64,000 nucleotides of DNA. It comes from Tridacna crocea (taxonomy: Eukaryota; Mollusca; Bivalvia; Cardiida; Cardiidae). Shown here piece after piece: positions 1 through 64,000 of this stretch. Location of the stretch: the NCBI GenBank assembly GCA_943736015.1, contig OX031059.1:49487159-49551158 (forward strand), in the 5' to 3' direction. The notes beneath the pieces are model-generated. The model was not told where the DNA came from and did no database searches. It saw only the letters and a list, made by a program, of their open reading frames with translations. Numbering within the stretch: position 1 is the stretch's first letter; every line of letters starts with the position of its first letter. A program made the position numbers and the translations under genes.

Positions 1-110
1 TGAACCATTTTCGAAGTTGTCTGAGATATTATCAAAAAAAAGTTGAGACACCAGATGCCAGACATGGCACGATCACAATAGCTCAACATAAGCACTTCGC
101 GCTCAAAAGA
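1..110 (+). mobile_element. H element, 3' end only
   Basis: It ends with GATCACAATAGCTC, a decayed AAGCACTTCGCGCTC hairpin (93-107) and GAGCTAAC, the usual 3' terminus of the H family. The left part is outside the window. Confidence 0.6.
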
Positions 111-136
111 GCTAACAACATAGTAAAGGCACAGTA

Positions 137-301
137 ACTCCTTACCAAATGGCAAAATTTTAGACCAGTCTAATTTTGAAAGCATTTGCAGACGACAAAA
201 TATATTTAGTAAAATAAATCAGAATTTTTTTTGGGAATAGTAGAAAACATTGTAGGAAAAGAAGAAATTGCTGGTTACCAGCAATTTTTTCTACCCTATC
301 A
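137..301 (+). mobile_element. TTAA-HP copy, 5' part
   Basis: It runs from TAACTCCTTACC through the hairpin (GAAAACATTGTAGG, centre GGTTACC) and stops where the next H element begins. The hairpin inner stem has the AAATTGCTGG form. Confidence 0.7.
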
Positions 302-303
302 AA

Positions 304-1230
304 CAACAAGAGGGCCAAGATGGCCCTGGATAGCTCACCTGAATTTTTTAGAAGACCATAGCCTTTTTTTTGAGGAATTGAAACAATGGAAACAAATCCA
401 TTATTTTGCCAAGCAATTTTCAAAAGGTCACCTGTAAAAGTCATTTCAAAATCTGACCATCAGTTTCAGAAAAGAAGAATTTTTAAGAATTTCTTAATTT
501 CCATATAGTGCAAGTAGTCCCCATTCACCAGAGCATGTTTCTTGACAGATAAAAATTTCCCAAACAATTTTTGAAAAGGGTCATTCAAGGAAAATTTCTT
601 TGAAATTATTTAAAAATCTGACCATCAGTTTCAGAGAAGAATTTTCAAGAATTCCTTCATATCTGTATAGTGCACATAGACCCCATTCACCAGAGCCATG
701 TTTCTTGACGGATCAAAATTTCGCGAACATATATTGAAAAGAGTCACCCAAGGAATATCTCTGTGAAATTATTTCAAGATCTGACAAGCCATTTCAGAGA
801 AGAAGAATTTTCAAGAATTTCTTCATGTCCGTATAGTGCAAGTAGCCCCCATTCACCAGAGCCATGTTTCTTGACAAATCAAAATTTCGCGAACAATTTT
901 TTAAAAGGGTTACCCAATGAACATCCCTGAGAAATTATTTCAAAATCTGACCAGCCATTCAGAGAAGAAGAATTTTCAAGAATTTCTTCATGTCCGTGTA
1001 GTGCAAGTAGCCCCCATTCACCAGAGCCATGTTTCTTGACGTTCAAAATTTCGCAAACAATTTTTGAAAAGGGTCACCCAAGGAACATTTCTGTGAAATT
1101 ATTTTAAAATCCTGCCAGCGGTTTCAGTGAAGAAGATTTTTAAAGAATTTCTTAGAAAATTCCATTTGGTTGCCATGGCAACCAGAGTTTTTGACGGAAC
1201 CAAATTGTGTGTTGTGCTCAGGTGAGCTAA
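304..1230 (+). mobile_element. H element, near complete (about 925 bp)
   Basis: It starts AACAAGAGGGCCAAGATGG, whose 5' hairpin is AGGGCC/GGCCCT, followed by GCTCACCTG. It ends GTGCTCAGGTGAGCTAA. Between lie five tandem units with a 164-166 bp step (homologous CAGTTTCAG points near 461, 626, 790, 956, 1119). No coding capacity is seen. A Helentron-associated (HINE-like) origin is inferred. Confidence 0.7.
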
Positions 1231-1316
1231 AAATCACATCATTGGGCCATACTGAAATAGTCCCCTGCACATGCCTTCAATCTGGATAGGTCTGAAATTT
1301 TGTTGTGAAGCAGAGG

Positions 1317-1511
1317 TTAACCCTTTCTCAAACAAGCCCTGGTTTTTACGTCTTTGCAGTAAAAGTCTCGTAACGAGCAATTTCTCCTTTTCCCACAGTG
1401 TTTTCTACCCTGTTTGAGATCTTTCTCGCATTTTCTCCAAATCTAGAATTGTCGTCTGCAAACTCTTTTGGTTTGGAAGAGTCCAAAATCTGTCGTTTGG
1501 GAAGGGGTTAA
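1317..1511 (-). mobile_element. TTAA-HP copy, subfamily C
   Basis: The TTAA ends are intact. The inner hairpin reads GTAACGAGCAATTTCTCC, but the left outer stem is missing, so only the right arm of the hairpin survives. Confidence 0.7.
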
Positions 1512-1843
1512 AGTCTATATTGTGTGGTAACGGGTTAACCTTGATCCTTATAAGTTTTCCCTATTTTCATGGTTACATCCTGCTAATTTTGCTGCAAGGT
1601 GACAAGGTCAGCTTCCATGATGTAACCTTTTTGTCGGAATATTTGCAGTCTGCATGAAAAACTCTTATCAAAGGATTAATACTACATCATAACAAAAAAA
1701 GATTATTAGATGGTACATTTCAAGCAGTTTGATCTTAATCAAAAACAAATAAATTCACACATAAGACTTGAAGGATAAAATGCAAGTTGTTTATCTGACC
1801 GAATTTTCAAACAGGAAAAATAAACAATGATTACGCTACACAC
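1512..1843. other. Unassigned sequence
   Basis: No exon, known repeat end or palindrome was recognised in this AT-rich stretch. Confidence 0.4.
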
Positions 1844-2734
1844 TTAACCCTTTACCTCACAAGGCATTTTTATGGTATCTCTAATTGACCCTAAATATCA
1901 GCAAGGATGAATCTGTTTCTTATGTGTATATGACACCTTTTGATAGCATAGAAAACATTGTGGCAAAAGGTGAAATTGCTCGTCACGAGCAATTTCACCT
2001 TTTGCCACAATGTTTTCTAAAGGCTCCTACAAGTAATGCGTAGAAATGAGTATCTGTAGAGTAAAGGGTTAACCCATTACCAAACAACAATATTTTAGAC
2101 TGGTCCAAATTGAAAGCACTTGCAGACAACAAAATAAAAGTAACTGAAAATTTGAAATTTGTTTTGTGAAGGGTAGAAAACATTGTGGGAAAAGGAGAAA
2201 ATGCTGGTTACCAGCATTTTCTCCTTTTCCCACACTGTTTTCAAAAGCTTTCTTTCTCAGGGGCGTCAAAAGTAGGGATTGTGTGGTAATGGGTTAACCC
2301 TTTACCATATGGAAAAAGCATTTTCAGAATACTGATGACAACTTCAGTAGGACTCAAATGGCAGACTTTTTCCTCCATATGGTAAAAAACTTTGTGGGAA
2401 AAGGAGAATTGAATATTGGTTACCAGCATCTTCTCCTTATCCCACAATGTTTTCAAATGGCTTCTTCCTCAAGGTTATTAAAAGTTGGGATTGCTTGGTA
2501 TATGGTTAACTCTTTACCAAACGATCCCTGTTTTTTACGACCCTGATATAGAAGCCTTTTGAAAACATTGTGGGAAAAGGAGAAAATGCTGGTAACCAGC
2601 ATTTTCTCCTTTTCCCAGAATGCTTTCTACTCTGCTAGAAACAAAATTCAAATTTTGAGTTACCTTTATTTTGTCGTCTGCACATGCTTCGGATTTGGAC
2701 CAGTCTAACATTTTGTCGTTTGGTAATGAGTTAA
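1844..2734. mobile_element. Chain of four TTAA-HP units sharing TTAA junctions
   Basis: Units are 1844-2072 (subfamily B, hairpin with GGCAAAAGGTGAAATTGC), 2069-2297 (A, plus), 2294-2509 (A, plus, diverged left arm) and 2506-2734 (A, minus). Each junction has a single TTAA used by both neighbours. Confidence 0.88.
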
Positions 2735-3324
2735 GCCAGTTCAAGACAAACTTAAGGCTCATCCATATGGAAAGCACTAACTGTTGCAAACAACAAAATG
2801 TGGCTTTTTATCGGAAGAAAAAACATAAAATTTTGGAATAAACCAAATTGACAGCATTTACAGATTGTTGCTAATAATTATGATAATTTCTGTAAGGGTA
2901 GAATACATTGTGATAGAAAACATTGTGGGAGTTGCAGAAAATCAGTGTTTTTTTGCCCTTCACAGACAAACTTCAATCATAATTTAGCCACATTTTATGT
3001 GGCGTCTGCTACTGCTTTGGACTAAACCAAATTGAAAGCATTTACAGACAACCAAATAGATGTTGCTCATAATTATGATAATTTCTGTAAGGGTAGAATA
3101 CAATGTGGTAGAATACATTGTGGGAATTGCAGAAAACCACAATGTTTTTTAACCCTTCACTGCTTTGAGTTCAGGGAGGTCTCATTTTTTTTTTCATTTT
3201 TCTGAAGGGGTTTTTGCTACAGGAAACTGTGGAGTGGTAAGCCTTTCATCATTCTGAGGCCCTTATAACTTTTCCTCATTCATAAACTATATAACAAGTC
3301 ATTTTTGTACAACACTAAGGGAGC
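2735..3324. other. Diverged TTAA-HP remnants and unassigned sequence
   Basis: Two imperfect repeats (about 2830-2960 and 3015-3150) share AAATTGACAGCATTTACAGA-like and GTAGAATACATTGTG stretches, so they look like a locally duplicated, decayed arm. The rest is unassigned. Confidence 0.4.
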
Positions 3325-3786
3325 TAAAGGTGGCCCTTCAGATTTTGGGACAAAAATTTTACAAAAATACAAAAAAATCATCCTTATACTCCCAAAGCCT
3401 TATAATTTTCATTCATTAAACCCCAATAGTCGAAAACCATCCGACAACTAGATAAATTAGAGATTTACATACGAAGATTCAAACATAGCGTCCGAAGTTC
3501 TAGACATTATGGAAAATAATTACATGTTTGTTATGGAATTTAATAGTCATTAGTCACATGGAAGTCACTTAACATTCCCACAATGCTTTTTTGATTTTAG
3601 CGGGAAATCTAAAAATAGCTTAAGAGGCTACGTAGCCTTTTAAGGGAATACCACCAAAAAAAAAATGTTTTTGTAATTTTATGATTCTTAATTACTGATG
3701 ATTTGTATTGTTTTTTCATATAAATTTCATTGACTTATATATTTTTTAATTTGGTGTGATCTGAAAATTCTAAATACCCACCTTTA
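3325..3786 (+). mobile_element. AAAGGTGG-ended element (K family), 462 bp
   Basis: It starts TAAAGGTGGCCCTTCAGA and ends ACCCACCTTTA, a short inverted terminal repeat. Compared with the arms at 51311-52412 it lacks about 90 internal bases. A TA or TTAA target is likely; no protein is encoded. Confidence 0.7.
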
Positions 3787-3795
3787 AGAACACAT

Positions 3796-3945
3796 TTAAC
3801 CCTTTACCAAACAAGGAGAAAATGCGGACAAATAGCATTTTCCTCTGTTCCCATGACATTGAGTACCATTCCACTCTCAAATTTCAAATTTTGAGTCATA
3901 TTTATTTTGTTGCCAGCAAATGCCTTAAATTTGGACAAGTCATCA
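3796..3945 (-). mobile_element. TTAA-HP fragment
   Basis: One end (TTAACCCTTTACC) and the TGCCAGCAAATGCC arm remain; the hairpin has decayed. Confidence 0.55.
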
Positions 3946-4001
3946 TTCAATGATATTTCCTAGTCGATACCTAGCAGTCACAAGTCAGCTGAGATAGAGG
4001 T

Positions 4002-4860
4002 TTAACTCATTACCAGACAACAATTTTTTGGCTTATCCGAATCGAAAGCATTTGCAGATGATAAAATAAGTGACTGAAAATTTGAAATTTGTTTTGTGGG
4101 TACTAGCATTTCCTCCTTTTTTCCCATGATGTTTTCTACAGGCTTCTTTCTCAGGGCCGTTAAAAGTAGGGATTGTGTGGTAATGGGTTAACCCTTTCCA
4201 AAACAACCCCTGGATTTTACCATACTGGGACAGAAGGCTTTTGAAAACAGTGTAGGAAAAGGAGAAAATGCTGTTGCATTTTCTTCTTTTCCTACAATGT
4301 TTACTACCCTATCATAGATAAGAATCATCATTTGCATTACATTTGATTCTTTTTCTGTAAACACATTTGATTTGGTCTAGCCTAAAATTTAGTCGCTTGA
4401 CAAAGGGTTAACCCTTTACCACACAATGACAACTTTTAACGACCCTGGGAAAGAAGCCTTTTCAAAACATTTTGGGAAAAGGAGAAAATGCTGGTAACCA
4501 GCATTTTCTCCTTTTTCCAAAATGTTTTTTACTCCATCAAATAATGATTGCACTGTTTGAGTCAAACTGAAATGGTCGTCCGCAAATGCTTTCAATTTAG
4601 ACAAGGCTTAAATTTTGTTGTCTGGTAAAGGGTTAACCCTTTCCCAAACAATCCCTGGTTTTTACAGGTCTGGAATAATGGCCTTTTGAAAACATTGTTG
4701 GAAAAGGAGAAAATGCTGGTAACCAGCATTTTGTCCTTTCCCATAATGTTTTTTATCCTATCATAGACAAAAATCATCTTTTCAGCAAGAGTTGAATTGT
4801 CGTCTGCAAATGCTTTCAATTTAGTCTAGTCCAAAAGTTTGTTGTTTTGGAAAGGGTTAA
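4002..4860. mobile_element. Second chain of four TTAA-HP units
   Basis: Units are 4002-4191 (plus), 4188-4411 (minus), 4408-4636 (minus) and 4633-4860 (minus), each pair sharing one TTAA. In the second unit the hairpin apex is shortened to GCTGTTGC. Confidence 0.87.
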
Positions 4861-4964
4861 ACAGATAATGAAAACATCATTATTGTCCTTGGAATTTTTT
4901 CAACAACCTACTGATACATTCTAGACAACATACCTTCCAACTACAGGTAATGCGATACTACACA

Positions 4965-5065
4965 ATGCCAACTTACTGAACCTGGGATAAAACCTTTTGA
5001 AAACATTGTAGGAAAAGGAGGAAATGCTGGTAACCACACAGAAATTGGCATCTGCAAATGCTTTT
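4965..5065 (-). mobile_element. TTAA-HP fragment
   Basis: Left hairpin arm GAAAACATTGTAGG through GGTAACC is present; the right arm is missing and the sequence jumps to the GCATCTGCAAATGC arm. Confidence 0.5.
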
Positions 5066-5185
5066 GACACTTATCCTGCTAAGTAACTAAAATTAAATTT
5101 TCAATTCGATAGTAAAAACTCAAAACTTTATATTTCAAAGGTATGTTTCCGAGAAAAATATCTCTAGATCAGACAGCATAGGTCC

Positions 5186-5220
5186 AAGATCAGACTGCAC
5201 ATTCTGTGCAGTCTGATCTT
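5186..5220. repeat. Perfect 16-bp-arm palindrome
   Basis: AAGATCAGACTGCACA and its exact complement flank a TTC loop. Related AATCAGACTGCACTG wording recurs near 30035, so it belongs to a dispersed repeat. Confidence 0.6.
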
Positions 5221-5345
5221 GATCTAAGCTGTCCGCAAAAGGTCGGTGAGTCCTGCCTGAAAACCAAACCACCTTAATTTTAAATCTTTTATATCTAAAT
5301 ATATCTGAGTTGAAAACATGCTACTCAAAATCATTCAGGGTTTAA

Positions 5346-5574
5346 TTAACTCTTTACCACACAAGAAAATTTTAGACTGCTCCAAATTGAAAGCATTTGC
5401 AGACAACAAAATAAAGGCGATTCAAAAATAGAAATTTGTTCTGGGAAGGGTAGAAAACACTGTGGGAAAAGGAGAAAATGCTGGTTACCAGCATTTTCTC
5501 CTTTTCCCACAGTGTTTTCAAAAGGCTTCTTTCTCAGGGGCATCAAAAGTAGGGATTGTGTGGTAATGGGTTAA
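5346..5574 (+). mobile_element. TTAA-HP copy, intact
   Basis: Both TTAA ends are present. The hairpin carries the paired variant CACTGTGGG / CCCACAGTG on both arms. Confidence 0.88.
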
Positions 5575-5691
5575 TACATGACATTGAGCAAACATAGTGA
5601 GATTTGAAGATTGTCTCAGCCTAGATTATCAGCTGTACTTGTTAGACTGAGCAACTGGGCTCAATGCCACAAAGGCTTTGACAAGACAAAG

Positions 5692-5921
5692 TTAAACTCA
5701 TCACCACATGAAAAAAATTTTAGACTTTCTGAATTGAAAGCATTTGCACATGACAAAACAAAAGTGACTGAAAATTTTTAATTTGTTTTATGAAGGGTAG
5801 AAAACATTGTGGGAAAAGGAGAAAATGCTAGTTACCAGTATTTTCTCCTTTTCCCACAATGTTTTCTACAGGCTGTTTTTCCATGGTCGTCAAAAGTAGG
5901 GATTGTGTGGTTATTGGTTAA
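5692..5921 (+). mobile_element. TTAA-HP copy, intact
   Basis: The hairpin apex is changed on both sides (GCTAGTTACCAGTA), and the ends read AAACTCATCACC and GGTTATTGGTTAA. Confidence 0.82.
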
Positions 5922-6084
5922 CACAGGTCAACCACAGAAGGTAATCTACCGACTCGGAGCTGAGACTTGTGTTCTTTACGAACTTACAACTATGTTGACT
6001 TGTCCAAACTGAAAGATGACATATTAAATGAGGCAAAAATGCTGGATATTGTCTTTGAATGGGAAACGTTGTGGGAAATGGAGG

Positions 6085-6556
6085 CAAGAAGGCCATTGGC
6101 CCTAAGGCGCTCACCTGAGTAAAAGTCATTTAGAACTAATAAAGCTAACCCTTTACGTGATATGCCAATTTGAGGCTCTTCCATTTCAGCAGCAAATAAA
6201 GATATGACGTCAAAAATATGGATAAATGAGGATACAAATATCTGATTGAGTGGAAAACATTATGGAAAAAGGAGAAATTGTACAGAAAACAACTTGACCA
6301 CCATTCATTTGTAACAAGACTGGAAATGTGACCTTCAAGTTTCTTTCTAAAATCAAATTTTGTCCAAGTGACCTATCTGACATGTCCAAGATATTATGAA
6401 GACAACATTCTGACCAAGTTTCATAAAACGGGGACTGAAAATGTGGCCTCTAGCGGGCACACAAGGAAACTCTTTATATCTGGACAACCAATGATGCAAA
6501 ACCCACAGAGCACAATGACAAAAGCTCATCTTGAGCACTTAGTGCTCAGGTGAGCT
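6085..6556 (+). mobile_element. H element with a nested TTAA-HP copy
   Basis: The 5' end is AGAAGGCCATTGGCCCT then GCGCTCACCTGAG; the 3' end is GAGCACTTAGTGCTC then AGGTGAGCTT. Between them sits a subfamily D TTAA-HP remnant (about 6147-6300: AACCCTTTACGTGATATGCC, hairpin left arm only). Confidence 0.6.
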
Positions 6557-6629
6557 TTAAGTGCTGGATAATACAAGCATGTCATCCTTTTCTCTCAGTA
6601 TGTTCAAATAATCTCTCCTTAAGGGTCAT

Positions 6630-7083
6630 TTAACCCATTACCACACAATCCCTACTTTTGACGCCCCTGAGAAAGAAGGCTTTTGAAAACCCTGTGGGAA
6701 AAGGAGAAAATGCTGGTAACCAGCATTTTCTGCTTTTCCCACAGTGTTTTCTACCCTTTCCAGAACAAATTTCAATTTTTCAGTCACATTTATTTTGTCG
6801 TCTGCAAATGCTTTCAATTTGGACCAGTCTAAATTTTTCTCGTGTGGTAATGGGTTAACTGTTTACTCCATAGATACTCATTTCGATGCATTGCTTGTAG
6901 GAGCCTTTGGAAAACATTGAGGCAAAAGGTGAAATTGCTCGTAACGAGCAATTTCACCTTCTGCCACAATGTTTTCTACACTATCAAAAGGTGTCATATA
7001 CACATAAGAAATGGCTTTATCCTTGCTGTTATTTAGGGTCAATTAGAGATACCACAGAAATGCCTTATGGGGTAAAGGGTTAA
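6630..7083 (-). mobile_element. Two TTAA-HP units sharing a TTAA (A then B)
   Basis: 6630-6858 is subfamily A with ends CCATTACCACAC / GTGTGGTAATGG. 6855-7083 is subfamily B with hairpin GGCAAAAGGTGAAATTGC and the B-specific arm GTGTCATATACACATAAG. Confidence 0.87.
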
Positions 7084-7211
7084 AGTTTGCATTGTTTAGT
7101 GAAACAGTTAAAGTGTCAGAGCAAAAGAAATACCTAATAAGGGATAAGATTCAAGCCTTCATCCATATCTCATTATCCCCTTTTATCTTAATTCTATTAA
7201 CCTTTTCTCTA

Positions 7212-7433
7212 TTAACCCATTACCACACATTCCCTACTTTTGACGACCCTGTGAGAGAAGCCTTTAGAAAACATTGTGGGAAAAGGAGAAAATGCTGGTA
7301 CCCAGCATTTTCTCCTTTTCCCTCAATGTTTTCTACTCTTCACAAAACAAATTTCAAACTTTCAGTCACTTTTGTCATCTGCAAATGCCTTTGATTAGGA
7401 CAAGCCTAAAATATTGTCGTTTGGTAATGAGTA
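7212..7433 (-). mobile_element. TTAA-HP copy
   Basis: The left TTAA is intact and the right one has become GTAA. The hairpin centre is GGTACCC. Confidence 0.83.
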
Positions 7434-7982
7434 ACTCTGTGGTGACACCTTATTGAAAACGTTGTACCAAATAGAGATCATCCTGCTCTGCACAAGTATT
7501 TTGTCCATTTGTGACAATGTTTTTCCTCTTACTTTTGTATTCTTAATATATGTTTTCCATCAAAACCTAATGATACCTTCAATTATACTCAAAATACTTA
7601 CCCAAAACTTTACACGACAAATAATAGATTTCCACTTTACACTACTTTAGTTGCCTTTGCAGCAAATGGTAAGATCAAGATCAGACAGCAAAAAACAAGC
7701 AATCTGTTCATTAGTCTACATTGTCTGTTTTACTCAGATACCCAAAACAAAGACAACTCTGATATTGCTCAAACCTGGGTTTACTTTGGCTGTATGGATG
7801 AACCCTTTTGCAGGTAAAATATTAGTAACAAGCATTTTGTCATTTTCTTACAATGTTTTCTATCTTATCAAAGACAACTAGCACAATTTGACCCACAGTC
7901 AGTGTGTATTTTCTGCTGTTCTGATCCGTTTCGGAAATGTTTTCAATTTAAACTGTTGCATGCCATGAAGAATGACTGATTG
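7434..7982. other. Unassigned sequence with one decayed hairpin arm
   Basis: A CATTTTGTCATTTTCTTACA tract near 7835 looks like a worn TTAA-HP right arm. No exon was seen. Confidence 0.35.
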
Positions 7983-8414
7983 ATTAAATGACTGTACCAC
8001 ACGATAGAATTTTAAACTAGTCCAAATTGAAAGCATTTTAATTTTTTAAATGCTTTTGAGAAATTGAAATTGGATATGAAAAGGGTAGAAAAACATTGGG
8101 GGAGAGGGAGAAAATCCTGGTTACCAAAATTTTCAAAATGCTTCTTTCTCAGGGTCGTTAAAAGTCGAGATTATGACATAATGGGTTAACCCTTTAACAA
8201 ACCATCCCTGGTTTTTACGGCCCTGAAAAAGAAGCCTTTTGAAAACATCATGGGAAAAGGAGAAAATGCTGGTAACCAGCATTTTTTCCTTTTCCCACAA
8301 TGTTTTCTTCCCTACTGGAAACAAATTTTAATATTTAACCTGTGTTTATTTTGTCATCAGCAAGTGCTTTCAATTTGGACCAGTCTAAAATTTTGTTGTT
8401 TGGGAAAGGGTTAA
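7983..8414. mobile_element. Two TTAA-HP units sharing a TTAA
   Basis: 7983-8189 (plus) has lost most of its hairpin right arm. 8186-8414 (minus) is complete, with CCATCCCTGGTTTTTACGG at the left. Confidence 0.8.
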
Positions 8415-8539
8415 TCATGTTTTACACCAATTTCAGCATTATTTCAATTATATCACAGTAAAATCTTACTTATTTATATATTTCCTGGGTTTTGACAGGA
8501 CTAGGCTACCTCTCTGAAGTGTCCTACCCATGGACATTC

Positions 8540-8650
8540 CCACAAAAAACACAGTGGTTCCAGCGAGGTTCAAACCCAGGTCATTAGTCCTACACTTTAC
8601 TTTACCACTAATACAGGACTCTGATAAACATAACAGATTGTAGTCTGGTA
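8540..8650 (-). repeat. tRNA-headed SINE fragment
   Basis: On the minus strand TTAGTGGTAAAGT (A-box-like) precedes GGTTTGAACCT (B-box-like) at tRNA-like spacing, but there is no foldable tRNA cloverleaf by eye. Confidence 0.4.
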
Positions 8651-8690
8651 AAGAGTTAGGGTTAGTCATTTAATCAGGCACACCCTGTGA

Positions 8691-9362
8691 CTCTTTACCA
8701 AACAACAAAGTTTTACACTGGTTCAAACTGAAAGCATTTGCAGATGACATTTGAATAAAACTGAAAAGTTTTAATTTGAATTGGAAAGGGTTGAAAATAT
8801 TGTGAGAAATGGAGAAAATGCTGGTTACCAGTATTTTCTCCCTTTCCCATCATGTTTTCAAATGGCTTCTTTCTTGGGGGCATAAAAAGTCTAGACTGTG
8901 TAGTAAAGGTTAACTCTTTACCAAGCAATCATGTTAAGTCATTTATACCAAACGACAATATTTTAGGCTTGTCCAAATCAAAAACATTTGCAGACGACAA
9001 AATGAAAGTGACTGAAAAGTTGAAATTAGTTTTGTGACCGGTACTAAACATTGTGGGAAAAGGAGAAAATGCTGGTTACCAGCATTTTCTCCTTTTCCCA
9101 CATTTGTTTCAGGAGCGTCAAAAGTAGGGATTGTGTGGTAATAGGTTAACTCTTTACCAAACATTGAATTATAGACTGGTCAAAATTGAAAACATCTGCA
9201 GACGAGAAAATAAATGTGCAAATCCAAATTTGATTCGGGAATGTTAGAAAACATTGTGGGGAAAAGGAGAAAATTGTGGTTGCCAGTATTTTCTCCTTTT
9301 CCCAAAATGATTTCAAAAGGCTTTTACCACAGGGTCGTCAAAAGTCGTCATTATACCGGTAC
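8691..9362 (+). mobile_element. Cluster of three TTAA-HP units
   Basis: 8691-8913, about 8940-9149, and 9146-9362 (sharing TTAA with the second). The last unit ends at ACCGGTACC without its TTAA. Confidence 0.8.
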
Positions 9363-9977
9363 CTCCCTTTTCAGAAAACTAACAAGAGTATAAAAAAATA
9401 ATTTCAAGATAGACATAAACGGAATTTCTGATCCGTTAGAAATGTGCAAAAATGTTATTTCTGCATAAATCCTTATTTATCCTTATTTATCAACCAATTA
9501 GAATTTTCACCGGAAGTGCATTACACAGGTCTTACCTCAAAGATCCTGTGATAAAAGGCTTTTGACAATAATGTGGGAAAGGAAGTTAAAACAGTATTTT
9601 CTCCTTTTCTCACTGTTTTCTATCCTTTAACGAACCAAGTATGGAGTCTAAACAATTAGTTGGTATATGATTGTTGTTTGATTGTTCCAGGTACTTATCC
9701 GCACTTTCCTGGATTTTCTTTTACCAGTAATTTGCACATCAAATTTCTAGGCGACTGGATCTAGAGTCTAACAGTTACAATATCCTAAGGCAAGCTGGCT
9801 ATTAAAATATAGTTTAATGACACACTTCTACATGCCACTAGGTTTTTTACGCTAAAATAACCTCACATAACCTGGCCTATTAAAACAGTCCTCATAATGA
9901 TTTACTGGCTTGACAATCTATTTAAACAGCTATAAACACCTTGCACTTTACACTGCCTCATTGTAATATTATTTCAT
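9363..9977. other. Unassigned sequence
   Basis: It contains a hairpin-arm remnant near 9565-9620 (AATGTGGGAAAGGAAG ... TTTTCTCCTTTTCTCAC) and otherwise nothing I recognise. Confidence 0.35.
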
Positions 9978-10200
9978 TTAACTCTCTTTCACACAATCCC
10001 GACTTTTAACACTCCTGTGAAAGAAGCCTTTTGAAAACATTGTGGGAAAAGGAGAAAATGCTGGGCAAACCAGCATTTTCTTCTTTTTCCATAATGTTTT
10101 CTTTCCTTCCTAAAACAAATTTCAGTCACATTAATTTAGTCGTCTGCAAAGGCTTTGATTTTGGACCAGTCTATAATTTTGTCGTTTGGTAAAGAGTTAA
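9978..10200 (-). mobile_element. TTAA-HP copy, intact ends
   Basis: It starts TTAACTCTCTTTCACAC and ends GGTAAAGAGTTAA. The apex has an extra CA (GGGCAAACC). Confidence 0.83.
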
Positions 10201-10629
10201 AATTAGTAAAATATATTGGTTATATTAATTATTATATTACATGGGTGGATTTGTGAGCATTAAATTTTCTGTTTTATACAGCAAGTGACTCATTCTTCTC
10301 TCCCTCCAAATTTATTATTATATGGGTTGATATAGCATAAGAGTTTGATTTAATTAATATTGAAATCACTAAATAAATCAAACTGAAGTTTTACTTTAGT
10401 TGCAAATATCTTTATCTTCTGGCATATCCAAACTGCTTGGGCTAAAATTTCTAACAACGAATTGCACAATGTGCTGACTTAAGATCATGCAGCACATTCT
10501 GTGTTCTGGTCTTGGCCTACAATGTCCCGATTTTTCTGTTAGCCTGACCACGTTAAGAGTATTAATATTATGTACATAAATATACAAGGGATAAAGTGGC
10601 AGAGTAAAATATAGGCCCATAAATTTATT
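10201..10629. other. Unassigned sequence
   Basis: No repeat end or exon was recognised. Confidence 0.35.
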
Positions 10630-11107
10630 AAGTACATGTCCCAAACAAGCCCTGGCTTTTACAAGTCTTCAGAAAACACTGTGGGAAAAGGAGAAATTGC
10701 TTGTAAAGAGCAATTTCTCCTTTTCCCACAGTGTTTTCTAGCCTTTCGGAAAACTTTATCCCATTCTCATCAAATTCAAATTGTCATCTGCAAACACTGA
10801 GTTTGGGGCAGTCTAAATTTGTCATTTGGGAAAGGGTTAACTCTTTACCAACCGACAAAATATTGGACTAGTCCAAATTCAAATCATTTGCAGACTACAA
10901 AATAAATGTGAATCAAAAATTAAAATTTGATTTGGAAAGCATAGTAAATATTGTGGGAAAAGGAGAAAATACTGACTTTCTCCTTTTCCCATGTAGTTTT
11001 TAAAAGCTTTCTATGGGTTACCAGCATTTTCTGCTGTTCCCACTATGTTTTCAAAAGGCTTCTTTTCCAGGAGCTTCAAAAGTCGGCACTGTGTGGTAAA
11101 GGGTTAA
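10630..11107. mobile_element. Two TTAA-HP units, the second with a duplicated right arm
   Basis: 10630-10840 is subfamily C (GAGAAATTGC, CACTGTGGG / CCCACAGTG). 10837-11107 (plus) carries the right hairpin arm twice, near 10976-11012 and again 11018-11070, after a second GGTTACCAGC. Confidence 0.8.
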
Positions 11108-11147
11108 TTAGAAAAGGTAAATCAAAGACCAGTCACTGCATACTCCT

Positions 11148-11375
11148 TTAATTCTTTAACACACAATCCCGACTTTTAAGAACCCTGAGAAAAAAGCCTT
11201 TTGAAAACATTGCAGAAAAAGGAGAAAATGCTGGTACCCAGCATTTTTTCTTTTCCCACAATGTTTTCTACCCTTCCCAAACCAAATTTCAATATTTCAG
11301 TCACATTCATTTCGTCGTCTGCAAATGCTTTCGATTTGGACAAGCCTAAAATCTTCTTGTGAGGTGAAGAGTTAA
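11148..11375 (-). mobile_element. TTAA-HP copy
   Basis: Both TTAA ends are present; the centre is GGTACCC and the right end TGAGGTGAAGAG. Confidence 0.82.
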
Positions 11376-11793
11376 ACTGAAGTTGGTTCTTGCACTTTTT
11401 TGACTTATCATGTCCATAACATGGAAAGATACATGATACTGTATGTATTGTTGTATGTGAATGGAAGAGCATGTCAAGGTACATTTTCATGTTTCTGTGA
11501 GTTTTTTGTCACTTATGAACACCTGTAAAAGAAAGGCAATACTTCCTAGTAGCTTCTTTCTTTACCAGACAACAAAAGTTTAGATTGTTCCTATTGACAG
11601 AATTGGCAGACAACAAATACTTTTCAATCTTTGCCACACAACAATTTTAGACTTGAGCACAAACCATCGTGAGAAAAAGATTTATATGCCTTACACAACT
11701 ATACATCTAGTCATGTACGATACATGTAATTGCCTTTGCACTAAGCAAAGCTCAAGTTCAGACTGTACATTCTGATCCACACTCTCTGTTTTG
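11376..11793. other. Unassigned sequence
   Basis: A decayed TTAA-HP left end (CTTTACCAGACAACAAAAG, near 11560) is the only recognisable piece. Confidence 0.35.
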
Positions 11794-12016
11794 TTAACTC
11801 TCTATCAAACAATTCTAGGTTTTCATGATCCTGATAAAGAAGCCTCTGAAAAATTGCGGGAAAAGGAGAAAATGCTTGTAACCAGCATTTTCTCCTTTTC
11901 CCACATTTTCTACCCTTCCAACACAAATTTCAATTTCTGAATCACATTTATTGCGTGGTCTGCAAATGCTTCCATTATGTACTGGTCTGAGAACATGTCA
12001 TTAGGTAAAAAGTTAA
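11794..12016 (-). mobile_element. TTAA-HP copy
   Basis: Ends are intact. The outer hairpin stem is shortened to AAAATTGCGGG / CCCACATTTT. Confidence 0.8.
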
Positions 12017-12027
12017 TATACCATATA

Positions 12028-12868
12028 AACAAGAGGACCATGATGGTCCTACATCGCTCACCGGAGTACTAAGCAGTAAAGGTCTACAATGAAGATAAAT
12101 ACCAAATATCAAAGTTCAAGGCCAAATAATTCTGATTTCCTTCTTTGTTCCTATGTTTCAAACTTGTGACCCCCGGGGAGGGGCCAGTTTTGACTCCAGG
12201 GGCACCATATGAAGAATCTTGGTAGAAGTCTAACAGGAGATGCTACATACCAAATATCAAAGCGCTGCACCATCTAGTTTCAGAGAAGAAGATTTTTAAA
12301 GTTTTCCTTCTTTGTTCCTATGTTTCAAACTTGTGACCCCCGGGGCAGGGCCAGTTTTGACCCCAGGGGCACCTTATGAAGAATCTTGGTAGAGGTCCAC
12401 TAGGAGATGCTACATACCAAATAACAAAGCTTTGCACCTTCTAGTTTCAGAGAAGAAGATTTTTAAAGTTTTCCTTCTTTGTTCCTATGTTTCAAACTTG
12501 TGGCCCCCAGGGAGGGGCCAGTTTTGACCCTAGGGGCATCATATGAACAATCTTGGTAAAGGTCCTCTAGGAGATGCTACATACCAAATATCAAAGCTCT
12601 GCACCTTCTAGTTTCAGAGAAGAAGATTTTCAAAGATTTTGCTATTTTTTTCTTTTTGGTTGCCATGGCAACCACAGTTATGCCTGGAATTCAATCTCTT
12701 GAACAACTTTGGTAGAGCTTCACCCAAGGAACATCCCTGCCAAGTTTCATCAAGATTGGCACAGTGGTTTAGGAGGAGAAGATGTTTAAAGAAATTGTGG
12801 CCAACGGACGACGCATGACGGACATTGGGCGATCACAAAAGCTCTCCATGAGCACTTCGTGCTCAGTC
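12028..12868 (+). mobile_element. H element, near complete (about 840 bp)
   Basis: The 5' hairpin is AGGACC/GGTCCT, then CGCTCACCGGAG. Three tandem units follow with steps of 167 and 166 bp (GATTTT[TC]AAA near 12291, 12458, 12624). A GTTGCCATGGCAAC block and GAGCACTTCGTGCTC end it. Confidence 0.72.
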
Positions 12869-13209
12869 TAGGCTGGAAATGTCTGTAATTTTATTTGCAC
12901 ACAAGAGGCCCATCTATACTAGCAAACATTCATTTGTTTGTAAACACCACATAATTTTTGTTTGTTGAAGTTTGGTGATGTTTGTCCTAAGTGTTTTTAC
13001 ACTACAACAAACGCCAATAACACTAACAGACCTTTAGCAGATCATCAAGTTTGCCAAGAGAATACTCCCTTGCCCAAAGATCCATGGTGATCTGTTCAGA
13101 ACGCCGTTACATCGCTACTTAATCGCTTCAATCGCTATCGAAATGCAACTTGAACGTAATTAATCGTACCTGGAACACTATTGGATTGCTTAAGAGCATA
13201 GTAGCGCTC
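12869..13209. other. Unassigned sequence
   Basis: It has several TTTGTTTG/CAAACA words but no defined ends. Confidence 0.3.
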
Positions 13210-13640
13210 TGTTTCCCAAGGTATTTTTCATAGGCTCTTTTTCAAGATCATTAAAAGTTGGGATTGTATGGTAAATGGTTAAGAATTGTAAATTTTGCTT
13301 CTCAAATGCTGGAACCCAACATTTAATTTCCAGATTTTCAAAATATTTTTCATTCAAGTACACAATTTTTTTGTTCTCCTTAAAATGTTTGGTTTACCAG
13401 AATATCTGGTATTTTTATTAAACTGAAGAAGGTTACTGCAAAAGCATTGTGGTAAAAGGAAAAAATGCTGATAACCAACAACATCTCTTTCCAAAAATGT
13501 TGATGTATTTCATTAGTAAATTCTCATCACTTCAGCCTCTTTAACCATCACTTTCTCCTTTTCCCACTATGCTTTTTGTACTTCCAAAGAGAAATTCAAT
13601 TTTTTGAGTCATATTTAATTTGAAGTCTGCAAATCAATAG
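13210..13640 (+). mobile_element. Worn TTAA-HP fragments
   Basis: The right end of one unit (GGGATTGTATGGTAAATGGTTAAG near 13262-13283) and pieces of a second (GCATTGTGGTAAAAGG near 13443, TCTCCTTTTCCCACTATG near 13552) are visible. Confidence 0.5.
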
Positions 13641-13709
13641 GTGAGTGCAACACTATTCTAAGTGCCTGTACATTGTACAGGCACTTAGAATAGTGCTGCA
13701 CTCACCTAT
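13637..13709. repeat. 36-bp-arm palindrome with one mismatch
   Basis: The left arm begins ATAGGTGAGTGCA and ends GCCTGTACA; a single T separates it from its complement. It interrupts a TTAA-HP arm (AAGTCTGCAAAT), so it may itself be a mobile unit. Confidence 0.7.
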
Positions 13710-14189
13710 CGAAAAACTTTTAATTGTGCCAAGTTAAAAATATTATTTGAAGAGCCAATAAAGCCCTAACGGGTCAATTTGTCATTTGCAAACGTTTTCA
13801 GTTTTACAGGAACATACTGTCGTAAGGTAAACAGTTCACTTGCTGTCACAATCATATCTATCTTCTCTTCTGTATAAATTGGCAAGTGATCGATTATCAT
13901 GTCCGTTTTTGTTACAAAAAAAATTCTGTGAGCAGTTGGCCATCTTGTGACTCATGTGGTCAAATAACTATGGTCATATGATTGTGACAAACAACAAATT
14001 TACTGACAACATCAGATGATTGTCAAAATAGTCATTTTCTGAAATGTTTGTACAATCCTTAGATTCCGAAAGCATGTCATTGGGGTCCTACATGGTTGAA
14101 TGTGATGTAATTCTAACCTGTAGACATGAGGCTGCCAGTTAGATCCTCAAATCAGGTGCTGGGATTTTCATGACAGTGTCCTTTGACAC

Positions 14190-14860
14190 TTCAGAACAGT
14201 TTGGACCCTAGGGGACAGTTTAACCCCAGGGGCATTATATGAATAAACTTGATAGAAGTCCACAAGGAGATGCTACCACCAAATATCAACGCTTTGAGGA
14301 AGAATATTGAATTTTTCCTTCTTTGTTCCTATGTTGGAACTTGTGAGACCTAGGGTAGGGCCAGTTTTGACCCCAGGGCCATTGTATAAACAAACTTGGT
14401 AGAAATTCACTAGGAGATGCTACATAACCAAACATGAAAGCTCTATGCCTTCCAGTTTCAGAGAAGAAGAAATTTAAAGTTTTCTGTCTTTGTTTATATG
14501 TCCAAACTCGTGACCCCCAGGGCTGGACCAGTTTTGACTCCAGGGTCATTATATGAACAAAGTTGGTACAGGTTCAATAGGAGATACTACATACTAGATA
14601 ACAAAGCTCTACCCCTTCTAGTTCCAGAGAAGAAGTTTTCCAAAGATTTTGCCTTTTTTTTCCTTTTGGTTGCCATGGAAAGTTGCCATGGCAACCAGAG
14701 TTTGGGGTGGAATTTCATCTCTTGAACATCTTTGGTAGAGCTCCACCCAAGGGACATCCCTGCCATGAAGATTGGACCAGTGGATGACCCAAAAAACATG
14801 GATGCCGAACATTGGGCAATCACAAAAGCTCATCTTGAGCACTTCTGGCTCAGGTGAGCT
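14190..14860 (+). mobile_element. H element, 5'-truncated
   Basis: It has tandem units (GACCCCAGG..ATTATATGAACAAA) and then GGTTGCCATGG twice. The 3' hairpin has decayed to GAGCACTTCTGGCTC before AGGTGAGCTAC. Confidence 0.65.
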
Positions 14861-14916
14861 ACAAAGGATAAAATGCTGATCTGAGGATGATTAAAACACT
14901 AGGATTGTTTGGTAAA

Positions 14917-15173
14917 GGGTTAATCCTTTCCCACATAATTCTGAGGTTTAACAACTTTTATGAAAAAGACTGGAAAGAAGCGTGGGATTAGTATGTAATG
15001 CTTGAAAGCCAATATTTCCTCCATTCCTCACAATGTTTTCATGGTTTTAGACATGTGTTCAATCACCAGAGCCATTTTGGCATTTACAAAATAAAATAGT
15101 TTAATCCGGCATCTACCAAATAATGTTAACAATTTGGACCAGTCTAAAATGTTTCTATTTGGATAAGGATTAA
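14917..15173 (-). mobile_element. Diverged TTAA-HP copy
   Basis: The left end TTAATCCTTTCCCACATAAT and the right arm GGACCAGTCTAAAATG remain; the hairpin is unrecognisable apart from TTCCTCACAATGTTTTC. Confidence 0.5.
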
Positions 15174-15370
15174 GGATATTATTATGACCTGTCAGTCAAT
15201 ACATGTAGATCAATGGGCAGTGTTACCCATTTCTTCACCTTATCACCTTCGGTTTATTGTGATCATCTGACCACATATTACTAGGTTTTATCGATTCTTA
15301 ATATTGATGAGATTCTCCCCATCAAATATTACTGTTATACCTGAATGTGTGATCTGCATAAGCCTACATG

Positions 15371-15740
15371 TAGATAATGGAGAAATAAAATACCTGACAG
15401 TGCTCCAGATAGAGGGAGTGATTTTGATTTCAAAGTTGAAAATATGCATTGTTCTTTACTAAACCTATGGTGTGGATACACATTAGAATTGTCTCATCGA
15501 GACGATTCTAGTGAGTACCCACAACATAGGGTTTGGCAGAGATATATTGGCTTTGGAATACCATCACTCCCTCACTAAACCCTATGTTGTGGGTACTCAT
15601 TAGAACCGTCTTGTCAAGATGATTGTAATGTGTATCCACACCATAGATTTAGTTAAGAAGAATTCATATTTTCAACTTTGAAATCAAAATCTTTCCCTCT
15701 ATCTGGAGCACTGTCAGGTATTTTATTTCTCCATTATCTA
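15371..15740. mobile_element. Fold-back element, about 150-bp arms
   Basis: TAGATAATGGAGAAATAAAA at the left is complemented at the right end, and the match continues through CTCCAGATAGAGGGAG and TTCAAAGTTGAAAATATG. A shorter relative lies at 42665-42815, and a partial copy follows directly at 15741-15830. Confidence 0.65.
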
Positions 15741-16260
15741 GGCTGATGACTACCGGTACCCACAACACAGTGTTTGGCAGAGAAATACATTTAGAATACC
15801 ATCACTCCCTCTTATCTAGAGCTCTGATGCCAGATCAAAATGTTTTGTTATGATAACTCTATCACAGATATTTGAGGGCGGTAAGGATAAATTCCATTTT
15901 ATTCTTGGTGCTTGCTCTTTCAATGCTGAACCTTGAAAAATTGCCTAGAAGCCAATCAACCCCTTCCTACACTTTGCAACCTTCAAAACCAAGAGGAAGA
16001 CACTACCTGAAAACTTTGGGAAAATGAGAAAAGACCTTTTCCCACAATCTTTTCTACTCTTTCAAAGACAAAACCACCAGTTATTTCCACCACAATAAAT
16101 CAATCATCTGCTTTCAATTTATAAAACTTTTAAAAAATCATGTCATCCGCAAAATAGGTAATAAAATAAATGTCATTGTGATACCTAAATACATGATCTT
16201 CATAAGCTTGCATAATGAAATAGTACCATTACAGATACTAGAAAGAAGAGATGCAGTGTA
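15741..16260. other. Partial fold-back copy, then unassigned sequence
   Basis: GGTACCCACAAC..GTTTGGCAGAGA and ACCATCACTCCCTCTTATCT repeat the central part of the previous element. The remainder is unassigned. Confidence 0.4.
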
Positions 16261-16269
16261 GTGTTCCAC

Positions 16270-16430
16270 TGTAATTCTGACTTTCAATGAGCCTGGGAAA
16301 AGGAGATAATGCTTGTTACCAGCATTTTCTCCTTTTCGCAAAATGTTTTCTAGAACAAATTTCAATTTATGAATCATATTTTTTTTGTTGTCTGTAGATC
16401 CCTTCAATTTTCACAAGTCATTTTTTTTTC
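16270..16430 (-). mobile_element. TTAA-HP fragment
   Basis: Inner hairpin GCTTGTTACCAGC and the TTGTTGTCTGTAGAT arm are visible; both ends are lost. Confidence 0.55.
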
Positions 16431-16502
16431 ATTTAATAAAGAGTTTATAAAAAAGCTTCACTTTACCTTAGCAGCACCTCTACTTCATATTATGTCAAGT
16501 GC

Positions 16503-16978
16503 TTAACCCTATACCCCACATAAGGCATTTCTATGGTATCTCTAATTGACCGTAAATAACAGCAATGATGAAGCTGTTTCATATGTGTATATGACAACTT
16601 TTGATAGCATAGAAAAACATTGTGACGAGCAATTTCACCTTTTGCCACAAAGTTTTGACTTTTCAAAAGGCTCCAGCAAGCAATGCGTAGAAATGAGTAT
16701 CTATGGAGTAAAGGGTTAACTCTTTACCACAAAAAACTTCAGCCGTGTCCAAATTGAAAGCATTTACAGACAATATTAAATGTTACTAAAAACAGGCAAT
16801 TTGTCCATTAAAGGACAGAAAACATTGTGGGAAAAGGAGAAAATGCTGGTTACCATCATTTTCTCCTTTCCCGCAATGTTCTCTTAGGGATTCTTCCTTG
16901 TGGTTGTTAAAATTAAACATTGCGCGGTAAAGAGTTAACCCTTTACAAGTTGACAAAATTTTAGATTTACCAAAAACT
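16503..16978. mobile_element. TTAA-HP chain: B unit, A unit, fragment
   Basis: 16503-16719 is subfamily B with most of its left hairpin arm deleted. 16716-16938 (plus) is A with GGTTACCATC apex. 16935-16978 is a left end only. Confidence 0.8.
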
Positions 16979-17062
16979 GTCAGTGAATGGAGAATAAAAA
17001 CTTCATGGTGGCCAAGATCATTAAGTTTCCCCTTGATACTGGCAAACATTTATCTTTAACTT

Positions 17063-17282
17063 GTAAGAACACAATCCCTGCTTTTGACAACCTCGAGAAA
17101 GAAGCCTTTGGAAAACATTGTAGGAAAAGGAGGAAATGCTGGTAACCAGCATTTTCATCTTTTCACACAATTTTTTCTACTCTTCACAAAACAAATTTTA
17201 AATTTTTAGCCTTTTACTTTGTCATCTGCAAATGCTTTCCATTTGGACAAACTTAAAATTTTGTTGTTTGGCAAAGAGTTAA
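17063..17282 (-). mobile_element. TTAA-HP copy
   Basis: The left end has lost TTAACC; the right end GGCAAAGAGTTAA is intact. Confidence 0.78.
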
Positions 17283-17406
17283 TCTAATGTTATATCAAAA
17301 ATGTCCACTGCAACTGGTTCCAATACAACAAATCATCTGGCACTCTATCTGGTACAGAGTTATTCTGTACTGAGAATAGGGCAAAGCAATCATCTTTCAT
17401 TATTTG

Positions 17407-17627
17407 TTAACTCTTTACCAGCCGACAGAATTTTAGCCATGTTAAAATTGAAAGCATTTGTAGACAACAATTTCAGTGTGCCTCAAATGCTGTAGTTTTT
17501 CTTTGACAGTGGAGAAAACATTGTGGGAAAACAAGAAAATGCTGGTTACCAGCATTTTCTCACAATGTTTTCAAAAGGCTTCTTTCTCAGGGGTATTAAA
17601 AGTCCAGATTTTGTGTCAACAAGTTAA
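17407..17627 (+). mobile_element. TTAA-HP copy next to the TESK exon
   Basis: Both TTAA are present, with a partly deleted right hairpin arm (TTTTCTCACAATG). It ends 36 bases from the TESK exon's donor. Confidence 0.8.
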
Positions 17628-17663
17628 CCTACTACATGCCTATCCTAGCTCTCCATTCATTAC

Positions 17664-17957
17664 CTTGAACACCTCGGCAAAAAATCCTTCTCCTAATTTC
17701 TCCATGGTAAAATCATCCAGTCTGCTCAGGGCATTCACAGCATGTTTCAATGCTTTACATGAGGGCCCTGGAGCAGGTCGGCCATGTATCACATTGTCCG
17801 CCTCAGACACATGCTCCGATTCTGAGATTCCATTTCTCAGATTCTCTGGGGGTGGGGTCGTCTCAGGACACCAGTTCACCGAATCTGTGTTCAATGTTTG
17901 AGCCCTCCGTAATTTTCCAGCATTTTGCTTGCTCATCTTTTCATCTTTCAGTGTCAT
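17664..17957 (-). CDS. TESK: TESK-type dual-specificity protein kinase, first coding exon
   Basis: This exon encodes 98 residues. The first 65 or so are low-complexity and polar and match nothing I know. The last 30 read KALKHAVNALSRLDDF, then EKLGEGFFAEVFK, which is the start of a kinase domain with its glycine-rich ATP-binding loop (GEGFFAEV). This closely follows the remembered TESK1/TESK2 pattern (ALRSAV..L.RLDDF..EKIGSGFFSEVFKV). TESK kinases phosphorylate cofilin and act on actin; that role is family knowledge, not seen here. The start is the first ATG after an in-frame TAA (about 15 bases upstream). The exon ends AAG followed by a GTAATG donor in phase 0, at the same place as the K|V boundary I recall for TESK2. 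No later kinase exon could be recognised to the left, so either the intron exceeds 17 kb or exons were missed. LIMK is the nearest alternative, but its loop sequence fits less well. Confidence 0.8.
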
Positions 17958-18420
17958 ATTAGGTGGTTTTTACACCACTGAACTTGCACAGTAATATTCC
18001 AAGTGATATACGTCATGTTTTGCCTTTTTTCTGATATAGCTTTGTTATCCTTTATCTTCACTTCATTTACCCGTTTCAAGGATATACAAGTAGGCCTATT
18101 CAACATTAGAGAACTCGACATTCATTTCTTTCCAGTACACCTGCAATGATCAAAATCTACTTAGACTAAAAAAATTGTTGTATTACACAATTGAATATGA
18201 TCTTTGTAAATCATAACGCATGATCCACAGCTTTATAGAGCATGTCACAATCTATTGTTTTCAAAAAACTTAGTTTAACCACTAAATAAACACTCACTTA
18301 AGTTCCACTTTCAAGTTTGACATTTGATTGACTTCCTCTAGGTTCCCTCGCGCGTAATGTAAACTTCCGGTTAGTAAAGTCGGGATTATTTCCCCCCCCT
18401 TTTTTTTTTTAAACCATGTA
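17958..18420 (-). promoter_or_regulatory. Presumed 5' UTR and promoter flank of the TESK-type gene
   Basis: This stretch is free of recognisable TTAA-HP copies. Read on the minus strand it holds a CCGGAAGT motif (plus-strand 18363-18372, ETS-type site) beside a short GC-rich patch with GCGCG near 18350. No TATA box is obvious. It is assigned as promoter by position only, and a non-coding first exon is possible. Confidence 0.35.
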
Positions 18421-18769
18421 TGAGGCCCGTCTCAGTGGTAACATGGCACTGTAAATTTCCGTAATTTGTTATAGATGTTAAAGTATAACTCTAATGGTAG
18501 GTGGGAGATATTTGTCAGTGAAGAAAACTTCTGAGAAGAGCGGCTTGAGTAACAGATGTCACTCAAGTTGACTTGCCACTTACCATTTTAGAGCATCAAT
18601 GCAGGTGACTGTAATGAACAGGCTTTTCATTGGAATTTTACACGAGAATGCATATTTACAGGATTGCGAAGTAATTTGTAACATACTAGACTTAAGTTAA
18701 CCACGTTTCAAAGGGCTGTGTATTGATTTCCAGCATTCCATCAACTTTCAAAAATATAATTTCAAAACA
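18421..18769. other. Unassigned sequence
   Basis: Nothing was recognised upstream of the presumed TESK promoter flank. Confidence 0.3.
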
Positions 18770-18868
18770 AAGAGGACCATGATGGTCCTATATCGCTCAC
18801 CTGAGTTATAAGCAGTAAATGTCTACAACGAAGATACATACCAAATATACAGATTCACGGCCAAATGG
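18770..18868 (+). mobile_element. H element, 5' end only
   Basis: AGAGGACCATGATGGTCCT, CGCTCACCTGAG and the GCAGTAAATGTCTACAAC leader are present; the element stops after about 100 bases. Confidence 0.65.
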
Positions 18869-19402
18869 TAACAATACAAAAGCGGCAAATTGTCGCAAGA
18901 TTCGCCCATCCCACCGCCAGTTGTCGATGAGGTATAATCGCAAAGGTCAGGTTATGCAGCAACCATGTTTACCTAGTCTCAGATCAATTTGATTAGGTGT
19001 GACAAAGTTCCGTTCCGGACAAGCAAAAAATACTGTAAAAATGAAGATCAAAGTGCAATTACTCAGAATCCAAAGGCTACAAAAATGAAGATCAAAGGGG
19101 GAATAACTGAAAATTCGTGCTCTAAAGAATATGAGTTTAAGTTTAAACATATTTATTCTACATCGATTGAGAAACAAGTTCTGACAACTTATACTAATCT
19201 CTCTCGATTCTGCTCCCTGGGAACTAGACCAGTACTATGAGTTTAATGAAGCCAAATATTTTTTTTTTTTCATGTTGCATTGGGATGTACTCTCTTATAA
19301 CAATGTTTTTATCCGATGTATGACATGCCGACCCGTCCATCTATCATTTATGATGTACTGTGCACGAAAATCTTTCCAAGCGATTTGCTGCATTTTCACT
19401 CT
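18869..19402. other. Unassigned sequence
   Basis: It holds a short local repeat (AAAATGAAGATCAAAG at 19038 and 19080) and no recognised gene. Confidence 0.3.
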
Positions 19403-19622
19403 GACCATTTACCACCTAATTCCCATTTCTAATGACCCCGACGAAAAAGCATTTTGAAAGAATTATGGGAGAAGGAGAACTAACCAGCATTTCTCTTTTT
19501 CCCACCATTCCTTCTTCCCTTCCACAGGCGAATTTCTATTTTTGATTCACAATCATTTTGTCGTCTGCAACCGCTTGCAATTTAGGCAAGGCTAAAACTC
19601 TATCCTTGTGTAAAGGGTTGAA
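19403..19622 (-). mobile_element. TTAA-HP copy, diverged
   Basis: The ends have decayed (CATTTACCACC / GTGTAAAGGGTTGAA) and the hairpin apex is deleted (GGAGAACTAACCAGC). Confidence 0.7.
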
Positions 19623-19699
19623 TTAATAACATCACAATTTTACAGTTTGGCAATGAGGGCAAAATTAAACTTGCCACGCTATTTTCTTTTTAACTTCAG

Positions 19700-19765
19700 A
19701 GAGAATTATCATTGCTGGATTCGAACTCATAACGATTGTACTGGACCTTAACCAAATAGACAATA
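19700..19765 (-). repeat. tRNA-like SINE head fragment
   Basis: On the minus strand TTGGTTAAGGTCC precedes GAGTTCGAATCC, resembling pol III A and B boxes. Confidence 0.35.
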
Positions 19766-19972
19766 TTGAGTTTCGACGAAACCTGGGAAAGGCTGACTCA
19801 TGAAAACCTATCTGGAAACCGAGAAAAAATACTACTTACAAGCATGATCTATATTTCCCACCATGCTTTTTAAACCTGTAAGAAACAAATGACAGTAGTT
19901 CAGCCACATTTTTAGTCTGCAAGTGCTTTGCAATTTGGAAATTATAAGAATTTTCGACATGCTGGCCAGTTT

Positions 19973-20147
19973 CTGTATTCACCAACTATTCTTAAGAACA
20001 TTCGTAGTCTTAGTCTCCATAATTTTCTAACTTTGAAAGTAACACCATTCGGTTTAGCCAATCAAAACACGTGTTACTTTCAAGTTTCCACAAACTTGGA
20101 AAATCACACTTAGAATATGTTCTTAAGAATGGTTGGTGAATGCAGAC
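19973..20147. mobile_element. Short inverted-repeat element, about 175 bp
   Basis: CTGTATTCACCAAC..ATTCTTAAGAAC at the left pairs with GTTCTTAAGAAT..GGTTGGTGAATGCAG at the right, about 27 bp with mismatches. A diverged relative is at 20821-21022. Confidence 0.7.
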
Positions 20148-20820
20148 CTTGGTTTCGATTTGATTTCTGAGTGAGCTACACAGGGTAACTGAAAATCAAG
20201 TATATATATGGAAGTAGGCCTGCATTTTTACATGACATAGGAGGCCAGCTAAAAACCAGATTTTGACATTTCCATGTGGTTTGCATTACAATTGATCACT
20301 TAGTGTTAGGTGAGCTAGTCTGGAATTATATTCAAATGCTAAACGGTTATATCGATAGATTGCCTACAATTTCTTTACAAATGTTTCAAATATCACCCTG
20401 TGTGGATTTTAGTCACTGCCCAGCTAGGTGGCTTATTTACAATAAAGTTAAAAGTTTAAAAAGCGTAATAGTACGAAGAGATACTGATTGTTTGTGCCAT
20501 ATTGTGTGGGCCCGGTGTAATTATGCTATTCCTTACAGCGGGGAAGGAGTAGGGGGTGGGATGGGGGCGGGGTATACCCCCAACAATCAATCTTTGATTG
20601 TCCGAGGCAACGCAGCCACTGTAACTATGAAAACAACTCCGCTTCAGTGCAAGGTTTCCATTGCCTATGTTAGTGATGGCTTCTACGCTAAGAATATTAA
20701 AAACAAGAGAAATTATGCTTTGAAAAAGAGGTAGACGTTGTAAGTGAGATATTGTCAACTTTACAAATATCCGTAACATTATGTTTGCTAACCTGATGCG
20801 AATAAGCGTCTGGGGATATG
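20148..20820. other. Unassigned, ORF-bearing sequence
   Basis: Overlapping open frames of 152 codons (plus, 20276-20734) and 107 codons (minus) occur around a G-rich patch at 20540-20580. Neither resembles a known protein and no splice structure was found, so neither is called as a gene. Confidence 0.3.
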
Positions 20821-21022
20821 GTCTTCACTATCCAATATTTAGAACATCGTTCTTAGTCTTATTCTCTCGAATATACATGCTAAACTTGAAAGTAACACAA
20901 CTTCTGATTGGCTAAAACATTTCGTTTGGCCAATCATAAGATGACACTCTGAAGTTGACAAAATCTTGATTGATAATAAGACAAGAATTGTTTTCAGGAA
21001 CGGTTGCTGAATACAGACCCTG
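20821..21022. mobile_element. Diverged relative of the 19973 element
   Basis: It shares TTCTTAGTCTTA, AACTTGAAAGTAACAC, GGCCAATCA and GTTGCTGAATACAGACC with the better copy. Confidence 0.5.
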
Positions 21023-21106
21023 TCATAGATGTGCACACAGGTAGGCCATCAAGGGTCCGATGAATGAGCATGTCCATTTTTCAATCACAACTCGAAATTT
21101 ATACAT

Positions 21107-21198
21107 TCGTGAATACCAATACCAATTATTAGTGAATATCAATACCGATTCGTGAATACCAATATCAATTATTCGTGAATACCAATACCAATAATTGG
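21107..21198 (+). repeat. Minisatellite, about 23-bp unit, four copies
   Basis: The unit is TCGTGAATACCAATACCAAT plus about three bases, with the second copy three bases shorter. Confidence 0.8.
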
Positions 21199-21199
21199 G

Positions 21200-22070
21200 T
21201 CAAAAGCCAGGGCAGTCTTCCACGCCGAAAAATAACGACGGCATCCCCCCCACCCCCAGCACCGGGTATTCAACAACTTTTAGTGCACAGATCCGTATTT
21301 TCACACCCGAGGCAAACTCTATCATCTCAGTGACGTTTTAAAAATTCATCGTTCCACAGTGTAAACCATTCTTTGGACGTAGATGTCTTCAGACACATTT
21401 GCCATCCCTTCCGAGCTATATGCGTACGAAAGCCGATGACAGTCTAGTCTCACGTGTCTTTGTGCTTCTAACAATCAATGGGTCAACATTCATGTACACA
21501 GCGGCTCATGGTGTAATCATCTTACAACTGAAACCCATTGCCAAAAAGTGAAGGGTCGCTCAGAATTTAAAGAAAGCCCTAAAAAATGTGACAGGGTTCC
21601 CATTTTACACCATCGTCTTCTCATACACACTATAATTAAGAAATAAATCTGCTTCTTGACAAGGTTGTATCACGGGAAGGTCTGCATCGGGAAGGGGGAA
21701 TTTTTAACCCCGTATCGTGTGTCATGTACATGTATAGATCTGATCCCTGCCTGTATCAATCAATACTATGTCCTGGAAAATAAAACATTAAAGAAGGAGG
21801 AACCTTGGATATGCCAACCGAGACTCAAAATTGAAACACACTTTTTTTTTTCTTCAGAAATCAGAAAATCTTAGCTCATTTCAGATTTTGACATTTACAG
21901 TCTGCAGAGGCTAAGACTTACCTTGACAAGTGAAAAAGGACACGGATAAAGGGAACACAATGAAAACGAAAAATGTTCAAATATAGGGGAAGGGCCCCAA
22001 GGATAAACTTCGGCTTCTTCTTAATAATATGCTCCCTTCCCATTCTGAAACCCTTCTAAATGTGCCTTCG
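21200..22070. other. Unassigned sequence
   Basis: No exon or repeat ends were recognised; a C-rich run is at 21245-21260. Confidence 0.3.
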
Positions 22071-22302
22071 TTAACACTTTCCCAAACAATCCAGGCTGGT
22101 TTTTTACAGCCATGAAAAAGAAACCTTTTGAAAGTATCATGAGAAAAGAAGAACATGTTCCTAATCAGCAATTTCTCATTTTCCGACAATGTTTTCTGCC
22201 CTCCCAGAACAATTTTCAGTTTTCGAGTCACTTTGATTTTGTCGTCTGCAAATGCTTTCAATTTGGACCAGTCTAATATTTTGTCGTTTGGTAAAGAGTT
22301 AA
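22071..22302 (-). mobile_element. TTAA-HP copy
   Basis: It has complete ends. The hairpin is weakened (GGTTCCTAATCAGC-like apex), with many mismatches between the arms. Confidence 0.8.
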
Positions 22303-23400
22303 CCCGGTCATCTTGTATCAATCTGCAATTCCATGTTTAAAACCTTAGCGTTTACAAATGTATAGACATGTATAGAACACCATATGAAAATCGATCAGAA
22401 AGGCGATGCCTAAGATGATCTAAAGAACAAGGTAAACAAGGTAAGGTAAGGTAAATTATATTGGGCAACTTGTCCGCCGCGGAAGAGCTTTGATCATATA
22501 ACAAAGAAACTATACCGAGAATAATGTACGTACACAATGTATTTGAGATGTAGACACATTTGGTACCTGTATTGGGGCCTCTCAATATTACATTGACAGC
22601 TAGTTAGAGTTACCTCCCTTGATGCAGAAGGTGTGAGACGCGAAACAATTTACCTTGAGTTAAAAGAAAAGATAAACAAGTGTTGTAAAAGATTGTCACG
22701 GTACTTCTTCCTTAGAAATCACTAATGTAGTCCTGATGTATCGTAATTTTGAAAATTGTATTTTATTTGACTGTGTTCGAATTTTTACAGCCGTTTGCAG
22801 AACTTACAAAGATGTCTACTACTCCTACAGTTGACACAAATAACTCACTACTGTAGAGATACTGTATACTTGACTGAAAGGGTAGAGCTCTCAGGACTGT
22901 TATTTTTGAGGTTGTTTCCCTGCGGAGAAACCACCTCGGAAATAATATCGGAGCTAACCCGGAAATCGTATGTACTTTATAGACATTGTACACTCTAACA
23001 GAAACCAAATTCTTTGGTGAACCATACAGTATATATTCAGAGTACAGTTTACTTGTCATTTTCAAAGAGAATGCCAGGAATTTCCTGGGTAAATGTTGAA
23101 ATGGGGACTACCTAGGTACACAGTAAAGTCCCCTATTTGCCTCAGGACTTGTGTATTCACGATTTCAAAATGGTTCAACGTTCATCTTATATAATTGGCA
23201 CATTATTGAAAAATCCCTGACTAAGTTCCTAGTTAGTACAGATAAATGTCCCGAAGCCAATGTTACTTTTTGACGGAACACCTCTGGGTACAGAGTAGTC
23301 TCAATAATGAGAAGGTTTGGTGATCTCATTTTGTATGTTTTTGGGAAGGTAAACAACTCGAGTAACTGATGAAATACACATTTTTTTCTCATGTTCAGCG
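22303..23400. other. Unassigned sequence
   Basis: The stretch near 23230-23320 (GTACAGATAAATGTCCC, GGGTACAGAG) resembles the right half of the fold-back that follows. No exon was seen. Confidence 0.35.
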
Positions 23401-23412
23401 TTCAAATTGAAA

Positions 23413-23785
23413 GTATTTGTATTTCAAAGGAAGAAATATTGAATACACAAGCAATTACAGGTATGTTTAAATCCTAGTTTTGTGCTCTATTTGGGAAATT
23501 ATAAGAGTTCAAACTTGCCCACAAAATCTGTGCAGAACTTCCAGCTGATTTTGTCCAGATTGTCTCTGTACCCAGAGGCGACCAGTCAAAAAGAAACATC
23601 GCCTTTGGGGACAGTTATCTGTACTAGGTACAGAGATAATCAAGACAAAATCAGTTGTAAGTTATACACAGATTTTATGTGCAAATTTGAACTCGCATAA
23701 TATCGCATATAGTGCACACAACTAGGATTTAAACATCCCTGTTGCTTGTGTATTTAATAACCCTTCATTTGAAATATGAATAGGT
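23413..23785. mobile_element. Fold-back element, about 175-bp imperfect arms
   Basis: Left ATTTCAAAGGAAGAAATATT, ACACAAGCAA and GTTTAAATCCTAG are complemented at the right by CTAGGATTTAAAC, TTGCTTGTGT and ATTTGAAAT. The inner arms are GATTTTGTC..TCTCTGTACC and GGTACAGAGA..GACAAAATC. Confidence 0.65.
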
Positions 23786-23922
23786 TCAACTGCTTAATTG
23801 CTTGACCCAGAGAAAACTGTGCATTTCATGTTTTACTCATCTTGTTTACGTTTCCAGAAACACATAAAATGGCAGCCACGCACAATAAATTTCATCTTTG
23901 TTTTTCATGACATTTACATGTT

Positions 23923-24151
23923 TTAACCTTTTCCCAAACAACATAATCTTAGACTGATCCAAATTCAAAGCATATGCAGACCGCAAAATAAGGTCAACAC
24001 AAAAATAGAAACTTGACTTTAGAAGAGCAGAAAGCACTGTGGGAAAAGGAGAAAATGCTGGTGACCAGCATTTTCTCCTTTTCCCACAGTGGTTTTATAA
24101 GTCTTCTTCCTGTGGGTCGTTAAAACCAGGGATTGTTTGGTAAAGGGTTAA
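23923..24151 (+). mobile_element. TTAA-HP copy
   Basis: It carries the paired variant GCACTGTGGG / CCCACAGTG and a GTGACC centre; the TTAA ends are intact. Confidence 0.86.
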
Positions 24152-24769
24152 ACAACTTCTACATGCTAGTTTTTGAAATGAAATGTTAAATGATTTGTCC
24201 TTGATCATAATAACAGTCTTACGCACAAGCCCAAAATCAGCCTCAAAATTGAGGCTACGGTACCTTTGGATACTGTTATGCCAATGGCTTTATAGTCACT
24301 GTAATGGGCCATAAATGTCATGTTCAGCCCCTAATCTAAACATTTCTGTTTGTCTGACCCCAGCCTCTCTAAAATCCCTACAGATAAGATGAACAACTCT
24401 GGGTCCTGGCATAACTGTGTTGTCAGACCGTTTTAACTTGTAAAACTCTTCCCTGTCTCTAAAGGTTTTGAAACACCAAAAAAAAAAAGCATGATTGGCA
24501 AGACAGGCGGTTAAAAATTGTGCTATAAAACAACATTTTTTACATTTTTCAATATCTGATTGAAGTCTACCAAATATTCAATTAAAAATACAGTTTGATA
24601 AAGAAATTAGTGCTTGTTATAATCAACATCATTCTTTTTCTCTTTGCATCCTTTTTTTTTTTTAAATCAAAGGACTGAAAGTCCTGATAAGGGTGTTGTC
24701 AGAATGCCTCAGATTATGTTAAGACCATTCATTTTTGTACTAGATTTTGCGCTAGATTTAACAGGCTTC
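24152..24769. other. Unassigned sequence
   Basis: No gene or repeat end was recognised. CAGCCTCAAAATTGAGGCT near 24239 is a small palindrome. Confidence 0.3.
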
Positions 24770-25224
24770 AATCATTTACCATACTTATAAGTAAAAGTAC
24801 TTGTAGAGATACTGTAGAGATGTTATAATTGATGAAATTTATATCAGAGAGGGTAAAAGTGTATATCGGAAAAAGAGAAAGTACTGGAAACCAGCATTTT
24901 CTCCTTTTCCTTCAGTGCTTTCAAAATGCAGCTTCCCTGAAGTCATTAAATGTTGGGATTGTCTGGGAAAGGGTTAGTACAAAAAACCTTGCTTATAGAA
25001 AATTTTAACCCATTACCAAATGACAATATTTCAGACTGGTCCAAATTGAAAGCATTTGCAGATGACAAAATAAAAGTGACTGAAAATTTGAAATTTATTT
25101 TGTGAAGGGTAGAAACCATTGTGGGAAAAGGAGAAAATGCTGGTTACCAGCATGTTCTCCTTTTCCCACACTGTTTTCTAAAGGCCTCTTTCTCAAAAGT
25201 AGGGTTTGTGTGGTAATGGGTTAA
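24770..25224 (+). mobile_element. TTAA-HP: one diverged and one good copy
   Basis: 24770-24976 is worn (end GGGAAAGGGTTAG). 25005-25224 has both TTAA ends and a hairpin with a single apex change (GCATGTTCTCC). Confidence 0.78.
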
Positions 25225-25232
25225 TCAGTGAA

Positions 25233-25692
25233 CCGTTTACCACAAAATCTTGACTTTTAATGCCATTGAAAAAGAAAGCTTTTGAAAAAATCAAAGGAAA
25301 AGGAGAAAATGCTATTTAAAAGCATTTTCTCCTCTTCACCCGTTGGTCTCCACCCTTCCTAAAACAAATCTGAATTTTTCAAAGTACACTTATGGACTGG
25401 GAATGTATTTAATTTAGACAAGATTTAAATCTGGCTGTGTGGTAAAGAGTTAATAAATTTTATCACCACTATCAATTAACTCTTTACCATGCAGTCCCGA
25501 CTTATAAAGAAAGAAGCCTTTTGAAAGCATTGTGTGAAAGGAGAAAATGCTGGTAGACAGCATGTCTCCTTTCCCCCCACAACATTTTCTTCCCTTCCAA
25601 AAATAAATTTCAGATTTTCTGTCAATTTTACTTTATTATCTGCAAATGCTTTCAATTTGGACCTGTATAAAATTTTGTCATTTGGTAATAAA
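25233..25692 (-). mobile_element. Two TTAA-HP copies upstream of FGGY
   Basis: 25233-25453 has the changed apex GCTATTTAAAAGC. 25476-25692 lacks its right TTAA and ends 93 bases before the FGGY start codon, so any FGGY promoter or UTR exon must lie within or beyond these repeats. Confidence 0.78.
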
Positions 25693-25785
25693 TAGAGACA
25701 GATACATGTTAGCCAATGGAGATTTGGAGAGTGATAAAAAATCAATGGCAGCCATTTCAAAATGTTCATAAATGTTATTTCAGCA

Positions 25786-25962
25786 ATGAGTTACTTTATT
25801 GGAGTAGATGTTGGTACATCATCTGTGAGAGCAGCTCTTGTCAGAAATGATGGGAAAATCCTGTCGTCAGCTACCAAAGAAATTAGGATATGGACACCAC
25901 GACCAAACTTTTATCAGCAATCTTCAGAAATTATCTGGGAAGCAGTTATTGATACAGTTGAG
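25786..25962 (+). CDS. FGGY: FGGY coding exon 1
   Basis: It encodes [20 protein letters not shown] through AVIDTVE and ends GAG before GTTAAT in phase 0. An in-frame ATG lies 24 bases upstream at 25762, but [10 protein letters not shown] fits the family start better. TTATTTCAG directly precedes CAATG, so translation may begin just inside an exon spliced to an upstream UTR exon. Confidence 0.88.
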
Positions 25963-28900
25963 GTTAATTTTTTTACTTTTCAATCATTTAGTTTCTTGAT
26001 TCATTTTCGGAACAAAATGGCTAGACCACTCCAAGTAAACAGAATTTGAAGACAATGAATATGAATTTGGCTCATTGAATATTTTTTGTCTTAGGAAATG
26101 TAGAAAATACTTAGCGCATTACCAAACGACAATATTTTAGGCTTGTCCAAATTGAAAGCAATTGACAGAAAATTTGAAATTTGTTTTGTGAAGGGTAGAA
26201 AACATTGTGGGAAAAGGAGAAAAAGCTGGTTACCAGCATTTTCTCCTTTTCCCATAATGTTTTCTAAAGGCTTCTTTCTCAGGGAAGTCAAAAGCAGGGA
26301 TTGTGAGGTAATGGGTAAGGAAAAAGGTGTCCATGATGGCGGCCAGATTTTTCTCCTTTACCCACATTGTTTTTTTCTTTGGAGTTGTTAAAATGCAAGA
26401 TTTTTTGGTAAGGAATTAATTCTTCACTTGGTATTTTGTTGTTTAGTAAGTCTTTTAGCTTAGAAAGAAATTAGGACCAAAAATATACAGGTTGAACTTA
26501 CTTGAGAGAAAATCACAAAATCATTGTGACAAAATTTAATGGAAAAATTGCCCATTTTGAGCTATTCTGTCATTTTGAAATGCCAGGGGTATGTCTAATC
26601 AGCATTTCTCCTTTTCCAATAATATTCTTTATCAATTTGGAAACAAATTGTTTTATTCACAGTTAAGTTATTTTTTCTGGTGTACTAGCTACCAACATGA
26701 AGAAGTCTTCATTTGTATCATCTACCCAAACAAGAACTTAATCAAAGGACTAAAAGTGCTGAAAATTGGATTTATGGAACAGTATTAACCCTTTACCAAA
26801 CAATCCGTTGTTTTAACAACCCTGAGATATTACCGTTTTAAAAACATTGTGGGATGAGGAGAAAATGCTGGTATCCAGAATTTTCTCCTTTTCCTGAATT
26901 TGTTTACTACCCTCCTCAAAACATATTTGAATTCTTAAAGTACATTCATTTGCAAGTACTTTCAGTTTGGAGCAGTCTAAAATTTGGTGGTTTGGTAAAG
27001 AGTTAAGCTATAATTGAACATGATGAAAAGTGAAATTTCAATCACATGTAATGCTTGTATATGCAATTAATCAGTCAATTTATCAAGGGCAAGGAAAGTC
27101 ATAAGTTGTTTTGCCAGCGTGCCACTCTGTAGAGAACTTTTATGAACAGCGTTTTCTCTTTTTTCCACAATATTTTCTACCCTTTCAAAGATTTAAATCA
27201 TCATTAAATCAGGGTTTAGTTCACTTTTCAGACTGAAAATGATTTCAACTTTTATAGGCCTAAAAATTCTGTTTAGTGAAGGTATTAGATTTAGGACTGT
27301 AAATTGTTAAGGACTGTACATATAATTATGGTAGTGATAAAAGTGAAGTTATGGTGTGTTAACTGGAAATGAAGATTGAATTAGTAGAGCACGATCATGT
27401 ATGACAGTATTTGACTTCAGTCAAACCTATAACAGTAAGGCAATCTGCTATACAAATGCAGAAAAAATTGCACCTTTGTAGATAACCTACATACATAAAA
27501 CAACCAGTCTACAATTATGGTTGTCCCAACTCTTTTTGAATTTCAGTGTGTATGTATGAAGAGTGATGTAGATCCAACACGAGTGGCAGGTCTAGGGTTT
27601 GATGCCACCTGTTCTATGGTTGTGCTTGACACAGACTGCAAGCCTTTGTCAGTTTGCCCTACAGGTATATAGGATCTTTATTTTGCTATTCTACACTAAC
27701 ATTATTAGTTGTATGTTCAGGTGGCAGGGAACATGGAAACTTGTTCATGGCTGTGTTGAATCATGTTGCCCCAAGCTGAAGTGGCCACATGCTTCGCCAC
27801 AGTTGTGAACAACTTTCCATGTCTCCTACCACCTCACAGTGCAATGAATTTATTATACTGCAAATCCTATACACTTCAGTGATTTTTCTGTAAGAGTAAG
27901 CGACCATTAGTTGCCTCAAAAGACCATAAGGTTATCCTATTAACATTCTAATATATGTGTTTAAACACTTCACCATTTGCTTGCCTGACTTCTGGATGGT
28001 TTGTCTTAACACCATGTAGTTGTTTTAGAATGACAACAAATGATAGCATGTGTACATGTTACTTAATTAATTTAATACAAAAAAAATAATCCATTCTTTC
28101 AGCTTCAATGACAGCCATCAAAGGAAACCAGTAATAATATGGTGTAGGGCTATCTGATTTACACACAGTGTTTTCAAAATTGGTCTGTTGTAACACACAG
28201 AATATTATCTGCTGAGACTGACAAAATGATACGTTGCCAGGTAACCGACAATGTGACATTATCATGTGGATGGACCACAGGGCATCTGAAGAAGCAGATT
28301 GGATCAATACCACCCGACATGACGTGTTGAAGAATGTTGGCGGAGCTATATCTCTTGAAATGGAAACACCAAAGTTATTGTGGTTGAAAAAGGTAGGCTG
28401 TAAACCGAGGGCTCATATTTTTCAACCACTCCTAAATCTTTACTAGATGACAGAAATTTCGACTGGCCCAAATTGAAAGCATTTGCAGACATCAAAACAA
28501 ATGTTAAACATGAAATTTGTCTTTTAGAGGGTAGAAAATGTTGTGGGAAAGGAAAAACTGCTTATTCTATCATTGTTTTCAGTAGACTTCTTGTGAAGTC
28601 CTTTACCATACTATCCCATGTTTTTTAAATCTGAAATGAGTATTTTTATTTGTAAAAAGCAACATTTTTCATAGTCCGTAATGTATGCATCAAGAAAAAA
28701 GCAACATTTTTCATAGCATGCAATGTACCCAATGAGAAAAAGGTACATTTTACATAGTCTGTAATGCATATGATGAGAAAAGGCAACATTTTTCATAGTC
28801 TGCTTGTATCAGAAAAATTAACATTTTTCATGATCAGTATATTTGAACTATTGCTCATTTCTATAGAGATGAAGCTACTTTGCAGAATCTTAGAGAACAG

Positions 28901-31900
28901 TGCTGGAACAAAGCTGGACATTTTATGGACCTCTGTGACTTTCTAACATGGAAATGTACAGGCAGTTTGACCAGGTAACTCCGTGTTCACCCTCTTACAC
29001 TTAGTTGCCCAAAGTCTGATTGCTTTTTAATGTTCTTGAACAATGAATTTGTTAGTACAGTTTTTATCCCCGGCTGAAGGCAAAGGGATATACTTTTGGC
29101 ATTGTACGTCTGTCTGCCCATCGATGTGTCCGTCTGGGTGAATATCTCCAATGCCATTGGACAGAATTTCACGAAACTTTATACATATGTACAATAACCC
29201 ATTCTTCCAAGATTTTTTTTTTTTATTTGATGCAAAATGGCCGACTGGGAGGTCTTTTTTTGGAGGGGGGGGATATCATGTCAATGAAATTGCTTGTTTT
29301 CAACTGCATATTGCAACAAGACTGATCTTTATGTATAGTTCAATCTATATGGCCTATAAAATGTGAAAAGGGACATTCAGAGATTAGTAAAAAGTGTCAT
29401 ATCGGATCAGCCTGTGCAGATGGCACTTTATGACTACATTAGATTTTGTGCTACAGTAGACTTGCCCAAAATAGATGATTGCATATAAACAGAAAGTGTC
29501 CTTTAGGATTAGTCTGTGCAGACTGCTGAGGCCGATGTGAGACAAACTTTAAGCCATTACCACACAATCCCTACTTTTGACGACCTTGGGAAAGAAGCCT
29601 TCTGAAAACATTGAGGGAAAAGGAGAAAATGCTGGTAACCAGCATTTTCTCCTTTTCCCACAATGTTTCTTCCCTTCCAAAATCAAAATTCAATTTTTGA
29701 TTCACATTTATTTTGTCGACTGCAAAATTAATGCTCTCAATTTGGACTAGTCCAACATTTTTTCGTTTGGTAAAGAGTTAAGCAAATGTTCAAATGTCCC
29801 TTTTTTCATGTTGCATGCCATATGCAAGTCATGCTCTGGAAAAAAGGTTTGGTGCATCTTAGTGATGCATGATAATACGGAAGTCATCATAATTTTGGAT
29901 CCTTAATTAACTCTTAAAGTGCTGAATTAATACAAGAGACATTTTTAAAAAGGAAAAACATCTGAAATATTGCTGTACCAAGGTTTATTTTTTGGCCAGA
30001 ATATGTAACAATGTAGTGGACAATGTAGATCCAAAATCAGACTGCACTGTCCACAAAAACAAGTTAAGTTGGTTCCAGCGCTTACAGGGTTAACTCTTTA
30101 CCAAAGGACAACATTTCAGACTTGTCCAAATTGAAAGCATTTGTAGATGACAAAATAAATGATACTCAAAAACTGAAACTTGACTTTAGAAGAGTAGAAA
30201 ACATTGTGGGAAAAGGAGAAAATGCTGGTTACCAGCATTTTCTCCTTTTTCCCATAATGTTTTCAGAAGGCTTCATCCTCTGGGTCGAAAAAAACCAGGG
30301 ATTGTTTGATAAAAGGTTAAAGTCCATATAAATAACCAACTGAATCATGAGGTAAGCAGGTCTTTTGATGTGCAGAAAAAATAGACCTAAAAAATATCAA
30401 TCTGTGTCAGCAGTGTTGATTGGGCAGGCTGACATGGGTCAATGCTTATTTGCATATGCATTAAGCCCCCTTTTCAAAGAGCATGTCTCACATCTATTTG
30501 TAAATCAAGCAAAAGACAGGATGTAAAAATAGTTTAACTCCATACCAAATTACAAAATTTTAGACTGCTCAAAATTGAAAGAAGTTGCAGATGACAATTT
30601 TAAATGAGGTAGAATGTAGAAAATTGTATCAAAACATTGTTGGAAAAGGAGAAAATGCTGGTTACCAGCATTTTCTCCTTTTCCCTTATGTTGTTAAAAA
30701 GCTTTCTTCTTCAGGGTCCATAAAACTTGGAATTGTGCTGGTTACCAGCATTTTCTCCTTTTCCCTCATTGATATCGAAAAGCTTTCTTTTTCAAGGTCC
30801 TAAAAACTCAGAATTGTATAGTAAAGGGTTAACTCTACCAAACAACAAAATTTTAGACTGGTCCAAAATGAAAACCTTTGTAGACGACAAAATAGATGTG
30901 ACTAAAGAATTAAAATTTGTTTCGGGAATGGAAGAAAACATTGTGAGAAAAGGAGAAAATGCTGGTTTCCCTCAATGTTTTCAAAAGGTTTCTTTCACAG
31001 GGATGTTAAAAGTAGGGATTGTGTGGTAAAGGGTTAAACATATATGTTGTACACTGCTTATAAAATAACCTATATCAGTCACTCAGTAGTTCTCACCAGC
31101 ACTCAGGCTTTTAGGTACCGGTAGTTTTCAAAGGTTGAATTTGCTCACTTTGGGATTCAAACTCGGAAATGCTGTGTGGCTGATGCTCTTCCCAGTATTG
31201 TCTTCCACAGTAGAGCACAATACTTGTTTTTCTATATTACCGATAAATAACCCATACTCTGGCTAAAAGGGGCCTATTACATCTCCATGGTACATTATAC
31301 CAAGTAAGTCACTACAGTAATATAAATACATGAAATACATTTTGTCTAAATCCATACTTCGAAATTGTCGTCTGCAAAATGCTTTCAATTTGGATAGGTC
31401 TAAATTTTTGTCGTGTGGTAAAGGACTAAGGCCCCTTTTCACAGAGCATGGCTCATTTACAAGCGTTGTTTATTGTAGGTCTTTATGCTCAGTTGTAGCT
31501 AAATGGACATATATCTGTGATGGAAAAGGAGGTGATAGGTTCGATCCTGATTACTTCAGGAAAATTGGACTGGAAGATTTGTGTGAAAAGAACTTTTCAA
31601 AAATTGGTATGGTGTAGTTTTTGTTTGTTCGTCTTTAATTACCTTTACGTTGATGTTGACTGTTAAACACATAACAGCATAGGCAATGTCTCTGCTGTTG
31701 GTAGATTTTTAACCCTTTCCCACACAATGAGGACTTTTGACGACCTTTGGAAAGAAGCCTTTTGAAAACATTGTGGTGGTAACCAGCATTTTTCTCATTT
31801 TCCCACAATGTTTTCAACCCTTTTCAAAAGAAATTTCAAATTTTTAGTCACGTTAATGTTGTCTGCAAATGCTTCCTATTTGGACTAATCTAAAATTATG

Positions 31901-34900
31901 TTGTTTGGTAAAGAGTTAAGACTACTAGTTGAGAGAGCTTCTGATTTATCAGTTTTCTTCCATGATTATCACATGACTCAATGATACATGTTGTCTCAAT
32001 GGAAAGTGCACCCAGCTTTACCCTTTTACCACACATAAAAATTATAAATTGGGGGTATTGAAGGTACTTAAAAACAAGAACTTAAATGTTTTTCAAGCTA
32101 TAGTATTTGTTCTTGAAAAGGTAGAAAACATAGTGGGAAAAGGAGAAAATGATGGTTACCAGTATTTTCTTCTTTTCTCACAGTGTTTTCACAAGGCTTC
32201 TTTCTCAGGGTCATTAAAACTTGGGATTGTGTGAAAGAGTGTTATTTGATTCTTTGCAAGTTAAGTAAATAGAAGATGCGCCACTCGTGAAAATATTACC
32301 GATGGTGTTCACGAGATGAAATAAATTTCGATCTTACACCGAAAAAAACAAATATTCTATTTATTTTATGCTTTTAACCCTTTCTGGGAGGAGCTTTATC
32401 AAAATTCAGTACAGTTCTTTTCCCTTATTCCCCGTGGCATACCCCTCCCGCATAGCAATGTTACATCAAGCGCGTGAAATGTAAGGTATATGACGTCATA
32501 TTTCCCATCTGGTTGTTAGGCACGCGCAATTTACCTAGGCAACAAGAACGTGAAAATCGGTATTTTCACTGGTGGTACCAGTGTAAGATCGAAAAATATT
32601 TTCACTGCCATTTCTCCATATCCTACCGGAAAGCATGAAATAATGGTCTATAACACCAAAAAATACTGCGCTAGTGCATGTAACATATTTCTTCTTTTTA
32701 GGCACAGAAATCGAGCCACAAGGAAGACCCTGTGGTAAAGGTCTGACAGTGCAGGCAGCTTTGGAGCTTGGTCTTAAACCAGGAACTGCCATCAGTGTAG
32801 GAATTATAGATGCTCACTGTGGAACCATAGGTGGGTGGAAAAAAGTCACAGAATGGATTTTGTATTTTCTCTCAGCATTCAGACTTTTCTTTATACATAT
32901 TGTGTATCTGATTAATCTGTTTTAGGTCAACTAACCATAGGACAGCATACGTTGGTCATGGCCCGATGTCAGTAGAGCATCTGCCCCTGCGGGCATCCCT
33001 GTGTACTTCAGTCTGAGTATCCATGTGTGCCTAAAGTTTCATTTCAAACATTGTCTTCTCTGATACTACCCATCCATTGTGGATCAAACTTCACAGAAAA
33101 GATCCTGCCTTCTTCAAAATTTCTTTACAGAATTTCATTCTATTGAAAATTCTTGTTGCCATAGCAACAAAACTAAACAAATATTGAAAATCTTTTAACT
33201 CCTTACCAAACCACAAGACTTAAGGTTTGTTCAAATCAAAAGCATTCACAGACGACAAAACAAAAGTCACTGAAAATTTGTAATTTGTTTTGTGATGGGT
33301 AGGAAACATTGTGGCAAAAGGAGAAAATGCTGGTTACTAGCATTTTCTCCTTTTCCCACAATGTTTTCTAAAGGCTTCTTTGTCAGGGTCGTCAAAAGTA
33401 GGGTTTGTGTGGTAATGGGTTAAAAAATTTCATGTCTGAAACCATAGTATCTAATGCTACCAAATTTTCCTTGTGGCTTTTATTTAACAGACATCTAAAG
33501 ATTTTGTTTGTCATAACTTTTGGGTCAAAATTGACCCTGCCATGGGACTCACAAGTTTCAAAATTGTCTTGTACCTCACCATAAAGCTTAAGGCTATTTG
33601 CATTTGACTTCATCTTGTTGACCATTTGTAATAGCATTCACATCAGAGCTTTAGTGTAAAAGCTTGCCCAACCTCAGAGGTTAGTGAAAACTACAAAATC
33701 TTTTTGATCCTATTTGTAAGGCCTTGAGCTACCAAATTTGGCAGACCACTTCATATAGTAGAAGTCTACCAAGATTGTCCCATTTATAACCTTGGGTGAA
33801 AATTGACCCCGCCATGGGGTTCAAAAGTTTTACATTGACCCAGAAACTAAATACTAAAAAACATTTGTCTGGTCCCTAAGTGTAGGGTCTGGGTTTTTCA
33901 AAATTTGTATTTAGCGTCATCTAGTGTATCTGGTGCAATAGTGTTCAAACTATAGCCTTGAGGACAGCATGTTTTACAAAGGCTTAGACAGTGAGAACTT
34001 AAAATATCTTCCTGTAGAACAATATCACTAAAGCTTATATAATTATAACACTGATGATTAATGTATGGTTTGTTGACATATACCTCCCTAGATTATTAAA
34101 CTATAATGTTACATGATTGGTGTTGGGTATTCAGGTTAGAGAAAGGCCTCTAACTCTTTACCAAACGACAAAATTGTAGCCCAGTCCAAATTGAATGCAT
34201 TTGTGGATAACAGCCTAAGTATGGCTCAAAAATTGAAATTTGTCTTGGGAAAGGTTACCAGCATTTTCTCCTTTTCCTACAATGTTTTCTAAAGGCTTCT
34301 TTCCCACTGTCATTAAAAGTATGGATTGTGTGGTAAAGAGTTAGAAAAATTGTAGGAATATGAGGAAATGCTGGTAACCAGTATTTTCTCCTTTTCCTAC
34401 AATGTTTTCACTGAAATACAAATTCAACCATTTGACCCAGATTGCATTTCTTATATTCAGCTGCTTTGAATTTACAATGGTGTAAGGTTTTGTAGTTGAG
34501 TAAGTTAAATGTGTAGATACAAAATATGCAGTCCGATCTTAACCTTGCACCATCTGCTCTAAATTGTAACCAGTTGTAGCCAAATGAGGTATGTATGCTC
34601 TCTGTCTCTAGCTGTCTGTCTCTGTGTTTCTCTTGCTTTTTTAACTGATTATATATCTTATATCCAGGTTGTATAGGATGTGTTCCAAAAGACCCAAGTT
34701 TTCAGTTACCTCCCTTACAGAGCAGACTGGCAATGATCAGTGGTACATCAACATGTCACATGGCTGTAAGTAAAAATGCACACCTCGTCAACAGATCACA
34801 ACAGATGGCAAAGTCTACTATACCTTAACCCATTACTATACAATCCCTACTTTTGGCGACCCTGAGAAAGAAGCCTTTAGAAAACATTGTGGGAAAAGGA

Positions 34901-37900
34901 GGAAATGTTGGTAACCAGCTTTACTCCTTTTCCCAGTGTTTTCTACCTTTCACAAAACAAATTTCAAATTTTCAGAAACTTTTATTTAGTCGTCCGCAAA
35001 TGCTTTAGTAATAAGTTAAGCATTCTTATATGGCCATTTCAATGTGGTTTAAAATTAAGGAGTTTATCTTGAGAGGATATCCAACACTGTAGGACAGGAG
35101 CAGTCTTACGCTCTCTCTCACATTATTGTCTAAAGCCTTCTGCCTCAGGGTCCAAAAACAATGGGATCTCAGGTTGTGAAAAGTATTTTGTTCTTTAATT
35201 CTTTATCAAACGATGGTATTTGGTTGTCCAAATTGCAAGTGTTTGCAGACGACATTATAAATGTGATTAAAAAATTGAAACTTGACTTTAGAAGAGTAGA
35301 AAGCATTGTAGGAAAAGGGAAAAAATGCTGGTTACCAGCATTTTCTCCCTTACCCACAATATATTCAGAAGACTTCTTCATCTGGGTCATAAAAACCAAA
35401 GATTGTTTGGTAAAGGGTTAACCCCTGTTTATGAAGAATTTTGTTGTTTTTAGGTTTTTTTCTGAAAATTTTAGAAATTTGTTTATTACAAAATTTGTTG
35501 TTCTCATGTTGTTGATCAAAGATGTTAGACAAGGAGCCAGGCAAACAAATTACAGAAAGGGAAGAAGAACAACAGCGTTTAACCCTTAACTGGACAACAA
35601 AATTTAAGGCTCGTCCAAATTGAAAACATTTGCAGAGGGCAATTTCAATATGGCTCCGACAGTACAATAATTTTTTGATGGAGTAGAAAACATTTTGGGA
35701 AAAGGAGAAAATGCTGGTTACCAGCATTTTCTCCTTTTCCCAAAATATTTTTAAAAGGCCTCTTTCACAGGGTTGTTAAAAGTCGTCATTGTGTGGTAAA
35801 AGGTTAACAAAAAGCTTTTTGAAGATTTTACAATCCATCTAGATTTGGATGTGTGGCATATACACTTTGCATGTTTTCTTCAGTTGAGTGACAAGTGCAT
35901 ATTTGTGCCTGGAGTATGGGGTCCATTTTGGTCCACTGTTCTACCTGGATTGTGGACAACTGAAGGAGGACAAAGTGCTGCAGGCAAACTGGTACACTCA
36001 CTGTATTTTGTCACAGTCCTTTGAAATTCCATTGATCCATCATAGAATACTGAAATTTCTCTTGGTCAATCATTTAACCCTTTACCACACAATCATGAGT
36101 TTTATCAACCCTTGGAGAGGAGCCTTTTGAAAACATTGTTGGAAAAGCGGAAAATGCTGGTAATATTGAATAAAGAGGGAATTGCTAATGTGCTATTTAT
36201 AGTAACAGTGGCCCTTTATGAAAAATTCTTTATCCCATGATAGACCAATGGAATTTCAGAGGCTTTTATCCCTTTACCAGAGGACTAAATTTTAGCTCTG
36301 TCGAAACTTAAAGCATTTGCAGATGACAATTTCAATGTTACTCAAATGGTGCAATTATTTATTGATTAGGTAGAAAACATCATGGGGAAAAGGAGAAAAT
36401 TTTGGTTACCAGCATTTTCTCCTTTTCCGAAAGTGTTTTCAAAAAGGCTTCTTTTTCCAGGGGCGTCAAAAGTAGGGATTGAGGGGTAATTGGATAATTT
36501 TGTTAACCCATTTCCAAACAAACTTCTGTAAAGAAAAACCTGAGGAAGATGACTTTGGAAAACATTGCAGGAAATACTAAAATGCTGGTAAACAGCATTT
36601 TCTCCTTTTCCTGTAATCTTTTTTGCTCTTTTTAAAGCCAAACCTGATCATTTGGTCAACATTTGGTTTGTCATCTGTAAATATTTTGGATTTGTATGGA
36701 TCAAAATCTTGTCATGTGGTAAAAAGTACTGAGAAATCTTAGACTGGTCCAAACCACAAGCATCGGCAGATGACAAGTCGAATGTGACTCAAAGTATTTT
36801 TGGAAGGGTAGATTATCAGTATGTTGCTGATTACCAGCATTTTAAGCCATTTTGTCCTTTTTCCACAATTGTTTTCAAAAGCTTTCTTTCATAGGGTCTT
36901 TAAAAGATGGGATTGTGCAGCTCAGTTGTATTTATCAAGAGGGAAAGTATACATTTTCACAGCAGATTTTGTAATTGACATACCTGTAAAAACAGCCTCT
37001 GCTGTACAATGCTTTGGAGGATACCCTCACATTAATAGTAGACTGAAATCAACACTGAATGTAGAATCTCATTGCAAGTACAGAGCGAATAGCCTTTTTG
37101 GATGGTATAGATCAAGATCAGAGCATAGAAAACAAGTAACCTGATTGAAAATCTACATCCACCCATCGAGACATTTGCCAAAGGTGACTTAGTCTCTGCA
37201 AATTGCTAGTCTTACATAACAGTACCTTTACCAAACTCTGTACCACATGCTAAAATATTTGACTGGACTGAACTTAAAGCATTTTTAGATGACAAATTAT
37301 ATGTTGCTAAACTGGTGATTTCTATCTTTAATAGGGTAGAAAACATTGTGGGAAAAGGAGAAAATGCTGGTTACCAGCATTTTCTCCTTTTTCCTCTATG
37401 TTTTAAAAAGGCTTTTCTTTCAGGATTGTTAAAAGTCGGGGTTGTGTGGAAAAGAGTTAAATTGTCGTTTTGCATTTATTTAGCACTCAAAGGAAGACTG
37501 TGGAAGCGTTTATGTGAAGAAAAGAGAAAAAGATTTAACTACAGAATTTTTAGCTCACCTGAGCACAAAGTGCTCAGAGTGAGCTATTGTGATCACTCAC
37601 CGTCCGTCGGCGTCCGTCGTCCGTCCGTCCGTCCGTCCGTCCGTCCGTCCGTCCGTCCACATTTTCTTGTTTACACTCTAGCATCTACAAATATCAAGCA
37701 ATCAGGACCAAACTCGGTCAAAGTATATATGACCATAAGATCTCGGATGAGTTCGATTTTGGGTCTTATCAGACCAGAACATCTGGAGTTATTTGCCCTT
37801 GAATTAGAAAAATTGCTGAATTTCACATTGTTTACATTCTAGCATCTACAAATATCAACCAATCAGCACCAAACTTGGTCAAAGTATATATGACCATAAG

Positions 37901-40900
37901 ATCTTGGATGAGTTCGATTTTGGGTCTAATCAGACTAGAACATCTGGAGTTATTTGCCCTTGAATTAGAAAAATTGCTGTATTTCACTTTGTTTACACTC
38001 TAGCATCTACAAATATCAACCAATCAGCACCAAACTTGGTCAAAGTATGTATGACTATAAGATCTCGGATGAGTTCGATTTTGGGTCTAATCGGATCAGA
38101 ACATCTGGAGTTATATGCCCTTGAATTAGAAAAATTGCTGTATTTCACTTTGTTTACACTCTAGCGTCTACAAATATCTGCCAATCAGCACCAAACTTGA
38201 TCAAAATATATATGACCATAAGATCTCGGCTGAGTTCGATCATGGGCCTAATCAGACCAGAACATCTGGATTTATTTGCCCTTGAATTAGAAAAATTGCT
38301 ATACTGCACTTTGTTTACTCTCTAGCATCTACAATTTTTAACCAATCAGCTGTAAACTTGGCCAAAATATATATAACCATAAGATCTTGGATGAGTGTAA
38401 TTATGGGTGTAATCAGATGCAAACAACTGGAGTTATTTGCCCTTGAATTAGAAAGTTCTTTGTAATAGTTCTTAATCCAGAGCATAACTTTGTCATCTCC
38501 AGTCTGATTGACTTGAAACTTGACATTTGTGTTTGTTGCAATAATGCAGAGTTCAATGTGAAAGTTCCATAACTCTACCTTATACTGTCTGTAAGTTATT
38601 TCCCTCTGATTGTCATTTTTACAGCATTTTCTGCTCGTCTGGAATATAACTTTGTCATCTATAGCCTGAACATCTTCAAATTTAATATGCATGATCGTTG
38701 TATATTTATGGAGTGCAGTGCACAAGAACCATAACTCTTCCTAGCTTGAATTTTGAGTTATTTCCCCTTTGAACTTCATATTCATAGCATTTCTTGCTTG
38801 TCCGGAGCAAAATTTTGTCATCTTAAGTAGGAATGACTTGAAATTGGGTATGATTATTTGGTGCAATATTTGGAAGTGCAGTGCACAAGAATTGTAACTG
38901 TAATTCGTGCTGTCGAGTTATTTCCCTTTTAATGTCATTTTTACAGCATTTAGTGCCTGTCTGGAATATAACTAAACTTTGTCATCTCAAGTCAGAATGA
39001 CTTCAAACTTGGTATGCATGTTTGTTGCAGTATTACAGAGTACAGTGCGCAAGAACAATAACTCTGCCTAGTGCGAACTTTATGTAATTCCACATTGATC
39101 TTCATTCTTACAGTATTTCTTGCTTGTCTGGAATGGAACCTCAAAGTCTCAAGTCAAATTGCGACAAATCGCAGCTCTTGTTTCATTTTCATTTAACCTT
39201 GAACCTTGATATTTGGTATTTATCTTTATTGTAGACTTTTGCTGCTTGGTACTCAGGTGAGCGATATAGGACCATCATGGTCCTCTTGTTTCAATTTTCA
39301 CAGATAGATTTTGTGGTAACAACGCATTCTGCTTATCCAGTGGCCAAGGAAAAGGCAGTTAAAAAGTGAGTAGAGTTATTATCATTAATAACCCATATTC
39401 TGTCTAGTCTGAAAAAGCCAAGAGCGATGTAGCATGTAACCCTTTACCAAACGACAATATATTAGGTTTGTCCAAATCGAAAGCATTAATTTTGCAGATG
39501 ACAAAATAAAACTGACTGAAAATTTTCACACCGGTTAAAATTGAAAGCATTTGCATACAACAAGTTAAATGATGGAATTTGTCTTTGATATGGTAGGAAA
39601 CAGTCTAGGAAAAGGAGAAAATGCTGGTCACCATATTATTTTCACAAGGATTCTTTCTCAGGGTCTATAACACTTTACCAAAGGACAAAAATTTAGATTT
39701 GTCCAAATTGAAAGCACTTGCAGACGACAAAATAAATGTAACCGAAAAATTGAAATTTGTTTCTAGCAGGGTAGAAAATATTGTGGGAAAAGGAGAAAAT
39801 GCTGGTTACCAGCATTTTCTCCTTTTCCCTCAATGTTTTCAAAAGGCTACTATTCCAGATACGTAAAAACCAGGGATTGTTTGGGAAAGGGTTAAAACTT
39901 AGATTTTGTGATAAGGGGGTTTATGTTGTGGTTGACAGTGTATGGTCTTTTTTTGTGCCTTCTCCATGCACAGAAATATCAGTATCTATGAGTACCTACA
40001 TGAGCTTCTAGTCAGGAAAAGTAGCCAGATGGAATTGTCTAGTCTTTCAAAACTTACCACAGATTTCCACATGTGGCCTGATTTCCATGGTAACAGATCA
40101 CCCTTAGCTGATCATACTCTTACAGGAATGGTTAGTAGTTTGTATTATTGGTTTCTTTGTTTCCATTAACCCTTTTCCAAACAACAAATTTTGAACCATT
40201 CCAAACCGAAAGAGTTTGCAGATGACAATTTTAGGTTTTGAGAAAATTGCAGAAAGTTCTCAAAAAGGGTAGAAAACACTGTGGAAAAAGGAGAAATTGC
40301 TTGTTACGAGCAATTTCTCCTTTTCCCACAAAGACTTGTACTGCAGACACGTAAAAAGCAGGGCTTGTTTTGGAAAAGGTTAACATCAGTTAGCCGAGTC
40401 CTAGTGGCTCACTCCATAGTGCTCAAGACTTGAGAACGGGAGGTTGCTGGTACCATGCTAGCTTTGCCACTTTCTTTTGCAGGATTGATGATAGTTATTG
40501 CAACATGATTTATTCCTCTCTCACTGCTTGATATTGTTTTGACAGTGGTTGTGTGGGAAAGCAGCTGGTAGTTTGGAACAAGTACTGTGTGGGATAATTG
40601 TAAAAGAAACTCTAAGAAAGCATAGAAGAGTGCACTGGCTGCTGCGATATAACTGAAATAGTGTTGAAAATGGCATTAAGCGCCATATAATCAGTCAATT
40701 TGTATCAAGTAGATTAGGGATTGTCCTTGGCTTAGTGGTTAAGGTCTAAGTTTTCTGCTCTTGAAATACAGGTTTGATTCCACCTGTCACACTTTTTGCT
40801 TTTGAATATCCATGGGCAAGTTATTTCAGAGATTTTCAGCAGATTTTAACCTTATTTTAAAAATAAGCAGTTGCTAAAAAGATTATTTTTCTATATGATA

Positions 40901-43900
40901 GCGTAGAAAACATTGTGGGAAAAGGAGAAAATGCTGGTTACCAGCATTTTCTCCTTTTCCCACAATGTTTTCTATAGGCTTCTATTCCTGACCCGTAAAA
41001 ACCAGGGATTGTTTGGAAAAGGGTTAAGCTATGCATTGAAAAGTTCTTATACCCAAAATGTATCTGAAAACTGTAGAAATCTGTAAGAATAGAAGATCTC
41101 ACATGAGTGTTTCTGTACGTGTTATCATCTAAAATAAATTATGACAATGATAAAGTCATATAATGCAACCCTTACCATGCTTCATATATATTTTGGCTAA
41201 TAAGTTTAATACAAATGGTAATAATTGAACACAAATTTGAGATTCTATTTATCACATAAAACGAAATTAATGACAAGTATGTTTAATTTGTGTGTGTATG
41301 TGTTTTTAGATAAGTGGGTTGACATTACAGTCAGATGAAGATGGTCTGGCCCAAGTCTACCTAGCTGCTGTGCAAGCTTTGGCTGTAAGTGTGGATTTTT
41401 TTATTGATTCATTCAATTGAGATCTACTTATTTCTGAAATCATCACATGTTTGGACACACATTCTTGACTGCTACCACAGAATGAAGTACTAAAGTACAT
41501 TCCCTGCAATGTTTCTTTTTCTGATTAACAAAATTTTCTTAACTTTGTAGATCTTTATCCAGTTTGTTCCAAACACTTCAGTGTTTAATATATTGAAACT
41601 GTTAACCTGTTACCACACACCAGAATTTTAGACCTATCCAACTTAAAAGCATTTGCAGACGATGATTTTGTAGTGGCTCAAATGATGCAATTTTTTTTTT
41701 AATAGAGTAGAAAACTTTGCGGGAAAAGGAGAAAATGCTGGTTACCAGCATTTTCTCCTTTTCCCACAAAGTGTTCAAAAGGCCTCTCCCTCAGGGTTGT
41801 TAAAAGTGGTATTTGTGTGGGAAAGGGTTAAACAGTGTTGAAAGTAATACAAGTCCCATGTTTGAGTAACATTTCATTTGTCTTCTGCAGATGCTTTAAG
41901 CCACACATTCCCTACTTTTGATGCCCTTGAGAAATATACTTTTAGAAAACATTGTGGGAAAAGGAGAAAATGCTGGTAACCAGCATTTTCTCCTTTTTCC
42001 ACAATGTTTTCTACCCTTCACGAATCAAACTTCAAATTTTCAGTCACTTTTATTTTGTTGTTTGCAAATGCTTTCGATTTGGACAAACCTGAAATTTTGT
42101 CGTTTGGTAATGAGTTAAAATTGACAATTTCACAATTCGGTTGTGATGGTAAAGAGTTGATCACGTGTGCAGGTATGGAGATAATGAGTTATTGGACATT
42201 TTGTTACCTGCTACCTCAAGACTTTTAACTTTGTATTTTCCAGTATGGTACAAAACATATTATAGAAGAGATGAACAAATGTGGTCACAGACTATCTGTC
42301 TTATTCATTTGTGGTGGATTAAGGAAGAACAAACTCTACATACAAATGCATGCAGATATAACAGGTATGATATTGAAGTTGGGTAAAATGCTGTTAGTAA
42401 AATAACAAAGTAGTTCGGGGGTGGGTTGTAGCGTAGAACCAAGATCAGTCTGCAAAATCTGTGATCTTGATCTTTGTTTTCTGCAGAAGCAATTGTAAAG
42501 TGTTGTAGTTTTAGAAATAACCAAAGCAGGAGAGAAGGCTTACTAACGTTTTCTTCTATCTCACTATGGTTTCAAAAGTTTTTTCCGTAGGTTTGTAACC
42601 TTTAATAAAAGGTTAGAGGCTTTTGGAAAGGACAAACTAATTATGACACAAAAATTGATTCATAGCTCCAGATAAGAGGGAGTGGTGGTTTTCAATATTC
42701 ATTATTTTTCTTCAAAACCCTATGTTGTTGGAGCTCATTAGAATCATAAGTGGAGATTTATAATTTTTCAATTTTGAAATCAGAATCACTCCCACTATCT
42801 CGAGCTCTGTTGATTATTGCATTTTTTGGGGAAGAAAACTTGGTTGTAAAAGGAGAAAATGCTTGTTACCGGCATTTTCTTTTTTTTTAAACAATCCTTT
42901 CAAAAGGCTTTTTTTCTCAGGGTTATTACAACTAGGAATTGTGTTGTAAAGGTTTAAGTTATATTTCTAGGTTTGCCAGTGGTTGTGCCAGATGAGGAAG
43001 AATCAGTGTTGTTAGGGGCAGCCATATTGGCTGCTACTGCAGCCAAGCAATACCCAACAATAGAGGTATACCTTTTAGGTGTTTTTAGTCTTTTTTTTAA
43101 AACTTCATTCAGATCCACTGTTTTATATCATTTAAGAAGAAAGCTGACCAATTAAATGCATGAAAACTCCTGTGCCATATGTTCAATGAGTGTTCCATGT
43201 ATGTAATATTCTGCCTGTATGCTTATTCGATATAATACTGTACTTGTATTTCCTCCTGAGAGACAGCTATTTCTGAAATGACATTTTATTCGTGTAAAAA
43301 TGCTGGCATTAAATAGAATTTTGTTAACTCTTTACCACTGGACAATATTTTAGACTTGTCCAAATAGAAAGCACCTGCAGACAGCTATTTGATTGTGAGT
43401 GAAAATTTAAAGTTTGTTATGGGAAGGATAGAAAACATTGTGGGAAAAGGAGAAAATGCTGGTTAGCAGCATTTTCTCCTTTTCCCATAATGTTTTCAAA
43501 AGGGTTTAGTCCTAGGGTCCTTAAAAGTAGGGATTGTGTGGTAAAGGGTTAAATCTACCCTTCCCAGACTAAATTTCAATATTTCTGTCACAATTATTTT
43601 GTTGTCTGTAAGTGCTTTCAATTTGGATCGGTCTAAAATTTTCTTGTGAGGTAAAGAGTGAAGAGAGAACTGATAGAGTAAGTAATTGGAGGTTTCAGTT
43701 ATTTTAGAAATATTCTAACATCAGTTTAATGTTACTCTTCCAAATTTCTTGTTGATATAGGACAGCATGAAGCACATGTGTGGTTCTGGGGAAGTTACCA
43801 AACCAAGTGAATTAGATAAAGGGTTTGTAGTACAATGTTATTTTGAGCTTGGCTGTTTTGAAAGCAAATATGGTATTATTATACTGCAAAGAAGTTTCTC

Positions 43901-46246
43901 TTGATCTGATTGGTTTACATGCTGGGAACATATATATCATGTTCCCTGGCAAAAACGACCCAAAGCCAGTTTCCTTTTGAGTGCCCCGTAAACAACAGTA
44001 CACAACATCCAAAATGGCGGCATTGATCGATGACCAGACTGTACATTTATGCACCAAACTGCATGTTTTAGTGACGTCAGTTTCCAGTGATGTCAGTTTT
44101 CATTGAATTGGTGTACTCAGAAGGGAATTTCTATTTCGTCAGGATGCTTGATTTGTGAAATTATAATACGTTGCACAGGAAAATTTCGATTAACGTGTTT
44201 TGAAAGGGTAAACTTTACAGTATGATAAATTTGTTGTATGGTCAGGTGGTAGGGGACTTGGAAACTTGTTCACGGCTGTGGTGAATCATGTCGTCACCTC
44301 GCCTTCGGCTCGGGGGGTGGGGGGGGGGGGTGAGGACATGGTTAACCACAGCCTTGAACAAGTTTCCAAGTCCCCTGCCACCTGACCGTACAACTAATAC
44401 TGCCATTGTCCTGTTGTATGCATTGTCATGTGAAAATTTTAACATTTTTCGATACAGTATCTCTGCCATTATTGAAGGTATTCCCTTCAAACTTGAGCTA
44501 GTTGTCATTGAAAGGGAAACCTTTGCAAGAAGGGCAGGTAACCCTCAAATTTTTTGTTACATGGTAATTGTAAACTATGACTTTTCATTTAACTCATTAA
44601 AAATTGACAACATTTTTTATCTATCTAAATTAAAAGAGGTTGTAAACTAAAAAGTGAATGTGTGCACAATAAGAAATTGAAACTTATTTTTGCAGGGTAA
44701 AAAACATTGCTGGAAAAGGAGAAAATGCCCGTATTACCAAAAGCCTTTTTCATCAAGATTTTTTAAACTTGAAAATTTTGTAGTTGAGGGTTAAAAGCAA
44801 CTACAGCCTAGTATCATCCCCTACACCCTGTATTCTTGTTTTGTTTCATTGATTTTGTCGGCGCTTAAAGTTTAAAAACTCTTACCAAGTAACATAATTT
44901 TAAACTGGTCCAAATTGGAAGCATTTGCAGACAACATTAATGTGACTCAAAAAATGAAGCTTCTTTTGGGAAAGGTTGAAAACATTGTGGGAAAAGATGA
45001 AAATGCTGGTTCTCCTTTTTCAGATTGTTTTTTTCTCTGGGCAGTGAAAACCCAGAAATGTTTGGTATATACAAGAAATATAAATAGCAGTTGTTCTATA
45101 GTGTCTTGAAAGCTTGAAATACTGTGGCTCCAAGTCCTGGGCACTTTGTGCTTATACCTTAGGATGGCAATTAGGGATTTGAAATTAAAATGAAGGTGAG
45201 CAAATTTGTTCCAGGAGACTATGAGTCAGTCCTTTATCATACAGTCTCAAGTTTTAATGACCCTGAGGAATGCTTTAACCCTTTACCGAAAAAATCCCTG
45301 GTTTTTACGACCCTGAGATAGAAGCCTTTTGAAAACATTGTGAGAAAAGGAGAAAATGCTGGTAACCAGCATTTTCTCCTTTTCCCACAATGTTTTGCAC
45401 CCTGCTGGAAACAAATTTCAATTTTTGAGTTACGTTTAATTCTTCGTCTGCGAGTGTTTTTAATTTGGACCATTCTAAAATTTTGTTGTTTGGTAAAGGG
45501 TTAACTCATTACCACAGGACAAAATTTTAGGTTTATCCAAATCAAAAGCATTTGCAGACAACTAAATGAAAGTGACTGTAAATTTGAAGTTTGTTTTGTG
45601 AAGGGTAGAAAACATTGCGGGAAAAGGAGAAAATGCTGGTTACCAGCATTTTCTCCTTTTCCCACAATGTTTTCTAAAGGCTTCTTTTTCAGGGTCATCA
45701 AGAGTAGGGATTGTGTGGTAATGGGTTAACTATTTCCCAAACAAATCTGTGTTTTTACCTGTGTGCAGTACAACTCTTTTTGAAAATATTGTGGGAAAAG
45801 GAGAAATTGCTCATAACGAGCAAACTTCACATTTTCTCACAATGTTTTCTACCCTGTTGGAGAAATTTCTGTCTTTACATGTATTTTCAAATTTAACATT
45901 GTCGTCTGCGAACTTTTTCAGTTGGAAGAGTGTAAAATTTGTAGTTTGGGAAAAGGTTAAAAATTATGTAAAAGGGAGAAAATGCTGGTAACCTGAATTT
46001 TCTTTTTTGCTTACAGTGTTTTCTACCCTTTTTAGAGACAACTTATATCACATTCAAGCTGTGATTGATAAGAGTTCAACAAATATTTTCAATTTAATAA
46101 CTCTTAACATTTTCATCAAATAAGGGCTTTTATGGTTTATCTTTTTGGTATTTTACAGATATCACCAAAAGAAATATGAAGTATTTTTAAAAATGTATCA
46201 ACACCAGAGACAGTATCAGCGCATCATGAACAGAGACCAATCCTGA
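25786..46246 (+). CDS. FGGY: FGGY carbohydrate kinase, complete gene of 15 coding exons
   Basis: The spliced exons give 1,659 coding bases, that is 552 residues plus TGA; human FGGY is about 551. The family phosphorylates sugars with ATP, and animal FGGY acts on D-ribulose in the cytosol (established knowledge). Motifs in order are [14 protein letters not shown] (N-terminal phosphate-binding strand), [49 protein letters not shown] (the Asp expected to be the catalytic base), SGTSTCHMA (nucleotide-binding), [13 protein letters not shown] and CGGLRKN..MHADITGLPVVVP with [12 protein letters not shown] (C-terminal FGGY signature). All 14 introns are GT-AG and phases match at every join, with no stop or frameshift, so the gene looks intact. 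Its introns hold about 30 TTAA-HP units and one 1.7 kb H element. A 5' UTR exon may exist upstream. It is distinct from glycerol kinase and xylulokinase by the DATCS and [10 protein letters not shown] motifs. Confidence 0.93.
26111..26318 (+). mobile_element. TTAA-HP copy in FGGY intron 1
   Basis: About 30 bases of the left arm are deleted (GCAATTGACAGAAAATTTG); the hairpin is nearly perfect. Confidence 0.8.
26784..27006 (-). mobile_element. TTAA-HP copy in FGGY intron 1
   Basis: TTAA ends are intact; the hairpin is weakened (GGTATCCAGAATTTTCTCC). Confidence 0.82.
27007..27546. other. FGGY intron 1 remainder
   Basis: A worn TTAA-HP right half is visible at about 27130-27290 (TTTTCCACAATATTTTCTACC). 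The rest is unassigned. Confidence 0.4.
27547..27664 (+). CDS. FGGY: FGGY coding exon 2
   Basis: It is preceded by TTTCAG and followed by GTATAT (phase 1). It encodes [20 protein letters not shown] then TCSMVVLD, the conserved strand before the sugar site. Confidence 0.93.
27702..27840. mobile_element. Short fold-back element in FGGY intron 2
   Basis: TTGTATGTTCAGGTGGCAGG at the left is imperfectly complemented by the CTCCTACCACCTCACAG end. It belongs with the element at 44226-44397. Confidence 0.6.
28241..28392 (+). CDS. FGGY: FGGY coding exon 3
   Basis: The acceptor is GTTGCCAG and the donor GTAGGC. It encodes [20 protein letters not shown] and then [25 protein letters not shown] is the substrate-contact loop in the family. 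Confidence 0.93.
28430..28615 (+). mobile_element. Worn TTAA-HP copy in FGGY intron 3
   Basis: It starts 37 bases after exon 3 with CTTTACTAGATGACAG and keeps the GCATTTGCAGAC arm; the hairpin apex is gone. Confidence 0.6.
28650..28835 (+). repeat. Minisatellite, about 42-bp unit, four to five copies, FGGY intron 3
   Basis: The shared core is AAAAGCAACATTTTTCATAG followed by a TAATGTATGCATCAAG-like spacer. It ends about 50 bases before exon 4. Confidence 0.75.
28886..28974 (+). CDS. FGGY: FGGY coding exon 4
   Basis: It follows TTTGCAG and ends before GTAACT (phase 2). It encodes [20 protein letters not shown] then [10 protein letters not shown], matching the family's AGHFFDLPDFLSWKATG segment. 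Confidence 0.92.
28975..29548. other. FGGY intron 4 segment with a possible repeat
   Basis: From about 29065 the text TCCCCGGCTGAAGGCAAAGG followed by GTACGTCTGTCTGCCC resembles a dispersed mollusc-type repeat with degenerate CCGT units. Its ends were not defined. Confidence 0.35.
29549..29781 (-). mobile_element. TTAA-HP copy in FGGY intron 4
   Basis: Both ends are intact and the hairpin nearly perfect; five extra bases sit in the right arm (GCAAAATTAATGCTC). Confidence 0.86.
30090..30320 (+). mobile_element. TTAA-HP copy in FGGY intron 4
   Basis: The ends are complete and the hairpin centre is GGTTACC. The right part reads CTTCATCCTCTGGGTCG. Confidence 0.86.
30534..31037 (+). mobile_element. 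Two TTAA-HP units sharing a TTAA, first with a duplicated right arm
   Basis: In 30534-30832 the segment from GCTGGTTACCAGC through the right arm to AATTGT occurs twice (about 30656-30738 and 30738-30819). 30829-31037 has most of its right inner arm deleted. Confidence 0.83.
31140..31215 (-). repeat. Possible tRNA-like SINE fragment
   Basis: A reversed B-box-like GGGATTCAAACTC lies near 31151. Evidence is weak. Confidence 0.3.
31350..31430 (-). mobile_element. TTAA-HP right-end fragment, just before FGGY exon 5
   Basis: ATTGTCGTCTGCAAAATGC through GTGTGGTAAAGGACTAA lies about 50 bases upstream of exon 5. Confidence 0.65.
31479..31606 (+). CDS. FGGY: FGGY coding exon 5
   Basis: It begins after TTGTAG and ends before GTATGG (phase 1). 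It encodes [18 protein letters not shown] and [19 protein letters not shown], as in the human CSLVCKWTY and IGLEDF block. Confidence 0.93.
31709..31919 (-). mobile_element. TTAA-HP copy in FGGY intron 5
   Basis: The left inner hairpin arm is deleted, so the outer stem CATTGTGG runs straight into TGGTAACCAGC. Confidence 0.82.
32017..32243 (+). mobile_element. Diverged TTAA-HP copy in FGGY intron 5
   Basis: It runs from CTTTTACCACACATAAAA to GATTGTGTGAAAGAG; the hairpin is still paired with several mismatches. Confidence 0.68.
32276..32645. mobile_element. Probable inverted-repeat element in FGGY intron 5
   Basis: CACTCGTGAAAATATTACCG and TTTCGATCTTACACC near the left are matched inversely by GTGTAAGATCGAAAAATATT and TTTTCACTGG near the right. 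A TGACGTCA word sits at 32491-32498. The exact ends are unsure. Confidence 0.5.
32702..32830 (+). CDS. FGGY: FGGY coding exon 6
   Basis: It follows CTTTTTAG and ends before GTGGGT (phase 1). It encodes [20 protein letters not shown] and then [17 protein letters not shown], which carries the conserved DAH. Confidence 0.93.
33195..33423 (+). mobile_element. TTAA-HP copy in FGGY intron 6
   Basis: Its hairpin carries GGCAAAAGG on the left but CCTTTTCCC on the right, so a B-type base is present on one arm only. Confidence 0.85.
33424..34151. other. FGGY intron 6, H-like tandem sequence
   Basis: The phrases AAAATTGACCC[TC]GCCATGGG, TTCAAAAGTTT and CTACCAAATTTG recur at about 33528-33560 and 33805-33840, like H-element internal repeats. 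Typical H ends were not found. Confidence 0.4.
34152..34430 (+). mobile_element. TTAA-HP copy and an adjoining hairpin-only remnant
   Basis: 34152-34343 lacks the left hairpin arm. 34345-34412 is a lone hairpin (AAAATTGTAGGAATATGAGG, GGTAACC). Confidence 0.75.
34668..34765 (+). CDS. FGGY: FGGY coding exon 7
   Basis: It follows TATCCAG and ends at a perfect GTAAGT donor in phase 0. It encodes [20 protein letters not shown] then [13 protein letters not shown], the nucleotide-binding GTS loop. Confidence 0.93.
34825..35019 (-). mobile_element. TTAA-HP copy in FGGY intron 7
   Basis: It starts 59 bases after exon 7. The right arm is shortened after GTCCGCAAATGCTTTAGTAA. Confidence 0.8.
35195..35807 (+). 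mobile_element. Two TTAA-HP copies in FGGY intron 7
   Basis: 35195-35421 and 35579-35807, same orientation. The second has the paired change CATTTTGGG / CCCAAAAT in its outer stem. Confidence 0.83.
35884..35991 (+). CDS. FGGY: FGGY coding exon 8
   Basis: It follows TTCTTCAG and precedes GTACAC (phase 0). It encodes [20 protein letters not shown] then [16 protein letters not shown], the family VPGVWGP and NEGGQS stretch. A TTAA-HP copy ends 76 bases upstream. Confidence 0.93.
36073..36930. mobile_element. Cluster of four worn TTAA-HP copies in FGGY intron 8
   Basis: 36073-36170 (minus, left half), 36266-36496 (plus), 36502-36727 (minus) and 36730-36930 (plus, diverged). Hairpin mismatches are frequent, suggesting older insertions. 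Confidence 0.7.
37242..37460 (+). mobile_element. TTAA-HP copy in FGGY intron 8
   Basis: The left end is CTGTACCACATGCTAAAA and the right GTGTGGAAAAGAGTTAA. Confidence 0.75.
37550..39292 (-). mobile_element. H element, complete, 1.74 kb, FGGY intron 8
   Basis: In reverse it begins TAGCTCACCTGAGCAC with the GAGCAC/GTGCTC hairpin and ends GGTGAGCGATATAGG, AGGACC/GGTCCT and CTCTTGTTT. Inside are a (CCGT)n run (37600-37658), five units with an exact 161-bp step (GTTTAC at 37669, 37830, 37991, 38152, 38313) and then about four units of a different sequence near 162 bp (ATAACTTTGTCATCT). No coding capacity was found. Confidence 0.78.
37600..37658 (+). repeat. (CCGT)n microsatellite inside the H element
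   Basis: There are about ten uninterrupted CCGT units after a degenerate GTCGGCGTCCGTCGT lead. Confidence 0.9.
39304..39365 (+). CDS. FGGY: FGGY coding exon 9
   Basis: This short exon encodes [20 protein letters not shown] and ends in phase 2 before GTGAGT. Its phase joins exons 8 and 10 without a stop, and it starts with the expected ID of the family's KLIDH. Its acceptor TTTTCACAG lies only 11 bases from the end of the H element at 37550-39292. Confidence 0.85.
39438..39895 (+). mobile_element. Nested or chained TTAA-HP copies in FGGY intron 9
   Basis: A left end at 39438 (CCTTTACCAAACGACAAT), a second partial unit from about 39535 with half a hairpin, and a good unit from about 39670 to TTAA 39892-39895. 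Confidence 0.72.
39974..40130 (+). CDS. FGGY: FGGY coding exon 10
   Basis: It follows ATGCACAG and precedes GTTAGT. It encodes [17 protein letters not shown] and then [18 protein letters not shown], nearly identical to the family motif. Confidence 0.93.
40166..40383 (+). mobile_element. TTAA-HP copy, subfamily C, FGGY intron 10
   Basis: The inner hairpin is GAGAAATTGCTTGTTACGAGC; the outer stem is CACTGTGG on the left only, the right outer stem being lost. Confidence 0.8.
40390..40705 (+). repeat. tRNA-headed SINE, probably complete
   Basis: It opens with GTTAGCCGAGTCCTAGTGGC (A-box-like) and closes with GCGATATAACTGAAATAGTG, TTGAAAATGGCATTAAG and CAGTCAATTT, a tail style widespread in invertebrate SINEs. 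Confidence 0.5.
40712..40800 (+). repeat. Second tRNA-like SINE head
   Basis: GGCTTAGTGGTTAAGGTCT and GGTTTGATTCCACC match pol III A and B boxes at the right spacing. It follows the previous SINE directly. Confidence 0.5.
40846..41027 (+). mobile_element. TTAA-HP copy with a near-perfect hairpin
   Basis: Left arm is shortened and carries the B-like TATATGATAGCG before an A-type hairpin, so it looks mosaic. Confidence 0.75.
41310..41384 (+). CDS. FGGY: FGGY coding exon 11
   Basis: It follows TTTTTAG and precedes GTAAGT, phase 0 at both ends. It encodes [20 protein letters not shown] then VQALA, matching LATVQAIA in the human protein. Confidence 0.92.
41602..42118. mobile_element. Two TTAA-HP copies in FGGY intron 11
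   Basis: 41602-41831 (plus) has the stem AAAACTTTGCGGG / CCCACAAAGTG. 41896-42118 (minus) starts at TTAAGCCACACATTCC and has a near-perfect hairpin. Confidence 0.82.
42244..42364 (+). CDS. FGGY: FGGY coding exon 12
   Basis: It follows TTTTCCAG and precedes GTATGA (phase 1). It encodes [20 protein letters not shown] then [20 protein letters not shown], the core of the second FGGY signature with the CGG ATP-site loop. Confidence 0.93.
42665..42815. mobile_element. Short relative of the 15371 fold-back
   Basis: AGCTCCAGATAAGAGGGAGTG at the left pairs with CACTCCCACTATCTCGAGCT at the right, and the interior keeps CCCTATGTTGTTGGAGCTCAT. Confidence 0.55.
42830..42957 (+). mobile_element. Worn TTAA-HP copy, just before FGGY exon 13
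   Basis: Hairpin GCTTGTTACCGGC and end TGTTGTAAAGGTTTAA remain; it stops about 15 bases before the exon's acceptor. Confidence 0.6.
42971..43065 (+). CDS. FGGY: FGGY coding exon 13
   Basis: It follows TTTCTAG and precedes GTATAC. It encodes [20 protein letters not shown] then [12 protein letters not shown], the LGAA helix of the FGGY C-domain. Confidence 0.93.
43324..43660. mobile_element. TTAA-HP copy joined to a half copy
   Basis: 43324-43552 (plus) is complete. From the shared TTAA at 43549 a minus-strand right half (CTACCCTTCCCAGAC to GAGGTAAAGAG) follows. Confidence 0.8.
43761..43822 (+). CDS. FGGY: FGGY coding exon 14
   Basis: It follows GATATAG and ends GG before GTTTGT, so the codon GG|A spans the join. 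It encodes [20 protein letters not shown]. It is the weakest donor of the gene, but the phase fits exactly. Confidence 0.85.
44226..44397. mobile_element. Fold-back element in FGGY intron 14, about 60-bp arms
   Basis: TTGTATGGTCAGGTGGTAGG and ACTTGGAAACTTGTTCACGG are complemented by GAACAAGTTTCCAAGTCCCC and GCCACCTGACCGTACAA. A G-run separates the arms. Confidence 0.72.
44875..45070 (+). mobile_element. Diverged TTAA-HP copy in FGGY intron 14
   Basis: Left arm CTGGTCCAAATTGGAAGC and the outer stem remain; the apex is reduced to GCTGGTTCTCC. Confidence 0.65.
45275..45960. mobile_element. Chain of three TTAA-HP units in FGGY intron 14
   Basis: 45275-45504 (A, minus), 45501-45729 (A, plus) and 45726-45960 (C, minus), sharing TTAAs. 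A fragment of another copy (45230-45274) lies left, and one more worn hairpin at 45970-46080. Confidence 0.86.
46159..46246 (+). CDS. FGGY: FGGY coding exon 15 with stop
   Basis: It follows TTTTACAG and encodes [20 protein letters not shown] then RIMNRDQS and TGA. It corresponds to the human C-terminus YDKKYQVFLKLVEHQKEY. A candidate AATAAA lies at 46549-46554, beyond a TTAA-HP copy; whether it is used is unknown. Confidence 0.92.
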
Positions 46247-46290
46247 TTGGGGTCCTCAATCACTTTTTCTGTTGTATACATCAACAATTC

Positions 46291-46517
46291 TTAAGTCTTT
46301 GAAAACAATCCAGATTTTAATGACCCTAAAAAAGAAGCCTTTTGAAAACATTATGAGAAAAGGAGAAAATGCTGGTAACCAGCATTTTCTCCTTTTCCCA
46401 CAATGTTTTCTACTCTATCAAAGACAAGGTCTATCGTTCAAGCCCAGTCTGAATTGTCCTCTGCAAATGCTTTGAATTTGGACAAATCGAAAATTTTGTC
46501 ATTTGGTAAAGTGTTAA
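46291..46517 (-). mobile_element. TTAA-HP copy just after the FGGY stop codon
   Basis: It starts 44 bases past the stop and so probably lies in the 3' UTR if the AATAAA at 46549 is used. The hairpin is nearly perfect. Confidence 0.8.
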
Positions 46518-47320
46518 TACTAAAGGACAAGAAGGAAATATTCACAGAAATAAATGAAACATGTCCTGAATAGGGAGCTTGATGCATTTGCAAAAACGTT
46601 TTGGCCCATGTCAGCCTGGGCAGGCTAACATGAGTCTTTACTTTTTGTTAATTGAAAATTTTCTGCATGTCTAAGGACCATACAACCTCATAATTCATTC
46701 AGTTGTTCGACCACATGATTGTTACGGATCCATCATCATGTGATGTCACGCTTAGTACACAAAGATGCATTAGGCCCCCTTTTCCCAGAGCCCAGCTGAA
46801 ACATGCTGGTATTCACTAATTTTCATGAACTATTCTGAATTCATTTCTTATTGTATTTCCAAAGATAAGATTTCTGATTGGCAGAGTGTTCTAAGCCAGT
46901 AATATATCTAGTCTTAATTCTCAGGATCATCAAAAGTAGGGATTGTGTGGTAATGGGTTAAAACAATGCAGGAAAGAAGAAAATTATTGTTAACCTGGAT
47001 ATTCTTCTTTTCCCACGAAGTTTATACCTTTTTGATGACAAATCTGTCCGATTGAGCCTACATATTCTTTGCACGTTGGTTAGGTCCAAAACTTTATTGT
47101 ATGGTAACGGTTAGATAGGTGAAAAAGATAATGTATCAGAGATACATGAACTTGCATGCTACATGGTATCTCTATGGTAAAAAAGATCATTATATGTTTA
47201 TGATTGTGGTTTTGATTTTGTATCACACTGATAATCAGACCATCTATTGGTATTGTTGTAGATGAACAGAATAAATTTGCAACAATAGTGTTTTTTATTT
47301 GTTTATTTATTTATTACATA
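46518..47320. other. Mostly unassigned, with one worn TTAA-HP fragment
   Basis: A right end (AAGTAGGGATTGTGTGGTAA) lies at 46935-46957 and a worn minus copy at 46960-47115. A TCAGCCTGGGCAGGCTA palindrome lies near 46610. Confidence 0.4.
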
Positions 47321-47549
47321 TTAACTCTTTACCAAATGGCAAAATTGTAGACCAGACCAAATTCAAAGCATTTGCAGAAGATAAATTAAATGTGACTCAA
47401 ATTATGAAATTTGTCTGTGACAGGGTAGAAAACATTGTGGGAAAAGGAGAAAATGCTGGTTACCAGCATTTTTTCCTTTTCCCACAATGTTTTCAAAAGC
47501 TTTTTATACCAAGCTCGTTAAAAGTCGGGATTGTGTGGGAAAGAGTTAA
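47321..47549 (+). mobile_element. TTAA-HP copy, intact
   Basis: Both TTAA are present; the hairpin has one mismatch (TTTTTTCC for TTTTCTCC). Confidence 0.86.
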
Positions 47550-47689
47550 TGTAAACTGCACAAAAAAAAATAATGCATACAGGAGCTGTCCCTTCTGACC
47601 CTTTGAAATCCTAAAATCAGAGACTGGATGTCTAACTGGCAGAGACATAACTGTGGTAGCTGAAGTGCCCACAAGATATTTTTTTAATT

Positions 47690-48595
47690 AGATCTAGTGA
47701 CCGGGTTTATGACCCCAGGTGACCCAATTTCGAAAGCACTAAACATGTAATGGTCAGGTGGGCCAACAAGCTTTTAACAGGTTTACTAATATCAAAGCTC
47801 TATTCCTACCAGTTTTAGAGAAGAAGAATTTTTAAAGGTTTTCCTTCTTTGTTCTACGTTCAAACTTGTTACCCCCATGGCCGAGCCAGTTTTGACCCCC
47901 AGGGCCATCCTATGAACAAACTTGGTAGAAGTCTTCTAGGAAATGCTACGCTGAACCAAAGGTCAAAGCCCAATCACATCTAGTTTCAGAGTAGAAGAAT
48001 TTTAAAGTTTTCCTTTTTTGTTCCCATGTTCAAAATTGTGACCCTTGGGAGGGGCCAATTTTGACCCCAGGGGCATCATAATTATGAACAACAAACTTGG
48101 TAAAGGTTGACTAGAAGATGCTACATCCCAAATATCAAAGCTCTATGCCATCCCATGATCAAACATCAAATGTCAATTCACAACCCCATCCAGTTTCAGA
48201 GAAGAATAAGTTTTCCTTCTATGTTCCTATGTTTGAACTTTTGACCACGGTGCGGGGCAAGTTTCGACTCCGCGGTCATTATATGAACAAACTTGGTAGA
48301 GGTCCACTAGGAGATGCTACATACCAAAAGTCAAAGCTCTACGCCTTCTAGTTTCAGAGAAGATTTTGCTATTTTTCTTTCCTTTTGCTTACCATGGCAA
48401 CCACAGTTATGGGTGGAATTCAATCTCTTGAACAACTTTGATAGAGCTTCACCCAAACAAGATCCTTAACAAGTTTCATCAAGATTGGACCAGTGATTTC
48501 GGAGATTTTTAAACAAATTGTGGTTGACAGACTCTAGTAATTGGGATTGGAGATCACAAAAGCTTACCTTGAGCACTTCATGCTCAGGTAACCTA
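47690..48595 (+). mobile_element. H element, 5' end unclear
   Basis: It has tandem units of about 165-170 bp (TTGACCCC, CTTGGTAGAGGTCCACTAGG), the ACCATGGCAACCACAG block and a 3' hairpin GAGCACTTCATGCTC before AGGTAACCTAAAC. Confidence 0.68.
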
Positions 48596-48596
48596 A

Positions 48597-50830
48597 ACAA
48601 AAAAACCATGATGGTCCTGTATCGCTAAACTGAGTACTAAGCAGTAAAGGTCTACAATGAAGATAAATATCAAAGCCAAATAATTCTGACAGGGTATGTA
48701 ACTGTGCAAAAAGCAATTTCTTTTCCCAAAATGCTTTCGCAACCCTTCTTCAGGGTCACTAAAAGTCAAGATTGTATTGTAAAAGATTGAATTAACTTGG
48801 AAGGCCACACATTAATTTCCTGGTCAAAATGGTGGTCGAATGACAGATTAAAACATTCGCTTATTGGTAAGACACAAATGAGACTTTTCTCAATAAATTT
48901 TTATCAAATACCAAAGAATGTTGGCTTAGACAGTAATCAAGCCAGCGCCAACTGGGAACCCTAGACTAATAGCTGACAACATTAATGACTGATCTATCGG
49001 GACTCAACAAGTCCAGTATGTGAAACGTAACCCCTTTTTTCGTGACACATCTACCAGAAGAAAATTGTGTCAAAAGAGTATCCTAAGGAGGACATATTTG
49101 AAGTTTCATAAATGCCAAGGACTTTAGAAGATATCTGTCAAGGTGGATGGATGGGCAAACTGACTGTAATTGGTCCATAATGAAATTATACATTTAGTCC
49201 CCTTTTTTGATAACTTGTCATTTCATGAAATAAAATCAAATAACTATTGTCTATGGCTGAACAAGATGAAGTTTAAATACATTTTTTCCAGTGGTGAAAG
49301 CAATATTGGTCCATAGTGAAAATATAAACCAAGCCCCCTTTTTCAGTGACATGACATTTAACAATTAAAGGTAAAATATTGTTATTGGCAGACTACTATA
49401 AGGAACACATGTATGAAGTTTCCATCTTCTTTCAGATCAGAAGAGTTTCTAAGTTTCCTTCCTTGTTCCCATGTTCAAAATTGTGACCATCAGGGCGGGC
49501 CAGTTTGGATCCCAGGGGCATAGTATGAACAAACTTGGTAGAGGTCCACTAGAAGATGCTACATACGTAAAATCAAATCTCTTTCAAATCGACTTTCAGT
49601 GTCAGAGAAAAAAAAAAAAGTTCTCTTTCTTTGCTCCTTTGTTTCGAAATTGTAACCCCCGAGGTGGGGCCAGTTTGGACCCCAGGGACATAATTTGAAC
49701 AAACTTGGAAGAGGTCAACTAGCAGATGCTACATACCAAATGTCAAAGCTCTACTCCTTGTTTCAGAGAAGAACATTTTTACAGTTTTCCTATGTTATTC
49801 CCATGTTCAAATTTGTGACCCCTGGGGCGGGGCCAGTTTGGATCCCAGGGATATCGTTAGAAAGAACTTGGTAGAGGTCCACTAGGAAATGCTACTTACC
49901 AAGTATTAAAGCTCTACACACTTCTAGTTTCAGAGAAGTAGAATTTTAATTTTTTCCTTCTTTGTTCCTATACAGTATTTCAAGTTTTTCCTTCTTTGTT
50001 CCTATGTTTTAAACTTGTGACCTGTGGGACGGGGACAGTTTTGACCCAAGGGACATCATATGAACAATCTTGATAGAGGTCCACTAGGAGATGCTACATA
50101 CCAAATATCAAAGCTCTGCGTCTTCTAGTTTCAGAGAAGAAGAATTTTAATTTATTTTTTCTTTCTTTGTTCCTATATTTCAAACTTTCCGAGGGCGGAG
50201 CAAGAATCATAAGAACATTGTTGGTAGAGATCTACTAGGAGATGCTACATACCAAATATCAAATCTCTATGCCTTCTACTTTCTGAGAAGACAATTTTCA
50301 AAGATTTTTCCTTTTTTTTTTTCCTTTTGTTTGCCATTGCAACCACAGTTCAGGCCCGTCGGAAGGAAATTTCATTTGGTCCGGCCAGTATGGCGAGCGA
50401 GCATGCCCCCAGGAAAAATTTTGAAAATAAGACGCTCTTTCTGGTGCATTCTGGCGCATTTTTTAAGGTTTATAATAAGCATTTAAGCCATGCTGGGGGG
50501 GGGGGGGGGGTCCGACGGGCATGCTCTCCCGGAAAAAAAAAATGAAAAATGAGACGCTCCCTGGGCATTCTGGCGCATTTTTTGAGGTTTCTATTACGCA
50601 TTTAAGCCATGCTAGGGGGGTCCCCCGGAAAAATGTTGAAAATAAGACGCTCTCTGGTGCATTCTGGCGCATTTTTTGAGGTTTATATAGCGCATTTTTT
50701 TTTTTCTAAAATTGGTCTGGCCATTTTTCATTTTCGGTCGAAAATTTGGTCCGGCCATGGCCGGACCGGCCGGACCGCTTCCGACGGCCTTGCAGTTATG
50801 GATTGAATACATGGATGATGGATCCGTGGA
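48597..50830 (+). mobile_element. H element joined head-to-tail to the previous one; 3' truncated
   Basis: It opens AAACCATGATGGTCCTGTA directly after the 3' end of the previous copy. It carries units near 140 bp (CCCCTTTTTT..GTGACA at about 49030, 49200, 49338), then several units near 166 bp with TTTGTTCCTATG, and is interrupted by the element at 50352-50793. The 3' hairpin is missing. Confidence 0.62.
50352..50793. mobile_element. Inverted-repeat element nested in the H element
   Basis: Ends are CAGGCCCGTCGGAAG and CTTCCGACGGCCTTG, flanked by CAGTT on both sides (5-bp target duplication). The GGTTGCCATGGCAACCACAGTTATG text of H is split by it. Inside are three tandem units with GACGCTC, CATTCTGGCGCATTTTTT and GCATTTAAGCCATGCT. 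No coding capacity is apparent. Confidence 0.7.
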
Positions 50831-51310
50831 ACTCGATATTTGACCAATCAGGACATCGCATTTATTCTACCCGATGTCCTGCCTTGGTTTCTGCTATTTT
50901 GGCTCACAAATAAACGACTGTTAACGTTGGAAGAATGCAATTCTCTTTATTTATGTTGTGTTTTTAACGTTTGAATTAAAAAAAAAACTTAAAAAATGTG
51001 CTTTGCGAACGTATACCGATGACGTGAGATCACGCAGAGGCTATAGACAAGTTTAAATTGTGATGATTACTGAAAATTTGTACTTATGCAAAGAGCTGAT
51101 CAGCGCTGGATAACGGGTTAATTTAAAATATTCTATAATTTTTCCCCTTCTGAAAGATAAAACTGGAAAACAAAGGTAAAAATAGACCTATATGAAGTAT
51201 TAATAAAAAGAAAATACTTTTACTTGAATGTCTAACCTTGGTCAATAACCTATGCAAATCCAAAAAGTACAGTAGCCGCGTAACTTGTCACCAATGTTTC
51301 AATTTGACAT
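50831..51310. other. Unassigned sequence
   Basis: No exon, palindrome or repeat end was recognised. Confidence 0.35.
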
Positions 51311-52412
51311 TAAAGGTGGCCCTTCAGATTTTGGGACGAAAATTTTATAAAAATGCAAAAAAAAATCATCCTTATACTCCCATAGCTTTTTAATTTGCCT
51401 TCATAAACCCCAGTAAGCGAAAACCATCCGATAACACGAGAAACTAGAGATTTATTACGGACCAGTATGACACCAACGGGAGACACGTTCTATTTTTAGA
51501 TTAATAATTCTCTCATTTAAATACAGGAAAACACCGACAAAGTTTCAAACATCCGTCGGAAGAAGACATTACGGAAAATAATTATTACATGTTTGTTATG
51601 TAATGGAATGTAAGCGTTATCAGTCACGTGCCAGTCATTTGACACTCCCACAATGCTTTATTGATTTTTGGCCCGAAATCTAAAAATAGCTTAAGAGGCT
51701 ACGTAGCCTTTTGAGGGAATACCACCCCCCCAAAAAAAATTTGTAATTTTATGATTCTTATTTATTGATAATTTTTTAAGTTTTTTTCATATAAATTTCA
51801 ATGATATCTATTTTTTTTTTAAATTTGGTGTGATGTGAAAATTCTAAATACCCACCTTTAATCTTAAAGGTGGGTACTTAGAAATTTCACATCACACCAA
51901 ATCAAAAAATATATATATCACTGAAATTTATATGAAAAAACAATACTAATCGTCAATAATTAAGAATCATAAAATTACCCAAAAAATAATTTGTGATGGT
52001 ATTCCCTTAAAAGGCTACGTAGCCTCTTAAGCTATTTTTAGATTTCGCGCCAAAAATAAAAAATGCATCGTGGGAATGTTAGGTGACTGACACGTGACTA
52101 ATGACGCTTAAATTCCATTACATAACAAACATGTAAATATTTTTCATAATATCTTCTTCGGGCGCTATGTTTGAAGCTTCGTCTGTGTATTTCCAGTATG
52201 TACGTAAATGAGCGAGTTGTTCATGTAAAAATAGAACGTGTTTCCCGTCGATGTCGACCTTGGCCGTAGTAAATCTCTAATTTCTCGTGTGGTCGGATGG
52301 TTTTCGACTACTGGGGTTTTATGAATGACGATTGTAAGGCTTTTGGAGTATAAGGATAATACTTTTGCATTTTTGTAGAATTGTCGTCCCAAATTCTGAC
52401 GGGCCACCTTTA
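51311..52412. mobile_element. Inverted pair of K elements forming a 1.1 kb fold-back
   Basis: The first copy is 51311-51861, starting TAAAGGTGGCCCTTCAGA and ending CCCACCTTTAA. After two bases (TC) the second copy runs in the opposite direction to CCACCTTTAA at 52412. The arms match along most of their 550 bp with scattered differences. Confidence 0.82.
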
Positions 52413-52667
52413 ACCCATGGTGCATGAAGAATATGCTGAATGTGTACTGGGATCATATATAGATCTCTGATGTGTAGATAGAGATCAGATTGCAAATTAC
52501 ATGATGATTAGTCTTCCATTTAAAGTTCTTGCTGATTACAATATGCACTTTGACATGTAGTTCTTCCTCACTAGGAGTATATTTCAATTTCAAAAAAAAA
52601 GTCTAACTTCTGGTCTGGTGGAACTTGGAAATTTTTCTCTTGACTTAGCTTTAACCGTATCGTTTAT

Positions 52668-53815
52668 CCGTTTATCTCATAACGGGTTTTGACGACCCGT
52701 AGAAAGCTTTTAAAAGCATTGCGGAGAAAGGAGAACATGTTTGTAACCTTCATTTTATCCTTTTCTCACAGTGTTTTGTGCTCTTTCAAAAACAATAATA
52801 CAATACAATCACTTGTCCAAACATTCAGAACAGACCTATTGAATAATATCAGTCATATACGCCTACTTACCAACAATTTAGAAAATCGCCCGATTGGTGA
52901 GTCAGTACAAAATTTCATTACCTTTATGCAAGACTTTGCATTTAAAACGTTCGGAAAAAATTGGGAAGTACCAACAGGCCTATGCAATAAACAAAACAAA
53001 AACTGGTTTAATACTGAATGCTATGAGGCACGAAGGGAATTTGACAGAGCCAGAAACAAATATGTACGGAACAGAAATGATAATAATAGAAATATTTATA
53101 TTTCTAAAAAACAACAGTACAATAAAATTAAAATTAAATGTAAGAAGCAATATGCACGAAAAGAGGGACTTCGTGTATCAAAATTAGCAAAAAGTGATCC
53201 AAAAAAATTTTGGCAAAATATCAACTGGCAAGTTAAAAAAAAATCACAAAATCCAGAAAATATAACAATACATGATATGTATTATCATTTCAACAATTTG
53301 TACAGTGGTGAAAGTGTGGAAAATACTCCAACAAATGACACTCTTTTCGATAACATATCTGATGATTATCTTGATCAAAATTTTACAGAAATAGAAGTAA
53401 AAAATGCAGTGTTTTCACATACAAACGGCAAAAGTGCTGGTTCAGATCATCTGATTGCCGAAATATTTAAAAATTCATTCGACATTATAGGTCCTTTTCT
53501 GACAGCATTGTATAACACTGTATTCAATGAGGGCTGCTATCCAGAAAGCTGAGGGGGAAGGAATTATAGTACCGATATTCAAGGGAGGGAACTGCGAACC
53601 AAAACATTCCAGAGGGATAACTCTAAATAATATTATTTCTAAGATATATTCAAAATTACTCGTTACTAGACTAGACCGATGGTCTCAAATGCACACAAAA
53701 ATTGACTTTCAAAAACAAATTTCAAGTTTTGAATAATTTATTTTGTTGTCTGCAAATATTTGAGTTTGGATTGCTCCAGAAATTTTGTCATTTGATGACG
53801 AGTTTAAGTGGATTA
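52668..53815 (-). mobile_element. TTAA-HP copy split by a LINE fragment
   Basis: The left part has ACGGGTTTTGACGACCCG and a worn hairpin to 52795. The right part resumes at ACAAATTTCAAGTTTTG (53713) and ends GTCATTTGATGACGAG. The insertion occupies 52796-53706. Confidence 0.7.
52796..53706 (+). mobile_element. LINE (non-LTR retrotransposon) fragment, linker and front of reverse transcriptase
   Basis: An open frame to 53552 covers an endonuclease-RT linker (NKNWFNTECYEARREFDRAR, then SKLAKSDPKKFWQNI) and the start of RT (NGKSAGSDHLIAEIFKNS). After a frameshift and stop near 53550 the next frame reads EGIIVPIFKGGN and RGITLNNIISKIYSKLLVTRL. Catalytic YADD and the 3' end are absent. It is flanked by TTTCAAAAACAA at 52784 and 53707, a 12-bp duplication. 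Jockey/CR1/I-like; the clade is uncertain. It is broken and cannot move. Confidence 0.8.
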
Positions 53816-54540
53816 GCACATCTGCACATTAGCACAAAGGGTGTGTTGGTAAACTGTTAATTTGATATGAAGTGTGTTTGATTGTAAAGCAAATTAACGG
53901 TCTAATCAACTTGACCACCCGTTGTCATCAATATATCATAAGATAAAACAAACTACCGTCTATGATATTAACAATTTTCTTAATTGACAACACACTTAAC
54001 GCATTTTATGATCCATCAGACAACCCTTTTCCCCTTAACCTTATATTAAAATTTTTCATTAACTTAAACCTCTCTGTAGAATCAGACATTCTATAAACTT
54101 CTCGAAAGGTTTGTAATTCAGTGTTATTTAATTTGGTATGATGTTGAGATGACTTTACTAGCCCAACGAAAGCAATAAGTATCGTTAATTGTATTATTCT
54201 GTGGCAAAACGGAAACTTGTTCATGTTTTTTATATGTTCCAATTGGAATTCAAATTTTTGTTTCAACATGTAAATCTGTTACATTGTACGTCGCCCCCAT
54301 AATTCTCCCTTTTAATACATCTCAGTATGTAAATTAGTTAAGCATCTTTAAATTGCTTACTGAGAATTTATCATGGGTAGAAATATATGATTAAAATACT
54401 TTTTCCGGAATTTTATTGAGAAAAACAGTCATGACAGCACGATTTAAGTAGCCTATCTGCTATACTGTATATGTATTGACTACGTTTGTTTGTGAGACCT
54501 TGGCAACAGTAACTAAGGTGATCGGTTTATCTTATCAAGA
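53816..54540. other. Unassigned sequence
   Basis: A minus-strand open frame of 87 codons (54006-54269) has no family resemblance or codon pattern that convinces me. No repeat ends were seen. Confidence 0.3.
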
Positions 54541-54542
54541 CG

Positions 54543-54692
54543 GATCCATGTATTCAATCTCTTGAACAACATTGGTAGAGCTTCATTCAAGGAACATCCC
54601 TGCCAAGTTTCATCAAGATTGGTGCAGTGCTTTAGGAGAAGAAGATGTTTAAATAAATTGTGGACGACGCACATTGGGCTCAGGTGAGCTAA
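54543..54692 (+). mobile_element. H element, 3' part
   Basis: It has TCAATCTCTTGAACAAC, AGTTTCATCAAGATTGG and GGGCTCAGGTGAGCTAAA; most of the 3' hairpin is deleted. It ends about 90 bases before the CDC14 promoter candidate. Confidence 0.62.
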
Positions 54693-54779
54693 AAAGGCAG
54701 AAGATGTCAAGAAGTTACAACTAACTGATGTGATCGAACCTGCCCCTTCTGCAGACTCCATTTCAAGTCAAGGCGGATA

Positions 54780-55262
54780 ACAACACCTGCGGGTAAAAAT
54801 TGACTGTCACAAATTATTTCCCTTTACGATTAAGATTGTAAACATTCGGCATGTTTTTACTTGATTGTGAGTCAAGCTTTTCTATTGGCTGTAATTTGAA
54901 TCGTCATGACGACAATTGTTGTGAAGATTTCAATTGGCGCAGACTGGACCACGTGACGTATTCTTGCTCTAGTTCGATTTCAAACATGGCCGTCATTGAC
55001 AAGTTTGTACCTGGAGCAATGTAGTGTTTTTAAACTTACCGAAAGGTGGATGTTTTTAAAACAATGTACTAGCCATGATAAGTTAGTGGGGAGGTATTTA
55101 AAAGGAACTGTAACCTATATGAGGCTGTATAGGTCTTTTATATCGTAAATTGTCTTGGAACTCTATTGGGACTCGAATTTTGGAAAATTGATAAAAATTC
55201 CCTATTTTCCAGTGTTGTGAAACTATCAAGAAACCTATTTAAAAGACTTACATTGAGAACTG
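54780..55262 (+). promoter_or_regulatory. CDC14 promoter and 5' UTR candidate with a short uORF
   Basis: This repeat-poor stretch lies just upstream of CDC14 exon 1. It contains two inverted CCAAT motifs (ATTGG at 54884-54888 and 54933-54937) and a fused E-box/CRE-like CACGTGACGTA at 54950-54960. An upstream ORF at 54986-55024 encodes MAVIDKFVPGAM and overlaps an ACATGGCCG stretch like a YY1 site. An in-frame TGA at 55254-55256 precedes the main ATG. The transcription start was not located. Confidence 0.5.
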
Positions 55263-55314
55263 ATGATGGCCGACGAAAACGATATAATCGGCAGCGCATC
55301 CGAGTTTATTAAAG
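55263..55314 (+). CDS. CDC14: CDC14 coding exon 1
   Basis: Two adjacent in-frame ATGs (55263 and 55266) begin it. It ends AAAG before GTAAGA, phase 1. It encodes [17 protein letters not shown]. Confidence 0.88.
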
Positions 55315-58300
55315 GTAAGATTGATTTGAGATAAATGTGGATACCGGTATTGTTTTGACAACAGATTTGCGCTGTCAAATTACCTGACCTTGATTATCTG
55401 TTACCTTTCTTCCACTTTACTGTAAATATGCTATCGTGTCAATTTTGGTTTAATTGTAGAGAGAGTGATTAAGAGACTCATATTCATTCAAGTATGAGGT
55501 TTTATTGCAATTTAATCTACTTTTTTAGTATTGAAAATCAGCTTTAAAGAGATAAATAAAAAAATATGTAGACTATGACAAAACAGTAACACTAGTAGTA
55601 GTAATGGTAACGGGCTTGTTCGTCCCTGGGCTTGTTCGTCCGAGCTTGTTCGTCTGGGCTTGTTCGTCCCAACTGATTTCTCGTTGATCCGGGCTTGTTC
55701 GTCCCAACTTATGTATCTGCCAACATAATATTATTAACCAAAGTTGATTATAGCTGTACAAAAAAGATCCCCATCACCTTTATAGAAGAAACCAAAGTGA
55801 AAGAAATGTGGTATCCATGGTCGTGACGTAGAGCATCGGCCTCGTAACCAAAATGTCCTGAGTTTGATTCCCGGGAGCGGGTGTCAACTTAAGGATTTAT
55901 CATCAGCTCACACATTCGGCGCGAGCAGTGGTGTAGTTCCCAGGAAGCAGAATCGAGAGAGATTAGTATAACTTGTCAGAACTTGTTTCTCAATCGATGT
56001 AAAATAGATATTTTTAAACTAAACTAAGTAAAAGAAAAAAATATCAATGGTGTCATTTCCATCGTTACATTTAGAGAAGAAACTAAAGTAAATGAGAAAT
56101 GCCAATGACGTCATCCCCAACATGGTATTTAGGAAAGATATTAAATAAATCATATATACATACATGTACATGAAGATATGGATTTTCAGTAAATATTGTA
56201 ATGTAAGGCCGTTAGTCTAGGCAAGAGGCGATGCAGAGACATTGTGTGTTAAAGTCTTGAATCATTAATTCAGTTTCTGTTCTGTTCAAAATACGACTTC
56301 AAGTGAGGCAAAAACAAAGCATAAGTAAGTTTTGTTCAAAGTACTTGCGTGTTAAAAATAAAAGTTTACTTTGGAGGGCACATAGCGATTATATTTCAAT
56401 AAGATCGAAACGGTGGTGCGGGACGAACAAGCCAGGACGAATGAGCCCGGGTGAATAAGCCCAAGGATGAACTGGTTTTGGGACGAACAAGCCCGGAACC
56501 CTAGTAATAGCTGCAGGGTGAACTGCATTTTAGCAAACATATATAGGTAACGGGCTTGTTCGTCCCTGGGCTTGTTCGCCCGGGCTTGTTCGTCAGGGCT
56601 CATTCGTCCGGGCTTGTTCGTCCCAACTGATTTCACGTTGATCTGGGCTTGTTCGCCCCAACTTATGTATCTGCCAACCAAAGTGTCCATAGTGAATTCT
56701 TCACTGATTTTGAAAAGGTTGTAACTGCGCATTATTTCCTTCCATTTTACTCAACCAAAGTTAATTATAACTGTACAAAAAAGATCCCCATCACGTTTAT
56801 AGAAGAAACCAAAGTGAAAGAAATGTGGTATCTGTGGTCGTGACGTTCCCAGGAAGCAGAATTGAGAGAGATTAGTATAACTTGTCAGAACTTGTTTCTC
56901 AATCGATGTAAAATAAATATTTTTAAACTAAACTAAGTAAAAGAAAAAATCAATGGTGTCATTCCCATCGTTACATTTAGAGAAGAAAGTAAAGTAAATG
57001 AAAAATGCCAATGACGTCATCCCCAACATGGTATTTAGGAAAGAAATTAAATAAATCATATATACATACATGTACATGTACATATGGATTTTCAATAAAT
57101 ATTGTCATGTAAGGCCGCTAGTCTAGGCAATAGGTGATGCAGAGACATTGTAAGTTAGTCTTGAATCATTAATTCAGTTTCTGTTCTATTCAAAATACGA
57201 ATTTGGTTCCATTCGATGGCACTCAGCTTCGAGATCGACTGGTAGTCTTTACCAAACCTCATTTAATTTGTGTTTAAAACTATTTTCAGTTTCACCTAAA
57301 ATTAGATCCTCATACAGGGTAATCCAATCTTCAATGACTCTTTTTCATCTTTGGGAGCATCAAATTCAATTTTTTCTCAGGTTGTTGAAAAGCCTTTGGT
57401 CGTGTCTCCTGGTGTTATATGGTTTGTTCCTTGATAACAGTTTATTTTTGTCAACTGTGAAAGCCTTGGTGAATTTTATATGTACTGTTGTTTTCCTCCT
57501 ATATTCTAATGTAAGCAGACGAAGAATCCTGAAAGCAATTGTTGGAGGAAGATCTTTAATTTTTGGTATTAATTTTGTAGCACTTTGTGGAACATTTTCA
57601 ATTTTGAGTAATCTGTCTTTTTTAAATTTTATTGCCAAGGTTAAACTACCATAAATCTAAAATCTGCCATACAAGAATGGGCTACTTTAAACAAGCCCAA
57701 CCAGGCCAAGGTTGGTAGTTTATATATATTTGAACGAAATACTGTGTTAATATTCTTTAGTATTAAATCCCAAAGGTTTAAAGGTGTGTATTTAGAATTT
57801 TCACATGTCACCAAATTAAAAAATATATATGTCACTGAAGTTTATATGAAAAAACAATACAAATCATCAGTAATTAAGAATCATAAAGTTACCAAAAAAA
57901 AAAATTTTTTTTGGTGGTATTCCCTTAAAAGGCTACGTAGCCTCTTAAGCTATTTTTAAATTTCCCACCAAAATCAGAAAACCATTGTGGGAATGTTAAG
58001 TGAATTGCACATGACTAATGACTATTAAATTCCATAACATAACAAACATGTAATTATTTTCCATGATGTCTAGAACTTTGGATGCTATGTTTGAAGCTTC
58101 GTCTGTATATTTCCGGTATGTAAATGAGCGAGTTGCTCATGTAAAAATAGACCGTGCAGAGTTCCCGATCACGCAAAATCGTGCGTGAAACACGTATAAA
58201 TGAAATAAAACACGTACAAAATTGCAAACCTATACGTGAAATCACGCACAAAAAATAAAGAAGAAGATCGAACAAAAATCAAGCAGGAAACGCTTGCATA

Positions 58301-61300
58301 GAACGGCTCACGTAAGTGCGATTTTCGGAAAATATAAATCATCAGAAAAATTTTGGATTTCCAGCTTTCTATTTTTAGAACATTTACATGGTCGGCGAAC
58401 TCGGTCTTTATCATCGCGATCAATTATATTGCAGACTGGGACCCGTTTGTTTCCAAAAAAGTCCTTAATTCAGCTCCCCTCTATTTAACGCAGTCGGTAA
58501 AAAGCCTTTTGTCGATGTCAGCGTCTTTCGTCTGTAAACCCACATATTGAGAATAGCTCGGAAATATACTATAGACGCTTTCAGGTTTCAGAATTCGGGT
58601 TCACGTAAGCAAGCAAGGTACACTAGTTGTAGAACCATTCAAAATTTAGTAAAGAGAGTTCATTTATTGCAGAAATACTTATCCATAGTTAAACGGACAC
58701 GAAAAAATGATCGGTCCAAAAAACGCGGAAACCCATGACACAACAAAATGCCCCTTTTTACATTGTCCGATCACAGTCACTTCATACTGTTTTTTCAGCT
58801 TTTAATGGGTGTAAGCTGTAAATTTCCACAAATATCTGGATATAACACTTTTTTGGTGCAAATCATCAGTATGGATTGCTTTGAGAATCATTATTGTCAT
58901 ACCCTCAAATATGAAATCTAGCTGCCCCCCCCCCCCCTTTCCAGGTTTACAACTTAAGGGGTAAGTGTACCCCAGAAATAAAAAGCTAGTAGGAACATTG
59001 CATATTGAATACAGGAGTTTTCAGTCAGAATTCGACAATGATTAATGTAGATAAGGCATGTGGAAAGATGAGCATATAAACTACTAGTTTGCCAAACAAT
59101 TCTTTAAGTGTCAATTACATTTAAAAATGTTCATTTACATACTAGATCTATATGATTGTTCTGCATTGGATCAAAAATGAGGCATTAAGTAAACAATTTA
59201 GAATTGAGGGCATACTAGTTTCACTCTGAATTCGTACCCCCATTTTTTTTCTTATACCCCCATTTTTCATTTGTAGGGGGTACAAAACCCCCAAGTAAAA
59301 TTTTCAGTGGAAACACTGCCGTGTTTCCCTTCAGTGTTGACCTGGGCTGTAGTAAATCTCTAATTTATCTAGTTGTCGGATGGTTTTCGACTACTGGGGT
59401 TTAATGAATGGAAATCATAAGGCTTTGGGAGTATAAGAATGATTTTTTTGCATTTTTGTAAACTTTTCGTCCAAAAATCTGAAGGGCCACCTTTAATGGA
59501 TAATGCTTTTAACTCTTTACCACACAATCCCTATTTTTGACGCCCCTAAGGAAGAAGCCTTTTGAAAAAATTATGGGAAAAGGAGAAAATGCTGGTAACC
59601 AGCATTTTCTCCTTTTCCCACAAAGTTTTCTACCCTATCAAAGCAAAATAGCACCATTTGAGCCACTTTGAAATTGTCGTCTGCAAATGCTTCCAATCAT
59701 GATAGGTCTAAAATTTTTCTGTGTGGTAATGGATTAAAAAAGTCTTTGGTGGGAAAAACAGAAAATTAATGCTGATGAACAGCATAATTATTTACTTTTT
59801 CTTGCCTTGTTTAGCCATTATGTCAAAGGCAATTTCTGTGCTTTTGAACTGGAAAAATTCCAAAGTTTTGTCATTTGATAGAGAATCAAACAACCTTATA
59901 TGAGCACTTCAAATAACATTTTCATGTTTTATATCTTACAGACAGACTGTACTTCGCTACACTGCGAACAAGGCCGAGATCTTCAGCACACACCCATTAT
60001 TTCTGTATTGATGATGAGCTTGTATACGAGAAGTAAGTTTGAGAAATTTGACAGAAAACAAAAATATTATTTTGGTAGAAAAAGAGAATTAGGTTGAAGC
60101 CTCAATGGCGGAAGATTTTAAAAAGAATTTTGCAGATAAGTATCAGTAATAGATAGAAGCTGAAGACGAAAGAGTAGCTACATGTACATGTAGGTAGCTG
60201 GGAGAGAACAGTTAACCCATTACCACACAATCCCTACTTTTGACACTACTGAAGAAGAAGCCTTTAGAAAACATTGTGGTTAGCAGCATTTTCTCCTTTT
60301 CCCACAATGTTTTCTACCCTTCGCAAAACAAATTTCAAATTTTCAATCACTTTTATTTTGTTTTACCTGCAAATACTTTCAATTTGGACAAGCCTAAAAT
60401 ACTGTTGTTTGGTATGAGTACTGTTAACTTTTTAAATCCTTGTCTAAAGTCAGGAAAACAGGATTCTGAAGAAGAGACTTTATGAAATACATGTATATCA
60501 TACAATTGATGAACTAGGTTTGTAATCTAAAGGTAAAAGTGTTTACCTTAATGCTCTCATTTTATTTTAAGAATTACATTTCCATTATTTCGTTAATTTA
60601 TCTTTATCCTGCATGAGTTACTTTAAGTGTATTATTTTGGAGAGAGTAGGTCAAGATCAGTCTATGCATGCATGCTGTCTGATGTTGGTTGTATGGAACA
60701 GTTCTTGGCCTGTGTTGCTATTAAACCTTATAGGGCTGAATAAACCAAACACTTTTTGTTTAGAAATAAATCCCAAATAATTGCAGTTTTAAATTAGCTT
60801 TTTTCCCCCATGATGTCTAGTAAAGCAGATAGTGTTGACTTGTCTTGAACAAAGATTGGACTGCACTTTGATCTTGATCTAAACAGGCTGCAAAGGCATT
60901 AATTTATAGTTGGGAAAGGCACATATAGGTTTTAATGTTGCAAATGTGCACTGTCCCATTTAATCCATTACCACACAATCCCTAAATCGCAGCTTTAGGG
61001 GTTGCTTTTTTCTCCAAAAAGGGCAGGCAGTAAAGGAACTTAATCATTTAATACATGTACTAGCCAAAATCTTTGTACAAATCACACAAATAAGATCAAT
61101 TAACTCTTTACCAAACAATCCCTGATTTTTACAACCCTGAGAAAAAAGCCCTTTGATAACATTGTGGGAAAAGGAGAAAATGCTGTTTTCCAGCATTAAA
61201 TTTTCTCCCTTTTGCACAATATTTTCTACCCTTCTAGAAACAAATTTCAATTTCTTAACCAAGAGAGATTAGTATAAATTGTAAGAACTTGTTTCTCAAT

Positions 61301-61577
61301 CGATGTAAAGTAAATATGTTTTTAAAAACTAAATAAAACTGATTTCTGAGTTATGTTTATTTTTGTCATCAGCAAGTGCTTTCAGTTTCGACCAGTCTAA
61401 AATTTTGTTGTTGGTATATGGTTAAGCAAGGGATGAGCCAATAAATTTGCCAAAAGTCTTCTTGATTGTGATGATTAATTACTTTTTTTTTTCTCTTTAA
61501 GTTTTTATGCCGATTTTGGACCTCTTAACTTGGCTATGCTGTACAGATATTGCTGTAAATTAAATAAGAAATTAAAG
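55263..61577 (+). CDS. CDC14: CDC14 dual-specificity phosphatase, 5' part (three coding exons, continues past the window)
   Basis: The three exons join into 73 residues: [38 protein letters not shown] with [10 protein letters not shown], and [19 protein letters not shown] with LNKKLK. This aligns almost residue for residue with the start of human CDC14A/B ([39 protein letters not shown]). It is the N-terminal DSP-like A domain. CDC14 removes proline-directed phosphates and acts in mitotic exit, cytokinesis and cilia (family knowledge). The catalytic HCKAGLGRTG part lies beyond the window. Both introns are GT-AG. Intron 1 (4.6 kb) holds a tandem duplication, a LINE tail and an interrupted AAAGGTGG element; intron 2 holds TTAA-HP copies. 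Whether this is CDC14A- or B-like cannot be told; invertebrates usually have one gene. Confidence 0.92.
55598..57200 (+). repeat. Tandem duplication in CDC14 intron 1
   Basis: Copy 1 is about 55598-56300 and copy 2 about 56545-57200. Both run from GGTAACGGGCTTGTTCGTCC to TTAATTCAGTTTCTGTTC with few differences. Copy 1 has about 110 extra bases containing a tRNA-like SINE head; copy 2 has about 70 bases missing from copy 1. Each begins with a GGGCTTGTTCGTCC minisatellite (five to six units). An inverted run of the same unit (56418-56505) lies between them. Confidence 0.72.
55810..56015 (+). repeat. tRNA-headed SINE within duplication copy 1
   Basis: GACGTAGAGCATCGGCC and GAGTTTGATTCCCGG are pol III-like boxes; the tail contains GATTAGTATAACTTGTCAG and CTCAATCGATGTAAAAT, shared with 56860-56930 and 61256-61341. 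Confidence 0.5.
57256..57640 (-). mobile_element. LINE 3' coding end, CR1/Jockey-like, degraded
   Basis: Minus-strand text encodes [45 protein letters not shown] and, in another frame, [15 protein letters not shown] then stop. This is the familiar LINE C-terminus (QRRATKLIPE..TLEYRR..NSFKNRLDKFW). The frame changes at least once, so it is dead. Confidence 0.75.
57779..59495 (-). mobile_element. K element interrupted by a 1.16 kb insertion
   Basis: The K part is 57779-58156 plus 59319-59495, about 555 bp, matching the arms at 51311-52412. The break falls inside GACCGTGTTTCCC. Confidence 0.78.
58157..59318. mobile_element. Unclassified insertion with CCGTG duplication
   Basis: CCGTG flanks both sides (58152-58156 and 59319-59323). 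The ends CAGAGTTCCC and GGAAACACTG are imperfect inverted repeats. It has ACACGTA-rich text near the left, a C-run at 58926 and two copies of TACCCCCATTTTT near 59235. It encodes nothing recognisable. Confidence 0.6.
59509..59737 (-). mobile_element. TTAA-HP copy, CDC14 intron 1
   Basis: Both TTAA ends are intact and the hairpin nearly perfect apart from AATTATGGG / CCCACAAAG. Confidence 0.85.
59942..60032 (+). CDS. CDC14: CDC14 coding exon 2
   Basis: It follows ATCTTACAG and ends before GTAAGT in phase 2. It encodes [20 protein letters not shown] then [10 protein letters not shown]. Confidence 0.94.
60212..60427 (-). mobile_element. TTAA-HP copy, CDC14 intron 2
   Basis: The left inner hairpin arm is deleted (CATTGTGG then TTAGCAGC); the right end is damaged. 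Confidence 0.78.
60428..61099. other. CDC14 intron 2, mostly unassigned
   Basis: A left-end fragment of TTAA-HP (CCATTACCACACAATCCC) sits at 60964-60985. Otherwise nothing was seen. Confidence 0.4.
61100..61425 (-). mobile_element. TTAA-HP copy with a SINE tail inserted
   Basis: The host unit is split at 61256-61341 by an 86-bp SINE tail (GATTAGTATAAATTG, CTCAATCGATGTAAAGT). The flanks carry ATTTCT on both sides, a 6-bp duplication. Confidence 0.78.
61502..61577 (+). CDS. CDC14: CDC14 coding exon 3
   Basis: It follows CTCTTTAAG and ends before GTAAGC in phase 0. It encodes [20 protein letters not shown] then NKKLK. Confidence 0.94.
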
Positions 61578-61626
61578 GTAAGCAAGATCATTTTTGTTGA
61601 CCTCTTACACAATCATTAACCCCTAC

Positions 61627-61720
61627 ACTCTTTACCACACAATCCCGACTTTTAAGGACCCTGAGAAATAAGCGTATGGAAAACATTGTGGGAAAAGGAG
61701 AAAAAGCTGGTAACCATTTT
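61627..61720 (-). mobile_element. TTAA-HP left half, after CDC14 exon 3
   Basis: CTCTTTACCACACAATCCCG through the left hairpin arm to GGTAACC; the rest is lost. Confidence 0.7.
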
Positions 61721-61808
61721 TTGTTCGAGTGGTTTAACATCAGTTGTTGTTTTGCATGTTTGTAAAAAAATGTCAACAAATACCAAAAATTCCTGTGCAT
61801 TGAAGGCT

Positions 61809-62241
61809 TTAACCCATTACCTCACAATCCCTACTTTTGATGCCCCTGAGAAAGGAGCCTTTTGAAAACACTGTGGGAAAAGGAGAAAATGCTGGTGACC
61901 AGCATTTTCTCCTTTTCCCACAGTGTTTTCTACTCTTCCCAGAACAAATTTCAATTTGTCACCTTTATTTTGTCGTCTGCAAATGCTTTCAATTTGAACC
62001 AGTCTAAAATGTTGTCGTTTGGTAATGAGTTAAACTTAAAGCTAACAAAAATAGACACAGAAATTCAGTACAAAACACAAGGAATTTCTAATGTGTATAT
62101 GACACCTTTTGATAGCCTAGAAAACATTGTGGCAAAAGGTGAAATTGCTTGTCACGAGCAATTTCACCTTTTGCTACAATGTTTTCCAAAGGCTCCTACA
62201 AGCATTGCATAGAAATGAGTGTCTATGGAGTAAAGGGTTAA
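61809..62241. mobile_element. TTAA-HP copy A and a truncated copy B
   Basis: 61809-62033 (minus) has the paired CACTGTGGG / CCCACAGTG stem. 62085-62241 is subfamily B, lacking its left third. Confidence 0.84.
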
Positions 62242-62254
62242 CTCAGTAGAAGGA

Positions 62255-62345
62255 CAGTTTCCTTGGTAGCTCAGTTCAAATTCACGTGGAGTTATGATTT
62301 TGAAAGTACATGAGTTTGAATCCCAGTGGAGGTGAATTATTTTTT
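62255..62345 (+). repeat. tRNA-like SINE head
   Basis: TTGGTAGCTCAGTTC and GAGTTTGAATCCC are A- and B-box-like. Confidence 0.4.
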
Positions 62346-62675
62346 AGCTGTACTGGCTGAAAGCAAGCAGAGCTTATGTCATGGCGGGGTTTCTGTCACA
62401 GCTGCAGTCAATACAGCAAGTCTGAAAAAGCCTTTCTTTAATATTCTGAATACCTCTTCAAATATTTGAACAAGATCTGGACAGTGTACACTCAAGATTA
62501 GTCTGCAGATTTAGCTATCATTACCTGCACAATGCAACACTATCATGTTTTTCTAAGAATATAGGATTTTGAAAACAAAAAAATGTTGTTAACCATCATT
62601 TTCTTTCCCCACAATGCTTTACCCCAATACAAATCACATAATTCAAGCCACATTCAGTACTTCAGCTTCAAATGC
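62346..62675. other. CDC14 intron 3 sequence, mostly unassigned
   Basis: A worn TTAA-HP piece (ACCATCATTTTC..CCCACAATGC) lies at 62590-62622. No CDC14 exon 4 was recognised here. Confidence 0.35.
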
Positions 62676-62745
62676 TTGGGCCTGCCGGGGAAGCTCAGTG
62701 GTTAGCGTATCTGACTCTGGACTTGATGGTTATGAGAAAGAAGCC
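62676..62745 (+). repeat. tRNA-like SINE head, truncated
   Basis: GGGGAAGCTCAGTGGTTAGCG is a strong A-box-like start; the B box is missing. Confidence 0.4.
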
Positions 62746-62880
62746 AACTTTGAAAAAGGTTACATCAGTACTGGCATGAGAAAGCCAGGAAACAAGTGGG
62801 TAGATGAACCGACTGCCATAATTATTTTTACCAAATCTGTTAAAATGGTAATGAATCTAAACTGTCCTTTGGTAGGAGGA

Positions 62881-63331
62881 CACGGCGGGGAATCACGTGA
62901 CACAACAACAACAACAATGACCGTTATTTGAAAAAATTCCCCGACTTCAGGTAAGAAAATCTTCAATAATTCCGTTAATACATGACCGATTGGAATTTGG
63001 TTTGAAGCAGAGAAGGCGGAAGGACTCGGGGGATTTGCTTGATGTGTTAGATTTTTTAAACAACACCAGATACAAAAGTTATTGGCGAGCAAACAAATTT
63101 TTCACCCTGGATAATTTGTTTGCTCGTCAATAACTTTTTTATCAGGTGTTTTTTAAAAAATCTAACACATCAAGCAAATCCCCGGAGTCCTTCCGCCTTC
63201 TCTGCTTCAAACCAAATTCCAATCGGTCATGTATTAACGGAATTATTGAAGATTTTCTTACCTGAAGTTGGGGAATTTTTTCAAATAACGGTCATTGTTG
63301 TTGTTGTTGTGTCACGTGATTCCCCGCCGTG
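62881..63331. mobile_element. Fold-back element, about 210-bp arms, 6-bp target duplication
   Basis: CACGGCGGGGAATCACGTGA at the left is exactly complemented at the right end. The arms match almost throughout, around a loop near 63095-63115. GGAGGA flanks both sides (62875-62880 and 63332-63337). A CAA/TTG trinucleotide run sits symmetrically in each arm. Confidence 0.82.
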
Positions 63332-63378
63332 GGAGGATTTGACTTGTGAAAATTTGTGAACTAATAGGTGAATATCCA

Positions 63379-63602
63379 TTAACCCTTTCCTCCATAGATA
63401 CTAATTTTGATGTATCAACAACAGACATCTTTTGAAAATATTGTGGGAAAAGGAGAAATTGCTCCTTACGGGCAATATCTCCTTTTCCCACAATGTTTTC
63501 CACTCAATCAGATATTTGTACCCTCATTTTGTCCATATTTTTGACATATCTTTATTTGCTGCTGAAATGGGAGAGCCTCAAATTTGCATGTCAGGTAAAA
63601 GG
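63379..63602 (+). mobile_element. TTAA-HP copy, subfamily D
   Basis: The left arm (TCCATAGATACTAATTTTG) is that of subfamily B's right end, while the right arm (TTATTTGCTGCTGAAATGGG) matches only the remnant at 6147-6300. Confidence 0.75.
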
Positions 63603-63604
63603 TT

Positions 63605-64000
63605 ACTTCTTTGCCACTAAATGTTGGGTTTTAATGACCTTCAAAATGAAGCCTTTGGTAATCTTTGTTTTGTCTTTTTCCATAATCTTTTCTACCCTTT
63701 TACAGACAAATTCCTTTGTTTAAGCCCTGTTTAATTGGTTATTTGCAAATGCTTTCAATGAAACTCTATTCAAAACAATCCCTGGATTTTATGACCCAGA
63801 GGAAGAAACCGTCTGAAAGCATTGTCTTGGTAAAGGAAAAAAAATGGCAACTAGCTATTTTTTTTCATTTCCCACAATGTTTTCTAATGTTCTAAAGTCA
63901 AGTTTCAATTTTTGAGTCACACTGATTTTGTCAACTGCAAATGCTTTCATGTTGGATTAAGTGTAAAGTTTTTGTTGTTTGGTTAAAGTTTGAACAAGTC
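63605..64000 (-). mobile_element. Two worn TTAA-HP copies at the window edge
   Basis: About 63605-63760 and 63765-64000. The second has AATCCCTGGATTTTATGACC and GTTTGGTTAAAG with a mismatched hairpin. Confidence 0.6.

Follow-up and report, generated by a model that had tools for sequence, protein, structure and literature searches.

Matched changes on both hairpin arms distinguish the lineages of a TTAA-flanked element that spread in the genome of Tridacna crocea

The window analyzed here, a 64,000-nucleotide stretch of the T. crocea genome (1.05-Gb assembly, 31 contigs), holds 107 matches to a single hairpin core at E up to 1, 74 of them near full length. Each core comprises 67 bases, with a stem of 33 pairs (66 arm bases), and forms the center of a short MITE-like element of ~229 bp flanked by TTAA (Table 1). 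The 5′ end of the element reads TTAACCC(T/A)TTACC and the 3′ end GGTAAAGGGTTAA, or near variants; the consensus termini are TTAAC(C/T)C...GGGTTAA, with CCC...GGG terminal inverted repeats. TTAA is present at both ends in 176 of 236 full-length copies, at one end in 53, and at neither in 7 (duplicate loci removed). Two abutting elements in the window use one TTAA, at 2069–2072. The sequences and core positions listed in an earlier note on this DNA were all located, both for B (near 1950, 6915, and 62125) and for C (10690 and 40290).

Table 1 Elements and hairpin cores placed in the window; paired numbers such as 111/165 are alignment columns.
Feature	Position	Strand	Stem pairs	Remarks	Basis
Family-B element	1844–2072	+		229 bp; TTAA 2069–2072 common with the next element	sequence, likened to another B element
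B hairpin core	1951–2017	+	33/33		
A hairpin core	2176–2242	+	32/33	in the element abutting the B element 1844–2072	
A core	4463–4529	-		matched T-A at 114/162, CATTTTGGG/CCCAAAAT; close flank relative of the 35686 core	
Family-A2 element, complete	5346–5574	+		229 bp, TTAA to TTAA	sequence
A2 hairpin core	5453–5519	+	33/33	inside element 5346–5574; CACTGTGGG/CCCACAGTG on both arms	
B hairpin core	6910–6976	-	31/33		
C hairpin core	10672–10738	-	31/33		
A2 core	24030–24096	+	31/33	CACTGTGGG/CCCACAGTG on both arms	
A core	33302–33368	+		single G>C on the left arm; unrelated second change on the right	
A core	35686–35752	+		matched T-A at 114/162; CATTTTGGG/CCCAAAAT on both arms	
C-type core, damaged	40269–40333	+	23/25 alignable		
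A core	40906–40972	+	33/33		
A core	41710–41776	+		matched T-A at 111/165; T.T copies are its two closest relatives by flank	
A core	59564–59630	-		T.T mismatch at 111/165	
A2 core	61864–61930	-	33/33	CACTGTGGG/CCCACAGTG on both arms	
B hairpin core	62120–62186	+	31/33		
D-type core	63434–63500	-	29/33	T-A at 112 with C-type inner pairs	

The element profile covers 33% of the window versus 24% of 40 kb of genome drawn from 20 random places, 15 of which contain elements. This random sample includes 49 core matches at E up to 1, and extrapolating from so small a sample suggests a genome total on the order of a million. In the DNA sampled, 206 of 223 long palindromes with short loops lie inside these elements, and the DNA folding energies of four cores range from −27 to −39 kcal/mol, versus about −5 to −7 for shuffled sequences. 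When copies were collected by their flanks only, 295 of 362 flank pairs enclosed 55–95 bases, and the stems inside these were paired at a median of 86% of their positions. Two of the sampled loci (L009 and L039) duplicate the window, and their removal takes the number of cores from 417 to 403. These duplicates were removed for the lineage-variant test, the five-pair combinations, the flank-tree events, the internal-to-terminal ratios, the clean-copy counts, and the TTAA-end counts; they are still included in the consensus termini and comparison, the coverage, the counts of matches at E up to 1, the flank-only collection, the first shuffle and the swap count, the chance calculation, and the loop-centre counts.

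The copies fall into families A, A2, B, and C and a small family D, which have the hairpin in common and different flanks. The earlier note had claimed that stem changes between subfamilies are matched on both arms, and the consensus sequences bear this out: the arms differ by 9% between A and C (three pairs), 12% between A and B (four pairs), and 9% between B and C (three pairs), and every one of these differences is Watson–Crick matched. The flank consensi differ by 34%, 60%, and 58%, respectively. Assuming independent placement, the probability that all consensus differences are complementary by chance is 2e-6 for three pairs and 9e-8 for four. The matched both-arm changes described within A were likewise confirmed, at 5453, 24030, and 61864 for the A2 pair and at 35686 for CATTTTGGG/CCCAAAAT.

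Five diagnostic pairs (alignment columns 112/164, 118/158, 125/151, 130/146, and 135/141) separate the families, and four of the five changes are complement swaps. Swaps account for 221 of 931 terminal changes, which gives a chance of about 0.013 for at least four swaps in five, a value calculated by hand and post hoc on which we do not rely. All five pairs are intact in 209 of the 352 deduplicated copies that have all ten letters, and five recurring combinations hold 205 of these fully paired copies. Arms of different families are mixed in 12 of the 352, 11 of which combine A with A2.

The covariation check suggested in the earlier note gave a weak result. In a tree-based, R-scape-like test run with our own script, pairs 130/146, 135/141, and 112/164 passed (E about 0.02–0.04), while 118/158 and 125/151 failed the tree-based null (E about 1). 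The maximum G was 274 for non-partner diagnostic columns versus 257 for the best true pair; non-partner columns correlate as strongly as true pairs because all of them follow the families. The strong evidence is a census of lineage-level changes, not per-pair covariation. The note's possible intermediate at 33310–33360 is an A copy that carries one of the four differences of B together with an unrelated right-arm change, and it looks like a private mutation rather than a step from A to B.

For the census, we tested 125 arm variants with at least four carriers in 331 copies and asked which of them follow flank lineages. Only 11 do, and 10 of these make up five matched pairs, one variant per arm; the one unmatched variant is 111 A>T opposite T. 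Small flank clusters (6–7 members) with unmatched consensus states had also seemed to be candidates, but of their states the lineage test upheld 111 A>T alone. Nor did it uphold an A.C state at 117/159 that ~7 B copies have in common and that had been noticed by eye. A flank-only tree of 300 copies agrees. On its terminal branches, single events number 875, matched events 37, and unmatched doubles 25; for branches with 2–5 descendants the counts are 70, 2, and 3, and those with at least six descendants have eight single and eight matched events. Matching is thus a property of the lineages that spread and not of resident copies. The earlier note had named two observations that would count against it, and these part ways here: most substitutions are indeed unpaired, single-arm changes making up 875 of the 937 pair events on terminal branches, yet shared ancestry does not suffice, with one unmatched variant among the 11. 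Shared ancestry explains why many copies carry one pair, but not why both arms had changed in the founder.

Resident copies decay mainly one arm at a time, but clean copies, those with 2–5 arm changes (n = 111), are an exception: they hold 16 matched doubles versus 3.6 expected from site-specific rates, and four unmatched doubles versus 4.6; 12 of the 16 matched pairs come from loci fetched by target. Copies with 6–9 arm changes show no such excess (6 versus 5.8). We had at one stage considered that private matched changes are not in excess, based on a stratified shuffle of 305 copies that still included the duplicates (31 versus 23.4, p = 0.06), and dropped this statement. Without the duplicates, the shuffle gives 37 versus 24.1 (p = 0.001), and without the duplicates or the five diagnostic pairs, 29 versus 20.3 (p = 0.022).

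We also counted exact 67-base cores with a central T across the whole assembly, where the perfect A core occurs 26,428 times. At pair 128/148, 46 copies are matched, 31 are changed on the left arm only, and 32 on the right arm only, and independence predicts 0.04 matched copies. At pair 111/165, in otherwise perfect cores, there are 1,104 left-only (T.T) and 406 right-only copies and 155 matched T-A copies, versus 17 expected. At both pairs, amplification contributes to the fold excess of doubles, which should not be taken as a number of independent events. The large number of T.T copies indicates that a mismatch at this pair, the seventh, is tolerated.

The flanks of 20 of the 46 matched and 20 of the 31 left-only copies at 128/148 were read. 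All but one of the 20 matched copies belong to one flank lineage, such that at this pair, the single one read in depth, doubles are mostly inherited. The exception, L101, sits in the main A lineage, where its nearest copies have the ordinary A-T pair. Left-only copies fall in other lineages in 18 of 20 cases; the remaining two, L117 and L118, are in the matched lineage and are either single-arm steps or later losses. Here, then, the matched double founded a lineage, and the equally common single-arm copies are scattered. At 111/165, the two nearest flank neighbors of the T-A copy at 41710 are T.T copies (distances 0.19 and 0.21), which makes this copy look like a mismatch that was compensated later. 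L087, the second T-A copy sampled, is without a close relative.

The arms are constrained in sequence as well. Between random copies among 288 flank-collected elements, the arms differ by 13%, the flanks by 32–34%, and the terminal 20 bases by 18%. When each tree is built from the other flank, the ratio of internal to terminal changes is 0.10 in the arms, compared with 0.28 for one flank and 0.25 for the other (p below 1e-17; odds ratios 0.36 and 0.40, respectively); the terminal repeats (0.28 and 0.23) lack the low ratio of the arms. A tree built from the arms reverses the order (arms 0.33, flanks 0.23–0.25) because a tree fits its own sites. The earlier statement that structure and not sequence is kept is therefore half right: lineage-level changes are matched, as it predicts for structure, but the consensi of A, B, and C agree at 28 of the 33 pairs, and their arms diverge far less than their flanks.

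We favor the reading that an intact DNA palindrome, partly sequence-specific, promotes mobilization and that compensated copies found the families, and put its probability at roughly 0.62. The palindrome might act after extrusion, in hairpin or cruciform form, or in the duplex, where the transposition machinery would read it as a long dyad-symmetric site. A change in one arm would usually lower the chance of a copy to act as a source; a matching second change would restore source status, and such a copy could found a subfamily. The matched pairs of the subfamilies would then be compensated founders, multiplied. Several results count against this reading, at least in a strict form: the T.T and A.C states show that one mismatch is tolerated, the terminal repeats lack the low ratio of the arms, few events stand behind each diagnostic pair, two of the five pairs fail the tree-based null, and copies with 6–9 arm changes have no matched excess. 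As the arms change together at positions that tolerate either base, pairing is preferred over two independent half-sites; a changed protein specificity could also make both arms change together.

Under pure shared ancestry, a few founders that happened to differ by paired changes would have drifted to high numbers, the hairpin playing no part. Founding events are indeed few, and the diagnostic columns correlate equally off and on pairs. However, independent substitutions rarely fall as complementary pairs, and under drift, single-arm variants would form lineages as often as their frequency implies, unlike the lone case in our census; the constraint on the arms relative to the flanks also speaks against it. 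We regard this explanation as largely refuted here and very improbable. Selection might instead act on an RNA hairpin, through transcript stability or small RNAs, and a long perfect stem would fold as RNA too. Yet the consensi of the three main families contain no G.T pair (G.U in RNA), the diagnostic changes are mostly swaps rather than transitions along a wobble path, and the window has no Rfam match at the gathering score. On these grounds, we place DNA before RNA and consider selection on RNA improbable.

Arm-to-arm copying, in which fold-back or template switching during transposition or replication turns one mutation into a matched pair in a single step, is unlikely in our estimate but credible. 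It would account for the excess of doubles over independence at 128/148 and 111/165, which amplification inflates at both, and for the matched doubles of clean copies. The appearance of the 128/148 double in a second flank lineage (L101) leaves room for recurrence or exchange, and a two-step route to the four swaps must pass through a mismatch. However, the T.T and A.C lineages contradict obligate copying, and the T-A copy at 41710 looks like the product of two steps. Nor is there an excess of flipped loop centers, which some template switches leave behind: hairpin flips were suspected because 18 of the 300 copies with a clear orientation have a central A, but the 10 terminal T>A changes at that position only match the count at the top arm site and fall inside the flank range. 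Moreover, copying keeps the two arms alike without slowing their divergence between families, such that some sequence constraint seems needed. Selection on source copies is favored over copying inside resident copies, which is not needed, though the doubles themselves may have originated by copying. A bolder version, rather doubtful in our view, is that the element spreads via a fold-back step that can template one arm from the other, with hairpin integrity, more than the ends, picking the sources among about a million copies.

Elements of the piggyBac superfamily follow the end rule CCC...GGG, and Kolobok-type elements, mobilized by Kolobok transposase, also use TTAA. Judged by target and ends alone, the element fits a piggyBac-like MITE. 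We know of no conserved 67-bp central palindrome in MITEs of this superfamily. The genome has 118 matches to PF13843, and no partner with the ends of the element was found among the seven of these loci that were read. Two transposase loci (L091 and L094) have the ends TTAACCCATTTATGCC and TTAACCCTTTATATAC, of which only the first bases resemble those of the element. Next to the transposase-like gene of L090, and within L095, there are hairpin matches that were considered as a clue to a partner; they look like ordinary old copies at ambient density. No binding protein for the hairpin was identified at the transposase loci examined.

Several known systems resemble the element in part. MITEs of the piggyBac superfamily are likewise short, gene-less, and TTAA-targeted with CCC...GGG ends, but are not known to have a conserved 67-bp central palindrome like that of the present element. 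Pokey mPok1 and mPok2 of Daphnia are examples of such MITEs (PMC4912750). Palindromes in TTAA transposons are also reported for piggyBac and piggyBat, where cysteine-rich domains of two transposase monomers bind the two halves (PMC11707139); as described there, those palindromes are 19 bp or imperfect and near the ends, whereas ours is 67 bp and central. In behavior alone, the nearest published counterpart appears to be the bacterial REPINs (REP doublets), short non-autonomous elements mobilized by RAYT transposases, whose mobile unit forms a hairpin (PMC3116915, PMC8266576); compensatory changes are reported to be common in these hairpins (PMC3116915). In these accounts, REPINs rely on single-strand HUH-type transposases and have conserved 16-mers at both ends; the element described here inhabits a eukaryote-sized genome, targets TTAA, and has a central palindrome of conserved sequence. 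A survey of bivalve transposons found MITEs to be abundant (PMC10294476), and its relevant passages contain no central-hairpin structure. In the literature within reach, most subscription papers lying outside it, we found no published eukaryotic element of this description.

If the favored reading is true, internal structure, and not the ends alone, would decide which derivatives of DNA transposons multiply. With 26,428 identical perfect hairpins in a single genome, together with single-arm and double variants, counting would give the cost of each mismatch and turn the old question about palindromes, compensatory selection or arm-to-arm copying, into a census.

The five pairs of alignment columns that distinguish the families of the main MITE-like element (core columns 112, 118, 125, 130 and 135) are separated from their neighbours by 5–7 bases, and complement swaps account for four of them. 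This pattern could be due to chance. The B core region (86 bases) had exact matches at no fewer than 23 places in the genome, including the loci L001–L008, a count that is a lower bound, with 40 candidates scored.

The window also carries tandem arrays and an inverted repeat, whose arms are related to those found at a random locus (L069). The two arrays with a 14-base unit have that unit in common and lie ~900 bases apart. A further palindromic family, rarer than the main one and with arms near GTAAGTAACACAACTTCTGATTGGCTAAACC, was represented by five copies across the window and the loci read (L016, L022, L031, L058 and L080); in the L016 copy, both arms are altered.

Features of the window
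Feature	Position	Details
B core region	1945-2030	86 bases
Tandem array	443-1153	unit ~165 bases; copies within 3-5
Tandem array	12136-12640	unit ~167 bases; copies within 3-5
Tandem array	37667-38454	unit ~161 bases; copies within 3-5
14-base-unit array	55611-55669	unit CGGGCTTGTTCGTC
14-base-unit array	56551-56623	unit CGGGCTTGTTCGTC
Inverted repeat	62881-63331	arms 224 nt, 96% complementarity, 3-nt spacer
Longest open frame	52689-53552	287 aa

Neither the longest open frame nor three further frames of the window matched any Pfam family at an E-value of 0.01. Searching the genome with the transposase family PF13843 recovered 118 matches to piggyBac transposase genes, many of them open and several tied in score. 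The equal scores and numerous open frames look as if these genes had recently multiplied.
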